This document shows positions 1 through 44,437 of a DNA stretch of 44,437 bases, one piece after another. How positions within the stretch are numbered: position 1 is the stretch's first letter; the number at the start of each line of letters is the position of its first letter. The notes beneath the pieces are model-generated. The model searched no databases and was not told where the DNA came from. It saw only the letters and a list, made by a program, of their open reading frames with translations. The DNA is from Candidatus Krumholzibacteriota bacterium. Its GTDB lineage: Bacteria > Krumholzibacteriota > Krumholzibacteriia > LZORAL124-64-63. A program made the translations under genes and the position numbers. The stretch is taken from assembly GCA_024275485.1 (NCBI GenBank), contig JAJRZA010000049.1:1-44437 (forward strand). The letters are read 5' to 3'.

Positions 1-615
1 GGCCAGATCTTCGGCAGTCGTCAGATCCGGACTCTGCTTGTAGCCAGCCGGAAGACCATGCACCGAATGGAACTCACTGTTCTTCATGCCCAGATCCGCT
101 GCCCGCATATTCATGAGATCCACAAAAGCCTCGACGCTACCTGCCAGATGCTCAGCCAGGGCCACTGCCGCATCGTTGGCCGAATGAATTGCCAGAGCTT
201 GAAGCAACTCTTCCACTTTAAAGGTTTCACCGTGTGTGAGGTAAACCTGGGATCCACCCATCTTGCTGCTGCGAGCCGAAATAGTGACCACTTCATCCAT
301 CCTCAGATCACCTTCGGCGATGTGTTCGAGAACAATCAGCTCGGTCATCATTTTCAGCATGGAGGCAGGTTGTCTGCGAACCTGGGCATTGTTGGCGACC
401 AGAACCGAACCAGTCTCGGCATCGATGACGATGGCGGACTTGAAGTCACCCGTCATGGTAGCGGGTTCAAATGAACGCACCTGAATTTGCCCAGGAGTTG
501 GACCACCGCCGGCTGGATCGCCGGCCTGGCCATTGTCCGGGGACAACAGGGCAGTCATGGTCAACAACAAAAGAACGAACTGGGCGGGCTTGCGAGGCAG
601 GAGTTCCTTCTTCAT
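1..615 (-). CDS. D-alanyl-D-alanine carboxypeptidase (S11, DacA-like), 3' end cut off
   Basis: Periplasmic serine DD-carboxypeptidase that would trim the terminal D-Ala from peptidoglycan stem peptides. The window edge removes the C-terminus; 205 codons are present. The start is the ATG at 615-613. Residues 1-31 form a signal peptide: basic MKKELLPRK, then a hydrophobic stretch, then GQA. The catalytic SxxK motif is S85-M-L-K88 and the second motif is S145-A-N147, followed by NDAA as in DacA/DacF enzymes. The KTG motif and any C-terminal amphipathic anchor lie outside the window. It is read in the same direction as trpB, 183 bases downstream of it, with no strong terminator between them. Family assignment is firm; the specific paralogue cannot be decided. 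Confidence 0.93.
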   Translation of the reverse strand, partial: MKKELLPRKPAQFVLLLLTMTALLSPDNGQAGDPAGGGPTPGQIQVRSFEPATMTGDFKSAIVIDAETGSVLVANNAQVRRQPASMLKMMTELIVLEHIAEGDLRMDEVVTISARSSKMGGSQVYLTHGETFKVEELLQALAIHSANDAAVALAEHLAGSVEAFVDLMNMRAADLGMKNSEFHSVHGLPAGYKQSPDLTTAEDLA

Positions 616-798
616 CAATTTTCCATCCTGGAAGATATTGTGGTCACGGCCGGGATATTATCGGGATCGGTCCGTGTCAAAATACCATCGTTGTAACGCC
701 ACGGGAACCGATAGTTCCAAGATAACTAGACACAGACCGCAGAAGCAACCCCGGTCTGTTTCCCAACCATATTCCTGATCTTGTTGTTCGGGCTCAAA

Positions 799-2052
799 TC
801 AGCAGAACAGCCCACCAGCAGGAGCTAGTTTTTGGCCCCGGCGACGAAGAAACTCATCCAGATCCTTGTCACCGCGACCGGACAGGTTCACCAGGATCAG
901 GGTTTCCTTGGGATAAGTGCCTCTGCGCCGCTCCAGATAGGCCAAGGCATGAGCGCTTTCCAGGGCGGGGATAATGCCTTCAAGACGGCACAGGGTTTCA
1001 AAGGCGTCCATGACCTCTTCGTCGGTCACCGCTTCGTAGGTCACTCGACCGGCATCCTTGAGGTAACTGTGTTCTGGCCCGATACCCGGATAATCCAGGC
1101 CGGCGGCGATGCAATGATTTCCTTCGCTGGTCACTTCACCCTCGGCGATGCAGTAGGTGTTCATGCCGTGAATCACCTGGGGCTTTCCCTTGGTCAGGGT
1201 CGCGGCGTGACGGTTGCTGTCCACTCCGGAACCGGCCGCTTCCACACCAACCATGGCTACGTCTTCATCCAGCAGGAACGGAAAGAACAATCCGATGGCG
1301 TTGCTGCCGCCGCCGGCGCAGGCGGTGAGCATATCAGGCAGACGGCCAAATTGGTCGAGGACCTGCTGGCGCGCCTCCTTGCCCACCACGGACTGGAAGT
1401 GTCTGACCATCAGGGGGTAGGGATGCGGGCCCACGGCAGAGCCCAGCAGGTAATAAGCCGTTTCGGCCTCTCCAACCCAGGCAGCAATGGCCTCGTCCAC
1501 CGCTGCGCTGAGGGTTTTGTCTCCGCTGGTAGCCGGAACCACCCGGGCGCCCATCAGACGGATTCTGGCGACATTGGGATGTTGGCGGCGCATGTCTTCT
1601 TCACCCATGTAAATGTCGCACTCCAACCCCAACCGGGCAGCCACAGCGGCGGTGGCCACGCCATGTTGGCCGGCACCGGTTTCGGCGATCAGTTTTTTCT
1701 TGCCCATGCGGCGGGCCAACAGTGCCTGCCCTAGACAGTTGTTCAGCTTGTGGGCACCGAGGTGATTCAGGTCTTCGCGCTTGAGCAGAACCGTTGCGCC
1801 CAGATATTCACTCAGGCGTTCGGCGTGATACAGGGGCGTCGGTCGGCCTGAATATTCCAGGTACTCGCGGGCCAGCTCGGCCTCAAAAACGTCATCGTTT
1901 CGGTATTTCAAGAAGGCTTCAGTCAGCTCTTCCAAAGGCCTCACCAGGGGTTCAGGGACAAAGCGGCCACCATAGGGGCCAAAAAATCCGTTTTCATCGG
2001 GTGTATTGGTCAGATTCGGCATTTTGTTCAGGTTTTCTTCTGGGGTGGCCAT
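799..2052 (-). CDS. trpB: Tryptophan synthase beta chain
   Basis: PLP enzyme that condenses indole with L-serine to L-tryptophan, normally in an alpha2-beta2 complex with TrpA. The protein is 417 residues, close to the usual 390-410. The N-terminal GPYGGRFVPEPL block, the PLP-lysine motif HLGAHKLNN (K102), the GAETGAGQHG loop and the phosphate-binding GGGSNA motif are all present, as in TrpB1-type enzymes. I chose the ATG at 2052 because AAGGAG lies 6 bases upstream; an in-frame ATG at 2097 would add 15 residues with no clear ribosome site. No trpA or other trp gene is adjacent. A leader peptide with tandem Trp codons and a terminator hairpin precede the gene, so transcription is probably attenuated by charged tRNA-Trp. 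Confidence 0.97.
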   Translation of the reverse strand: MATPEENLNKMPNLTNTPDENGFFGPYGGRFVPEPLVRPLEELTEAFLKYRNDDVFEAELAREYLEYSGRPTPLYHAERLSEYLGATVLLKREDLNHLGAHKLNNCLGQALLARRMGKKKLIAETGAGQHGVATAAVAARLGLECDIYMGEEDMRRQHPNVARIRLMGARVVPATSGDKTLSAAVDEAIAAWVGEAETAYYLLGSAVGPHPYPLMVRHFQSVVGKEARQQVLDQFGRLPDMLTACAGGGSNAIGLFFPFLLDEDVAMVGVEAAGSGVDSNRHAATLTKGKPQVIHGMNTYCIAEGEVTSEGNHCIAAGLDYPGIGPEHSYLKDAGRVTYEAVTDEEVMDAFETLCRLEGIIPALESAHALAYLERRRGTYPKETLILVNLSGRGDKDLDEFLRRRGQKLAPAGGLFC

Positions 2053-2112
2053 GGCTTTCTCCTTGGTTCGGATCTTGGTGCCTGTTGTCGGCTGCATTTT
2101 CCATCACTCAAT

Positions 2113-2142
2113 AAAAAACCACCGACTTCCTGAAGAAGCCGG
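2113..2142 (-). terminator. Attenuator terminator hairpin upstream of trpB
   Basis: Read on the minus strand, CCGGCTTC (2142-2135), a 5-base loop and GAAGTCGG (2129-2122) form an 8-bp stem with one G-U pair. TGG and a run of six T (2118-2113) follow. It lies 38 bases after the leader-peptide stop codon and about 60 bases before the trpB start, the geometry of a trp attenuator. It could also serve as the terminator of the upstream gene at 2406-3005, but that gene ends about 260 bases away. Confidence 0.8.
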
Positions 2143-2222
2143 CAGCGAAGATGCGCTTGTTATGTGTGCTGATCATTTCCCTACAGCAGCGCAAACCTCT
2201 CCGTCCGGCGGTAACGCCACCA
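2138..2222 (-). promoter_or_regulatory. trp attenuator: alternative hairpins in the trpB leader
   Basis: Three segments fit the classical ribosome-mediated scheme. Segment 1, GGCG at 2218-2215, begins within the second Trp codon and can pair with CGCC (2210-2207) around a TTAC loop. Segment 2, GCCGG (2209-2205), can instead pair with CCGGC (2142-2138), the base of the terminator arm. A ribosome stalled on the Trp codons would cover segment 1, free segment 2, and so block the terminator. The sequences are seen; the switching mechanism is inferred from known trp leaders. The antiterminator pairing is short (5 bp), so the exact fold is uncertain. Confidence 0.65.
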
Positions 2223-2258
2223 ATTTTGGTTGAGAGAGATGCTGTTGGCGAGCTGCAT
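2181..2258 (-). CDS. trpL: trp leader peptide with tandem Trp codons
   Basis: A 25-codon reading frame, ATG at 2258 to TAG at 2181, with the central segment NQNWWRYRR; residues 13-14 are encoded by adjacent TGG TGG. GGAGA lies about 10 bases upstream of the ATG, slightly long but usable. It lies between the end of the gene at 2406 and trpB and is followed at the right distance by a terminator hairpin with a T-run. Leader peptides of trp operons in proteobacteria have the same construction: a short frame, two or three consecutive Trp codons, and a stop just before the terminator. It probably acts only as a sensor of charged tRNA-Trp and has no function as a peptide. Confidence 0.78.
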   Translation of the reverse strand: MQLANSISLNQNWWRYRRTERFALL

Positions 2259-2405
2259 TGAGCGTTTTTCTCCGGTGCAGTTAGAGCGGAGCACCTGTTC
2301 CGGGATTCCGCCCTTGGAACGGTGTCTCGATCGCTTGCATTATCATACGGGAAATTTCATGATGCGACAACCCTGAAAATCCGGATTTTCCGGATGGTTG
2401 GCCCA
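2259..2405. other. Intergenic segment upstream of the trp leader
   Basis: No gene is supported here. It should carry the promoter of the trp leader on the minus strand, but I found no convincing -35/-10 pair. It contains the 16-base palindrome listed separately at 2375-2390, just downstream of the outer-membrane protein gene. Confidence 0.5.
2375..2390. repeat. Perfect 16-bp palindrome
   Basis: GAAAATCCGGATTTTC is a perfect self-complementary sequence 15 bases past the stop of the outer-membrane protein gene. As a hairpin it gives a 6-bp AT-rich stem around CCGG, weak for a terminator and without a T-run. It could be an operator for a dimeric regulator or chance. Confidence 0.4.
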
Positions 2406-3005
2406 TCAGGGCAGAAACGCCTTGATTCCCAGGAAAAAACTGATCCGATTGGCATTGCGCGAAACCCCATCCACCGGAATTTTCTCCGTGAATTCACCTA
2501 CCTGGTAGTTGAGCTCCAGATCGGTGGCCACCACATCGGACAACATCCAACTCAAACCGACACTCATGGACCACATCCCAGAGTTGAATTTGGATTCGAA
2601 GTCTGTCCCATCTTCGCGGGCCTGGCCCCAAAGGTATCCCAATTCCAGGTAGGGGACCGCGTGGCCTTTCGGATCATCCTCACCCACGACGTCGAAATAG
2701 TATTGCAGGCTGGGCCCCATGCTGTAATGACTGCTCCAGATATCGCCCTGGATGAACCAGCGGCCTTCAATGGTCAGGGCAAAGGCCAGATTGTCGGCCA
2801 CAAAATATCCACCCCCTGGTTGCACGGCCCACTGCTGGGTCCGGTCTCCTTCATTGTTCTCAAAATATTTTTCCCCTGCGCTGGAAAAGGTGAAGCCACC
2901 TCCAACCAATCGCGTACCCTTCTGTAGGAAGGATGCGGTTGGTTCTTGGGCGACCGACACGCTGCACAGTAGCATGAGCAACAAAGCGGCTGGATGAAGT
3001 TTCAT
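2406..3005 (-). CDS. Small outer-membrane beta-barrel protein
   Basis: A 199-residue secreted protein with a clear signal peptide (MKLHPAALLLMLLCSVSVAQ, cleavage near residue 20). The mature part has alternating polar/apolar strands with Gly and aromatic residues, such as GGGYFVADNLAFALTIEGRWF and YLELGYLWGQ, and ends in strand FFLGIKAFLP. This fits an 8-strand OmpA/OmpW-type barrel. No enzymatic motif is visible. Its ATG overlaps the stop of the methyltransferase gene by four bases (ATGA), so the two are translationally coupled. The precise family and any ligand cannot be assigned. Confidence 0.8.
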   Translation of the reverse strand: MKLHPAALLLMLLCSVSVAQEPTASFLQKGTRLVGGGFTFSSAGEKYFENNEGDRTQQWAVQPGGGYFVADNLAFALTIEGRWFIQGDIWSSHYSMGPSLQYYFDVVGEDDPKGHAVPYLELGYLWGQAREDGTDFESKFNSGMWSMSVGLSWMLSDVVATDLELNYQVGEFTEKIPVDGVSRNANRISFFLGIKAFLP

Positions 3006-3727
3006 TTCAACTCTCCAGGAACCTCAAACACATAAATACTGCCAGAAAACTTTCCAGGAATGAAATGGTGCCCCGTGAAATCGGAAAAATGACCCAGCAG
3101 ATTAAAGCCGGCCGCCCGATTCATGGCAAGATAGTCGGAGCTGAGCCGGGGAAAAAGATTTGTTTCTCCGGCAAAAAGCTCGCTCTCGCCCTTCAGAAGG
3201 CGAGTTTGGAAGAGCAGATGGCCGCCAGAGGTACTGGTGTATTTCCGATGGAAGGTCAGTCCCTCCTCGGGGAAGTTCAGAGTTGGGAATTCGTATCCGT
3301 CGAGGTGCAGCATGGGGTCGAAATTCACGGTTTGAAATATCCAGTGGCCACCAGGCTTCAACAAGGTTCGCACCGAAGAAAGAAACCCGGCCAGGTGATG
3401 GGATGGCAAGTGGGGAAGAACATTTCCGATGCAAAAAACTCCCCCAAAAGAATCTTTTGGCAGGCCACTGACGGATTGCAGGTCCATAATCCGAAAAGTC
3501 GGGTCGGCATAGTTTTTTTGGGCCTGGGCAATCATGCCGGGATCAAGATCAATACCCAGGCAATCGCGCCCGGTTTCTGCCAAACGCCCACTGTAATGTC
3601 CCGTACCGCAACCCAGATCCAGAATCCGGTGGTCCTCGTTCAGCCAGCGATCAAGGAACTTGAGAGTGGGTTCCCGCAAGGGGAATATTTTCTCGTAGTA
3701 ACCTGAAAAATCCGCATAGAATGCCAT
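3002..3727 (-). CDS. Class I SAM-dependent methyltransferase
   Basis: A 241-residue cytosolic protein with a Rossmann-type methyltransferase core. Motif I is ILDLGCGTGHYSG (about residues 35-47), the acidic end of strand 2 is GIDLDPGMI, motif II/III is RIMDLQS, and motif IV reads GGVFCIGNVLPHL. The lid LLKPGGHWIFQTVNFDP resembles Methyltransf_11/25 enzymes. The substrate is unknown. It is the first gene of a two-gene unit with the outer-membrane barrel protein and is divergent from the universal stress protein gene, sharing a 71-base intergenic region. The start at 3727 has only a weak ribosome site (GAAAGA), yet no better start occurs before motif I. Confidence 0.9.
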   Translation of the reverse strand: MAFYADFSGYYEKIFPLREPTLKFLDRWLNEDHRILDLGCGTGHYSGRLAETGRDCLGIDLDPGMIAQAQKNYADPTFRIMDLQSVSGLPKDSFGGVFCIGNVLPHLPSHHLAGFLSSVRTLLKPGGHWIFQTVNFDPMLHLDGYEFPTLNFPEEGLTFHRKYTSTSGGHLLFQTRLLKGESELFAGETNLFPRLSSDYLAMNRAAGFNLLGHFSDFTGHHFIPGKFSGSIYVFEVPGELK

Positions 3728-3798
3728 GTTAGTCTTTCGGGTGTGTGTTATATTGTGGGCAACTTCAATTTATTCCATTTTCCCTGGGGGTGCGACCC

Positions 3799-4257
3799 AT
3801 GTTTCCCTTCAAAAAAATCCTCTGTCCCACTGATTTCAGCGACGCGTCCCTTTGCGGCCTAAAAATGGCCAGGGAATTGTTGGCCAAGTTTGACTCGGAA
3901 GTCATCTTGTTGAACGTTCACAAGCCAATTCCCCACCTTCCGTCTCCGCGCATGGAAGCCCCCGACATCACCTTCGACGTATCAAGCTACGAAAAAGCTA
4001 TTGTCGCCGGGGCCCAAAAATCGTTGGATGAACTCAAGAACACCATTTTTGGTGAAGATGCCAACGTAAAAATGCTGGTTCACATAGGGCAACCGGCCAA
4101 GGAAATTCTTCAGGTGGCTGAAGATGAAGAAATTGATGCCATTTTCATCGCCACTCATGGTCGAACCGGTCTGAGCAAAATCATGTTCGGCTCGGTGGCC
4201 CAACGCATTATTGGCAAGGCCCCTTGCCCGGTGCTGAGCATCCGTTCCTGTGACTGA
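3799..4257 (+). CDS. Universal stress protein, UspA family
   Basis: A 152-residue cytosolic nucleotide-binding protein with the HUP-type alpha/beta fold. It begins with strand FKKILCPTDFSDASLCGLKMA, with the Asp of PTDFS contacting ATP. It ends with the ATP-binding G-x2-G-x9-G-S motif as HGRTGLSKIMFGSVAQRIIG and the last strand CPVLSI, so it belongs to the ATP-binding UspFG-like type rather than E. coli UspA. The ATG at 3799 is chosen because the family starts at this point and a GGGGG tract lies 7 bases upstream; an in-frame ATG at 3745 would add 18 atypical residues. Universal stress proteins are usually induced by growth arrest or stress; the target here is unknown. Confidence 0.95.
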   Translation: MFPFKKILCPTDFSDASLCGLKMARELLAKFDSEVILLNVHKPIPHLPSPRMEAPDITFDVSSYEKAIVAGAQKSLDELKNTIFGEDANVKMLVHIGQPAKEILQVAEDEEIDAIFIATHGRTGLSKIMFGSVAQRIIGKAPCPVLSIRSCD

Positions 4258-4283
4258 TGGGTTTGTTTACACCAGGGCCCAAC

Positions 4284-6065
4284 TCATTGGGAAGGCGACA
4301 GCCCGAGGGATGCAACCTGTTGGAAAAGATACATTTCGTAACCCTCCTGGGGCCAGGGATCTTCCCTCACCGCCCCTGCCTTGAGTAGGGCGTCACGCCA
4401 GAATGTGATACGCTTCTCATCGTGGGAACGCAAGGCAATCTCCGCCCGAACAATGCCTGCTGCACGCATTTCGGCAATCAGGGTCGAGGATTCGGCGCGC
4501 CCCTCTTCACAATCCAGCATGCGGGTTCGAAGGGCCCGGACTTCCGGAGGGACCCACCCGCTGGCGCCACCGGTAACACGTTGCCCAGTGGTCAAGCTGC
4601 GGGTCAACCAGAGGGCCTCGATGCGATCTTCATCGTATTCCAGGGCCGGTGCCGGCAAGGTCAACACCGGGCCAGGGTTGGCGACCACGGCACCCGGGAA
4701 ACCATCAAGTGGAACCTGGATGGCCGGGATCGCTGCCGGCAGGGAAAAGAGAAAGAGCAGGACCACCGGCAACAAGGGAGCTGCCCAGCGGCGATACCCC
4801 GTTTGGTATTTCAGAACCAGCTGCTCCACGCCCACGGCCGACCACCAGGACAGAGCCACCACCATCAACCAGGAAAAACGCCAGGCGGCACGATAGGCCT
4901 TGAAAGGTGGAACAGCCTCCCGGAGCCATCCCATGGGCAGGGATAGACGGTGCCCGGTTCCTGGCACACCCACAGATTCCCCGAAGGCCAGAATCAGTCC
5001 TACAAGACCCAGAACCAAAAGAGACCGACCAAAACGACGCCGTTGAAAAGACAGATAACCCCGTCGCAACCATCCCACCGCAAACAGGACCAGGGCCAGC
5101 CAACCGGGATGCAAAACCTGCCGAGGGCGATCCAGGTAGCGCTCTTCACCCATGGCGCCCTTGCCGATCCAGTCGGAAGGTGCGCTACGGTACACACCAC
5201 GATTGAATAAATGCTGGATGTCGGCGCTGCCCAGCTGAACATCCCGGTCCGTGCGCTTGAAATCTTCGTACCGATTTCCAAGCTGGATTTGGGGTTGGGC
5301 CAGAAGCCAGATGGCCACGACGGTGACGGCAAAAGGCAGAATGGTTTTTTTGAAGATGGTCAAGAAGAGGGTGGCGTTTGCTGTTTGCCGCCTAAAACGA
5401 TGCACCAGCCAGGCTATTTTCAGCACTGCCACACCAAAAATCGCATAAGCAAACCCGTACCAGCCCCAGGCAGCCTGCAGCACCAGGCCCACACCCAGCA
5501 TCCACCAGAATTGCCTGGTGGAAAGACCGGCATTTTGCCTGCGCAGGGCCGCGGTCAGGGCAGCCAGGCTGAACAGGACAAAAGGTGGAGGCAGTTGGTT
5601 CAGGTGCCCGATTTGGGCAAGGGTGTAGGGGGCCCCGATCAATGCCAGGGCCGCCACCCCACTGGCCCAGCGGGAACCACCGGAGGCCAACCAGAGAGTG
5701 GCCATGGCTGCCGCAGCCAGCAACAGGCTGCCCAGGTAGGCGATGTTGTATTGGGCGGCCACCGTGGGCGAAAATAACCAACGCACCGGTTGCATCAGCC
5801 AGGCTTGACCAAGCAGGGAATCCATGAAGCCCAGGGCGCCGGGAATCGGGAAAAAAACAGGGAGATTCATCCAGTGGGAAACATGAGCCCAATGGCGGGC
5901 GCTCCATTCCAACAGGCCGATCTGAAGCATGGCATCAATGCCGCCGAAGGGGCCTACCACGCTGCCGGAGAAATCTTTCCACACCGGGCCCAGCAGGGCT
6001 GCAACCAGAAGCAGAACTCCCAGCCAGGACAATACGCCCAGGATTTTTTCCCGACTCATGTTCAT
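4284..6065 (-). CDS. Multipass membrane protein with GT-C glycosyltransferase-like layout
   Basis: A 593-residue integral membrane protein with about 12 hydrophobic segments, then a mainly soluble C-terminal region from about residue 480. After the first helix it has a loop with VFFPIPGALGFMDSLLGQAW, resembling the first extracytoplasmic loop of GT-C-fold polyprenyl-phosphate sugar transferases. I see no motif naming a substrate. It starts at the ATG at 6065, which shares one base with the citF stop (TGATG), so its translation is coupled to citrate lyase alpha. An ATG two codons later is an alternative. Why a membrane protein of this kind is coupled to citF is unclear. It is not a recognisable citrate transporter, since CitT/CitS-type signatures are absent. 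Confidence 0.7.
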   Translation of the reverse strand: MNMSREKILGVLSWLGVLLLVAALLGPVWKDFSGSVVGPFGGIDAMLQIGLLEWSARHWAHVSHWMNLPVFFPIPGALGFMDSLLGQAWLMQPVRWLFSPTVAAQYNIAYLGSLLLAAAAMATLWLASGGSRWASGVAALALIGAPYTLAQIGHLNQLPPPFVLFSLAALTAALRRQNAGLSTRQFWWMLGVGLVLQAAWGWYGFAYAIFGVAVLKIAWLVHRFRRQTANATLFLTIFKKTILPFAVTVVAIWLLAQPQIQLGNRYEDFKRTDRDVQLGSADIQHLFNRGVYRSAPSDWIGKGAMGEERYLDRPRQVLHPGWLALVLFAVGWLRRGYLSFQRRRFGRSLLVLGLVGLILAFGESVGVPGTGHRLSLPMGWLREAVPPFKAYRAAWRFSWLMVVALSWWSAVGVEQLVLKYQTGYRRWAAPLLPVVLLFLFSLPAAIPAIQVPLDGFPGAVVANPGPVLTLPAPALEYDEDRIEALWLTRSLTTGQRVTGGASGWVPPEVRALRTRMLDCEEGRAESSTLIAEMRAAGIVRAEIALRSHDEKRITFWRDALLKAGAVREDPWPQEGYEMYLFQQVASLGLSPSQ

Positions 6066-7621
6066 CAACTGCCAACTTGCCGCACGCAGTCGATGACTGT
6101 GCCGTCGATCCATTTGATGGCCGCAACCACCTTGTCGCCCAGCTCGGGTTTGTCCGCCGCACCGCCGCAAATTTCCTCCACCTCACCTTTGATCTCCGCG
6201 ATGGGACGAATGGGCAGACTGCTGCAGCGCAACTGTTCGAGCAAATCCCGACGCAGGGGATTGATGGCGATGCCACGCTCGGTGACGATCACATCGATCA
6301 ATTCGCCCGGGCCGCACAGGGTAGTCACTTCATCAACCAGCACCGGAATGCGGTCGCGGAAACTGGGAATTGGCAGGATGGTGCACTTGCTGGCCAAACA
6401 ATTCTGCCAGCCACCGATTCCGTGCAGCAGACGGCCATCGCTGTGGGTCACCACGTTGGCGTTGAAGTTGACGTCCACCTCGGTGGCTCCCAGCACCACC
6501 ACATCGAGCAGGGAGGCGAAGTTGCCTTTGCCATGCCAGTTGTAGCTGGTGAATGGCGAGGTGTTCAAATGCCCGGAATTTTCCCTCATGGAACGCACAC
6601 CTTCGAGATCGAAGGTCTGGCCATCCAGAATATATTCGGTCAGGCCGTCTTCCAGCATGTCCACCAGGTATTGGGTGGAACCGCCGCGAACGAAGCGGGC
6701 TTTGATGTTGCGCTCGCGCATCATGTCCCGCAGAAAGAGGGCAAAACTCAGGGCGGTGCCGCCTGCTCCGGCCTGAAAGCTGAATCCGTCGCGAACGATG
6801 CCGGCTTCGTCGCAGAAACGCGCCGTCATTTCGGCGATGAGCAAACGGTCCGGCGATTTGGTGATTTTGGTGGTTCCGCTGATGATCTTGCCAGCGTCAC
6901 CGATGCTGTCCATGACCACCACCTGGTCCACGTTGTTGCCCTGGATCTGCCAGGGCACACAAGGGAAAGGAACCAGATTGTCAGTCACGGCAATGACGTG
7001 ATCAGCGTATTCGCTGTCGGCCAGGGCGAAACCCAGCAGACCGCAGGCAGTTGGCCCCCGATCCCCAGTGGCGTTGCCGAAGGAGTCAGCGCAGGGAGCA
7101 GCAATGACGGCAATGTCGATTTTCACTTCACCATCCTGAACGGCCTGATAGCGTCCGCCGTGACTGCGCAGCACGGCCATGCCTTTCATCTTGCCACGGG
7201 TGCAGTAGTCACCCAATGGACCGTTCATGCTGCCCTCGATGTGATGGATGACACCACTTTCCATCAGGTCGATCATGCCGGTGTGACAGGGGAAACTGGC
7301 GCTGGGGAACCAACGCAAATCCTTGACGCCCAGTTCGGCCGCAGCAGCAAACACGGCGTTGGCCACATAGTCGCCGTTGCGCAAGTGATGGTGCGTGCTG
7401 ATGGTCATGCCATCGCACAGGCCGGCGTTGACCAGGGCTTCCTTGATGGTGGCCACGGTCTTGTCGCCATCGGCAGGATAGTCCGCGCAACTGCGAATGG
7501 GAGCACCGTATTTGCGACCCTCGGGCCGGTACTTGCCCACCCCCTGAAAAGGAATGGCTTCCTGACCATTGATCTCGGTGGGTACCAGACGCCCGACGGC
7601 GTTATTCACCAACTTGGTCAT
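6065..7621 (-). CDS. citF: Citrate lyase alpha subunit (citrate:acetyl-ACP transferase)
   Basis: A 518-residue protein matching CitF over its full length. The N-terminus NNAVGRLVPTEINGQ, the DGMTISTHHHLRNGDYV segment and the C-terminal VTERGIAINPLRRDLLEQL block are characteristic. CitF swaps citrate for acetate on the acyl carrier protein CitD; CitE then cleaves citryl-ACP to acetyl-ACP and oxaloacetate, allowing fermentative citrate use. The start overlaps the CitD-CitE stop by four bases (ATGA), and GGAGGGG lies just upstream. No citC (lyase ligase), citX or citG (prosthetic-group assembly) gene occurs in the window, so activation genes must lie elsewhere. Confidence 0.96.
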   Translation of the reverse strand: MTKLVNNAVGRLVPTEINGQEAIPFQGVGKYRPEGRKYGAPIRSCADYPADGDKTVATIKEALVNAGLCDGMTISTHHHLRNGDYVANAVFAAAAELGVKDLRWFPSASFPCHTGMIDLMESGVIHHIEGSMNGPLGDYCTRGKMKGMAVLRSHGGRYQAVQDGEVKIDIAVIAAPCADSFGNATGDRGPTACGLLGFALADSEYADHVIAVTDNLVPFPCVPWQIQGNNVDQVVVMDSIGDAGKIISGTTKITKSPDRLLIAEMTARFCDEAGIVRDGFSFQAGAGGTALSFALFLRDMMRERNIKARFVRGGSTQYLVDMLEDGLTEYILDGQTFDLEGVRSMRENSGHLNTSPFTSYNWHGKGNFASLLDVVVLGATEVDVNFNANVVTHSDGRLLHGIGGWQNCLASKCTILPIPSFRDRIPVLVDEVTTLCGPGELIDVIVTERGIAINPLRRDLLEQLRCSSLPIRPIAEIKGEVEEICGGAADKPELGDKVVAAIKWIDGTVIDCVRQVGS

Positions 7622-8886
7622 TCTTCCCCTCCATTTTCCGTTAGTTTACCATCCAAACGGGCACCGGGTTTGTCGGCCTCATCTCGCCAGTCGGCCCCCA
7701 GCAGGCCAACCATCATGGCAATCTCCACCGTGGTTTGCGCACGCTTGACCACTGGAGCGTCGATCATTTTGCTGCCCAGGCTGACCACCCCAAGGCCCTG
7801 GGCTTCGGCCGCCTCAAAGGCAATCACGATTTCCCGGGCCTTTTTAATTTCAGTTTCGTCCGGCGCAAAGGCCTGATGCACGACCTGGATCTGGCGGGGA
7901 TGTATGCAACCCTTGCCCACAAATCCAAGGCTTTTGGCTTCGAGCACCGAATCGCGCAGACCGACAATATCGGTGACATCGCTGAAGACGGTGTCGATGG
8001 GTTGAACTCCGGCGGCTTTGGCCCCGTTGACAACCTGGGCCCGGGCCCAGAAGCTCTCCGTACCCAGTTTCGTGCGCTGGGTGCCGATATCGGCAGTGTA
8101 GTCTTCCAGACCAATAGCCAGTGCGACGACATTAGCGTGGGCGGATCCTATTTCCAATGCATTCCAGGCACCCTTGGCCGATTCAACAATGGGCATGAGA
8201 TAAACCGAAGTTTCAAGTCCCACTCTTTCCTGGATTTCAGTAATGCGTTGCGCCACTGCCGTGACTTCACTCGCCTCTTCAACCTTGGGAATGAGCACCA
8301 GGTTCACATTGTGGGGGATGACCCAATCCAGATCAGTCAACCCACCGGCGCCCTGATTGATCCGCACCATGCGTTCTGCACCATAAAAACAGACGGCACG
8401 CAAAGCGTTGCGCACCAGGCAACGGGCTGCATCTTTTTCTGTGGGCGCAACAGAATCTTCCAGGTCGAGAATGACGCCATCCGGCCCATGCAAGCCGGCA
8501 TTCACGTAAAATTTTGGTTCATTGCCCGGCAGATAAAGACGGCTACGGCGCAATCGATCGCGATGGCTCTCGCGGCAACACCTGTCACTCATGGGCAGCA
8601 GGAATTCCGCTTCGGGCTCATGACCCGTGCGTCGAATGGCTGTTTCCAGACGAGCGGCCAGGGCAAACGGAAGGGCACCCATATCATCAACGGTGACGAC
8701 GGCGTGCTGCACACCCAGCACCTCGCACCCCTGTTGCATCAAGGTTCTGATGCGCTCGCCGAACATTCCGGCTACTTTGGATTTCAAATGGATTTGCAGG
8801 CCACCGGAAGATTGCATCTCGACGGCAACATGGCAATCGGAACGAACCCTGGGACCTTTTTTGCCGGCTTTACCGATCGTTGGCAT
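7618..8886 (-). CDS. citE: Citrate lyase gamma-beta fusion (CitD-CitE)
   Basis: A 422-residue protein joining two citrate lyase subunits. Residues 1-95 resemble the acyl carrier protein CitD: VRSDCHVAVEMQSSGGLQI, then VAGMFGERIRTLM and VTVDDMGALPFALAARLE. Ser16 aligns with the serine that carries the phosphoribosyl-dephospho-CoA arm in enterobacterial CitD. From about residue 113 follows CitE of the HpcH/HpaI aldolase fold: RRSRLYLPGN, DGVILDLEDSVAPTEKDAAR, LIPKVEEASEV and GFVGKGCIHPRQI. In most bacteria citD and citE are separate genes. I prefer the ATG at 8886, preceded by AAAGG, over one 20 codons upstream at 8946. The stop overlaps citF by four bases, so the lyase subunits form one coupled unit. 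Confidence 0.93.
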   Translation of the reverse strand: MPTIGKAGKKGPRVRSDCHVAVEMQSSGGLQIHLKSKVAGMFGERIRTLMQQGCEVLGVQHAVVTVDDMGALPFALAARLETAIRRTGHEPEAEFLLPMSDRCCRESHRDRLRRSRLYLPGNEPKFYVNAGLHGPDGVILDLEDSVAPTEKDAARCLVRNALRAVCFYGAERMVRINQGAGGLTDLDWVIPHNVNLVLIPKVEEASEVTAVAQRITEIQERVGLETSVYLMPIVESAKGAWNALEIGSAHANVVALAIGLEDYTADIGTQRTKLGTESFWARAQVVNGAKAAGVQPIDTVFSDVTDIVGLRDSVLEAKSLGFVGKGCIHPRQIQVVHQAFAPDETEIKKAREIVIAFEAAEAQGLGVVSLGSKMIDAPVVKRAQTTVEIAMMVGLLGADWRDEADKPGARLDGKLTENGGEE

Positions 8887-9568
8887 GGACAGCCTTTCGG
8901 GAAAAAAAGTGGAGCGCTCAGGCCGCGCCCGGGCCAATTCTTCCATGATTTAAAATGGTCATGCGGAGCTGATGGGGCAAGTCACATATGGTCGGTTTCC
9001 CTGGGGCCGGTTGCTCCCCCAGGATATTATCAATGGGACCACCAGTCATGGTTTCCACCAGTGGGGAATCCCAAATCATCGGAACCTGGCCGTGGCTGCA
9101 AGCCTGAACCTGAAACAGAAATACCCCCATGCCTTGCGGACAAACTTTTATTTCATTCACACAATTCCCTCGCTTAAGATGGATTGTTTGTTAAAAGTAT
9201 TGCTAGCATTTAACTTAGCCTACAAGTCAGGTAGGTATTGTGGATAACCTGTACAGGAAAAATACAGAGAGGATTTTCGCTGTATTTTCTCATTTTCTCA
9301 AGTCGTTATTTTACACTATGTTACCCTCAATATGCCTGTCAAGAACCACCTTGGGGAAAACCTTCCAATCTTGTGGATAACTTGTGGAAAACTCCAAATG
9401 AAAAACCGCGAGCGAAAAGGTTCGGATTCTTTTCGCCCACGGTTGGTCTTCCAACAAGATTTTTTGAATTTCAGAAACCCTGTCAATTTCGACCTTGTTT
9501 ACCTTGGATGATCCTCTGTTCTTCATATGATCAAAATTTGACCCCAATATGAAATCATCCAGCATTTT
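8887..9568. other. Long AT-rich intergenic region between citDE and pepD
   Basis: No convincing gene is present; small frames on both strands lack codon bias and ribosome sites. The half near citDE holds a 7-bp GC-rich hairpin (9000-9006 with 9017-9023) and two copies of CCACCAGT around 9040-9060, possibly part of a leader or operator for the citrate genes. The 9150-9400 segment is AT-rich and carries DnaA-box-like sites (separate entry) and the palindrome CCTGTACAGG (9248-9257). An interrupted inverted repeat (GGATGAT, 9506-9512, and TTCATAT, 9522-9528, against ATATGAAATCATCC, 9547-9560) lies just after the pepD stop. The citDEF promoter should be in this region. Confidence 0.6.
9239..9391. 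promoter_or_regulatory. DnaA-box cluster, possible replication origin or DnaA-regulated site
   Basis: Two perfect matches to the DnaA box TTATCCACA lie on the minus strand at 9239-9247 and 9372-9380. A third near-match, TTTTCCACA, lies at 9383-9391, exactly 11 bases (one helical turn) from the second. The DNA between the boxes is AT-rich, as in an unwinding element. Against an origin, no dnaA, dnaN, gyrB or mnmG gene is near, and gene strand does not flip here. The alternative is DnaA titration or transcriptional control. Confidence 0.4.
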
Positions 9569-11026
9569 TTAAGTTTTTGCCACCTCTGCCAGAGTGGCCG
9601 CAAAAAGCTTCCAGATTTTCTGAACAGAAGTGATCTGAACCTTTTCGTCTGGTGAATGGGCACCCAGAATGTTCGGCCCAAAGGAAACGATGTCCAGGTC
9701 CGGATATTTCTCCGTCAGCAAGCCACACTCCAGGCCAGCATGAATCGCCAACAGCTCTGCATCCACACCAAAAGCGGATCTGTACTTTTTTCGGGTGACG
9801 GCCAGCAGTTCGCTTTTCATGTTGGGCTTCCAACCGGGATAGCCCTCGGGCTGATCCACTGCCGCATCTGCCAGCAGGCCGATGGACTTGTGCTGTGAGA
9901 CGAGACTTTCGAGAGCAGGCATTATTGACGAGCGGCTGCAGCAAACCATGCGCACCTTGGACCCAATGGTGGCGACCACACCCAGATTGGTGCTGCTTTC
10001 CACCAAACCGGCGATGTCCTGGCTCATGCCCGTCACCCCGTTGGGAATGGCTGCCAACAGGCGCAGAGTATTGCTGCTGGAATTCAGGCTGAAGCAGCGA
10101 GGAGCTTTCACCGTGCTGGTTTTCCATTCAAAGCGGTCGTCAATGCCGGCCAGTTCTTCGGTTTTGATGCGCGCCAGGAATGTATCAACCAGCTTTTTGA
10201 AGCGACGTCCGTCGGCCTTGGCGATAACCACCTTGGCTTCGGATTCACGGGGAATGGCGTTGCGCATGCTGCCACCATTGATCTCAACCAGACGCAGATC
10301 CATCTTTTCGGAGACACTCAGCAACACCCGAGTGAGGATCTTGATGGCGTTGCCGCGGTTTTCGTGGATGTTAAGGCCCGAGTGTCCACCGCGCAGACCG
10401 CCGATGGTGATCTTGCGGCCGCCGCTGTCCTTGGGTGCACGCGTGGCTTTGTTTTTCAGGGTGAAAACCGTATCGCGGCCACCGGCGCAACCGACAAAAA
10501 TGGCATCGTCCTCTTCGGAATCCAGGTTGATCATGCGGCGGGACTCAAAGAAGCCCACTTCCACGCCGGCAGCGCCAGTCAGGCCCCGCTCTTCATCAAC
10601 CGTCAACAAGACTTCCACCGGGCCGTGGACGACTTTGCTGTCGTCGGCCAGAGCCAAGCCCATGGCCACTCCGATGCCGTTGTCCGCACCGAGGGTGGTA
10701 CCCTCGGCAGTGACCCAATCGCCGTTGACCTGCAGCTTCAGGCCATCGGTTTCGAAATCATGCTTGGTGGCCGAATTCTTTTCACAGACCATGTCCACAT
10801 GACCTTGAATGAGCATCGGAGCCGCTTTTTCCAGGCCCTTGGTGGCAGGAATGCGAATCAACAGGTTGCCGACCTTGTCATCGGACCAGGACAGTCCGCG
10901 CTCGTCGGCCCAACCTTTGAACATTCTCATCACACCGGCTTCGTTGCCGGATCCGTGAGGAATGTCGCACATTTTTTCGAAAATTTGCCAGACGGCGGCA
11001 GGCTGAAGTTTATCCAGTTTGGCCAT
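9569..11026 (-). CDS. pepD: Aminoacyl-histidine dipeptidase (Xaa-His dipeptidase, M20C)
   Basis: A 485-residue cytosolic zinc peptidase that splits dipeptides such as carnosine-type Xaa-His and other small peptides. The metal ligands typical of M20C are visible: GHVDMVCEK (His and Asp, about residues 75-83), TLGADNGIG with the bridging Asp, the catalytic Glu in TVDEERGLTGA, and LDSEE. The lid/dimerisation domain follows (GGLRGGHSGLNIHENRGNA), and the last His is near the C-terminus in the FGPNILGAHSPDE block. AAGGAG lies 5 bases before the ATG. It is 61 bases downstream of the propeller lipoprotein gene and likely in one transcript with it. Confidence 0.96.
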   Translation of the reverse strand: MAKLDKLQPAAVWQIFEKMCDIPHGSGNEAGVMRMFKGWADERGLSWSDDKVGNLLIRIPATKGLEKAAPMLIQGHVDMVCEKNSATKHDFETDGLKLQVNGDWVTAEGTTLGADNGIGVAMGLALADDSKVVHGPVEVLLTVDEERGLTGAAGVEVGFFESRRMINLDSEEDDAIFVGCAGGRDTVFTLKNKATRAPKDSGGRKITIGGLRGGHSGLNIHENRGNAIKILTRVLLSVSEKMDLRLVEINGGSMRNAIPRESEAKVVIAKADGRRFKKLVDTFLARIKTEELAGIDDRFEWKTSTVKAPRCFSLNSSSNTLRLLAAIPNGVTGMSQDIAGLVESSTNLGVVATIGSKVRMVCCSRSSIMPALESLVSQHKSIGLLADAAVDQPEGYPGWKPNMKSELLAVTRKKYRSAFGVDAELLAIHAGLECGLLTEKYPDLDIVSFGPNILGAHSPDEKVQITSVQKIWKLFAATLAEVAKT

Positions 11027-11087
11027 GGCTGCTCCTTGTTTCTCAAAACTCGGGTTCAGGGGTGATCGGGTTCATATCTGCAAATCT

Positions 11088-12890
11088 CTAGAATCCATGC
11101 CGCAGGATAGTGCCCCAGTGACCGGCTGCTATCAGATTGCCGCAAGGGTCCAAATCCGCGGCGTTCAGCCGATCGTGGTGACCGGGAGACATGGGGCTCC
11201 AGCTCTCGCCATCGTATGCAATGGTGACCCCATTGTTACCCACCGCATAAACATGGCCTTCGCCATCACCGGAAACGCTGTACAGGGAAAACTGTGTTGT
11301 GCTGTCCTGAACCAACCATGGAGTGTCTTCGCCCAGAACGCCACTGTGATTCAGAACCAATCCACTGGTGCCTACTACCACCGTCTGCATGCCTTCGCGG
11401 CACCAGACTCCGGTCAGGGTTGTGTTATCGTCTGCGGGATTTTCCATCTCTCGCCAGATGATGCCATTGAAGAACAATATTGTACCATTGGCTCCCACGG
11501 CATAAACCTCGTGGCGGCTTCGGCCCATGATGGAGTGCAAAGCCTCACCAGAGTTGCTGTTCATGGTCTCCCAGCTGACACCGTCAAAATGAACAATGGT
11601 ACCCTCGGCACCGACGGCGTAAATATCGCCCGAATTCCTGCCCCAGATAGCTTCCAGGTTGGCTTCGCTCTGCAAACGCCAGGTTTCCCAGGGACGGCCC
11701 CCGCGGTAGCGGGCGATAATGCCATCGCTGCCCACCACAAAGAAGTCGTCTTCAGCTTCGCCCCAGATGGCAGAATAATCAACATCCTCAATGGGCGGGG
11801 CAATATTCTGCCAGCCACCACCCTGGGATTGCAACACCACGCCCTGCTTACCGACGGCATAGACCCGGTCGCAGGTGGGGCTGTAGACACCCTTGATCCA
11901 ATGGGTATGGCCGACGTTGATGATTTGCCAGGCAGGGTCGGTCATCCGCTGCAGAAGACCGTTGTAGCCGGTCATCAGGATCGTGCTGTCGTGATCATCC
12001 CACATGCCGTACATGTAACGACCCTCGGCGATGATCCGAGGATTCCAGTCGTCTTCGCCCCGGGTCAGGAAGATACCGCCCTTGCCGATGGCCACGGGCT
12101 CGTGTCCCGGCAGTCCCCGCACCGACCAAAGGCGTTCGTTGGTTCCACTGTATTGGGGAGTCCAAGAGACCCCATCATAATGAACGATGCTACCCACCCC
12201 ACCCACCGCATAAATATCGTCCGGCCCGAAACCCCAGACACTGTCCAGAACCTGGTCGATGTTGGTTTCCTGGCTTTCCCACTGCTGGCCATCAAAATGC
12301 CGCATGGTGCCTTCGCTGCCGCAAACGTAGATGTTGTCCGGCCCGGTGCCCCAACAGCTGTAGAGGTCCATGTCTGTACCGCTGTCCAGGGCACTCCAGT
12401 TTTCACCGTCGAAATACACCAGGGAACCATTGTCGCCCACGGCATAGACGTTGGTCCAGTCGCTGCCCCAGATTCCATTCAGTTTGGTAGGTGAATGAGT
12501 GAACCGTCCGATCCACTCCTGGCCATCGTATTGGTAGCAGACCCCGTTTTCGCCCACAGCCAGGACGTTTTGACGGTCGGAACCCCAAACACCAAGCAGA
12601 TCCTTGGCGTAGTCAAACTGCCAGGTGGTCCAGATTCCATGGTCGAAATGACGGATGCTGCCGAACTCCCCCACGGTAAAATAGTCGGATGAAGTCAGTC
12701 CCCAAACAGCCCGCACTGTGTATTCCGGTTCGAGAATAACCGACCAGCTGGGGTCGCCGACGATGTCGGCGGGGCCGTCATCGCCACATCCGGGCAATAC
12801 CGGGATCAGGCTCAACAGCAGAAGCATACCTAAAAAAGTCCCGGGCAAGCGGTAAGGGTAATGTTTGCGGGAAGCAAGGCGGCGACTCAT
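11088..12890 (-). CDS. Lipoprotein made of 14 propeller-type repeats
   Basis: A 600-residue secreted protein. The signal sequence ends in the lipobox LPGC (about residues 32-35), so it should be lipid-anchored. The rest is about 14 tandem repeats of roughly 40 residues following the pattern WG-x5-DIYAVG-x2-G-x-I-x-H-[FY]-DG-x2-W; clear copies include DDIYAVGGVGSIVHYDG and GDIYAVGAEGTIVHFDG. Fourteen repeats would suit two seven-bladed beta-propellers. No catalytic motif is seen, and such proteins usually act as surface binding platforms. Repeats 6-8 and 12 have drifted most. It lies between an M1-like peptidase and pepD, all on the same strand, but any partnership is a guess. Confidence 0.8.
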   Translation of the reverse strand: MSRRLASRKHYPYRLPGTFLGMLLLLSLIPVLPGCGDDGPADIVGDPSWSVILEPEYTVRAVWGLTSSDYFTVGEFGSIRHFDHGIWTTWQFDYAKDLLGVWGSDRQNVLAVGENGVCYQYDGQEWIGRFTHSPTKLNGIWGSDWTNVYAVGDNGSLVYFDGENWSALDSGTDMDLYSCWGTGPDNIYVCGSEGTMRHFDGQQWESQETNIDQVLDSVWGFGPDDIYAVGGVGSIVHYDGVSWTPQYSGTNERLWSVRGLPGHEPVAIGKGGIFLTRGEDDWNPRIIAEGRYMYGMWDDHDSTILMTGYNGLLQRMTDPAWQIINVGHTHWIKGVYSPTCDRVYAVGKQGVVLQSQGGGWQNIAPPIEDVDYSAIWGEAEDDFFVVGSDGIIARYRGGRPWETWRLQSEANLEAIWGRNSGDIYAVGAEGTIVHFDGVSWETMNSNSGEALHSIMGRSRHEVYAVGANGTILFFNGIIWREMENPADDNTTLTGVWCREGMQTVVVGTSGLVLNHSGVLGEDTPWLVQDSTTQFSLYSVSGDGEGHVYAVGNNGVTIAYDGESWSPMSPGHHDRLNAADLDPCGNLIAAGHWGTILRHGF

Positions 12891-12962
12891 CGTATGGGCG
12901 ATCCTGACCTACTGGATAAGTTGGCAATACTGTGCTGGAACTGTGCCGGAAACCAGAATCAC

Positions 12963-12971
12963 ATTGTAACA
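12963..12971 (-). promoter_or_regulatory. Candidate extended -10 promoter of the propeller lipoprotein gene
   Basis: On the minus strand TGTTACAAT is a good extended -10 element (TGnTACAAT) about 75 bases upstream of the ATG at 12890. No clear -35 hexamer is found at the right spacing, which is common for extended -10 promoters. It lies in the 139-base gap after the M1-like peptidase gene. Confidence 0.35.
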
Positions 12972-13029
12972 CAATCCCCGGCAAAGGTTGCATGGAATTG
13001 TTGTCCGCGGCATCTTTGACCAAGGCCCA

Positions 13030-15129
13030 TCAAGGGCGACTCATCGAAAGAGGCGAGTCACTGAGTGCCCAGTTGCCCCGTTCTGGACGACCCTGGCCCG
13101 TGGGAAAGATCAGGTAACTGTACTTTCCGTAATGACCGAGACGTCGGGCCAAAGCCTCCAACCGGTGTGGGCTGTTGCAGAGAATGACCAGGTCGGTAAC
13201 CATCGAATCAAAAGGATTGGCTGCCGTGAAAACCAAGTCGAATTTGTCGAGGCCGTAGCGCTTGCCCCCCAGGAAAAAAGTTTTCCCGCTGATCATCAAT
13301 TCGGGGTTTTTGTACAGGCCCAGAAGCTCCGCCCCCGGGTTGATCAGAATGCTCGAAGAACCGGTTCCCTGTTGGATGTCGGCGAGAAGTTTTCCGTCTT
13401 CGACCACGGTGTACATATCTTGTTGGATGAAGTCGGCAGCAAAATTCCGGGCTGCGTCGGCCATCAATTCCGGAGCATGGTCCAGGATGACGGTGGGGCT
13501 TTGCTCGGCCAAAATCTGGCTGACGGTGGGTTCGATTTCCTCCGGATGCAGTTGGCGGAACATATTCGTGCCCGGATCCACGTCCAGACGCCGGGCCCCG
13601 CTGACCTCCACTTCAAACTTTTGGCTCGCCTGGTTGAAGCGCACCACGTGCTCCTGCTCTCCATCGGCGGTGGTGATCAAAACAGGAACCTGCAGGTTGT
13701 ACGGAGGTGCCTCCTGAATCAAACGGAAGGAGACCTTTTTCTCGGCAAACTCCACGTCCTTTAGAATCAGGAGCGGCGCACCCGTGCGGGTCAGCCACTG
13801 TTCCTGGAATTCGCCCAGATCCTGTCCCGAAGCCTCGGCAAAAGCGGCAAAGAAATCGCTCCAATTGGTTTTTTCGTATTTGTGATCTGCAGCCACGGCC
13901 TGCAGGCTCTTCAGGAAAGCCTCCCGGCCGATCATGCGGTCCACCATGTGGAAAACCATCATGCTTTTTCCGTACCCCACGGCACGGGTGGCACCGCTGT
14001 GGCGACTGAGGAATTCCACCAGGGGAAAATCATTGGTTTGGTCTCTGGTGTATGCCGCGTAATCCTTCAGGACCGTGCGACGATACTGCCGGGCCTGCTC
14101 CGCATCTTCGAGTTCCTTGTAGTGATAGTCGGCGCAATAAACCGTCAGGCCTTCACACCAGTTTCCTTCGGCCACATCGACAAAAACAGAATTGCCCCAC
14201 CAGTTGTGGCAAATCTCATGACCAAAGCTGGTGTAGGGGATGAACGGCAGGCGCAATACCTGGCCACCCAACAGGGTGTACGAAGGCATTCCGTAACCCG
14301 TGGGAAACCAATTCTCCACGGTGGCGAATTTCTTGTAGGGATAGGGTCCGATCATTTCTTCATACATGGCGATGTAGGCTTTGGTGCGTTCCATGTATGT
14401 GGCGCGCAGACGGGAATCATCTTCCAGAAAGAAGGTTTGGCTGACGATGCCCTCGCGCACGGGTTCTTCGTGCACGAAGTAACGGTTGGCGATGAGATTC
14501 AAGCCGTCGGAAGGGTATCTCGCAACCCAGCGGGTGTGCAAACGATCGCCCCTGATTTCATGCTCGGTGCGTTCGCCCTGGGTGACGGTTTCATACCCGA
14601 CTGGAGTATCGAAACTGAGGTCGTGGATGGCCATGAGATCTTCCGTCCAGGCCAGCCATTCGGCCATGCCCGAAAGATAGATGCCTTCATCGCTGATGGT
14701 GGCGGTGATTTCGTTGCCGATGTTTTCCCGGGAAAAGGTCATTTCCTTCACTGACTCGAAAAAGGTCGCGGAATATTCCAGAAGCAGTTCGCCACCATCA
14801 GGAGCGATGCCGCAGGCAATCAGATCAATGAGTTGGAAAGGGCCGTCTTCATCTTCGGTTTTGCTCACCATCAGTGAGATATCCATGGGATCGCCACCGG
14901 GTTGGGATATTCCCGAAATCTGCAGGTCCTGACCCAGACGAAGTTGATTCACCCCGGCGGGAACTACCAGATGGTCGTTGATGATGGCGGTGTGGGCTGA
15001 AATATCGAACATCAGTTGGGCCTGGTGGGACAGGACCTCACTGGAATCGATCTGGGCCGAAGCCACTGCGGCCACTCCGGCAAACAGAAATACACACACC
15101 ACAAACAACGAGGCGATTGGCAACTTCAT
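13030..15129 (-). CDS. M1-like zinc metallopeptidase, secreted, atypical motif
   Basis: A 699-residue protein with a signal peptide (hydrophobic residues 7-24, AVASAQ cleavage site). The gluzincin zinc motif is HEICHNWWGN (H304, E305, H308), with the third ligand E326 in EGNWCEGLTVY. Spacing from H308 to E326 is 17 residues, one fewer than the usual HExxHx18E of M1. The exopeptidase motif GxMEN is replaced by YGMPSYTLLGG. The fold is therefore M1-like, but aminopeptidase activity is not assured. Residues past about 450 form a beta-rich and then an alpha/beta C-terminal region (SQILAEQSPTVILDHA) that I cannot assign. AAGGAG lies 7 bases before the ATG. The mature protein should work in the periplasm or outside the cell. 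Confidence 0.88.
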   Translation of the reverse strand: MKLPIASLFVVCVFLFAGVAAVASAQIDSSEVLSHQAQLMFDISAHTAIINDHLVVPAGVNQLRLGQDLQISGISQPGGDPMDISLMVSKTEDEDGPFQLIDLIACGIAPDGGELLLEYSATFFESVKEMTFSRENIGNEITATISDEGIYLSGMAEWLAWTEDLMAIHDLSFDTPVGYETVTQGERTEHEIRGDRLHTRWVARYPSDGLNLIANRYFVHEEPVREGIVSQTFFLEDDSRLRATYMERTKAYIAMYEEMIGPYPYKKFATVENWFPTGYGMPSYTLLGGQVLRLPFIPYTSFGHEICHNWWGNSVFVDVAEGNWCEGLTVYCADYHYKELEDAEQARQYRRTVLKDYAAYTRDQTNDFPLVEFLSRHSGATRAVGYGKSMMVFHMVDRMIGREAFLKSLQAVAADHKYEKTNWSDFFAAFAEASGQDLGEFQEQWLTRTGAPLLILKDVEFAEKKVSFRLIQEAPPYNLQVPVLITTADGEQEHVVRFNQASQKFEVEVSGARRLDVDPGTNMFRQLHPEEIEPTVSQILAEQSPTVILDHAPELMADAARNFAADFIQQDMYTVVEDGKLLADIQQGTGSSSILINPGAELLGLYKNPELMISGKTFFLGGKRYGLDKFDLVFTAANPFDSMVTDLVILCNSPHRLEALARRLGHYGKYSYLIFPTGQGRPERGNWALSDSPLSMSRP

Positions 15130-15231
15130 CGGGAACTCCTTGAAAATTCATCATTGAGAGCATGGGGTGAACCCAGAGGATACTAAACCGGCCCCATGCT
15201 TGGCAAGCTCAAGCCAATATTGCCTTCTGGC

Positions 15232-15271
15232 AAAAAAAGGCGAAACCGCGCAGGGGGAGCGCGGTTTCGCC
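15232..15271 (-). terminator. Strong intrinsic terminator
   Basis: A perfect 12-bp inverted repeat, GGCGAAACCGCG (15239-15250) and CGCGGTTTCGCC (15260-15271), with a 9-base loop. On the minus strand it is followed directly by seven T (15238-15232). It ends transcription of the membrane protein gene at 15305-15793 and separates it from the M1-like peptidase gene. Confidence 0.92.
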
Positions 15272-15304
15272 TGGAACCGGCCAATCGACCGATCCGCCGG
15301 GTCT

Positions 15305-15793
15305 TTATATGGCCCGAGGAGTGGGACGTTCCTCATCCACCCTCTTGGTGGCGCCAGGTTTGAAGAGCCGCGCCAGAAAACAGTTCTCGCCCCTGCTGTA
15401 GGCAAATCCGAGCACCAGTCCAAATACGATGTGCCCCATCAGCGATGGCATCATGCCCTGGGCCGCGACAGTATTCCAGTTGACGCCAAAGCCCGCGCCC
15501 ATCATCAGGGGCATCATGGTCAAAGGACCGAGCACCCACCACACCACACCGTAGGCGAAACCACTGATCAGGGCTTTGAGAGTCGTACTGGCAAAGGCTC
15601 CGAGGACGATTCCAAACCCGGCCCCGATGCCTGCACTAATCAACATGTGGACGAGAAACCCAACCGCAGCGTTGGGCTGGCCAACCATTTGGCCAATCAT
15701 CGGCAGCATGCCCATGGCACCCATCATCATCCCGAAGACCAATCCACCCATGATCCCACCCATAGTTCCCAGCTTGATTCTTGTTGCAAACAT
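15305..15793 (-). CDS. Small Gly/Met-rich integral membrane protein
   Basis: A 162-residue protein with about four hydrophobic segments rich in Gly, Met and Ala, such as GTMGGIMGGLVFGMMMGAMG and IGAGFGIVLGAFAS. Small-residue GxxxG patterns occur throughout, and a short charged C-terminal tail (KRVDEERPTPRAI) follows. It resembles uncharacterised bacterial membrane proteins carrying a GMLPM...VGFLVHMLISAGIG pattern; I know no function for them. AAGGAGG lies 7 bases before the ATG. The gene is divergent from the ECF sigma gene, sharing a 150-base region, and is closed by a strong terminator, so it appears monocistronic. Confidence 0.8.
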   Translation of the reverse strand: MFATRIKLGTMGGIMGGLVFGMMMGAMGMLPMIGQMVGQPNAAVGFLVHMLISAGIGAGFGIVLGAFASTTLKALISGFAYGVVWWVLGPLTMMPLMMGAGFGVNWNTVAAQGMMPSLMGHIVFGLVLGFAYSRGENCFLARLFKPGATKRVDEERPTPRAI

Positions 15794-15943
15794 TTTCTGC
15801 CTCCTTATTCTTTATGAGGCCACCTTGATGGTGGCATTGTTGTCCGGTTTGGCCGGTCGCTTCATGGAGTGAGTGCGGGCCCGTCAGGATTTGTTACAAC
15901 TTTTGTTCATCTTTTGGGGGTACCAAAGGGAGATCGCCTACCA

Positions 15944-16543
15944 ATGTTCTTTATGATGACCCTTGAATCCCACCTCGGGGCTGCCTTCCTGTCCCGGCTG
16001 CGGGAGCGCCACGAAGAAACTCTGGCCGAGCTGACCCGCGAGTATCTGCCGCAGATATACCGCGCCGCCAGGAGTGCCGGGCTCAGTGTGCAGAACGCGG
16101 AAGATGCCGCTCAGAACACCTTTGTTACCTTCATGGAAAAATTGGACGATTTCGAAGGCCGATCCCATGTGCGCACCTGGCTGTTTGGCATACTCTATCG
16201 TAAGATTTCAGAAATGAGGCGCGGCGCCCAGCGAGAAGAGAAGACCGAGGATATTGAAGAGGTCATGGAAAACCGATTCAAGACCAACGGTTTCTGGGCC
16301 AAGCCGCCCCGGGATACCGACAGTTCGGTTTTCGACCGGGATATTCGTACTCATTTGAACGAATGCCTGGACGGTATCACTATTGACCAACGTCTGGCGT
16401 TCATCATGTGTGAGGTGGAAGAGATGAACAGCGACGAAATTTGCGAAGCCATGGAAGTAAGCCGTTCCAACCTGGGCGTATTGCTCTATCGTGGACGCAA
16501 CAAGCTGCGGGAATGCCTAGAACATCGGAACATCAAGGGGTAG
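15944..16543 (+). CDS. ECF-type RNA polymerase sigma factor
   Basis: A 199-residue sigma70-family factor. Region 2 is seen in AEDAAQNTFVTFMEKLDDFE and SHVRTWLFGILYRKISEMRR (about residues 54-92). Region 4 carries the helix-turn-helix MNSDEICEAMEVSRSNLGVL followed by LYRGRNKLRECLE. The S-N-L-x-V-L-L-x-R sequence resembles the RpoE6-like ECF group, whose partner is a small zinc-finger protein, and such a gene follows four bases downstream. The ATG at 15944 is preceded by AGGGAG about 11 bases away; ATGs at 15953 and 15956 are alternatives, and a frame upstream to 15869 has no ribosome site. Its target genes cannot be told from the window. Confidence 0.93.
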   Translation: MFFMMTLESHLGAAFLSRLRERHEETLAELTREYLPQIYRAARSAGLSVQNAEDAAQNTFVTFMEKLDDFEGRSHVRTWLFGILYRKISEMRRGAQREEKTEDIEEVMENRFKTNGFWAKPPRDTDSSVFDRDIRTHLNECLDGITIDQRLAFIMCEVEEMNSDEICEAMEVSRSNLGVLLYRGRNKLRECLEHRNIKG

Positions 16544-16547
16544 GGGT

Positions 16548-16793
16548 ATGCTGAAGTGCAGACAGGTGACCAGGCTGGCGGCCACCGATGACTACATGGA
16601 ACTGGGCTTCCTGAAAAAAGCCGAATTCAAACTCCATCTGCTGATGTGTTCCCACTGTCAGCGGTATTTTTCGCAGATTATCAGCATGGGCAAGGAAGCC
16701 CGTGTGGCCTCCAAAAACCATGAAGCCGATGCAAAACAACTGATCCGTATGGAAGACAACATCATGGAAGGGCTCAACGGCTCGGAAAATTGA
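16548..16793 (+). CDS. Small zinc-finger anti-sigma-like protein
   Basis: An 81-residue soluble protein. The HLLMCSHCQRY segment (about residues 30-40) gives the H-x3-C-x2-C zinc cluster of the zf-HC2/ZAS fold found in anti-sigma factors, and Cys4 in MLKCRQVTRL may be the remaining ligand. It has no membrane helix, so it would be a cytosolic regulator. The gene starts four bases after the sigma stop, with AAGGGG before its ATG, and both end at a hairpin. By known precedent it should bind and restrain the upstream ECF factor, perhaps in a redox- or zinc-dependent way; this is inference. Confidence 0.8.
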   Translation: MLKCRQVTRLAATDDYMELGFLKKAEFKLHLLMCSHCQRYFSQIISMGKEARVASKNHEADAKQLIRMEDNIMEGLNGSEN

Positions 16794-16808
16794 TTCTCAG
16801 GCATGAAA

Positions 16809-16831
16809 TAGGGCCCCTTGTTGGGGCCCTA
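16809..16831. terminator. Hairpin between convergent genes
   Basis: TAGGGCCCC (16809-16817) and GGGGCCCTA (16823-16831) form a perfect 9-bp stem with a TTGTT loop. It lies between the converging anti-sigma and lectin-like genes. The trailing bases are AT-rich on both strands but lack a long T-run, so it may act as a weak bidirectional terminator. Confidence 0.7.
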
Positions 16832-16850
16832 TAAATATTGTTTCCGAAAT

Positions 16851-17411
16851 CTACCGGTAGAGCGACTTCACAGCACCCCAGCTGGATTCCTCTGTGCTCA
16901 CCACATCGTTGGAATATTCGACGATCATGGGCTTGGGATTCAAGCTGTGATGATCGTTCCACATGCCACCGCCACCAGGGGTGAACTGCAGATACATCTC
17001 GCCATACAGTTCATCCCAGTCGTTAGGTTCGCCGGGAGCCCAGTTGATCCAGTCGAAATCTTCTTCGGTGACCCAATGCCAGTTCAAGGCGGGTTCGCTG
17101 TGGTCACTGTTTTGGTAGCCGCCAATCCAGGGATCGCCATAGGGAGCGGGAGCGTCCCCACCGAGAACGGAGTAGTACACGAAATCGTTTTCATCCTGGC
17201 TGGTCAGCGTCACGAGGTAGCCGGGATTGCCGAACATGGTGCGGTTTTCGGCGATGATTTGTGCTTCTTCCCAGGTGACCAACTCTTCGAGGTATTCGTA
17301 ATAATGGCCGTTGCCGTCCCACTGGATGGCTTGGGCGGATACCAGCTGGGGATAGGTAGCCACCACAGCCAAAAGGGCCAGAACCAGCAATGCCTTGTAT
17401 CGAGCGTTCAT
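16851..17411 (-). CDS. Secreted C-type-lectin-domain protein with WG-x2-K-x2-YR tail
   Basis: A 186-residue protein with a signal peptide (hydrophobic residues 7-24, ending LVSAQA). The mature part matches a C-type lectin-like domain: YYEYLEELVTWEEAQIIAE, GYLVTLTSQDENDFV, WIGGYQ, WHWVTEEDFDWINWAPGEPN and MWNDH. The EPN triplet is the one that favours mannose-type sugars with Ca2+ in animal lectins. The last 11 residues, SSWGAVKSLYR, recur in altered form (ATWGTFKAIYR) at the end of the unrelated secreted protein at 37611-38234. The ATG at 17411 is chosen for GGAGGT 7 bases upstream; a frame starting seven codons earlier lacks one. A strong promoter lies at 17487-17516. Sugar binding is inferred. 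Confidence 0.88.
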   Translation of the reverse strand: MNARYKALLVLALLAVVATYPQLVSAQAIQWDGNGHYYEYLEELVTWEEAQIIAENRTMFGNPGYLVTLTSQDENDFVYYSVLGGDAPAPYGDPWIGGYQNSDHSEPALNWHWVTEEDFDWINWAPGEPNDWDELYGEMYLQFTPGGGGMWNDHHSLNPKPMIVEYSNDVVSTEESSWGAVKSLYR

Positions 17412-17486
17412 TTCACTACCTCCGTAGACCAATGATCAGGAAAAAGCCCGAACGAAAAGAGCCTTATCTTACGTTGTCATCCCTGA

Positions 17487-17516
17487 ATTATACCAGAGCT
17501 TTCTTTCTTTTTCCAA
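17487..17516 (-). promoter_or_regulatory. Sigma70-type promoter of the lectin-like gene
   Basis: On the minus strand TTGGAA (17516-17511), an 18-base spacer and TATAAT (17492-17487) with an upstream TG (extended -10, TGGTATAAT). The expected start of transcription is near 17480, about 70 bases before the ATG. The perfect -10 hexamer suggests strong expression by the main sigma factor. Confidence 0.65.
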
Positions 17517-17540
17517 CTATTTTTTTATCTTTAGTGCTTT

Positions 17541-18293
17541 TCAGGCTTCGGCTGTTTTTGTGTCCTGTTCCTCAACTTGTTGGGGTTCAAGGGATATTGT
17601 TTCCATTTGTCCCTCAATCCACTCTTCAACATGTTCGTTGATTTCTCCGGCTTTCATACCTTTGGCTTGCAGAGCGGGTCCAACGATAACCTTCACCGTA
17701 CCCGGTTTGATGATGAAACCCTTGCTGCCCCAGAAATCCCCGGCATTGTGGGCCACCGGCACCACCGGAAAACCACTGCGAGCGGCCAGCATCGCTCCCC
17801 CGATGCTGTATCGCCTGCGGCTGCCGGACGGCGTGCGGGTTCCTTCGGGAAAGATGACCACCCACAAGCCCCGCTGCAGACGTTCTGTTCCTTGCTTGAT
17901 CACCTGCACCAGGGCTTTCTTGCCACCCTTGCGATCGATGGCAATGGCACCCATCACTTTCAGGCCCCAACCAAAAATGGGCACCCACAACAATTCCCGC
18001 TTCAAAACCCAGACCTGGGCCGGGAAAATCGATTGAAGAGCAAACGTTTCCCAGGCCGACTGGTGTTTGCAAAGAATAATGCCGTTCTCGGCGGGAATAT
18101 TGTCAGCCCCCACCACTTCATGCCGCACACCGCAAACGATCCGCAGCATGGAAATGACTCCTTCGGACCAACGGGCCATAAAACGATTACGCAGCGTCCC
18201 CGGCAGAATCAGGCACAGCAGGAGCATGGGCACCACAAGGACAACCGCCACGCCCAACAGGATATAAAACAGCAGACTCCGCAGGAACAACAC
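17541..18293 (-). CDS. plsC: 1-acyl-sn-glycerol-3-phosphate acyltransferase
   Basis: A 250-residue membrane-bound enzyme that acylates lysophosphatidic acid to phosphatidic acid in phospholipid synthesis. An N-terminal hydrophobic helix (residues 2-30) is followed by the acyltransferase motifs: block I CKHQSAWET, block II near KRELLWVPIFGWGLKVMG, block III VVIFPEGTRTPSG and block IV FPVVPVAHNAG. Block I reads H-x4-E instead of the textbook H-x4-D, a variant also common in bacterial PlsC. Translation starts at GTG 18293, which has GAGGAG 6 bases upstream. The gene follows the M16 peptidase gene by 15 bases, at the end of the tpiA-M16-plsC run. Confidence 0.93.
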   Translation of the reverse strand: MLFLRSLLFYILLGVAVVLVVPMLLLCLILPGTLRNRFMARWSEGVISMLRIVCGVRHEVVGADNIPAENGIILCKHQSAWETFALQSIFPAQVWVLKRELLWVPIFGWGLKVMGAIAIDRKGGKKALVQVIKQGTERLQRGLWVVIFPEGTRTPSGSRRRYSIGGAMLAARSGFPVVPVAHNAGDFWGSKGFIIKPGTVKVIVGPALQAKGMKAGEINEHVEEWIEGQMETISLEPQQVEEQDTKTAEA

Positions 18294-18308
18294 CTGAACT
18301 CCTCTGGA

Positions 18309-21062
18309 TCAGTCAACAACCACTTCCACCAGTGGCATGGTCTTGAGGTACTTGTCTGCCGCCGCCTGCATGCTCTCCAGGGTAACCTGGTCGTAGGCCG
18401 TCAGTGCATTGAGATACCCGGGAATATCATCAGCCAACTCGGCCATGGCCAAATAGTAGGCCTGCCCCATGGAAGACAGACGACGCATCATCATGCGACC
18501 TGTGCGAGCGCTGCGGATTTTGTCCAGCTCATCCTGGGAGATGGACGAAGCATCGAAATCGGCGATGAAACTGTTGAGGGCCTCCATGCCTTCGTCCATG
18601 CGCTCCACCGGCGGGTTCAGCCAAGCCACGAATTCACCAATTCCGCCAAGGACCGAGAAGCGTGCGCCCACGCTGTAACTGAGGCCCCGGGTTTCACGCA
18701 GGTCCATGGCCATGCGGTCGCTCATGATGGCGGTGACGAGTTTGAGAGCATCGGCATCATCGGTGTCCACCGCAATGATGGAGCCCAGTCGAATGGCGCT
18801 CAATTCGCCACCCAGGGTCTCGCGAACCTGGACCGCTGCCGTGGTCAAGGGCAAAGGTGGCAAACCGTCCACGGGTTTTCCCCGACCGGGCAGTTTTTCT
18901 TCGATGAGCTCACGCATTTCCTGGTGGGGATACGGTCCCACAATGGAAAAAATCAGATTTTCCGGTGAGAACGCCTTGCGATAAACCTGGCGCATCTGGT
19001 TGAAATCCAGGGCGGCCAAACTCTCGGCGTCGCCTTCGGCAGGCAAAACCATGGGATGGTCACCATAGAGAATCTCATCCAGTTTGCCGTTGGCAACGGT
19101 GCGGGCACTGGCCTGACCACGGTTCAGGGCTTTCAGACGCTTGCTGCGCAGGCGTTCGAAATCATCGTCGTCGAAAGAGGCGTGCTGGATTTCACGCACC
19201 AGCATATCCAGCATTTCCGGGCCGTATTGGCTGGCCAATTCGATGCGAATAAAACTGAAGCGTCCGTTGGTGTAGTAGTTGTCCATGGGGATGCGGTCAT
19301 CATCCACGAGCTTGACCACCGCGCCGAGTTCACGCAAGCGGCGGGCCAGGCAGCTGCGATCACAACCTGAATAACCTTCGGTGAGCATTCGGTGCACCAG
19401 ATCCAGGGCTCCGGCGTGGGCGTTATCACGGTCAACAATGGCACGACCACGAACCGTCAGGTGGATGGCCATCAGCGGACTGTCTTCATTGGTTTGGCTG
19501 ATCAGCACCGCGCCGTTGGCCAACTCGCTGCGATCTACCTTCAACACGGCTTGTACGGTTTCCTTGGCTGTGGGTTTTTCTCCAGCGTCGGAATCATCCG
19601 GCATACCCCCCATGCCCTGTTTTTTCATGGCTGCCATCATCGCCGGCGACATCTTCATGCCTTTGGGCATACCCATGGCGGCCATGGGATCTTCGGATTC
19701 GCCCGCCTCTTTTTCAATGAGAACCGCCAGACAGGGTGAGTCAACAAGCCAGTTGGTCATGGCCCTGGTCACATCTTCGGAAGTCACTTCGCGCAGGCGT
19801 TCCAGGTAGGAAACAAAAAAGTCCACACCACCCAAGGCCACCGGTTCGGCAATGTAAATCCCCGTCATGCGCAATTGTTCGCGCTCAAGAAGGGTTTCGG
19901 TTTCGGACATGCGCTGGATACCCAGAATATCTTCTTCGGAAATCCCCATTTCGATGGCGCCGACCAGGGCGTCCTGCACCAGGCGATACAGCGCGGAAGG
20001 ATCGGTTTCATTCTTCAGGGAAAAGTGCAATGTCAGACGACCAAAGCCTTCGGCCTTTTCCCAGCCCAGGGACAATCCCGGGCGCACGCTCTCGTCCAGA
20101 TCCTCAAGAGCACCGGTCAATACGCCACTGCCCTCGAGATCCAGCAACTGGACCATGACCAGGAAGGGGAAGAAATCATCCATGCCATAGGTGGGTGCTT
20201 CAAAAGCCAGGGCCAGCAGACGTTCGTCCCCTGCCCGACGAGTGATCGAAGAAGTTCTGCTGATATACCCGGCAGAGCGCAAACCTGTGTGGTCGGCAGT
20301 GCCCGGAGCAATGCTGCCATAGTATTTCTCCAGCAACTCCAGGGCATCCTCACGCTCAAAGTTACCGGCCAAGGTCAGGATCATGTTGTTGGGCACATAC
20401 CATTTCCGATAAAACTCGTAAACATCGTCGCGGACCATGTGCTCAATGGTGCTCTTGGTGCCCAGGGTTGGCAATTCCAGGCTGGTGCCCCCATAAAGAG
20501 CTTGCCGCAGGGCCACTTGGGTCTGGTGTCCGGGCCAGTCGCGACCCTGGACTATTTCACCCAGCACGATGCCTTGTTCCTTGGTGAATTTCTCCTCGGG
20601 AAGGATGGAGTGGAACAGCATTTCCGATTGCAGCTCCAAGCCCGTGGCCAATTCGGCGGCCGGAATCACCATCATGTAATTGGTGAAAAAATCGGTGGTG
20701 TTGGCGTTGTTGTAGGCTCCGGCCCGGTCGGCCATGTCGTACTGCTCTTCCTGGGTGTACTTGGTGGACCCATTGAAAAGCAGATGCTCCAACATGTGAC
20801 TCATGCCACTGGTGCGAAAGTCTTCCCAGGCGGACCCTACCTTCACCTGGGTGAAGATGCCGGCCATGGGCTGGGCTGGATTGCACATCAAGATAACTTC
20901 CAGGCCATTTTCCAGGCGCAGCACTTCCACATTTTCCGGCAAGGGATAAAATACCGGATCCAGATTCGGGTCGAGGTACTTTCCATCCTCGGGAGCTGCC
21001 ACAACCCCAAACGCAGAAAAACACATCACCAGCATGGCAACAGATAAAATAAATTTCGGCAC
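18309..21062 (-). CDS. M16 (insulinase/pitrilysin-like) zinc peptidase, secreted
   Basis: A 917-residue two-repeat M16 peptidase. The N-terminal half has the inverted zinc motif HxxEH in MSHMLEHLLFNGS, and the later GIVLGEIVQ segment has the expected third-ligand Glu. The C-terminal half (from about residue 500) repeats the fold without the zinc motif, as in inactive M16 halves, and has the R/Y-type segment ETRGLSYSVGARF. Residues 1-25 form a signal peptide, so it should act in the periplasm. I choose GTG at 21062: GGAGG lies 9 bases upstream and the protein then begins VPKFILSVAMLVMCF. A Met-rich linker near residues 480-510 (MAAMGMPKGMKMSPAMMAAM) is unusual. Confidence 0.93.
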   Translation of the reverse strand: MPKFILSVAMLVMCFSAFGVVAAPEDGKYLDPNLDPVFYPLPENVEVLRLENGLEVILMCNPAQPMAGIFTQVKVGSAWEDFRTSGMSHMLEHLLFNGSTKYTQEEQYDMADRAGAYNNANTTDFFTNYMMVIPAAELATGLELQSEMLFHSILPEEKFTKEQGIVLGEIVQGRDWPGHQTQVALRQALYGGTSLELPTLGTKSTIEHMVRDDVYEFYRKWYVPNNMILTLAGNFEREDALELLEKYYGSIAPGTADHTGLRSAGYISRTSSITRRAGDERLLALAFEAPTYGMDDFFPFLVMVQLLDLEGSGVLTGALEDLDESVRPGLSLGWEKAEGFGRLTLHFSLKNETDPSALYRLVQDALVGAIEMGISEEDILGIQRMSETETLLEREQLRMTGIYIAEPVALGGVDFFVSYLERLREVTSEDVTRAMTNWLVDSPCLAVLIEKEAGESEDPMAAMGMPKGMKMSPAMMAAMKKQGMGGMPDDSDAGEKPTAKETVQAVLKVDRSELANGAVLISQTNEDSPLMAIHLTVRGRAIVDRDNAHAGALDLVHRMLTEGYSGCDRSCLARRLRELGAVVKLVDDDRIPMDNYYTNGRFSFIRIELASQYGPEMLDMLVREIQHASFDDDDFERLRSKRLKALNRGQASARTVANGKLDEILYGDHPMVLPAEGDAESLAALDFNQMRQVYRKAFSPENLIFSIVGPYPHQEMRELIEEKLPGRGKPVDGLPPLPLTTAAVQVRETLGGELSAIRLGSIIAVDTDDADALKLVTAIMSDRMAMDLRETRGLSYSVGARFSVLGGIGEFVAWLNPPVERMDEGMEALNSFIADFDASSISQDELDKIRSARTGRMMMRRLSSMGQAYYLAMAELADDIPGYLNALTAYDQVTLESMQAAADKYLKTMPLVEVVVD

Positions 21063-21092
21063 GTTGTTCTTCCTCCACAAAGTAGAAACTGG

Positions 21093-21863
21093 TTAGGCCT
21101 GGGCAGCCTCTGCACCATCAATGATACCAACAAAATCTTCAGCCTTCAGGGCCGCGCCGCCAATCAGACCGCCGTCAACATCGGGCAAACCAATCAGTTC
21201 CCGGGCATTCCCGGGTTTGCAACTGCCTCCATAGAGGATGCGCATGTAATCGGCCACTTCCTGGCCCATCAACTCCGCCACCACCCCACGGGTGAAGGCA
21301 TGTATTTGCTGGGCTTGTTCTGGAGTGGCCGTCTCCCCGGTGCCGATGGCCCACACCGGCTCATAGGCCAGCACTGTGTTGTAGGCATTGGCAAACTCAA
21401 GCTTGGGCAACACGGCCTCAAGTTGCTTTCGCACCACCTCTTCGGCCCGACCATCCTTGCGTTCGCCCAACACTTCACCAAAGCAGAAGATGGCTTTCAG
21501 GCCGGCCTGGTGAACACGATTGATCTTTTGAACGAACTGCTCATCGGTTTCCTTCTGATATTCCCGACGCTCACTGTGGGCGATGATCACATACTGGACG
21601 CCCGCCTCTTGGAGCATATCCACCGATACCTGACCAGTAAAAGCGCCTTTCTCCTGATGGGAGCAGTTTTGGGCGCCCAGCAAAACAGGCTCACCCTTGG
21701 CCACTTCCGACACCGCCGGAATCGTCACATAGGGGGGGCACACCAGGACATCGCCTTTCAGCTGACGCCCCTGCAGAAGTTCCTGCAACCCTGCGGCCAA
21801 CTCACGGCCCGATTCGGGCCCCATGTTCATTTTCCAGTTTCCGGCCACAAGATATCGTCGCAT
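21093..21863 (-). CDS. tpiA: Triosephosphate isomerase
   Basis: A 256-residue TIM-barrel enzyme interconverting dihydroxyacetone phosphate and glyceraldehyde 3-phosphate in glycolysis. The substrate-binding Asn/Lys are in VAGNWKMNMG (residues 6-15). The catalytic His is in IIAHSERR, the catalytic Glu in AYEPVWAIGTG with the flexible lid following, and the phosphate-binding strands are ILYGGSCKPGN and GGLIGGAALK. Length matches the family. GGGAG lies 6 bases before the ATG. It is followed after 30 bases by the M16 peptidase gene. A promoter candidate at 21911-21939 could separate it from the purine genes upstream. Confidence 0.98.
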   Translation of the reverse strand: MRRYLVAGNWKMNMGPESGRELAAGLQELLQGRQLKGDVLVCPPYVTIPAVSEVAKGEPVLLGAQNCSHQEKGAFTGQVSVDMLQEAGVQYVIIAHSERREYQKETDEQFVQKINRVHQAGLKAIFCFGEVLGERKDGRAEEVVRKQLEAVLPKLEFANAYNTVLAYEPVWAIGTGETATPEQAQQIHAFTRGVVAELMGQEVADYMRILYGGSCKPGNARELIGLPDVDGGLIGGAALKAEDFVGIIDGAEAAQA

Positions 21864-21910
21864 GATGGCTCCCGTTCATGACAAGGTTGCAACATTGGTT
21901 TTCGACAGGG

Positions 21911-21939
21911 AATATGGCATTTTTTAGGCGAGTTGTCCA
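21911..21939 (-). promoter_or_regulatory. Candidate promoter of tpiA
   Basis: On the minus strand TGGACA (21939-21934), a 17-base spacer and CATATT (21916-21911), about 50 bases upstream of the tpiA ATG. The palindromes GTGGGCCCAC (21943-21952) and CCTGCAGG (21956-21963) lie just upstream and could be operators or chance. Confidence 0.4.
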
Positions 21940-22022
21940 CTTGTGGGCCCACTGTCCTGCAGGTGCACAAAGAAGGAACGACCCAAATGCCATCCCGCCA
22001 ATTCCCTGAAAAAACACCAAAA

Positions 22023-22931
22023 CTAGACCTTCGGCAAAAAAGCCAAAAGCAATTTAGCCATTCGCACCCTAACCATCTTCCCCACCTCAACCACATCCTC
22101 ATGCGAAAGTTCAGGTTGGCCAGTCTCCCTGGCTGGATTGGTGATGCACGACAACCCAACCGGGGAGACACCCATTCGTTTCAAAAGCACCGTCTCGGGA
22201 GCGGTGGACATGCCAACGGCATCTGCACCCACTCGGCGTAACATGCCAATTTCGGCTTTGGTTTCATACGGAGGCCCGTACATGCTCACATAGGTACCAC
22301 TGTGCATGGGAACACCTGTTTCGGCGGCGGCCTGGACCAGCAACTTGGCCAGTTCGGGGTTGAAAAGGTGGGGAACTCCCCCACTTCGCCCAATGGAGGC
22401 CAAGGCATCCAGATTCTTTTCCGACGGCAAAAGCGGCTCACCATCAGCCGCAACCGGTGCAAAAGGCTGAGCCAGGAGTCCCCGCAGGGGATCATGAAAA
22501 TGAAAATCAAGCTGATCACGGATGACCATGAGATCTCCGGGCGTATAATATCGGTTCAACCCTCCGGCGGCATTGGTCACCACGGCGGTCTCGATCCCCA
22601 AACAAGCCAGAACAGCAGTGGGCAACAACAATTCCTCGGCCGGCATGCCTTCATAGGGATGCAAACGTCCCTGCATGACGATGACCGGCACACCGGCAGC
22701 GGTTCCGCACACGAGACGGCCGGTGTGCTCCGCCACGGAAGTGGTGGTGTAGCCCGGGATAGACCCATAATCCACTGTTTGTGCATCTTGAACCCTATCG
22801 ACAAAATTGCCCAGTCCACTGCCCAGAATCAACCCCACCCTGCCCTGATACCCACGGTCGGTCAGCCAATTGACGGCTTGGCCCACCCGGTCTCGCCATC
22901 GGTCCGAAAGCAAATTCAATCGTTGGTTCAT
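22023..22931 (-). CDS. Purine nucleoside phosphorylase (trimeric PNP type)
   Basis: A roughly 302-residue enzyme that splits inosine and guanosine with phosphate into base and ribose 1-phosphate. Family marks are the phosphate loop GLILGSGLGNFV, the HTGRLVCGTAAGVPV and MQGRLHPYEGM segments, TNAAGGLN, YVSMYGPPYETKAEI, and GADAVGMSTAPETV, which contacts the base. These belong to the low-molecular-mass trimeric PNP family. The ATG at 22931 has GGAGGT 4 bases upstream. An ATG at 22943, whose A is shared with the adenosine deaminase stop (TGATG), is the alternative and would add four residues. It directly follows add, giving a coherent adenosine to inosine to hypoxanthine route. Confidence 0.95.
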   Translation of the reverse strand: MNQRLNLLSDRWRDRVGQAVNWLTDRGYQGRVGLILGSGLGNFVDRVQDAQTVDYGSIPGYTTTSVAEHTGRLVCGTAAGVPVIVMQGRLHPYEGMPAEELLLPTAVLACLGIETAVVTNAAGGLNRYYTPGDLMVIRDQLDFHFHDPLRGLLAQPFAPVAADGEPLLPSEKNLDALASIGRSGGVPHLFNPELAKLLVQAAAETGVPMHSGTYVSMYGPPYETKAEIGMLRRVGADAVGMSTAPETVLLKRMGVSPVGLSCITNPARETGQPELSHEDVVEVGKMVRVRMAKLLLAFLPKV

Positions 22932-22942
22932 CCGGACCTCCA

Positions 22943-24049
22943 TCAGGATCCTTCCTTGATACTGTCGAGATCAAATTTATCCCGCAGACTGGTCATGGTG
23001 CTCAGGGCATCCTGAACCATGGCGCCTTTGTCCTTCTCGGTAAGGAAAGCGCTCTTGAAGCCATTGAGAAGAAGATGCTCGGTTTCCAGGAGAGTCATAT
23101 CGAAGGTGTCGACGGCCAGACGCAATTCCTTCAGGGGGCTGGTATCGGCAAAGAGGGTGTTGTCGCAATTCAAACAGACCCGTAACCCTTCCTTCAGATA
23201 AAACCGGAAAGGATGGCGAGCCAGGTCAGGCACCACACAGCTCTGCAGATTGCTGCTCAGGCAAATTTCCAGAGGCACCCGATTGTTGGCCACATAGGCC
23301 ATCAGATCGGGATCCTCTTCCAGACGCGTGCCATGGCCGATACGGTTGGCCCCACAGCGGTGCAAGGCCTGATGAATGGATTCGGGACCAAATCCCTCTC
23401 CCGCGTGGATGGTCACGTTCTGGTTGTTGTTCATGGCGTGGTAGAAGGCTCCCAGGTGGTACTTGGCCGGATGATCCTGCTCGGCTCCCGCCAAATCGAA
23501 AGCCACCACTCCCCGGTTTTTCCAGGCCACAGCCAACCTTGCCAACTCCAGGGAACGGGATGGTTCAATGGTGCGAATACCGGTCGCAATAATTCCCGTC
23601 CGGATTCCGGTTTCTTTTTCGGCCCGACTCAATCCGGATTGTACCGCAGCCACGGCGCCATCGGGTGTCAATCCAGTGGTGGTGTGTTTGAGGGGGCAGA
23701 AGCGAACCTCCAGACGCCAAACCCCATCGGCGGCGAAATCCACGGCCAGTTCGTAGGCCACCCGGCCGAGGCTGGCTTCATCCTGCAGCACGGCCACGGT
23801 GTGGTCAAAATAACTGAGAAACTCATCCGCACTGGACTCCCGGTCAGAAGGAAAATATTTATCGCGCACCGCCACCGGATCGTCCGGCATATCCATGTTG
23901 CGGGCGCGGCCCAGTTCCATGAACGTATCGAGACGCAGGGAGCCATCCAAATGGGTGTGAAGATCGGTTTTGGGCAAAGCCTTGAGCAGGGCATCGGGAA
24001 TATCCGGGCCTCTCAACAAATCGCTGGGCCGATATTGTCCGGTGTTCAT
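22943..24049 (-). CDS. add: Adenosine deaminase
   Basis: A 368-residue zinc enzyme deaminating adenosine and deoxyadenosine to inosine forms. The first zinc ligands are in TDLHTHLDGSLRL (about residues 30-42), the third His with the nearby catalytic Glu in IHAGEGFGPESI, the next His in NRIGHGTRL, and the last ligand Asp in CLNCDNTLF. The last motif reads D-N where E. coli Add has D-D, a variant also seen in other bacterial adenosine deaminases. AGAGGA lies 6 bases before the ATG. It stands between the deoxynucleoside kinase gene (23 bases upstream) and the PNP gene, forming a purine salvage set. Confidence 0.95.
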   Translation of the reverse strand: MNTGQYRPSDLLRGPDIPDALLKALPKTDLHTHLDGSLRLDTFMELGRARNMDMPDDPVAVRDKYFPSDRESSADEFLSYFDHTVAVLQDEASLGRVAYELAVDFAADGVWRLEVRFCPLKHTTTGLTPDGAVAAVQSGLSRAEKETGIRTGIIATGIRTIEPSRSLELARLAVAWKNRGVVAFDLAGAEQDHPAKYHLGAFYHAMNNNQNVTIHAGEGFGPESIHQALHRCGANRIGHGTRLEEDPDLMAYVANNRVPLEICLSSNLQSCVVPDLARHPFRFYLKEGLRVCLNCDNTLFADTSPLKELRLAVDTFDMTLLETEHLLLNGFKSAFLTEKDKGAMVQDALSTMTSLRDKFDLDSIKEGS

Positions 24050-24072
24050 ATGTATCCTCTTCGTGGCGACCC

Positions 24073-24765
24073 TCAGGCCTGGTTTTTCCGGTTGTGTTTT
24101 TCAAGGTGCAGATCCTGAATCATCTGCAATAGGTCCATTTGTGCCCGGGTATCATCACGCAGGTTGATCGCTTCGGTGTCGATGGTGCGCACCGGGCAAA
24201 GGGCCGGGGCACGGTCGATCCAATCGCCGTAGGCCGCGTGCAGATCCTCAAGAAAATCCAGGGGAATATCGGACTCGCAATTTCGGGCCCGTTGCTGGAT
24301 GCGATCAAGGGCCGTCCGGGGCCGACATTTCAAATAGATGATCAGGTCGGGAGGTTGCAAAAAAGCAGCCATGTTCCGAAAGATTTCCCGGTAGTTTTCG
24401 TAGTCACGGTTGTCCATGCAACCGCGACGGTAGAGGGTGGGAGCAAAAATTTCCACATCCTCATAAATGGTCCGATCCTGAATGGCGGATCCCGGCAGAT
24501 CCAGGATTTTCTTTTGCACTTCGAAACGCTTGCTGAGAAAATAAACCTGGAGATGAAAACTCCAGCGTTTCATGTCCTGGTAATAGTCGTCGAGGTAGGG
24601 GTTGTTGATGACCGGCTCGTAGAACATGCGCCAACCGAACACCTCACCGACCATGGTGGTAATCATGCTCTTGCCAACACCGATGTTGCCGGCGATGGAG
24701 ACATAGAAAGGCGTCTCGGGAATACCCTTGCGGGGGAATTTCTTTTTCAGGGAGTCGATGCTCAA
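24073..24765 (-). CDS. Deoxynucleoside kinase (dGK/dAK-type)
   Basis: A 230-residue kinase phosphorylating a deoxynucleoside with ATP. The P-loop is SIAGNIGVGKS (about residues 24-34), the substrate Glu is in YEPVINNPYL, the DRS-like motif is DRTIYEDVEIF, and the LID arginines are in KCRPRTALDRIQQRAR. This matches the bacterial deoxyadenosine/deoxyguanosine kinase family. The start is a TTG at 24765, with GGAG 8 bases upstream; no ATG fits before the P-loop. It is the first gene of the run followed by add and PNP, so it probably salvages purine deoxynucleosides. Exact substrate preference cannot be read. Confidence 0.93.
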   Translation of the reverse strand: MSIDSLKKKFPRKGIPETPFYVSIAGNIGVGKSMITTMVGEVFGWRMFYEPVINNPYLDDYYQDMKRWSFHLQVYFLSKRFEVQKKILDLPGSAIQDRTIYEDVEIFAPTLYRRGCMDNRDYENYREIFRNMAAFLQPPDLIIYLKCRPRTALDRIQQRARNCESDIPLDFLEDLHAAYGDWIDRAPALCPVRTIDTEAINLRDDTRAQMDLLQMIQDLHLEKHNRKNQA

Positions 24766-25054
24766 AATCCGTCTCCAGGGTTTTGATGTATTCGGCCCGG
24801 CGTTTCCCAGATTATCGCCAGGGTAACGCCAGGCCGACTCCGAATAATGCTATCTGTGAATTGTACTTGTTTGAGGGCGGGGCTGCCAGTTTTTCTACAA
24901 GGTTTCCCTGCTGGGTCACGGGCACGATTTCTGCATTGATGAGATAAAGTCACACGGCCCATTGACCAGACGTCCCGGCAATGGTGGAATGAGCCAGGTT
25001 GTTCCCCGATGGTCGGGCAGAACACAACCCCTGGAACCAGGAAAGAGATTTGTC

Positions 25055-25831
25055 ATGTCGAATTGCTCCTGTTGCCGAGTAATCCGAATCACAGTCGGTG
25101 TCCTGCTCCTGCTGCTGCCGATTCTGGCGTGCGCTCCCGGTGGACAGGTGGGACTGGACAATGAAAATCGGGTTTTCCCACCTGACCGACTGCTGCCCCT
25201 GCGTTTGGCCATCGCCACTCCACTGGTTCCCTTTTCCCATGCAGCCGGCCACCAGGCATTGATTGACTGGGACGAAAGTCCCGGTCAGCGTCGTTTGCTG
25301 ATGAACTGCACTTGGAAGGAAGGCCTTCGTAATTTTGTCAGGATCATGGTTCCGGGAACGGAAATCTTCTATCTCGGGGCCGGTAGGGATCCTTTGGCCG
25401 CCGTCAGCAGCCCGGCGCTTACCGAAACTGATACTCTGGGCACCGTAAAGTTCAGCCTCAACGGACGCTCCGCCCTGGACGTGGCCCGGCACCGGGGCTG
25501 GACCCATCTGGTGGTTCCCGAACACCTGGAATACCAGTTGACCGATGCCGGCAAAGATCTGGCTTTGATTTCCTCCGCAGCCATTATCGACGTGCAGGAG
25601 CAGCGAATTGTCTGGCAGGGGGTTATCGACAGTCGGCGGGTTTCGGCAAAGGAACTTGGTTCCAAGGATTCGTTGCAACCGGCCCTGACCGCCTATGAAA
25701 CCACCACCTACTGCTACATCCTGGATTTGGTGCAGATCTTGAATCGGCAGCTGAATGCCAAGCCGCAGAGCAGGCATCAGTTGGCAAGCCCTTGTCAGGA
25801 TCCCCCGCCGCTGTTGCGGGATATGGACTGA
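25055..25831 (+). CDS. Lipoprotein of unknown function
   Basis: A 258-residue protein starting at ATG 25055, with GGAAAGAG upstream. It has a hydrophobic signal segment GVLLLLLPILACAPG with lipobox LACA, so it should be lipid-anchored. The mature part has alternating strands and helices, including GWTHLVVPEHLEYQLTDAG and SSAAIIDVQEQRIVWQGVID. This layout (mature conserved alpha/beta domain, a W-x-G-x-I strand) recalls small periplasmic assembly lipoproteins, but I recognise no family. A frame extends upstream to 24962 without a ribosome site. It is divergent from the purine salvage genes and converges on the PH-domain gene. Confidence 0.8.
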   Translation: MSNCSCCRVIRITVGVLLLLLPILACAPGGQVGLDNENRVFPPDRLLPLRLAIATPLVPFSHAAGHQALIDWDESPGQRRLLMNCTWKEGLRNFVRIMVPGTEIFYLGAGRDPLAAVSSPALTETDTLGTVKFSLNGRSALDVARHRGWTHLVVPEHLEYQLTDAGKDLALISSAAIIDVQEQRIVWQGVIDSRRVSAKELGSKDSLQPALTAYETTTYCYILDLVQILNRQLNAKPQSRHQLASPCQDPPPLLRDMD

Positions 25832-25868
25832 ACCCGGTTCAGGACATGGGGTCTGGGCGTCGTCCTTA

Positions 25869-26336
25869 TCAAAGAACCACCAGTTTTTCATCCTGCCATA
25901 TCAGTTGGGGAGCGCGGTCAGCGAGTTCCTTCAAAAAACGACCACGGTCTTCAGGGGAAATCTCTACCGTGGAAAATTTGTCGTATCGGACCAGGAAACG
26001 GTCTCGGGACAACGCCAGCCCGGTCATGGAATTGCAAACGGGTTCCACCATGATGATGGTATCCAGCTTGATCATTTTCCTGAATGGTCCACTTTGAGTC
26101 AGCAAGTGGGTTTCGGTCAGCCTGTAGCGTGTTCCAAAGAGAATCCAGACCAGGAGCAGGATGAGCAGCAACATGACGAGGCAAATGACAACCCGGGAAG
26201 CGGATCCCACGGAATTATCCAGCAAAACCAGAATGCATGAAAAAAATAAAAGAATAGTGGCTCCCACCATGAGCCCCATCATCCATTTGTCGACCCGCGA
26301 GCGAAATTCAAGATAACTTTGTACGGTCATGGTCAT
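25869..26336 (-). CDS. Membrane protein with YyaB-like PH domain
   Basis: A 155-residue protein with two hydrophobic helices (about residues 20-39 and 48-66), then a soluble PH-like domain: TRYRLTETHLLTQSGPFRKM, then LDTIIMVEPVCNSMTGLALSRDRFLVRY and the closing helix SPEDRGRFLKELADRAP. The order (EP..N......ALS.DR....Y, then SP.D...F...L) is typical of the YyaB-like PH domain (DUF1200), whose function is unknown. It starts 15 bases after the NHL-type lipoprotein stop with AAGG before its ATG, as the last gene of the surface operon. Topology suggests the PH domain faces the cytosol, but this is not certain. Confidence 0.82.
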   Translation of the reverse strand: MTMTVQSYLEFRSRVDKWMMGLMVGATILLFFSCILVLLDNSVGSASRVVICLVMLLLILLLVWILFGTRYRLTETHLLTQSGPFRKMIKLDTIIMVEPVCNSMTGLALSRDRFLVRYDKFSTVEISPEDRGRFLKELADRAPQLIWQDEKLVVL

Positions 26337-26351
26337 GCACCTTCATGCCCA

Positions 26352-27509
26352 CTACTGGGGAGGAGGGGGTGTGCCGGGGTTTCGTTGCTGGTACTCTTCA
26401 AAAGAGATGTACTTGCGGACCATGTTTTCCTCGGGAAAAACTACGAAAATGTAGGCGCCAAAGTGGGTGAGTGTGGGGGTGACGGTCCGGTCCACCACGG
26501 CCAGGCTGCCGGGAATGGAAATCCCTTCATCATTGATGACGAAACTCAGGTCGAACTCACCATCCAGAAAAATCTGGATACGGTTGTTGCCTGAATCACT
26601 CACGTAGATGCGCCCACTGCCGTCCACGGCCGCGGCCTGGGGAAGAGCAAACTCACCAAGGACATCACTGACCCCGCCCACCCAGTCGGATTCGCCGCAA
26701 CCGGGAGCATCTCCCAACACAAAGGATGCCGCTGGTTGAGGCTCACAGGGTAAAGTTCGGAACTGCGCCGCCCGTCCACGCCAGGGATCCTGGTCGTCTT
26801 GATCTGGGGTGGTATCGGTCAAGTCCGGCTCACTGAAGAAGCGAATCACCCAGTTGCGATTGGGGTCCACATCACAGACCAAAAGACTGTCTTCGGTATC
26901 CCGAGCCATTCCCGCCGGGATATGGGTAAATCGAGCTCCATCACCATTGCTGCTGGTCAAAATCCCGTAAGGAGACAGACCGTCAACCTCGTCGAAGGCG
27001 TAACGATGAACAACACCGGAATCGGGATCAGCCAGATAAAGGAAAGTTTGGGCGGAAGGAACCTGTTCGATGCCGGTAGGGCAAGTGGCCAGGGAGACCG
27101 CGGTCTGAACATCGGGCACATCCGTGGAGCCCAGGAGGGTCAAGTCCGTAGTATCGTACCACAGCACCCTGGAGGTGGTTTCATCGTACACAAAGACAAG
27201 ACCCAGATCGGCATCGCCACAGAGGGAAATCAGGTTTCCAGTGCCGACCACCGGCGGAACTCCAGTGGTCAGTTCAAAACTCTGGAACCGTCTGGAGAGA
27301 CTGTCACCATGGATAATGAAAAGCCCACCCTGGATCACGGCCAGCTGCCGAGGGTCATCCACCAGGAACTCTCCTGCCGACAGATAGGCTCTGACCGAGA
27401 ACAGTCCCTTGGGCTGGGGAATGGCAATTTTTTCGCCACACCCCGAAATAAGGGAGCCGACCAACAGAAGCAGCAGAAGGGCTGCCAGCCAATAGCGTAT
27501 GTATTTCAT
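26352..27509 (-). CDS. NHL-type propeller lipoprotein
   Basis: A 385-residue secreted protein with a signal sequence ending in lipobox ISGC (about residue 24). The remainder has repeated strands typical of six-bladed NHL-like propellers. The clearest copy is AVDGSGRIYVSDSGNNRIQI near residue 300; weaker copies include LLVCDVDPNRNWVIRFF and FLYLADPDSGVVHRY. No catalytic residues are visible, and such domains usually bind proteins or sugars. The ATG at 27509 shares a base with the stop of the PorV-like gene (TGATG) and has GGGGA upstream. It belongs to the coupled surface operon. Confidence 0.82.
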   Translation of the reverse strand: MKYIRYWLAALLLLLLVGSLISGCGEKIAIPQPKGLFSVRAYLSAGEFLVDDPRQLAVIQGGLFIIHGDSLSRRFQSFELTTGVPPVVGTGNLISLCGDADLGLVFVYDETTSRVLWYDTTDLTLLGSTDVPDVQTAVSLATCPTGIEQVPSAQTFLYLADPDSGVVHRYAFDEVDGLSPYGILTSSNGDGARFTHIPAGMARDTEDSLLVCDVDPNRNWVIRFFSEPDLTDTTPDQDDQDPWRGRAAQFRTLPCEPQPAASFVLGDAPGCGESDWVGGVSDVLGEFALPQAAAVDGSGRIYVSDSGNNRIQIFLDGEFDLSFVINDEGISIPGSLAVVDRTVTPTLTHFGAYIFVVFPEENMVRKYISFEEYQQRNPGTPPPPQ

Positions 27510-28555
27510 CAGCGTCCCCTTCGCCATGCATCATCGGGTTTGCGTTGGAACAAGGGAGACAGATCCACCGAGATGTGATGAATCGTCCCAAAGCTGCCCT
27601 GATCGCTGTAGGCGTAATCGACCCGGACCAGGAACTGTTTTCGTTTGAGCTGCAAACCAAAACCGGCGGCAAAACCACCTTCCTGGCGACTTGTCTCATA
27701 ACCGGCCCGCAGGAACAGGATCTGGTTGACGCCCACTTCGCTACCGAAGCGGAAGCTCTCCTTGAAGTCGGACGGGTGGTTGAAGTCGGCGGTTGTCAAC
27801 ACGGTGAGCTTGCGGCTCATCTGCCAGGTTCTGGCAGCTCCGAAGGTCCCCACCGTGGGTGCCGGGAAACTCTGGAATTCACCACTGGGAGTGAACCCGT
27901 CGGGCAAGGTCGGTGGTGTACCACCAGGCTTCATGTCCCCACCAAAATTGCGGATCGAGAAGCCGATGCGCATGTCGCCCAGCCCCACGAAATAAAGGAT
28001 CCCTAGATCCGCCAAAATGGATTTCGTCTGGAATTCATCCAGATTCTCCTGGTAATATTTCAGGGTGATGCCCAAAGAGAAACGGTCGGTCATGGCCCGG
28101 GCCAAAGACGCTCCCACAAAGAACTGATTGGCATTGAAATACTGCCCGGTGCCTTCCTGGTGAAACTCGTCCGTGCGCAGGATATCACCCGAGCGCAAAG
28201 AGCCCATGGTCAGGCCAAATCCGAAGCTCTGCTTTCGGTGATGCCAGCTAAGATAATCCAGATCGATATCCGCGGCATAAACACTGTGGCTGGCAAAATA
28301 GTTGGTCCGGCCGGGAGTGCGCATGATGCCAGCCGGATTCCAGAATACAGCAGCACCGTCGGTTGCGCAGGCCACATAGGCTTTGCCCATGGCCACCCCC
28401 CGAGCGCCCACCGGGATGCGCAGGAACTGACCCGAGGCGGTGCCCACATTATCCTCTCCGTAGAGCCGCAGGATGTCACCAGCCAGAGCCGGCCCTCCCA
28501 ATATGAAGCTCAGCAGCAGCGCCATCACCACGAATTTCAGGGGTCGGTTTACCAT
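27509..28555 (-). CDS. PorV/UPF0164-type outer-membrane protein
   Basis: A 348-residue protein with a signal peptide (residues 1-23, cleavage after PALA). The mature N-terminus QFLRIPVGARGVAMGKAYVA with DGAAVFWNPAGI is the signature of the PorV/PorQ and UPF0164 family of outer-membrane barrels. In Bacteroidota, PorV shuttles type IX cargo from the translocon to the attachment complex. The rest alternates strands suitable for a FadL-like barrel and ends HHISVDLSPLF. The start at 28555 lies inside the end of the TonB-dependent receptor gene (7-base overlap) with GGGGGTGAG upstream. Its place beside a T9SS-like cargo protein suggests a secretion or attachment role, by inference. Confidence 0.88.
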   Translation of the reverse strand: MVNRPLKFVVMALLLSFILGGPALAGDILRLYGEDNVGTASGQFLRIPVGARGVAMGKAYVACATDGAAVFWNPAGIMRTPGRTNYFASHSVYAADIDLDYLSWHHRKQSFGFGLTMGSLRSGDILRTDEFHQEGTGQYFNANQFFVGASLARAMTDRFSLGITLKYYQENLDEFQTKSILADLGILYFVGLGDMRIGFSIRNFGGDMKPGGTPPTLPDGFTPSGEFQSFPAPTVGTFGAARTWQMSRKLTVLTTADFNHPSDFKESFRFGSEVGVNQILFLRAGYETSRQEGGFAAGFGLQLKRKQFLVRVDYAYSDQGSFGTIHHISVDLSPLFQRKPDDAWRRGR

Positions 28556-31464
28556 GAATAGCTCACCCCCCACAACAGGGTGAAGGGATTTTCGATGTAA
28601 CTGGGGTCCACAACACCCTTGGCATAATCCTCACTGTCGGTGGAGGCAAAATAGGGATTCTCTTGATTTTCCCGATCATCCCAGGTTTCCACCCAACGAG
28701 GATTGTAGTCGCCGACCTTGTAGCCATCGCCGGTGAAGGGATTGACCCGGCGATAATTGAGTTGATTGAAGAGATTGCGAACTTCCAGGTAGATGGTGAA
28801 CTTTTCCCTTCTGCCAAACCTCCAGAATTTGTTGAAGCGGATGTTGACGGTGCCCTTGTAGGGCCCGGTCTCGCTGTTGATACCGCCGCGCAGGTAATCC
28901 CGTACGCCAACGTAGGTGTAGGGCGTGTAACGCTGACCCGCTTCAGCCCGGGCCAACAGGTTGAAACTCCAGTTCCGGGGCATGCGCCAGCCGAAGATCT
29001 CGGGTTGGTCATCGTCGAAAACGGAAAAGTCCAGATTGAGACTGAGGGTCCAGGGTTTGTCCCACAGAAGCGGCGTCCTGGTCAAACCACCGATGCTGGC
29101 GGTGGGTGTATAAGCCTCGTCGTAAGCTGCTTGCAGGTAGGCTTCATCGGCGTTGCTGTTGGTTCCGGTAGTCCGTTGCAATTCCACACTTCCGGAACCA
29201 CTCAACCAACGGGTGGTGCGTTTGGTCACGGTCATTTCAATGCCCAGACTTCTGGCCGAGTCGCCGTTGAAGTAACGCACCGGCTCAATGGTCACCGTAC
29301 CGCTGTCATTAGGATCGGGAGTTTCTTCGGCACCGATGTCCACGGCCCCCAAGCGAACGCTTTTCGCGTAATCGTAGATGTCACGGTTGTAGAAGGTCAC
29401 TCCCAGGCTCCACAGTCCGCCGAACTCATGCTGAAGTCCGGTTTCGTATTCGATGGTGACCTTGGGGTCGAGGTTGGGATTGCCTAGCAGCTGCACTTCG
29501 GTGGCCGTCTTGGCTTCAAGTTGCGGATAAACGTAGGCAAACCGCGGCCATTGGCTAAAGTGTCCATAGTTGAAGAAGAATTTGTCTCGTTCGGTGACGG
29601 GAAAGCTCAGGCCCAGACGCGGGGAAAGGCGCATCTTCCAATTGCGGCCCAAAGCCCTGTAGGTGCCGTCGGCAAATTCATCGGCCATGTCATCGGTGAT
29701 GAAAAGATAATCATCCGAATTGGCCATCACCTTTTCCACTTCCTTGCCCGGCGCCCACCAGTCGGCCCGAAGACCGGCGTTGACGATGAGGCCACGGAAA
29801 TTGAGGGTATCCTGGAAGTAGGCTGCACCGGTGACTGGATGGGCCAGAAAAATATCTTCCTTGATGCCCAGCTTGCCGCTTGGCGGTGCCCCCAGATTGG
29901 TCTGCAAATCCACCAGTTGCATTTCGGTGAAACTCAGGTCGAACCCGGTTTTGAACTCGTTGTTGCCCAGCCCCATGAAAGAGTAGGCCCCCTTGAGGGT
30001 ATAGCTTTCGGAGTAGTGATCGTGCCAGCGGTCGGCCCCACCGGGCACCTGGCCATCGGGTTGGGAAATGAATTCTGCGGGTAGACCCGGGTTGAAGGGA
30101 TCCCAACCGCTGATCGGCTCATAGGTGGTGAAGTCGTCGTTGCCGTTGACGTTGGCGTGCATGCGGTTGAAGTTGCGGCCAAGGGTGAGCTCGAACCACG
30201 AGTTGTTGTCCAGCACCTGACGGTAATAAACCTGGGACAGGATATTTTCGTTGGTGAACACCATGTACTTGTCAAGGCTGTCCATGAAAGGCCTTGGGTA
30301 CCCCTCACCCGGCAGATTGAAGCCCTGACTGATGCCCATTTGCCGACTCAGGTTGATGTTGAGCTTGTGGCTGGGAGTGATATGCCAGGTCCACTTGGCC
30401 AAGCCGTTCCAGTTGTTTTTCTGACGGGGGGACCAGATGTCGTTTTCGTAGACCGGCGAGGTCAAACTGTTCTGCCGACTGTAAATGGGCAGGTAGCCAT
30501 CCCGGATGTCCATGGATCCGCTCAGCAGAAAATATTGGTTGCCGGGAATATTCAACCCGAGGGCCCGCAAACCGGCGCTGATGGGATCCGGCCCGCTGAG
30601 GCTGCCTTTGACGATGTCGATGTTTTGGGCTTCGCTGAAATTGGTGAGATCGCGCCAATCCCGGGCGTCGTTTTTTGGGACTTTTTTCCCGATATAGTCA
30701 CGTTTGAAGGAAACACGCCCCTCCACTCGATCGCTGCCCTCTTTGGTGCTGACCTTCACCACACCACTGACAGCCTGACCGTACTCGGCGTTGAAGCCAC
30801 CGGTGAGCACTTCGATCTCGTTGATGATCGAAGGATCGATTTGATAACCATAGCCACCACCGGCCAATGGATCGCTGACATTCATGCCGTCGACCACGAA
30901 CATGGTATCGTCGGCCCGGCCACCCCGGATGTGAATCTCGTTGTCCTGCATGGTCACGCCCGGGGCCATGGCCACCATGTCGACCATATTATCCAGGGGC
31001 ATGGCCTCCATCTGCTTGCTGGAGATGAAGTGGGCGCTGCCGGTTCTTTCCACTTCGATCAGGGCGCGTTCGGCCGCCACATCAAAGGGCTCGGCCATGA
31101 TGGCCTGCACTTCAAGATGGAAATCAATGTTGACCACTTCACCGGGACCAAGAGTGACCGTCTCGGTGCCAAGACCGTAGGAGATGTAGGAGGCTTTCAC
31201 CGTGTAGGTTCCCGGCGGCAGGCCACGCATGATAAAAAATCCATCGGTGAATGACATGGTGCCGATGTTGGTGCCGCTGATATAGACGTTGGTGTAGGGC
31301 ATGGTCTCGCCGGTTTCATCGTCGAAAATACGGCCCTTGATGGTCACTGGTGCCACTGGCGCCGTGGCGTTCACACCGGAACGCTGAGCCAGGGCCGGCA
31401 GAGCTGCCCCGAGCAGCAGGCCAAAAAGAATCCAGAACAGGGTTTTGGTGATGAAATGGGTCAT
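28549..31464 (-). CDS. TonB-dependent receptor with N-terminal carboxypeptidase-regulatory-like domain
   Basis: A 971-residue outer-membrane receptor. Order: signal peptide (1-26), carboxypeptidase-D regulatory-like beta-sandwich (about 40-120, VTIKGRIFDDETGETMPYTN and LPPGTYTVKASYISYG), then a plug domain (about 140-260, MEAMPLDNMVDMVAMAPGV, EIHIRGGRADDTMFVVDGMN, EIEVLTGGFNAEYGQAVSGV). A 22-strand-type barrel follows, ending in the aromatic SYSW. No clear TonB box was found between the sandwich and plug. It lacks a SusD partner; instead it is coupled by ATGA to a lipoprotein gene upstream and by a 7-base overlap to the PorV-like gene. It could import a ligand or act as part of an export or attachment apparatus; the substrate is unknown. 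Confidence 0.93.
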   Translation of the reverse strand: MTHFITKTLFWILFGLLLGAALPALAQRSGVNATAPVAPVTIKGRIFDDETGETMPYTNVYISGTNIGTMSFTDGFFIMRGLPPGTYTVKASYISYGLGTETVTLGPGEVVNIDFHLEVQAIMAEPFDVAAERALIEVERTGSAHFISSKQMEAMPLDNMVDMVAMAPGVTMQDNEIHIRGGRADDTMFVVDGMNVSDPLAGGGYGYQIDPSIINEIEVLTGGFNAEYGQAVSGVVKVSTKEGSDRVEGRVSFKRDYIGKKVPKNDARDWRDLTNFSEAQNIDIVKGSLSGPDPISAGLRALGLNIPGNQYFLLSGSMDIRDGYLPIYSRQNSLTSPVYENDIWSPRQKNNWNGLAKWTWHITPSHKLNINLSRQMGISQGFNLPGEGYPRPFMDSLDKYMVFTNENILSQVYYRQVLDNNSWFELTLGRNFNRMHANVNGNDDFTTYEPISGWDPFNPGLPAEFISQPDGQVPGGADRWHDHYSESYTLKGAYSFMGLGNNEFKTGFDLSFTEMQLVDLQTNLGAPPSGKLGIKEDIFLAHPVTGAAYFQDTLNFRGLIVNAGLRADWWAPGKEVEKVMANSDDYLFITDDMADEFADGTYRALGRNWKMRLSPRLGLSFPVTERDKFFFNYGHFSQWPRFAYVYPQLEAKTATEVQLLGNPNLDPKVTIEYETGLQHEFGGLWSLGVTFYNRDIYDYAKSVRLGAVDIGAEETPDPNDSGTVTIEPVRYFNGDSARSLGIEMTVTKRTTRWLSGSGSVELQRTTGTNSNADEAYLQAAYDEAYTPTASIGGLTRTPLLWDKPWTLSLNLDFSVFDDDQPEIFGWRMPRNWSFNLLARAEAGQRYTPYTYVGVRDYLRGGINSETGPYKGTVNIRFNKFWRFGRREKFTIYLEVRNLFNQLNYRRVNPFTGDGYKVGDYNPRWVETWDDRENQENPYFASTDSEDYAKGVVDPSYIENPFTLLWGVSYSW

Positions 31465-33047
31465 TGGGCGACGACCCCCATTTCATCGGTTAAAACCTGT
31501 TCCAAGGCGGTGATCACCTGGGCATTATTGAAATACTCCAGTTGCAAAGAAAAACAGACTACCCGGGCCAGGGGATCCACATCCCGATGCGGACGTCGCA
31601 GGGCAATGACCGGATCAAAAGGCGGTGCGCTGGGACCGTAACAACGGACGCAATATTCCATGCGGTACAGCTCTTCAGACGGTGAATCGAGGTTTTCGAG
31701 AATGTCAAGGCCAGTACCCTGACCAATACTGTAAAGACCGGTGAAACCAGGCAAGTAACTGCCGCCACCCTGGGATTCAGTAGCGCGCCCCCCGAAATTC
31801 TGCAGAATCCCTACCGGAAGTCCTGCAGAAGCATTGATACCCAGTACGTTGGAGCCAAAGGCAATGGACAATCCGTCAGTACCATAACCAGCGACAATTT
31901 TCGAGACCAGCAAAAGGCGTCCCGGTTCCCGGTCATCCAAAGGAATAACATATTGATGCAGAACACCATTGGTGGCCGAGGCGGTGCTCAAAATCGCGCT
32001 CTTGGTGCCACCATCAGTCCACAGGACCACATCGAACTGGCGCATATTCTCCAGCAGGACAAATGGCTTGTCGGGAAACCCGAAAACAAAATCGTATTGA
32101 TCCCAGTTGCCCTGGCCAAACATGCCATCCAGAAGTTCGTTGTACACGGCACGACCCACTGACGACGAATTATCCGGAATATACAGCACTGAATTTTTGG
32201 GAGCCCGCACTTCCCAGGTGTATTGGAATCTGGGGTCGCCCTGGGCTTCATCCTGAACCGAAACAGTGAGTGTTCGCTGCCCTGGATTGACATTGGTGAC
32301 AAATATATCGAACTCATAGGATTCGGTGGCGGGTTCAAAAGGAACCCTCACCCAACCGAGCTCGGGATCAGCGGCAGGGTCGTCAAAATCCCAGGTTTGG
32401 TCCGGATTGCCGCCATCAACAAGGGTGTAGCGGAAAAAATCATCCAGGGTTTCAATACCATCGAGATCATAGGCAAAGAACCGAAAGTTGTTGGCCCCCC
32501 AGTTCCAGTAGACGGTGTCCACCACAGCCTGGCCTTCATAAATGAAATCCCGCTGCATATTCTGGCGTGGCTCGTAATCCGACTGGAAATCCACAACCGG
32601 AGTATGGTTCCGCATGGGAATAAACTGGATGACGGTATCGCTCAGGGCCCCACGGTTGTCCATGCAGGCCAAAAGGAAAGTGGCGCTGGCTTCGCCGCTG
32701 TCGGGATCCGGGGAGAAGGTCATGGTGGTATCGGTGGCGGTGGTGGTATCCCAGGGAGCGGGGTTGTCGCCATCGGTGCGAATGGAAATATAGAATTTCT
32801 CCACCCAGCCGTCTCGATCGGTTCCACTCCAATTGAAGGTGCGGTGAAAATAACTGGTGGGATTCAACTCTTCACCTTCGGCGGTGGGCGTCACAAAGAG
32901 GCGGGCCACCGGAGAGTCGTTTTCCAGTGAATCGGGATCAAAAGGTTCGTTGGCGGCGCAGCCGGCCAGCCAAATGGAGAAGACAACCACCGAGAGCATC
33001 AGGGCCAGCAGCCCGGTCATCAGCGAATTTCGCTTCCAGGATCTCAT
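31461..33047 (-). CDS. Large lipoprotein with Ig-like and amidotransferase-like regions
   Basis: A 528-residue secreted protein with lipobox LAGC at about residue 29 and a Glu/Asp-rich linker. Residues about 45-260 look like one or two Ig/fibronectin-type sandwiches (TFNWSGTDRDGWVEKFYISI, FRFFAYDLDGIETLDDFFRY). Residues about 290-400 read like an alpha/beta fold: NSVLYIPDNSSS, YDFVFGFPDKPFVLLENMRQ, FDVVLWTDGGT and YVIPLDDREPGRLLLVSKIV, reminiscent of class I glutamine amidotransferase-like or ThuA-like domains, with no clear catalytic Cys. The family is not recognised. It overlaps the genes on both sides by four bases (ATGA), second in the surface operon, and may replace SusD as the surface lipoprotein of the receptor. 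Confidence 0.8.
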   Translation of the reverse strand: MRSWKRNSLMTGLLALMLSVVVFSIWLAGCAANEPFDPDSLENDSPVARLFVTPTAEGEELNPTSYFHRTFNWSGTDRDGWVEKFYISIRTDGDNPAPWDTTTATDTTMTFSPDPDSGEASATFLLACMDNRGALSDTVIQFIPMRNHTPVVDFQSDYEPRQNMQRDFIYEGQAVVDTVYWNWGANNFRFFAYDLDGIETLDDFFRYTLVDGGNPDQTWDFDDPAADPELGWVRVPFEPATESYEFDIFVTNVNPGQRTLTVSVQDEAQGDPRFQYTWEVRAPKNSVLYIPDNSSSVGRAVYNELLDGMFGQGNWDQYDFVFGFPDKPFVLLENMRQFDVVLWTDGGTKSAILSTASATNGVLHQYVIPLDDREPGRLLLVSKIVAGYGTDGLSIAFGSNVLGINASAGLPVGILQNFGGRATESQGGGSYLPGFTGLYSIGQGTGLDILENLDSPSEELYRMEYCVRCYGPSAPPFDPVIALRRPHRDVDPLARVVCFSLQLEYFNNAQVITALEQVLTDEMGVVAQ

Positions 33048-35059
33048 TTGATGATCACCAGCTTTCCGCGTTGCACTTCATCGGTGTCCAGATTGGTTAC
33101 CGCAAAGATGTAAAGGCCCGAGGCCGTGGCCCGACCGGCATCAGTCAGGGTGTTCCAGGACGCCATACCCAGGGCAGGGTCGTCGTGTTGAATAGTCTTG
33201 ACCACCTCGCCCACCAAGTTGAAAACCTGGATGGTGCAACGGGCAGGCAAACCGGTGAACCAGATTTTCCGGCCCAGTTCCAGTTCACCCGTATGGGAGT
33301 CGAAGAGACTGGCGGCGCGGTAGGGGTTGGGGAAAACACCCACACCCTTTTCTGAACCAGAAGCAGAAGGACCGGGCCCGGGGAAAACCAGCATGCCGTT
33401 CTCGTTGAAGCCGCTCTGGAATTCCGGCAGTTGCTCCAACTCGTTGGGGGCGGTGAAAGTCACCACGGAATACCAGTAGGGGAAACCGTCCAGCAGATTG
33501 GTATCCACAAATTCCCGGTGTCCGGCTTCATTCAGTGGCGGCAATCCGGTGTCGAAACCACGTCCGTCCACGATGTCGTACTGGGCCACCATTTCGGCGA
33601 TTTCATAGGGATCGCCGGTGAAGGAATTGCCTTGGAACCGATATATTCGGTAGCCCTGAAAATCTTCCCGGCCCGTGGCGCTGCTCAGGTGGTGTTCCGG
33701 AGAGCGCAAAGGGCTGTCGTCCGGCAATTCGACCCCATCGGCATCCAGGCTGTCGCCCGGAGCCCAATGCAAAATCACGGTGTCTTCAGCGAAACCAAAT
33801 TCCAGAATGGGAGATGGCGGGCCGGCGGGAATGGAGAAGCCATCGTCGAACGCGACTTGGGCGATTTTGCTGTTGTCCAGCAAGCTGAGGGAATCGGCAC
33901 CCGCTACCACGGCAAAGGTGATGCTGATGGTATCGCCTGGAGCCAGGCTCGGGAAAGGGCCGGTGGAAATGATGCTCACCCAGTTCGAGGCGATGGAATA
34001 ATTGTTCTCCTGGGTTTCTCCCACATCGAAATCCCGGTTGCCCATGATTTGGTATTTGCCGGGCACGGGTTCGTCCGGATTGTCGGGGTCGAAGTACCAG
34101 TCGTCGGCCTGGGGTACACCGCGAAAACGCCAGGAATTGTAGGATACCGGAGATTGACCCGGATCCGGCTGTGCCTCTTCGCTGGTGCCCAACAGCCGAT
34201 AGCCGATCCAGCTGGTGGCCAAACCTTCTTCACCGTCGTCATCGTGTTCGTAGGCCATCCAAATTCCGGGGTCGTTCTCGGGAGTATGGGAAGGATCCAC
34301 AAATCCCTGGGCTCCCCAGGCACCGTTGAAATCGTCAGAAAAAATCCAGCGGACAGGTGCACCGGAATCGTAGGGATCCGTCTGCTCGGTGTTGCCGACA
34401 GTGGTATCCACCCAAAGCCCCAGGTACAGATCCCGCAATTCATCTCCAGCGTACTCATCCGTTTCAGTGATGTTGATGATGCGGTAATTCAGAATGACAA
34501 AATCATCGGCGTAGGGATTGCTCCAGGCTAGGGTCCGCATATTCACCTTGATTCCCAAGGCTTCGTGACCGCCGCTTTCGGGAACGGCATAGTCGTTGAA
34601 ATTGCATTCGATATGCTGGGTGGCCAGGGCATTGAGGCTGAAATTCGGAGCATTCTGGCTGTTGGAAATGATGTTTAGGCCATCTTCAGGGCAAAGGCCG
34701 ATAAGGTCAAACTCCCTGATTTCATCTCCCTCGCCCACACCATTGGCATCCTGGCTGCCTGTTGAGACCCGAACCTCTCCGGAGGGAAGCACGGCCCCTA
34801 CCCACAAGCCGCCACTGTAGACATGTTCGACATTGCTGTTCAGAGGATATTCCCCCGAGGGATTTCGATTGGCGAAAGAGTTTCCAAAGTAACCAAGATT
34901 GGTAACGGTCAACCCGAGCAGACCTACATTGGTATAAACATCAGTGCGAGCGGGAGGTTGATCGCAATTTTCTTGACCAAATGCCTGGCCGGTCCAGGTT
35001 GCAACCAGCAAAGTGACCACGTACAGAAGGGCTGTTCGGTTGGGTTTCCACTTTTTCAA
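33044..35059 (-). CDS. Secreted protein with C-terminal T9SS-type sorting-like domain
   Basis: A 671-residue protein and first gene of the surface operon. It starts at TTG 35059; the only support is the following signal peptide (hydrophobic 11-24, AFGQ cleavage) and absence of a better start. The middle is beta-rich with Asp-rich loops and a fibronectin-like region (YRIYRFQGNSFTGDPYEIAE). The last about 100 residues match the T9SS type A or FlgD-Ig-like C-terminal domain: GVFPNPYRA, KIWFTGLPARCTIQVFNLVG, SGLYIFAVTN and the ending RGKLVIIK. Such domains direct cargo through type IX secretion in Bacteroidota. Adhesive or structural function is likely; no enzyme motif is seen. It overlaps the next gene by four bases. 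Confidence 0.85.
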   Translation of the reverse strand: MKKWKPNRTALLYVVTLLVATWTGQAFGQENCDQPPARTDVYTNVGLLGLTVTNLGYFGNSFANRNPSGEYPLNSNVEHVYSGGLWVGAVLPSGEVRVSTGSQDANGVGEGDEIREFDLIGLCPEDGLNIISNSQNAPNFSLNALATQHIECNFNDYAVPESGGHEALGIKVNMRTLAWSNPYADDFVILNYRIINITETDEYAGDELRDLYLGLWVDTTVGNTEQTDPYDSGAPVRWIFSDDFNGAWGAQGFVDPSHTPENDPGIWMAYEHDDDGEEGLATSWIGYRLLGTSEEAQPDPGQSPVSYNSWRFRGVPQADDWYFDPDNPDEPVPGKYQIMGNRDFDVGETQENNYSIASNWVSIISTGPFPSLAPGDTISITFAVVAGADSLSLLDNSKIAQVAFDDGFSIPAGPPSPILEFGFAEDTVILHWAPGDSLDADGVELPDDSPLRSPEHHLSSATGREDFQGYRIYRFQGNSFTGDPYEIAEMVAQYDIVDGRGFDTGLPPLNEAGHREFVDTNLLDGFPYWYSVVTFTAPNELEQLPEFQSGFNENGMLVFPGPGPSASGSEKGVGVFPNPYRAASLFDSHTGELELGRKIWFTGLPARCTIQVFNLVGEVVKTIQHDDPALGMASWNTLTDAGRATASGLYIFAVTNLDTDEVQRGKLVIIK

Positions 35060-35336
35060 ACGCCACTCTTACCTTCAAACTGGGTGCTGCCCTGAATCTT
35101 CTGGATGCCGCGAGGCAAAAAGGGCCTATACTATGGCCCCCCATGAAAAATACCCCATGAGAGATGAGATTCAAGAGGCAATGCCGCCCACCTTCAGTGC
35201 CGGTGCTGTAAATTGGTTTCATGGCTAGGTTTCGGTGATCCCTGATCAGGACAAATCATGTGATTTTAACGTCCGAACCTGCTATTTTCCTTTGGCCGCG
35301 CATAATGGAACCTTCAATTGGCCGGATCGGATCCCC

Positions 35337-36818
35337 ATGAAACTGCACCTGAAAAAATCCACCATCAAGCCAGGCCGGCCTTTTTGGCAATTGGCGGAAC
35401 TCTTTGCCGAGCAACCCTGTTGTGCTTTGCTGGACAGTGGAATGGATCCTCGAAATCTAGGGCGTTTTTCATTTTTGACCGGACGGCCGACGGCTTTGTT
35501 GACTGCCAAGCGCCTGCCTCGGTGCGATAATTCAGAGCGGGAATTTTTGATGAATTTGACCAGGTGGCAATCCCCCGTAGGCGTCCGTGAAGAAAACCCT
35601 GTTGCAGACCAGTGGCAAGGCCAACCCTTCGCTGTTCTCCGGCATCTGCAACAAGAGTACGGAATGATCCAAGACGGAGTTTCGGATATTCCCTTCTCCG
35701 GTGGCTTGATCGGTTATCTGGGTTATGAAACCGCTCATGCCATAGAAACTTTACCCGACGAAGGCCTTGATGATCTCGGTTTGCCCGATCTGGCTTTTAT
35801 GATGGTGGATGAGGTTTTTGTGCATGACCACGCCAACGAAACAACTCGTTTGCTGGTCACCGGACGAGGTCCGGATGATGAATCCGCCAGGCTGGATGCG
35901 GAAATGCGAACGCAGCAATTGCTGATATTGCTGAGTAACTCGACCCCATCGTTGCAAGCTTTTGAGCCACCACTGGAGTCCTCGCCTGGTTCCCCAATCC
36001 GTGCCCACTTCACTCGCGAGACCTACATGCAAGCGGTGGATCGCTGCCGACAGCACATCCTCGCGGGCGACCTGTTCGAAATCTGCCTGACCCATCGCCT
36101 GGAAACGGACCTGACCTGCGAACCCTGGGAATTGTATCGACGCCTACGCGAAATCAACCCCGCCCCCTTCGCCTCCTGGTTGCACTTCGACGATTTCCAG
36201 GTGGTGAGCGCATCTCCAGAAAGATTTTTACGTTTGGACCGGGACCGCCTGGCCGAAAGCCGCCCCATCAAGGGCACGCGCCCCCGCGGCGACAACCCAT
36301 GGGACGACCGGCGCCTGCGCGACGAACTGCAAACCAGCGAAAAGGACCGGGCCGAAAATGTGATGGTCGTCGATCTGGTACGCAACGATATGGGCAAGGT
36401 GGCGGAGATCGGCTCGGTGGAAGTCCCCGAGTTGCTGGTGGTCGAACCCTACGCCACCGTCTTCCAGTTGGTGAGCACCATCTGCGGCCGCCTGCGTCCC
36501 GAAAGCGATGGTTTCGACCTGGTGCGATCATGTTTCCCCGGAGGGTCCATGACCGGGGCGCCCAAAATCGAGGCCATGAAAACCATTGACCGGATCGAGC
36601 CGGTGAAGCGGGGAATATATTCCGGTGCCATCGGTTATTTTGATCGCAGCGGAGCACTGGATCTGAGCATCGTGATTCGCACCATTGTTTGCCAAGGCGC
36701 AAAGGCCACCTTCAGTGTGGGTGGCGCCATCGTGGCCGACTCGGACCCGGCTGCCGAATATCAGGAAACCCTCCACAAGGCCAGCGCCTTGATGCGGGCC
36801 TTGGGGGTGAAACCTTGA
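35337..36818 (+). CDS. pabB: Aminodeoxychorismate synthase component I
   Basis: A 493-residue chorismate-utilising enzyme making 4-amino-4-deoxychorismate for folate. The catalytic core is seen in SASPERFLRL, RPIKGTRPRG, DRAENVMVVDLVRNDMG, CFPGGSMTGAPKIEAM and GAIGYFDRSG. The Lys in PIKGT is the residue that marks PabB; anthranilate synthase TrpE has PIAGT. The N-terminal domain is present (RPFWQLAELFAEQPCCALLD). I chose ATG 35337, since the family starts near here, though its ribosome site is weak; an in-frame frame extends to 35235. It is followed by pabA with a 4-base overlap (TTGA). Upstream lies the divergent surface operon. Confidence 0.93.
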   Translation: MKLHLKKSTIKPGRPFWQLAELFAEQPCCALLDSGMDPRNLGRFSFLTGRPTALLTAKRLPRCDNSEREFLMNLTRWQSPVGVREENPVADQWQGQPFAVLRHLQQEYGMIQDGVSDIPFSGGLIGYLGYETAHAIETLPDEGLDDLGLPDLAFMMVDEVFVHDHANETTRLLVTGRGPDDESARLDAEMRTQQLLILLSNSTPSLQAFEPPLESSPGSPIRAHFTRETYMQAVDRCRQHILAGDLFEICLTHRLETDLTCEPWELYRRLREINPAPFASWLHFDDFQVVSASPERFLRLDRDRLAESRPIKGTRPRGDNPWDDRRLRDELQTSEKDRAENVMVVDLVRNDMGKVAEIGSVEVPELLVVEPYATVFQLVSTICGRLRPESDGFDLVRSCFPGGSMTGAPKIEAMKTIDRIEPVKRGIYSGAIGYFDRSGALDLSIVIRTIVCQGAKATFSVGGAIVADSDPAAEYQETLHKASALMRALGVKP

Positions 36819-37420
36819 AGACCATCATTTTGGATAATTATGACAGCTTTACCTACAACCTTTTTCAGCTGGTGGCTGAATTACAGGATGGAATAGAGCC
36901 GCAAGTGTTTCGGCATGATGCGATTTCCGTGGCAGGGCTGCGGACCCTTCAACCGAGTCGCATCATCATTTCCCCAGGTCCGGGCAATCCGGTCAATCAT
37001 GGCTGCATGGGTGTTTGCCGGGAGGTGATTTTGATCCTGGGGCCTGAAATTCCGATCTTGGGCGTGTGCCTGGGACACTTGGCCATGATAGAAGCCTTGG
37101 GTGGGACCATTGCCCGATCGCCTGAACCACGGCACGGGAAAACGAGCCCTGTTTACCATGAAGGGATTGGAGTTTTTGCCGGGTTGCCTGATCCTTTTGA
37201 GGCCATGCGGTATCATTCCCTGGTGGGGGTTGATGATGGTTTTCCACCGGCGCTGGAAGTTACCGCGCGTACGGCTGAGGGTTTGATTATGGGAGTGCGG
37301 CATAAGCAATGGCCCATGCAGGGCGTGCAGTTCCATCCCGAGTCTATCGGGACACCGGCTGGAGAGCGGTTGATGCACAATTTTTTGATTCCTTTTGCCA
37401 TGGAGAAAGAATCCCGCTAG
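36815..37420 (+). CDS. pabA: Aminodeoxychorismate/anthranilate synthase glutamine amidotransferase
   Basis: A 201-residue class I glutamine amidotransferase that supplies ammonia to PabB. The N-terminus KTIILDNYDSFTYNLFQLVAE, the oxyanion strand IIISPGPGNP, the nucleophile segment ILGVCLGHLAM and the His/Glu pair in VQFHPESIGTPAG are visible. The elbow reads GHL where nearly all family members have GHQ. Start is a TTG at 36815 that overlaps the pabB stop, with GGGGGTG upstream; the in-frame frame further upstream lies inside pabB and is a shadow. The pairing with PabB's PIKGT motif favours pabA over trpG, but the amidotransferase may serve both enzymes. Confidence 0.92.
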   Translation: MKTIILDNYDSFTYNLFQLVAELQDGIEPQVFRHDAISVAGLRTLQPSRIIISPGPGNPVNHGCMGVCREVILILGPEIPILGVCLGHLAMIEALGGTIARSPEPRHGKTSPVYHEGIGVFAGLPDPFEAMRYHSLVGVDDGFPPALEVTARTAEGLIMGVRHKQWPMQGVQFHPESIGTPAGERLMHNFLIPFAMEKESR

Positions 37421-37531
37421 CAGGCTTTTGAAAAACGATATCAGATTTACCGCCTGCTGGATGCCGAATACTCCAGAAAATCTTTTCATGGCACAGTTTG
37501 TCAGAATTTATAATTTCAGGACGTTTAGTGG

Positions 37532-37561
37532 TTGACTTTTCGTTCTGTTTTTTGATACAAT
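37532..37561 (+). promoter_or_regulatory. Sigma70-type promoter of the lamin-tail-domain gene
   Basis: TTGACT (37532-37537), an 18-base spacer and TACAAT (37556-37561), about 50 bases before the ATG at 37611. CAGGAG precedes the start codon by 6 bases. The match is strong and suggests constitutive, high expression. Confidence 0.7.
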
Positions 37562-37610
37562 TAACCCAGCAATCAACCTGAACGCCCAAATATCCCCTCA
37601 GGAGCCCCCC

Positions 37611-38234
37611 ATGAGCAAATTGGTACTGATTCTGGCCGCCCTCGTTCTGCTGACGGGCTCCGCCCTGGCCCAAACCACGGACCTTTTTATCAGCGAGTAC
37701 GTCGAAGGAAGCAGCTACAACAAAGCGATTGAAATTTACAATGGAACCGCCGATCCCCTGGATCTTGGCCAATACACCCTTTCTTTCTATTTCAACGGCA
37801 ATACTTCCGGCGACCATCTCGCCCTCGATTCGGTTACCCTGCAGGCGGGCGAAACTTTTGTGGTGACCCATTCCAGTGCCGAAGCCGGGCTGCTGGAACT
37901 GGCCAACCAGATCTCCGGTCTGGTTGCCTTCAACGGTGACGATGTCGTCATCCTTGAGAAGAACGGCCAGGTGATCGACAGCATGGGAATCCTGGGCGTG
38001 GATCCCGGCTCCTACTGGTCATGTGCCGAGGGCAATACCCAAAACCACACCTTGCGTCGCAGAAGTGATGTCTGCCGTGGCGATACCGACGAAACCGATG
38101 ATTTCGATATTTGTGTGGAATGGGTTTTATTTTCCAACGATACCTTTGATGGGTTGGGTGCCCATGAAACCGATTGTACTTCCGTTGGAACCGGTGCAGC
38201 CACCTGGGGCACTTTTAAGGCAATTTATCGCTAG
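37611..38234 (+). CDS. Secreted lamin-tail-domain protein with WG-x2-K-x2-YR tail
   Basis: A 207-residue protein with a signal peptide (MSKLVLILAALVLLTGSALA). The mature part is a lamin-tail (LTD) sandwich: DLFISEYVEGSSYNKAIEIY, then ADPLDLGQYTL, LQAGETFVVTHSSA and FNGDDVVILEKNGQVIDSMG. LTD domains are common in secreted nucleases (ExeM/NucH type) and adhesins, but no nuclease domain is attached here. Four Cys (SCAEG, DVCRGD, DICVEW, TDCTS) may form disulfides outside the cell. The last 11 residues ATWGTFKAIYR resemble those of the lectin-like protein (SSWGAVKSLYR), though the rest is unrelated. It is preceded by a strong promoter, closely follows pabA, and converges on the amidase gene. Confidence 0.88.
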   Translation: MSKLVLILAALVLLTGSALAQTTDLFISEYVEGSSYNKAIEIYNGTADPLDLGQYTLSFYFNGNTSGDHLALDSVTLQAGETFVVTHSSAEAGLLELANQISGLVAFNGDDVVILEKNGQVIDSMGILGVDPGSYWSCAEGNTQNHTLRRRSDVCRGDTDETDDFDICVEWVLFSNDTFDGLGAHETDCTSVGTGAATWGTFKAIYR

Positions 38235-38262
38235 TCTTCCATCAACCCTGGATTTTTTTGGC

Positions 38263-39942
38263 CTATTCTGTGAAACCAGTCGGATGCCGATCATGCCAAA
38301 CCGTGGCATCCTGATAGACTTTGGCCACCTGCAAAACGGTGGCCTCGTCGTATAGATCGCCCACGAAACTGATGGAATGAGGCTTGTTCTCTTCCAGAAA
38401 ACCCGATGGCAATACCACCTGGGGATGGCCCGTCAGGTTGGTGATCATCAGGCTGGGACCGGCCAACGACGGCGTCACGTAAACATCCACCGACTCAAAA
38501 ACCTGTTTCATCATGGCCTGCAGCCTGACCCTCGCACGGTTGGCCTGGATGTATTCCACGGCCGGAATAAATTGTGCGCTGCGGAAGATGTCCGGCCAGT
38601 CTCCGGGGCGTTGGCGAACCAGCAGATCATCCCTGTTGTCGAGGGTCAGTTCCTGAAAGGCCGCCCCTGCTTCGGCGGTGAGGATGATGATCAGGTCCCA
38701 TGGATTGGGCACTCCGAAATCATCCAGGGGAAACTCGAGGGGCACCAACTGGGCCCCGGTTTTGCGCAGGACATCCAAAGCCTGATCATCCAGCTCGCTG
38801 CCACGGTGATCCGTTTCAAAAATGCTTTTCAGGTAGCCAATGCGCAGACCATCAAGGCCTTCATTGGCCGAGAAATTGAAAGGCCGGTCCACCGTGGTCG
38901 GGTCCTGGGGATCAAAGCCACGGATGGCCTCAAAAACCAGGGCGCAATCTTCAACGCTGCGAGCCATGGGGCCGATTTTGTCCATGCTCCAGCTCAGGGC
39001 CATGGCTCCGTGGCGACTGACCCTGCCGAAACTTGGCCGCAAGCCAGTAACCCCGCAACGAGTGCTGGGGGAAACGATGCTGCCAAGAGTTTCGGTCCCC
39101 AGTGCAAAAGGCACCAGACCTGCTGACACCGCCGAACCCGGACCGGCGGATGATCCGCTGCTGCCTTCCTCCAGGTTCCAGGGGTTGCGTGTCTGACCAC
39201 CGAACCAGACATCATCCATGGCCAGGGCGCCAAGAGTCAGCTTGGCCACCAGCACGGCACCGGCAGCATCCAGTTTTTCGATGACCGTGGCAGTTTGGTC
39301 AAGACGCTGATCCTTGTAGGGAGTAGCACCCCAAGTGGTCAGGGTGCCCTCAACTGCCAGAAGATCCTTGGCCCCAAACGGAATGCCGTGCAACGGGCCG
39401 AGATACTGGCCCGAGTCCAGCATTTCATCCAGCTTTCGGGCCTGAATCAAGGCCCTTTCCTTGGTCAAGGAGACCACACATTCCAGCTGGGGCCCATAGC
39501 GTTCCAGCCGGGTCAGGCTGAGTTGGGTCAGCTCGGTGCAACTGACCTGCCTGGTGCGGATCAGGTATCCCAGTTCACGGACCGAAAAAAATGCCAGGTC
39601 GTTCAGGTCATTGGGACGTCGGACAAGCGGATCCGGGGAGAACAGGGGTCCTCTGTCCTCCGAATATGGAGAAGAGTTGGCAATTTCAGGGTCAAAGCGG
39701 AGGGCTGGTCTTTCATGGTTGTCCAAATCCATGGCGCGCAGGGCCTGGTAGTTGTGCTGCTGATCTTCCAGGGACGGCCGCATCATCTGTCGTTCGCTGG
39801 AAGTCATGGTCAGGTCAAGAAGAGATTCGGCGGCAATGATGGAACTTTCCGAGGGACCGGTGGCTTCGGGATCAATCTTTTCGCCGCAACCAGTCAAAAA
39901 GAGTGCAGCAAGCAGCAGAATGACAATAGGATTGGATTTCAT
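38263..39942 (-). CDS. Lipoprotein amidase of the amidase-signature family
   Basis: A 559-residue protein with an N-terminal signal and lipobox LTGC (about residue 19), so it is secreted and lipid-anchored; ATG 39942 is preceded by AGGG. The amidase-signature Ser-cisSer-Lys triad is seen as the Lys in GIPFGAKDLLAVEG, the cis-Ser in EGSSGSSAGPG and the Ser nucleophile in FALGTETLGSIVSPS. The following GVTGLRPSFGRVSR and DKIGPMARSVEDCALV also fit. The N-terminal extension of about 100 residues (MRPSLEDQQHNYQALRAMDL) before the catalytic core is not assigned. The substrate could be a peptide amide, an acyl amide or a cell-wall amide; most AS enzymes are cytosolic, so export is notable. Confidence 0.9.
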   Translation of the reverse strand: MKSNPIVILLLAALFLTGCGEKIDPEATGPSESSIIAAESLLDLTMTSSERQMMRPSLEDQQHNYQALRAMDLDNHERPALRFDPEIANSSPYSEDRGPLFSPDPLVRRPNDLNDLAFFSVRELGYLIRTRQVSCTELTQLSLTRLERYGPQLECVVSLTKERALIQARKLDEMLDSGQYLGPLHGIPFGAKDLLAVEGTLTTWGATPYKDQRLDQTATVIEKLDAAGAVLVAKLTLGALAMDDVWFGGQTRNPWNLEEGSSGSSAGPGSAVSAGLVPFALGTETLGSIVSPSTRCGVTGLRPSFGRVSRHGAMALSWSMDKIGPMARSVEDCALVFEAIRGFDPQDPTTVDRPFNFSANEGLDGLRIGYLKSIFETDHRGSELDDQALDVLRKTGAQLVPLEFPLDDFGVPNPWDLIIILTAEAGAAFQELTLDNRDDLLVRQRPGDWPDIFRSAQFIPAVEYIQANRARVRLQAMMKQVFESVDVYVTPSLAGPSLMITNLTGHPQVVLPSGFLEENKPHSISFVGDLYDEATVLQVAKVYQDATVWHDRHPTGFTE

Positions 39943-40050
39943 CGGAGGCCCTTCGAATTGGGTAAGGTTCGCCAAAGGGAGATTAACCCGGAGAATTGGG
40001 TTTGGCAACGATTTGAGAGACGCGCCCGGGAATTTACCCAGGTCGGAAAA

Positions 40051-41283
40051 TCACCCCACCCCATGCTCCCGTCCACACCGGGGACACCGCACCTTGGATG
40101 ACTGAAATCCGGGCGGAATTTTCAACACGGCACCACACTCGCACTCGATGCGGTCATACCCATCCTTCTGGTAGAAAAAATCATCCACCAGACGTGCCCG
40201 CCCGCGTTTGTCATGGCGCACTCCGGCGGCAGCACCGGCCTCATCGTTGCTCACGGCAGCACGTCGGCTGCCTTCACGAGCACCCGCTCCCGACAAGGCG
40301 GATTCGGGGATCACCCCCGAGCCCCCTTTGACCGCTCGATAACTCTTGTCATAGTCGCCAAAGCCGCTGCCGCCCATGGCCCGCAAAATGCGCACCCGCT
40401 CGTCGATGGGCGGATGGGTGCTGGTGCCGTTGGCCGCCATTTTACCATCACGCGCCAAGGGGTTGATGATGTACATGGGCGCGGTCGCCTTGTTGGCCGA
40501 GGCCAATTTGCCCGGGGCCCGGCTGATCTTTTCCAAAGCCGAGGCCAGACCCTCGGGATAACGAGTGAATGGTGCCGCCGAGGCATCGGCCAGGTATTCC
40601 CGTTTGCGTGAAACGGCAAAGTAGATGAGTTGGGCCATGATCGGGGCCAGAATCATCAGGACGATGGCCACCACCATGATGATGGCCTGGGCGCCGCCTC
40701 CACCATCGCCTTCGCTGCGGCGAGAACGGCGGCCGCCCCCAAACCACATGCTGCGCAGCCCCACTTCCGAAAGCAGGACAATGGCCCCGGCCAGCACCCC
40801 GGCAAAGAGCATCAGCTGGATGTCGCGGTTGCGCACGTGGGCCAGCTCATGAGCGATGACACCCTGCAACTCGTCACGGTTAAGGGTTTTCAGCAACCCG
40901 CTGGTCACCGCCACTGCTGCGTTTTCGGGCTTGCGGCCCGTGGCGAAGGCGTTGGGAGCCGGGTCGTCCATCACATAGATATCGGGCATTTTGCCCAACC
41001 CGGCAGCCAAGGTCATCTCTTCCACCACGTTGAACAGAACCGGCAGATCGTTCTTGTCGATTTTTTTGGCCTTGGCCATGGTCAGATAGATGTTGTCACC
41101 CTGGAACCAGGCTACCAGGGTCATGATCAGCCAGATCACCGAAGCCAGGGCCACGCCGTAGACCCCAGTGCCGGGACCGGCGAAATATTCGGCCAGGAAA
41201 TAGCCCAACACCCCCAGCAACAAAGCCATGCCGATGACCAGGAAGGTAGATTTGCGCCGATTGGCTGCGATTTGTTCCCACAT
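40051..41283 (-). CDS. HtpX-like M48 membrane protease with C-terminal zinc ribbon
   Basis: A 410-residue M48 metalloprotease. Two N-terminal hydrophobic helices (residues 15-55) and two later helices embed it in the inner membrane. The zinc motif is HELAHVRNRDIQ in the segment LQGVIAHELAHVRN, and the third ligand Glu is in REYLADASAA. The end carries CECGAVLKIPPG-x5-VRCPRCG (about residues 380-408), a four-Cys zinc ribbon not found in E. coli HtpX. The start at 41283 fits family members beginning MWEQI and lies one base after the lemA stop; a frame to 41331 is inside lemA. HtpX-like proteases degrade damaged membrane proteins; the ribbon may bind substrate or nucleic acid. Confidence 0.9.
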   Translation of the reverse strand: MWEQIAANRRKSTFLVIGMALLLGVLGYFLAEYFAGPGTGVYGVALASVIWLIMTLVAWFQGDNIYLTMAKAKKIDKNDLPVLFNVVEEMTLAAGLGKMPDIYVMDDPAPNAFATGRKPENAAVAVTSGLLKTLNRDELQGVIAHELAHVRNRDIQLMLFAGVLAGAIVLLSEVGLRSMWFGGGRRSRRSEGDGGGGAQAIIMVVAIVLMILAPIMAQLIYFAVSRKREYLADASAAPFTRYPEGLASALEKISRAPGKLASANKATAPMYIINPLARDGKMAANGTSTHPPIDERVRILRAMGGSGFGDYDKSYRAVKGGSGVIPESALSGAGAREGSRRAAVSNDEAGAAAGVRHDKRGRARLVDDFFYQKDGYDRIECECGAVLKIPPGFQSSKVRCPRCGREHGVG

Positions 41284-41284
41284 G

Positions 41285-41845
41285 TCAGCTGAAGTCCACC
41301 TTGGGGACGGCGCGTTCGGCCTCGTCTTCAATCTCGAAGAATTTTTCTACGGTGAAATTGAACATGCCGGCGATGATGTTGCCCGGGAACATTTGAACCC
41401 TGTTGTTCATGCGCATGACCGCTTCGTTGTAGAACTGGCGGGAAAAACTGATTTTGTTTTCGGTGCTGGTCAGCTCTTCCTGAAGGGCCAGAAAGTTGGT
41501 GCTGGCCTTCAGGTCGGGATAGGACTCCGATACGGCGAACAGGCGACCGAGAGCGCCAGTCAAACCGGCTTCGGCTGTCATGCGCTGTTCCATGCTGCTG
41601 CCGGCCCCGGAAATGGCGGCCCTGGCCTGGGTTACCGCCTCGAGGGTTTCGCGTTCGTGGCTCATGTAACCCTTGACCGTCTCGAGAAGATTGGGGATCA
41701 GGTCGAAACGTCGCTTGAGTTGCACGTCGACCTGGGCCCAGGCTTCTTTGACCTGGTTGCGCAGACCCACCAAACTGTTGTAAACACCCATCACAAAAAG
41801 AGCGGCGGCGGCGATCAGGCCGAGCAATATCAGAGCAAAAATCAT
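41285..41845 (-). CDS. lemA: LemA family protein
   Basis: A 186-residue protein with one N-terminal membrane helix (MIFALILLGLIAAAALFVMG) and a helical bundle. The family signature is visible: VYNSLVGLRNQVKEAWAQVD, VQLKRRFDLIPNLLETVKGY, SHERETLEAVTQAR and later FSRQFYNEAVMRMNN. AAAGG lies 7 bases before the ATG at 41845; a longer frame to 41938 overlaps the upstream gene and is not used. LemA proteins have no agreed enzymatic activity. Many genomes pair lemA with M48 protease genes, as here, where the HtpX-like gene follows directly. The C-terminus EDEAERAVPKVDF is short for this family. Confidence 0.96.
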   Translation of the reverse strand: MIFALILLGLIAAAALFVMGVYNSLVGLRNQVKEAWAQVDVQLKRRFDLIPNLLETVKGYMSHERETLEAVTQARAAISGAGSSMEQRMTAEAGLTGALGRLFAVSESYPDLKASTNFLALQEELTSTENKISFSRQFYNEAVMRMNNRVQMFPGNIIAGMFNFTVEKFFEIEDEAERAVPKVDFS

Positions 41846-41861
41846 GGTCTTACCTTTCGAA

Positions 41862-42251
41862 TTATCGTTCCGGGAACATTCCGCAGAGGAATTCCCTGAC
41901 TTCGGGCCGCATGTGCCAGCCTTCATTTTGCAAATCATGGGTCAGTTCGTACAACTCATTGCCGTCGAACCACAGGCCACACCCGTCGGGGCAGGTGTCG
42001 ATCATTACCCGGCGGCCAGGTCCAATATTCACTTTGGCCATTTTTCGGGGACAAACAGGGCAATGCCTGACTTTTTCGCTGGCTTTTCCACTGGTTTCGG
42101 CCGGATTCGATTCCAAGGCCTCACTTTTTCCCAGCAACAACTCCAGTTCACCGCAATCGAACCACACGCCTTGGCACTCGGGGCAAAGATCGAGTTCAAT
42201 ATCCAGGTACTCCACCACGAAGGTGGGCACCTTGCAAACGGGACATTTCAA
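41862..42251 (-). CDS. TFIIB-type zinc-finger protein, two modules
   Basis: A 129-residue protein with two copies of the zf-TFIIB-like module. The first is CPVCKVPTF followed by LCPECQGVWFDCGELELLL; the second is CPVCPRKMAK followed by TCPDGCGLWFDGNELYEL. Each module gives four Cys for zinc, then the WFD-x-GEL stretch typical of this family. The start is chosen as the TTG at 42251 because GGGAGGAG lies 6 bases upstream and the protein then begins KCPVCK, the usual family start; a GTG at 42293 is the other possibility. It sits 16 bases before lemA, first of a run with lemA and the HtpX-like gene. Function is unknown; a link to proteolysis is inferred from position. Confidence 0.85.
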   Translation of the reverse strand: MKCPVCKVPTFVVEYLDIELDLCPECQGVWFDCGELELLLGKSEALESNPAETSGKASEKVRHCPVCPRKMAKVNIGPGRRVMIDTCPDGCGLWFDGNELYELTHDLQNEGWHMRPEVREFLCGMFPER

Positions 42252-42388
42252 GTGATGCTCCTCCCACAGGGCAGAGAATTTCGGGTTGGACACAATGTGT
42301 ACCAGAGAGAGGAATCTGGCAACCCCAATTCAGACAGCCGGGATCGAAAGAAATCAAAAAATTTCAATGGAACAATTGAGTTGAGTGC

Positions 42389-43093
42389 GTGACAAAAATT
42401 ATCTTTCGCGATAAATTTCCTTTCATGACTCAACCTTCCCAAAAAAATCGGCCCCCGGGTCGGCCTGCCCCAAGAGATGAACTCAGCCTGGAAAAAAAAT
42501 GGCTCCAATCCGCATTGGTGAACCCGGAGGAGTTCGAGTTTTTTTATGACAAGTATGCCGACCGCATCGGCAGGTTCATCCGCGTTCGCACCGGCGATGG
42601 TGAATTGAGCCGCGATCTGACGGCACTGGTTTTTACCAAGGCCCTCAGTCATCTGCACGAGTTCAGGTGGCAGGGGTTTACCCTGGGGTCCTGGCTGTTT
42701 CGCATCGCCACCAATGAAATTCGCAAATACTTCGCCAACGAAGCCCGCCTGAACACTGTCGCCGGCGATGGCACCCAACAATTGGCATTGGACCCCAGCG
42801 AGGGCCAGTTGGACAGCCTGATCCTCACTGAAGACCAGATGTTCATGTTCCAGTGTCTTCACAATTTGCCCGAACAGGATCAGGATATTTTCATCCTCCA
42901 TTATTGGGAAGGCCAGAAAACGCGGGAAGTGGCCTCCACGCTGGGAGTCAGCGAGAACACTGTAAAAACCCGGCTGGCCCGGGGCCGTGATCGTTTGCGC
43001 AGCATGATGGAATGCCCCGAAATCCAACCCGACACAAGTCCCGACCCTGATCTTCGCTTCGCCCATTGGGCCAGCGACGACGGCCACGATTGA
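42389..43093 (+). CDS. ECF-type RNA polymerase sigma factor
   Basis: A 234-residue sigma70-family factor, 222 if the ATG at 42425 is used instead of the GTG at 42389; neither has a good ribosome site. Region 2 spans FEFFYDKYADRIGRFIRV to FRIATNEIRKYFANEAR, including the core-binding block DLTALVFTKALSHLHEF. Region 4 is LPEQDQDIFILHYWEGQKTR, then EVASTLGVSENTVKTRLARG, a clear helix-turn-helix. A rare 24-residue N-terminal tail is rich in Pro and Lys. No anti-sigma gene is adjacent; the next gene starts one base after the stop. It is divergent from the zinc-finger/lemA/HtpX run, which could be its target by position alone. Confidence 0.9.
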   Translation: MTKIIFRDKFPFMTQPSQKNRPPGRPAPRDELSLEKKWLQSALVNPEEFEFFYDKYADRIGRFIRVRTGDGELSRDLTALVFTKALSHLHEFRWQGFTLGSWLFRIATNEIRKYFANEARLNTVAGDGTQQLALDPSEGQLDSLILTEDQMFMFQCLHNLPEQDQDIFILHYWEGQKTREVASTLGVSENTVKTRLARGRDRLRSMMECPEIQPDTSPDPDLRFAHWASDDGHD

Positions 43094-43094
43094 A

Positions 43095-44267
43095 ATGCTG
43101 AAACCCACCAGTGATTATTTGCGCCAGCTCGGCTTCACCGGCCCGGGAATTCTGATCAACGAAGATCAGGCCCGGGCCAACATCCGCACCATGGCCCAAA
43201 AGGCCCGGCTCGCGGGTGTCGGTTTCCGTCCTCATTTCAAGACTCACCAGAGTGCCGATGTTGCCCGCTGGTTTGCCGATGAAGCAGTACGCGCCATCAC
43301 CGTTTCTTCAGTGACGATGGCTGAATATTTCGCCGCCCATGGCTGGCACGACATCACCATCGCCTTTCTTTTGAATCCACTGCAATGGCCCCGGCTGGAG
43401 GATTTGGCCAGAAGATTGGCTGGGCGAGGCGGATCCCTGGCCGTGACGGTGGATTCCGCTTTCATGGCTGCCGATATTGCCCAACGGCCTGATCTTCCCC
43501 TGGGCGTCTGGATCAAGGTTGATGCAGGATATGGGCGCACCGGCGTTTCCTGGCAGGACAAGGATCTTTTGCAGACCATTGTTGATCTGCTGGCTGACGG
43601 TGGGCGTTTGCGTGGATTGTTGACTCACAGTGGGGAAAGTTATCATGCCGAGACGCCGAATTCCCTGGCCTTAGTTTGGGCTCGCACGGTCCAACGACTT
43701 GAATCCATGACCCAGGGAATTGCCAGTGCGGGAGATCTGCTTTTTTCGGTGGGCGATACCCCCTGCTGCCGGTTTTTGGATGATCTTTCTGGTGTCCAGG
43801 AAATCCGGCCCGGAAACTTTGTTTTCTTTGATTTGATGCAATATTGCAGGGGTATTTGCCTGGAAGGGGAATTGGCCGCTGCCGTTGTCTGTCCCGTGGT
43901 GGGTTTGTATCCCGATCGTAACCGGATTGTTGTCCATGGTGGAGCAGTTCACTTTTCTCGGGAGTATCTGACAGGAGTCGAAGATAAACCATTTTTTGGC
44001 CTCCTGGGTACCCTGACGCCTGGATCAGGCTCAAAAAAGGGAAAAGCAGCGGCCATGGAACAAAGAGTATTGACTGAAGTTGCGGTCACCTCCGTCTGCC
44101 AGGAGCATGGAACCATCGAAGTCTCCTCTCAATTATTTCAAGAATATTTCGGTAGGTTGGAAATTGGGGATTTGGTTTTGGTCTGGCCTGTTCATTCCTG
44201 CTTAGCTTGCAATTTGGCAGGAGAGTACAGAACGATGGCCGGGGTTATTTTGGACAATAACAATTAG
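43095..44267 (+). CDS. D-serine dehydratase/D-threonine aldolase-type PLP enzyme
   Basis: A 390-residue alanine-racemase-fold (type III) PLP enzyme. The PLP lysine is K49 in FRPHFKTHQSADVA, with barrel strands GVWIKVDAGYGRTGV, GLLTHSGESYHA, LFSVGDTPCCRFL and PGNFVFFDLMQYCRG. The C-terminal VHSCLACNL has the His-x-Cys zinc site known from eukaryotic-type D-serine dehydratase (DSD1/Dao-like) and D-threonine aldolases. It may remove D-serine, D-threonine or related D-amino acids; the exact substrate is not decided. Its ATG starts one base after the sigma factor stop (TGAAATG), so the two genes are cotranscribed. Confidence 0.9.
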   Translation: MLKPTSDYLRQLGFTGPGILINEDQARANIRTMAQKARLAGVGFRPHFKTHQSADVARWFADEAVRAITVSSVTMAEYFAAHGWHDITIAFLLNPLQWPRLEDLARRLAGRGGSLAVTVDSAFMAADIAQRPDLPLGVWIKVDAGYGRTGVSWQDKDLLQTIVDLLADGGRLRGLLTHSGESYHAETPNSLALVWARTVQRLESMTQGIASAGDLLFSVGDTPCCRFLDDLSGVQEIRPGNFVFFDLMQYCRGICLEGELAAAVVCPVVGLYPDRNRIVVHGGAVHFSREYLTGVEDKPFFGLLGTLTPGSGSKKGKAAAMEQRVLTEVAVTSVCQEHGTIEVSSQLFQEYFGRLEIGDLVLVWPVHSCLACNLAGEYRTMAGVILDNNN

Positions 44268-44331
44268 TTGTGCCCCCGAAAATGTTCCTCCCTTCTATCG
44301 TTGGCCGGTTCCCCAACCATCCATTAACCCC

Positions 44332-44437
44332 CTACCGTGCGTAACTCAACTCATGTTCACAGTTCCTCTCCAATGCCCGGGTCTTGACCTTGCCATCGTA
44401 GTATTCCGACCAACGTTCCGGTAACTCAATGTGATCA
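44332..44437 (-). CDS. C-terminal end of an unidentified gene (cut off)
   Basis: An open frame enters from the right edge on the minus strand and stops at TAG 44334-44332, giving 34 residues (DHIELPERWSEYYD, then KVKTRALERNCEHELSYAR). The composition looks like real protein. No domain can be named from so little. A transposase or DNA-binding end is a possibility, but I cannot support it. It converges with the D-amino-acid enzyme gene. Confidence 0.4.
   Translation of the reverse strand, partial: DHIELPERWSEYYDGKVKTRALERNCEHELSYAR

Follow-up and report, generated by a model that had tools for sequence, protein, structure and literature searches.

The window, as the whole 44,437-nucleotide stretch analysed here is called, encodes two exported proteins that share a C-terminus. 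The first gene lies on the minus strand (16851..17411, stop included) and encodes a protein of 186 aa, which consists of a signal peptide, a C-type-lectin-like domain and a C-terminal tag. The domain matches Lectin_C with E=0.002, slightly under the Pfam cut-off. The protein starts at an ATG located 7 codons within a TTG-started open reading frame, and its signal peptide, MNARYKALLVLALLAVVATYPQLVSA, is predicted from the sequence at 17334..17411 (minus strand). The tag, VSTEESSWGAVKSLYR, was found by both profile search and pattern match at 16854..16901 (minus strand). It closes the protein with the residues SSWGAVKSLYR and is followed by a TAG stop.

The second gene (37611..38234, plus strand) encodes a protein of 207 aa with a signal peptide, a lamin-tail domain (LTD, E=3.4e-18) and the tag. 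The predicted signal peptide, MSKLVLILAALVLLTGSALA, occupies 37611..37670, and the tag, ATWGTFKAIYR, occupies 38199..38231, both on the plus strand. This tag too was found by pattern and profile, and a TAG stop follows. The C-terminus as a whole reads GTGAATWGTFKAIYR. In the predicted structure the tag forms a short detached helix of low confidence (residues 199-206, pLDDT about 58).

The two tails are identical at five positions (W, G, K, Y and R), and their S/T, S/A and L/I differences are conservative. A sequence-only reading had pointed out this motif on two proteins with unrelated domains and clear signal peptides, and the description holds in each respect. The same reading had given both genes strong sigma-70 promoters. 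Upstream of each there is indeed a sigma-70-like site, TTGGAA-18-TATAAT for the first (17487..17516, minus strand) and TTGACT-18-TACAAT for the second (37532..37561, plus strand). Both are consensus matches only, agreeing at 10 of 12 positions and standing only weakly above shuffles, so that strong promoters are plausible at most.

At the DNA level, the motif can be searched for with the strict pattern TGGGGN7AARN6TWYMGNTRR, which corresponds to WGxxKxx[YF]R followed by a stop. Exactly two matches occur in the window, at the C-termini of the two proteins, and 100 shuffles yield none. The 3.98-Mb genome to which the window belongs contains six strict matches. A profile made from 53 tails (A2) finds 26 places in it, and at 24 of these an open frame ends in a tag-like sequence, in some cases on a fragment. 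Because of these three results, the observation of two similar tails is far from chance. The best match of the tail profile in the genome is the tail of the lectin-like protein (E=3e-8). In other tails F may stand for W, and D, S or N for G; K and the closing YR do not change, as in SWDGLKALYR, SFGSIKSMYR and NWSSIKSMYR. A few tails extend one to nine residues past the motif.

The same pattern is common in related genomes. In the window's phylum, inferred to be Krumholzibacteriota, 80 genomes together have 851 matches, spread over 78 of the 80 and numbering up to 51 in a single genome; the reversed pattern matches 8 times. The motif with no stop after it is found 168 times in these genomes, where a lack of positional preference would make such matches about twelve times more numerous than those with a stop. 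Likewise, the tail profile has no internal match in 646 genes from two genome samples. The C-terminal enrichment that the sequence-only reading had set as a test is thus borne out.

The shared end covers about 16 residues and can be written [VT][PSA]xE-x-[ST][ST]WGx[IVL]K[SA][LM][YF]R. From 168 protein tails the consensus V-[PAGS]-[VT]-E-x-[TS]-[ST]-W-G-x-[IVL]-K-[AS]-[LMI]-[YF]-R is obtained. Synonymous codon positions vary freely in the matched DNA, so selection acts on the protein.

Proteins that bear the tag have signal peptides far more often than their neighbours. By a heuristic, 81 of 98 tagged proteins have a signal peptide, compared with 116 of 446 neighbouring open reading frames (p=1e-25); on visual inspection, this holds for nearly all of the 16 tagged genes sampled from two genomes. 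This agrees with the earlier expectation of a motif enriched on secreted proteins. The folds are varied and include beta-helix, NosD, LTD, NHL, MAM, F5/8, cohesin, CHRD and Calx-beta domains, and many tagged proteins have no Pfam match. At least two, L071 and L180, are lipoprotein-like, and tagged and untagged proteins show no difference in how often a lipobox is present. The tails contain no hydrophobic stretch.

In the neighbourhoods of tagged loci, no receptor gene was found beside the tagged genes. Conserved neighbours there are limited to one family of tagged proteins, a signal peptide joined to an FN3-like domain (SP-FN3), which lies beside maf, an ITPase-like gene, uvrB and a gene for a MATE-type transporter, all of them housekeeping genes. 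The only other recurring cluster consists of sulfatase and TPR proteins.

Two further genes of the window relate to type IX secretion (T9SS). One encodes a PorV-like outer-membrane protein of a T9SS family (27509..28573, minus strand; PF19572 PorV, E=4.1e-7, over the cut-off). The other encodes a secreted protein whose C-terminal region is weakly T9SS/FlgD-Ig-like, a C-terminal signal parallel to the tag (33044..35059, minus strand; FlgD_ig, E=0.028). The latter region also matches the T9SS PorZ model (E=3e-5) and the profile of the T9SS C-terminal domain (CTD).

SprA, the T9SS translocon (TIGR04189), is present in every one of the phylum's 80 genomes and in 0 of 14 controls. Because it is universal in the phylum, its co-occurrence with the tag there is uninformative as to cause. 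It is also found in 31 of 34 further tag-bearing genomes, a set in which at least five duplicate genomes of the phylum set. The three genomes without it are G101, which has 13 tags and whose contig bears a protein with a T9SS-type CTD, and two Kerfeldbacteria. The sequence-only reading had asked whether a single transporter or protease family accompanies the motif; this is borne out in part, SprA being present with the tag almost everywhere except in Kerfeldbacteria.

Evidence of a closer relation comes from homologues of tagged proteins in which the tag itself is missing. These end either in a variant tag or in a T9SS type-A CTD; the latter was seen in eight cases, seven of them above the TIGR04183 cut-off. 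In one comparison the CTD was found in 7 of 11 homologues and in 14 of 116 other open reading frames with signal peptides (p=3e-4), the remaining 4 homologues being cut or frameshifted. In one case, locus L120 has a tagged protein and a CTD-bearing homologue on one contig. Among paralogues, variants of the tag that end in E also occur.

The two signals, interchanged on homologues, never stand together: a CTD is present on 0 of 73 tagged proteins, as against 18 of 123 others (p=2e-4). In two genome samples, each of about 0.4 Mb and with genes called by a codon model, the two signals occur at similar frequency (7 and 9 tagged proteins, 9 and 9 with a CTD). The proteins themselves differ in size, with medians of 209-261 aa for the tagged ones and 616-929 aa for those with a CTD.

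The tag is also found outside the window's phylum. When 84,980 species genomes were scanned, the matches listed included the tail on varied exported proteins in records titled Eisenbacteria, Gemmatimonadetes, Coatesbacteria, Poribacteria and others; a single genome can have as many as 68. Some of the titles are unreliable: Latescibacterota (G097, G098) and Fibrobacter (G104) were dropped as tagged phyla, since these genomes, with identical contig coordinates, belong to the phylum set of the window.

A second form of distribution is that of one tagged protein per genome, as in records of Hymenobacter, Adhaeribacter, Ignavibacteria, Kapaibacteria, Thermochlorobacteriaceae and KSB1. This is the SP-FN3 protein, of about 130 aa, which ends in S-x-V-x-RTWGSIKAMFR and has a variable body and a nearly invariant tail. 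A single strict match, no more, is present in 55 of 247 GTDB Bacteroidota; a frame-broken control pattern has 1 match in the same set. The gene is often located directly upstream of maf. The predicted structure is a beta-sandwich with a terminal helix (residues 119-130, pLDDT 63-69), and a comparison of the family with solved structures in the PDB returned generic FN3 domains only. The tag is the same as in the many-protein form, but the protein is single-copy and usually upstream of maf. It may represent an ancestral form or a component of the system rather than one of many cargoes.

Kerfeldbacteria are a CPR lineage without an outer membrane. The tag is present in 7 of 10 genomes of this order, with 10 matches in 9.6 Mb and none for the control (Poisson p about 1e-12). 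It has a consensus of its own, TWG[HKY]LKSxYR, and is carried by several proteins with signal peptides. The tagged contigs look native, bearing GroEL, DNA primase and similar genes of the 1.3-Mb genome. SprA is absent from the two genomes tested (G102 and G103), so that T9SS alone cannot account for the tag. Either this lineage gained the tag by horizontal transfer, or the tag has a reader other than T9SS.

Several known C-terminal signals resemble the tag without matching it. MYXO-CTERM with its myxosortase, GlyGly-CTERM with its rhombosortase and LPXTG with its sortase are all many-to-one sorting signals, in which a hydrophobic helix comes after the motif, whereas the tagged protein ends at the motif. 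MYXO-CTERM and GlyGly-CTERM need this helix. The literature describes the same need for PEP-CTERM and LPXTG. PEP-CTERM, the exosortase signal (TIGR02595) to which the motif had originally been compared, is alike in kind only: it is a brief stretch of C-terminal homology shared by tens of otherwise unrelated exported proteins in a genome, and the tag differs from it in having no PEP motif, no transmembrane helix and no clear basic cluster. Pro-Glu-Pro is absent from the tail composition of the 168 proteins. Since the tails contain no hydrophobic helix, all four identities were rejected.

The closest parallel is the T9SS type-A CTD (Por_Secre_tail, TIGR04183). It too is C-terminal, occurs on signal-peptide proteins of FCB bacteria with many folds, dozens per genome, and has basic last residues and a conserved lysine; it is, moreover, the domain found on homologues of tagged proteins. 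The CTD is a folded Ig-like beta-sandwich of 70-80 residues, in contrast to the tag, which has about 10-16 residues around a W-G core and no domain. The tag was not accepted as a T9SS domain because that domain is a folded module and because no CTD is present on the 73 tagged proteins. In the T9SS studied by experiment the CTD must be folded, and its extreme C-terminus, with the conserved lysine, is required for export; in HBP35, the last 22 residues sufficed as a signal (PMC11285876).

No C-terminal model of NCBIfam matches the window tails at E up to 10, no chain in the PDB matches the tail profile, and a full-text literature search for the peptide and related descriptions returned no description of the tag. 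This agrees with the sequence-only reading, which knew of no named system with such an ending. The motif, with the consensus SWGxIKxLYR, looks like an undescribed address label for a post-export destination, carried by dozens of unrelated proteins in several little-known phyla.

The motif is quite probably a C-terminal signal of the sorting type, whatever its reader, and the original idea of a sorting or anchoring tag with no hydrophobic segment is supported as an interpretation of the sequences. As to its reader, the preferred and still tentative reading (probability about 0.45) is that of a C-terminal sorting tag on Sec-exported proteins, parallel to the T9SS domain. The tag would comprise a flexible acidic linker and an end of about 10 residues, [ST]W[GD]x[IVL]K[SA][LM][YF]R. 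After removal of the signal peptide, the free C-terminus would be recognised by a putative envelope receptor, and the recognised protein would be delivered to the cell surface or to the outside. In FCB bacteria, which have an outer membrane, the likeliest reader would be the SprA/PorV-type machinery of type IX secretion or a partner of it. The tag would thereby do the job of the folded CTD, which is present in the same cells on other, mostly larger proteins.

Counted against a T9SS-linked reader are the Kerfeldbacteria tags without SprA, the CTD-rich Bacteroidota with only one tagged protein per genome, the lack of a common fold between tag and CTD, the lack of an adjoining receptor gene, the universality of SprA in the phylum, and the small number of domain-level homologies behind the interchange. 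In a possible alternative, given somewhat less weight, the tag is of the same kind and its receptor or transpeptidase, located at the cytoplasmic membrane, the cell wall or a surface layer, is independent of a merely co-resident T9SS. This would amount to an undescribed system for sorting or anchoring, with a receptor of its own and dozens of exported clients in a genome. Its range would take in FCB phyla and at least one CPR lineage, whose envelope types differ. Such a system would suit the Kerfeldbacteria, with their own consensus and native-looking contigs, as well as G101 and the retention of the tag by the single-copy SP-FN3 protein in Bacteroidota. Against it, no candidate receptor was found, the interchange with T9SS domains would need another reason, and the Kerfeldbacteria tags could be horizontal, some of the tagged proteins being NHL proteins like those of Eisenbacteria. 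The weights given to the T9SS-linked reading and to an independent receptor both follow from this choice between transfer and a non-T9SS reader in Kerfeldbacteria.

The remaining explanations are less probable. The tail is unlikely to be a maturation, stability or assembly signal, for instance one recognised by a protease or bound by a chaperone. PDZ domains and tail proteases can have short conserved free C-termini as ligands, and the E-ended variants suggest tolerance at the last residue, but neither the occurrence on exported proteins alone, across very different folds, nor the mutual exclusion and interchange with T9SS domains fits such a role. Less likely again is a receptor-free peripheral anchor, a short amphipathic helix lying in a membrane leaflet. 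W, I/L/V, L/M and Y/F do alternate with K and R, the tails of the FN3 and LTD proteins are modelled as helices, and an anchor of this kind would suit any envelope and be easily transferred. However, the mean hydrophobic moment is ordinary, being equalled or exceeded in 40 of 200 column-permuted tail sets; the near-invariant W, G, K and terminal R point to specific recognition; and the lipoprotein-like L071 and L180 need no second anchor. Coincidence, or shared ancestry within a few families, is favoured by nothing beyond the small number of tails within the window, and is already refuted by the controls, the unrelated folds and the diverse synonymous codons.

C-terminal sorting tags define entire protein-targeting systems, and earlier discoveries of this type (PEP-CTERM, MYXO-CTERM and the T9SS domains) later opened the way to new enzymes and secretion machines. 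In candidate phyla without genetics, dozens of exported proteins per genome bear the present tag, which is about 10 residues long and has neither a membrane helix nor a folded domain. The single-copy tagged protein of Hymenobacter, which can be cultured, offers a possible place to find the reader. Given its interchange with the T9SS domain, it can be tested directly whether so short a peptide is able to take the place of that large signal.

The most canonical SprA, the T9SS translocon, in the phylum set (80 genomes, inferred Krumholzibacteriota) is that of family f3 (G003-G006), with best E values of 1e-92 to 1e-151. This family has the fewest tags of the phylum families, its four genomes giving 3, 0, 3 and 0 matches to the DNA pattern WGxxKxx[YF]R-stop, respectively. 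The highest tag numbers in the set are found in families whose SprA is more divergent than in f3.

Two kinds of C-terminal end occur among paralogues of about 190 amino acids (loci L016, L017, L025, L029, and L024/L173). One form ends in SWGAIKxLYR; others end in SWGAIKxxxE, with E in place of the final R. Several of these paralogues are arranged in tandem with a tagged copy. The only multi-spanning protein seen with the tag is a Bacteroidia protein (L084:4323-4910) with several predicted membrane segments and the C-terminus KKSTWGQIKDLFR.

In the window's own genome, a tagged beta-helix gene is broken by a frameshift (L290:9698-10429 and L002, G000:C28), leaving the upstream half as an ORF of its own. 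Next to the tagged lectin gene (window 16851-17411, reverse strand), at 15869-16793 and convergent with it, are two genes: by reading of the sequence, one encodes a sigma factor of the ECF type and the other a small protein that is zinc-finger-like (anti-sigma type).

The SP-FN3-WG gene is single-copy (L149, L230-L245 and related loci), and comparison of tag-containing proteins with NCBIfam gave it no named family. In the Ignavibacteria type, maf lies directly downstream; in the Hymenobacter type, an ITPase-like gene is nearby.

In Kerfeldbacteria genome G102, five large, secreted-looking proteins, distinct from the tagged ones, have a different ending in common: D-x-x-x-P-[SA]-A-V-x-[ND]-L-x-[AV]-[KQPR] (L328:9221-11368; L329:15658-17292; L334:1399-3432, 3465-5495 and 5438-7123). 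It resembles the first strand of a truncated FN3 domain, and is possibly a second C-terminal signal.
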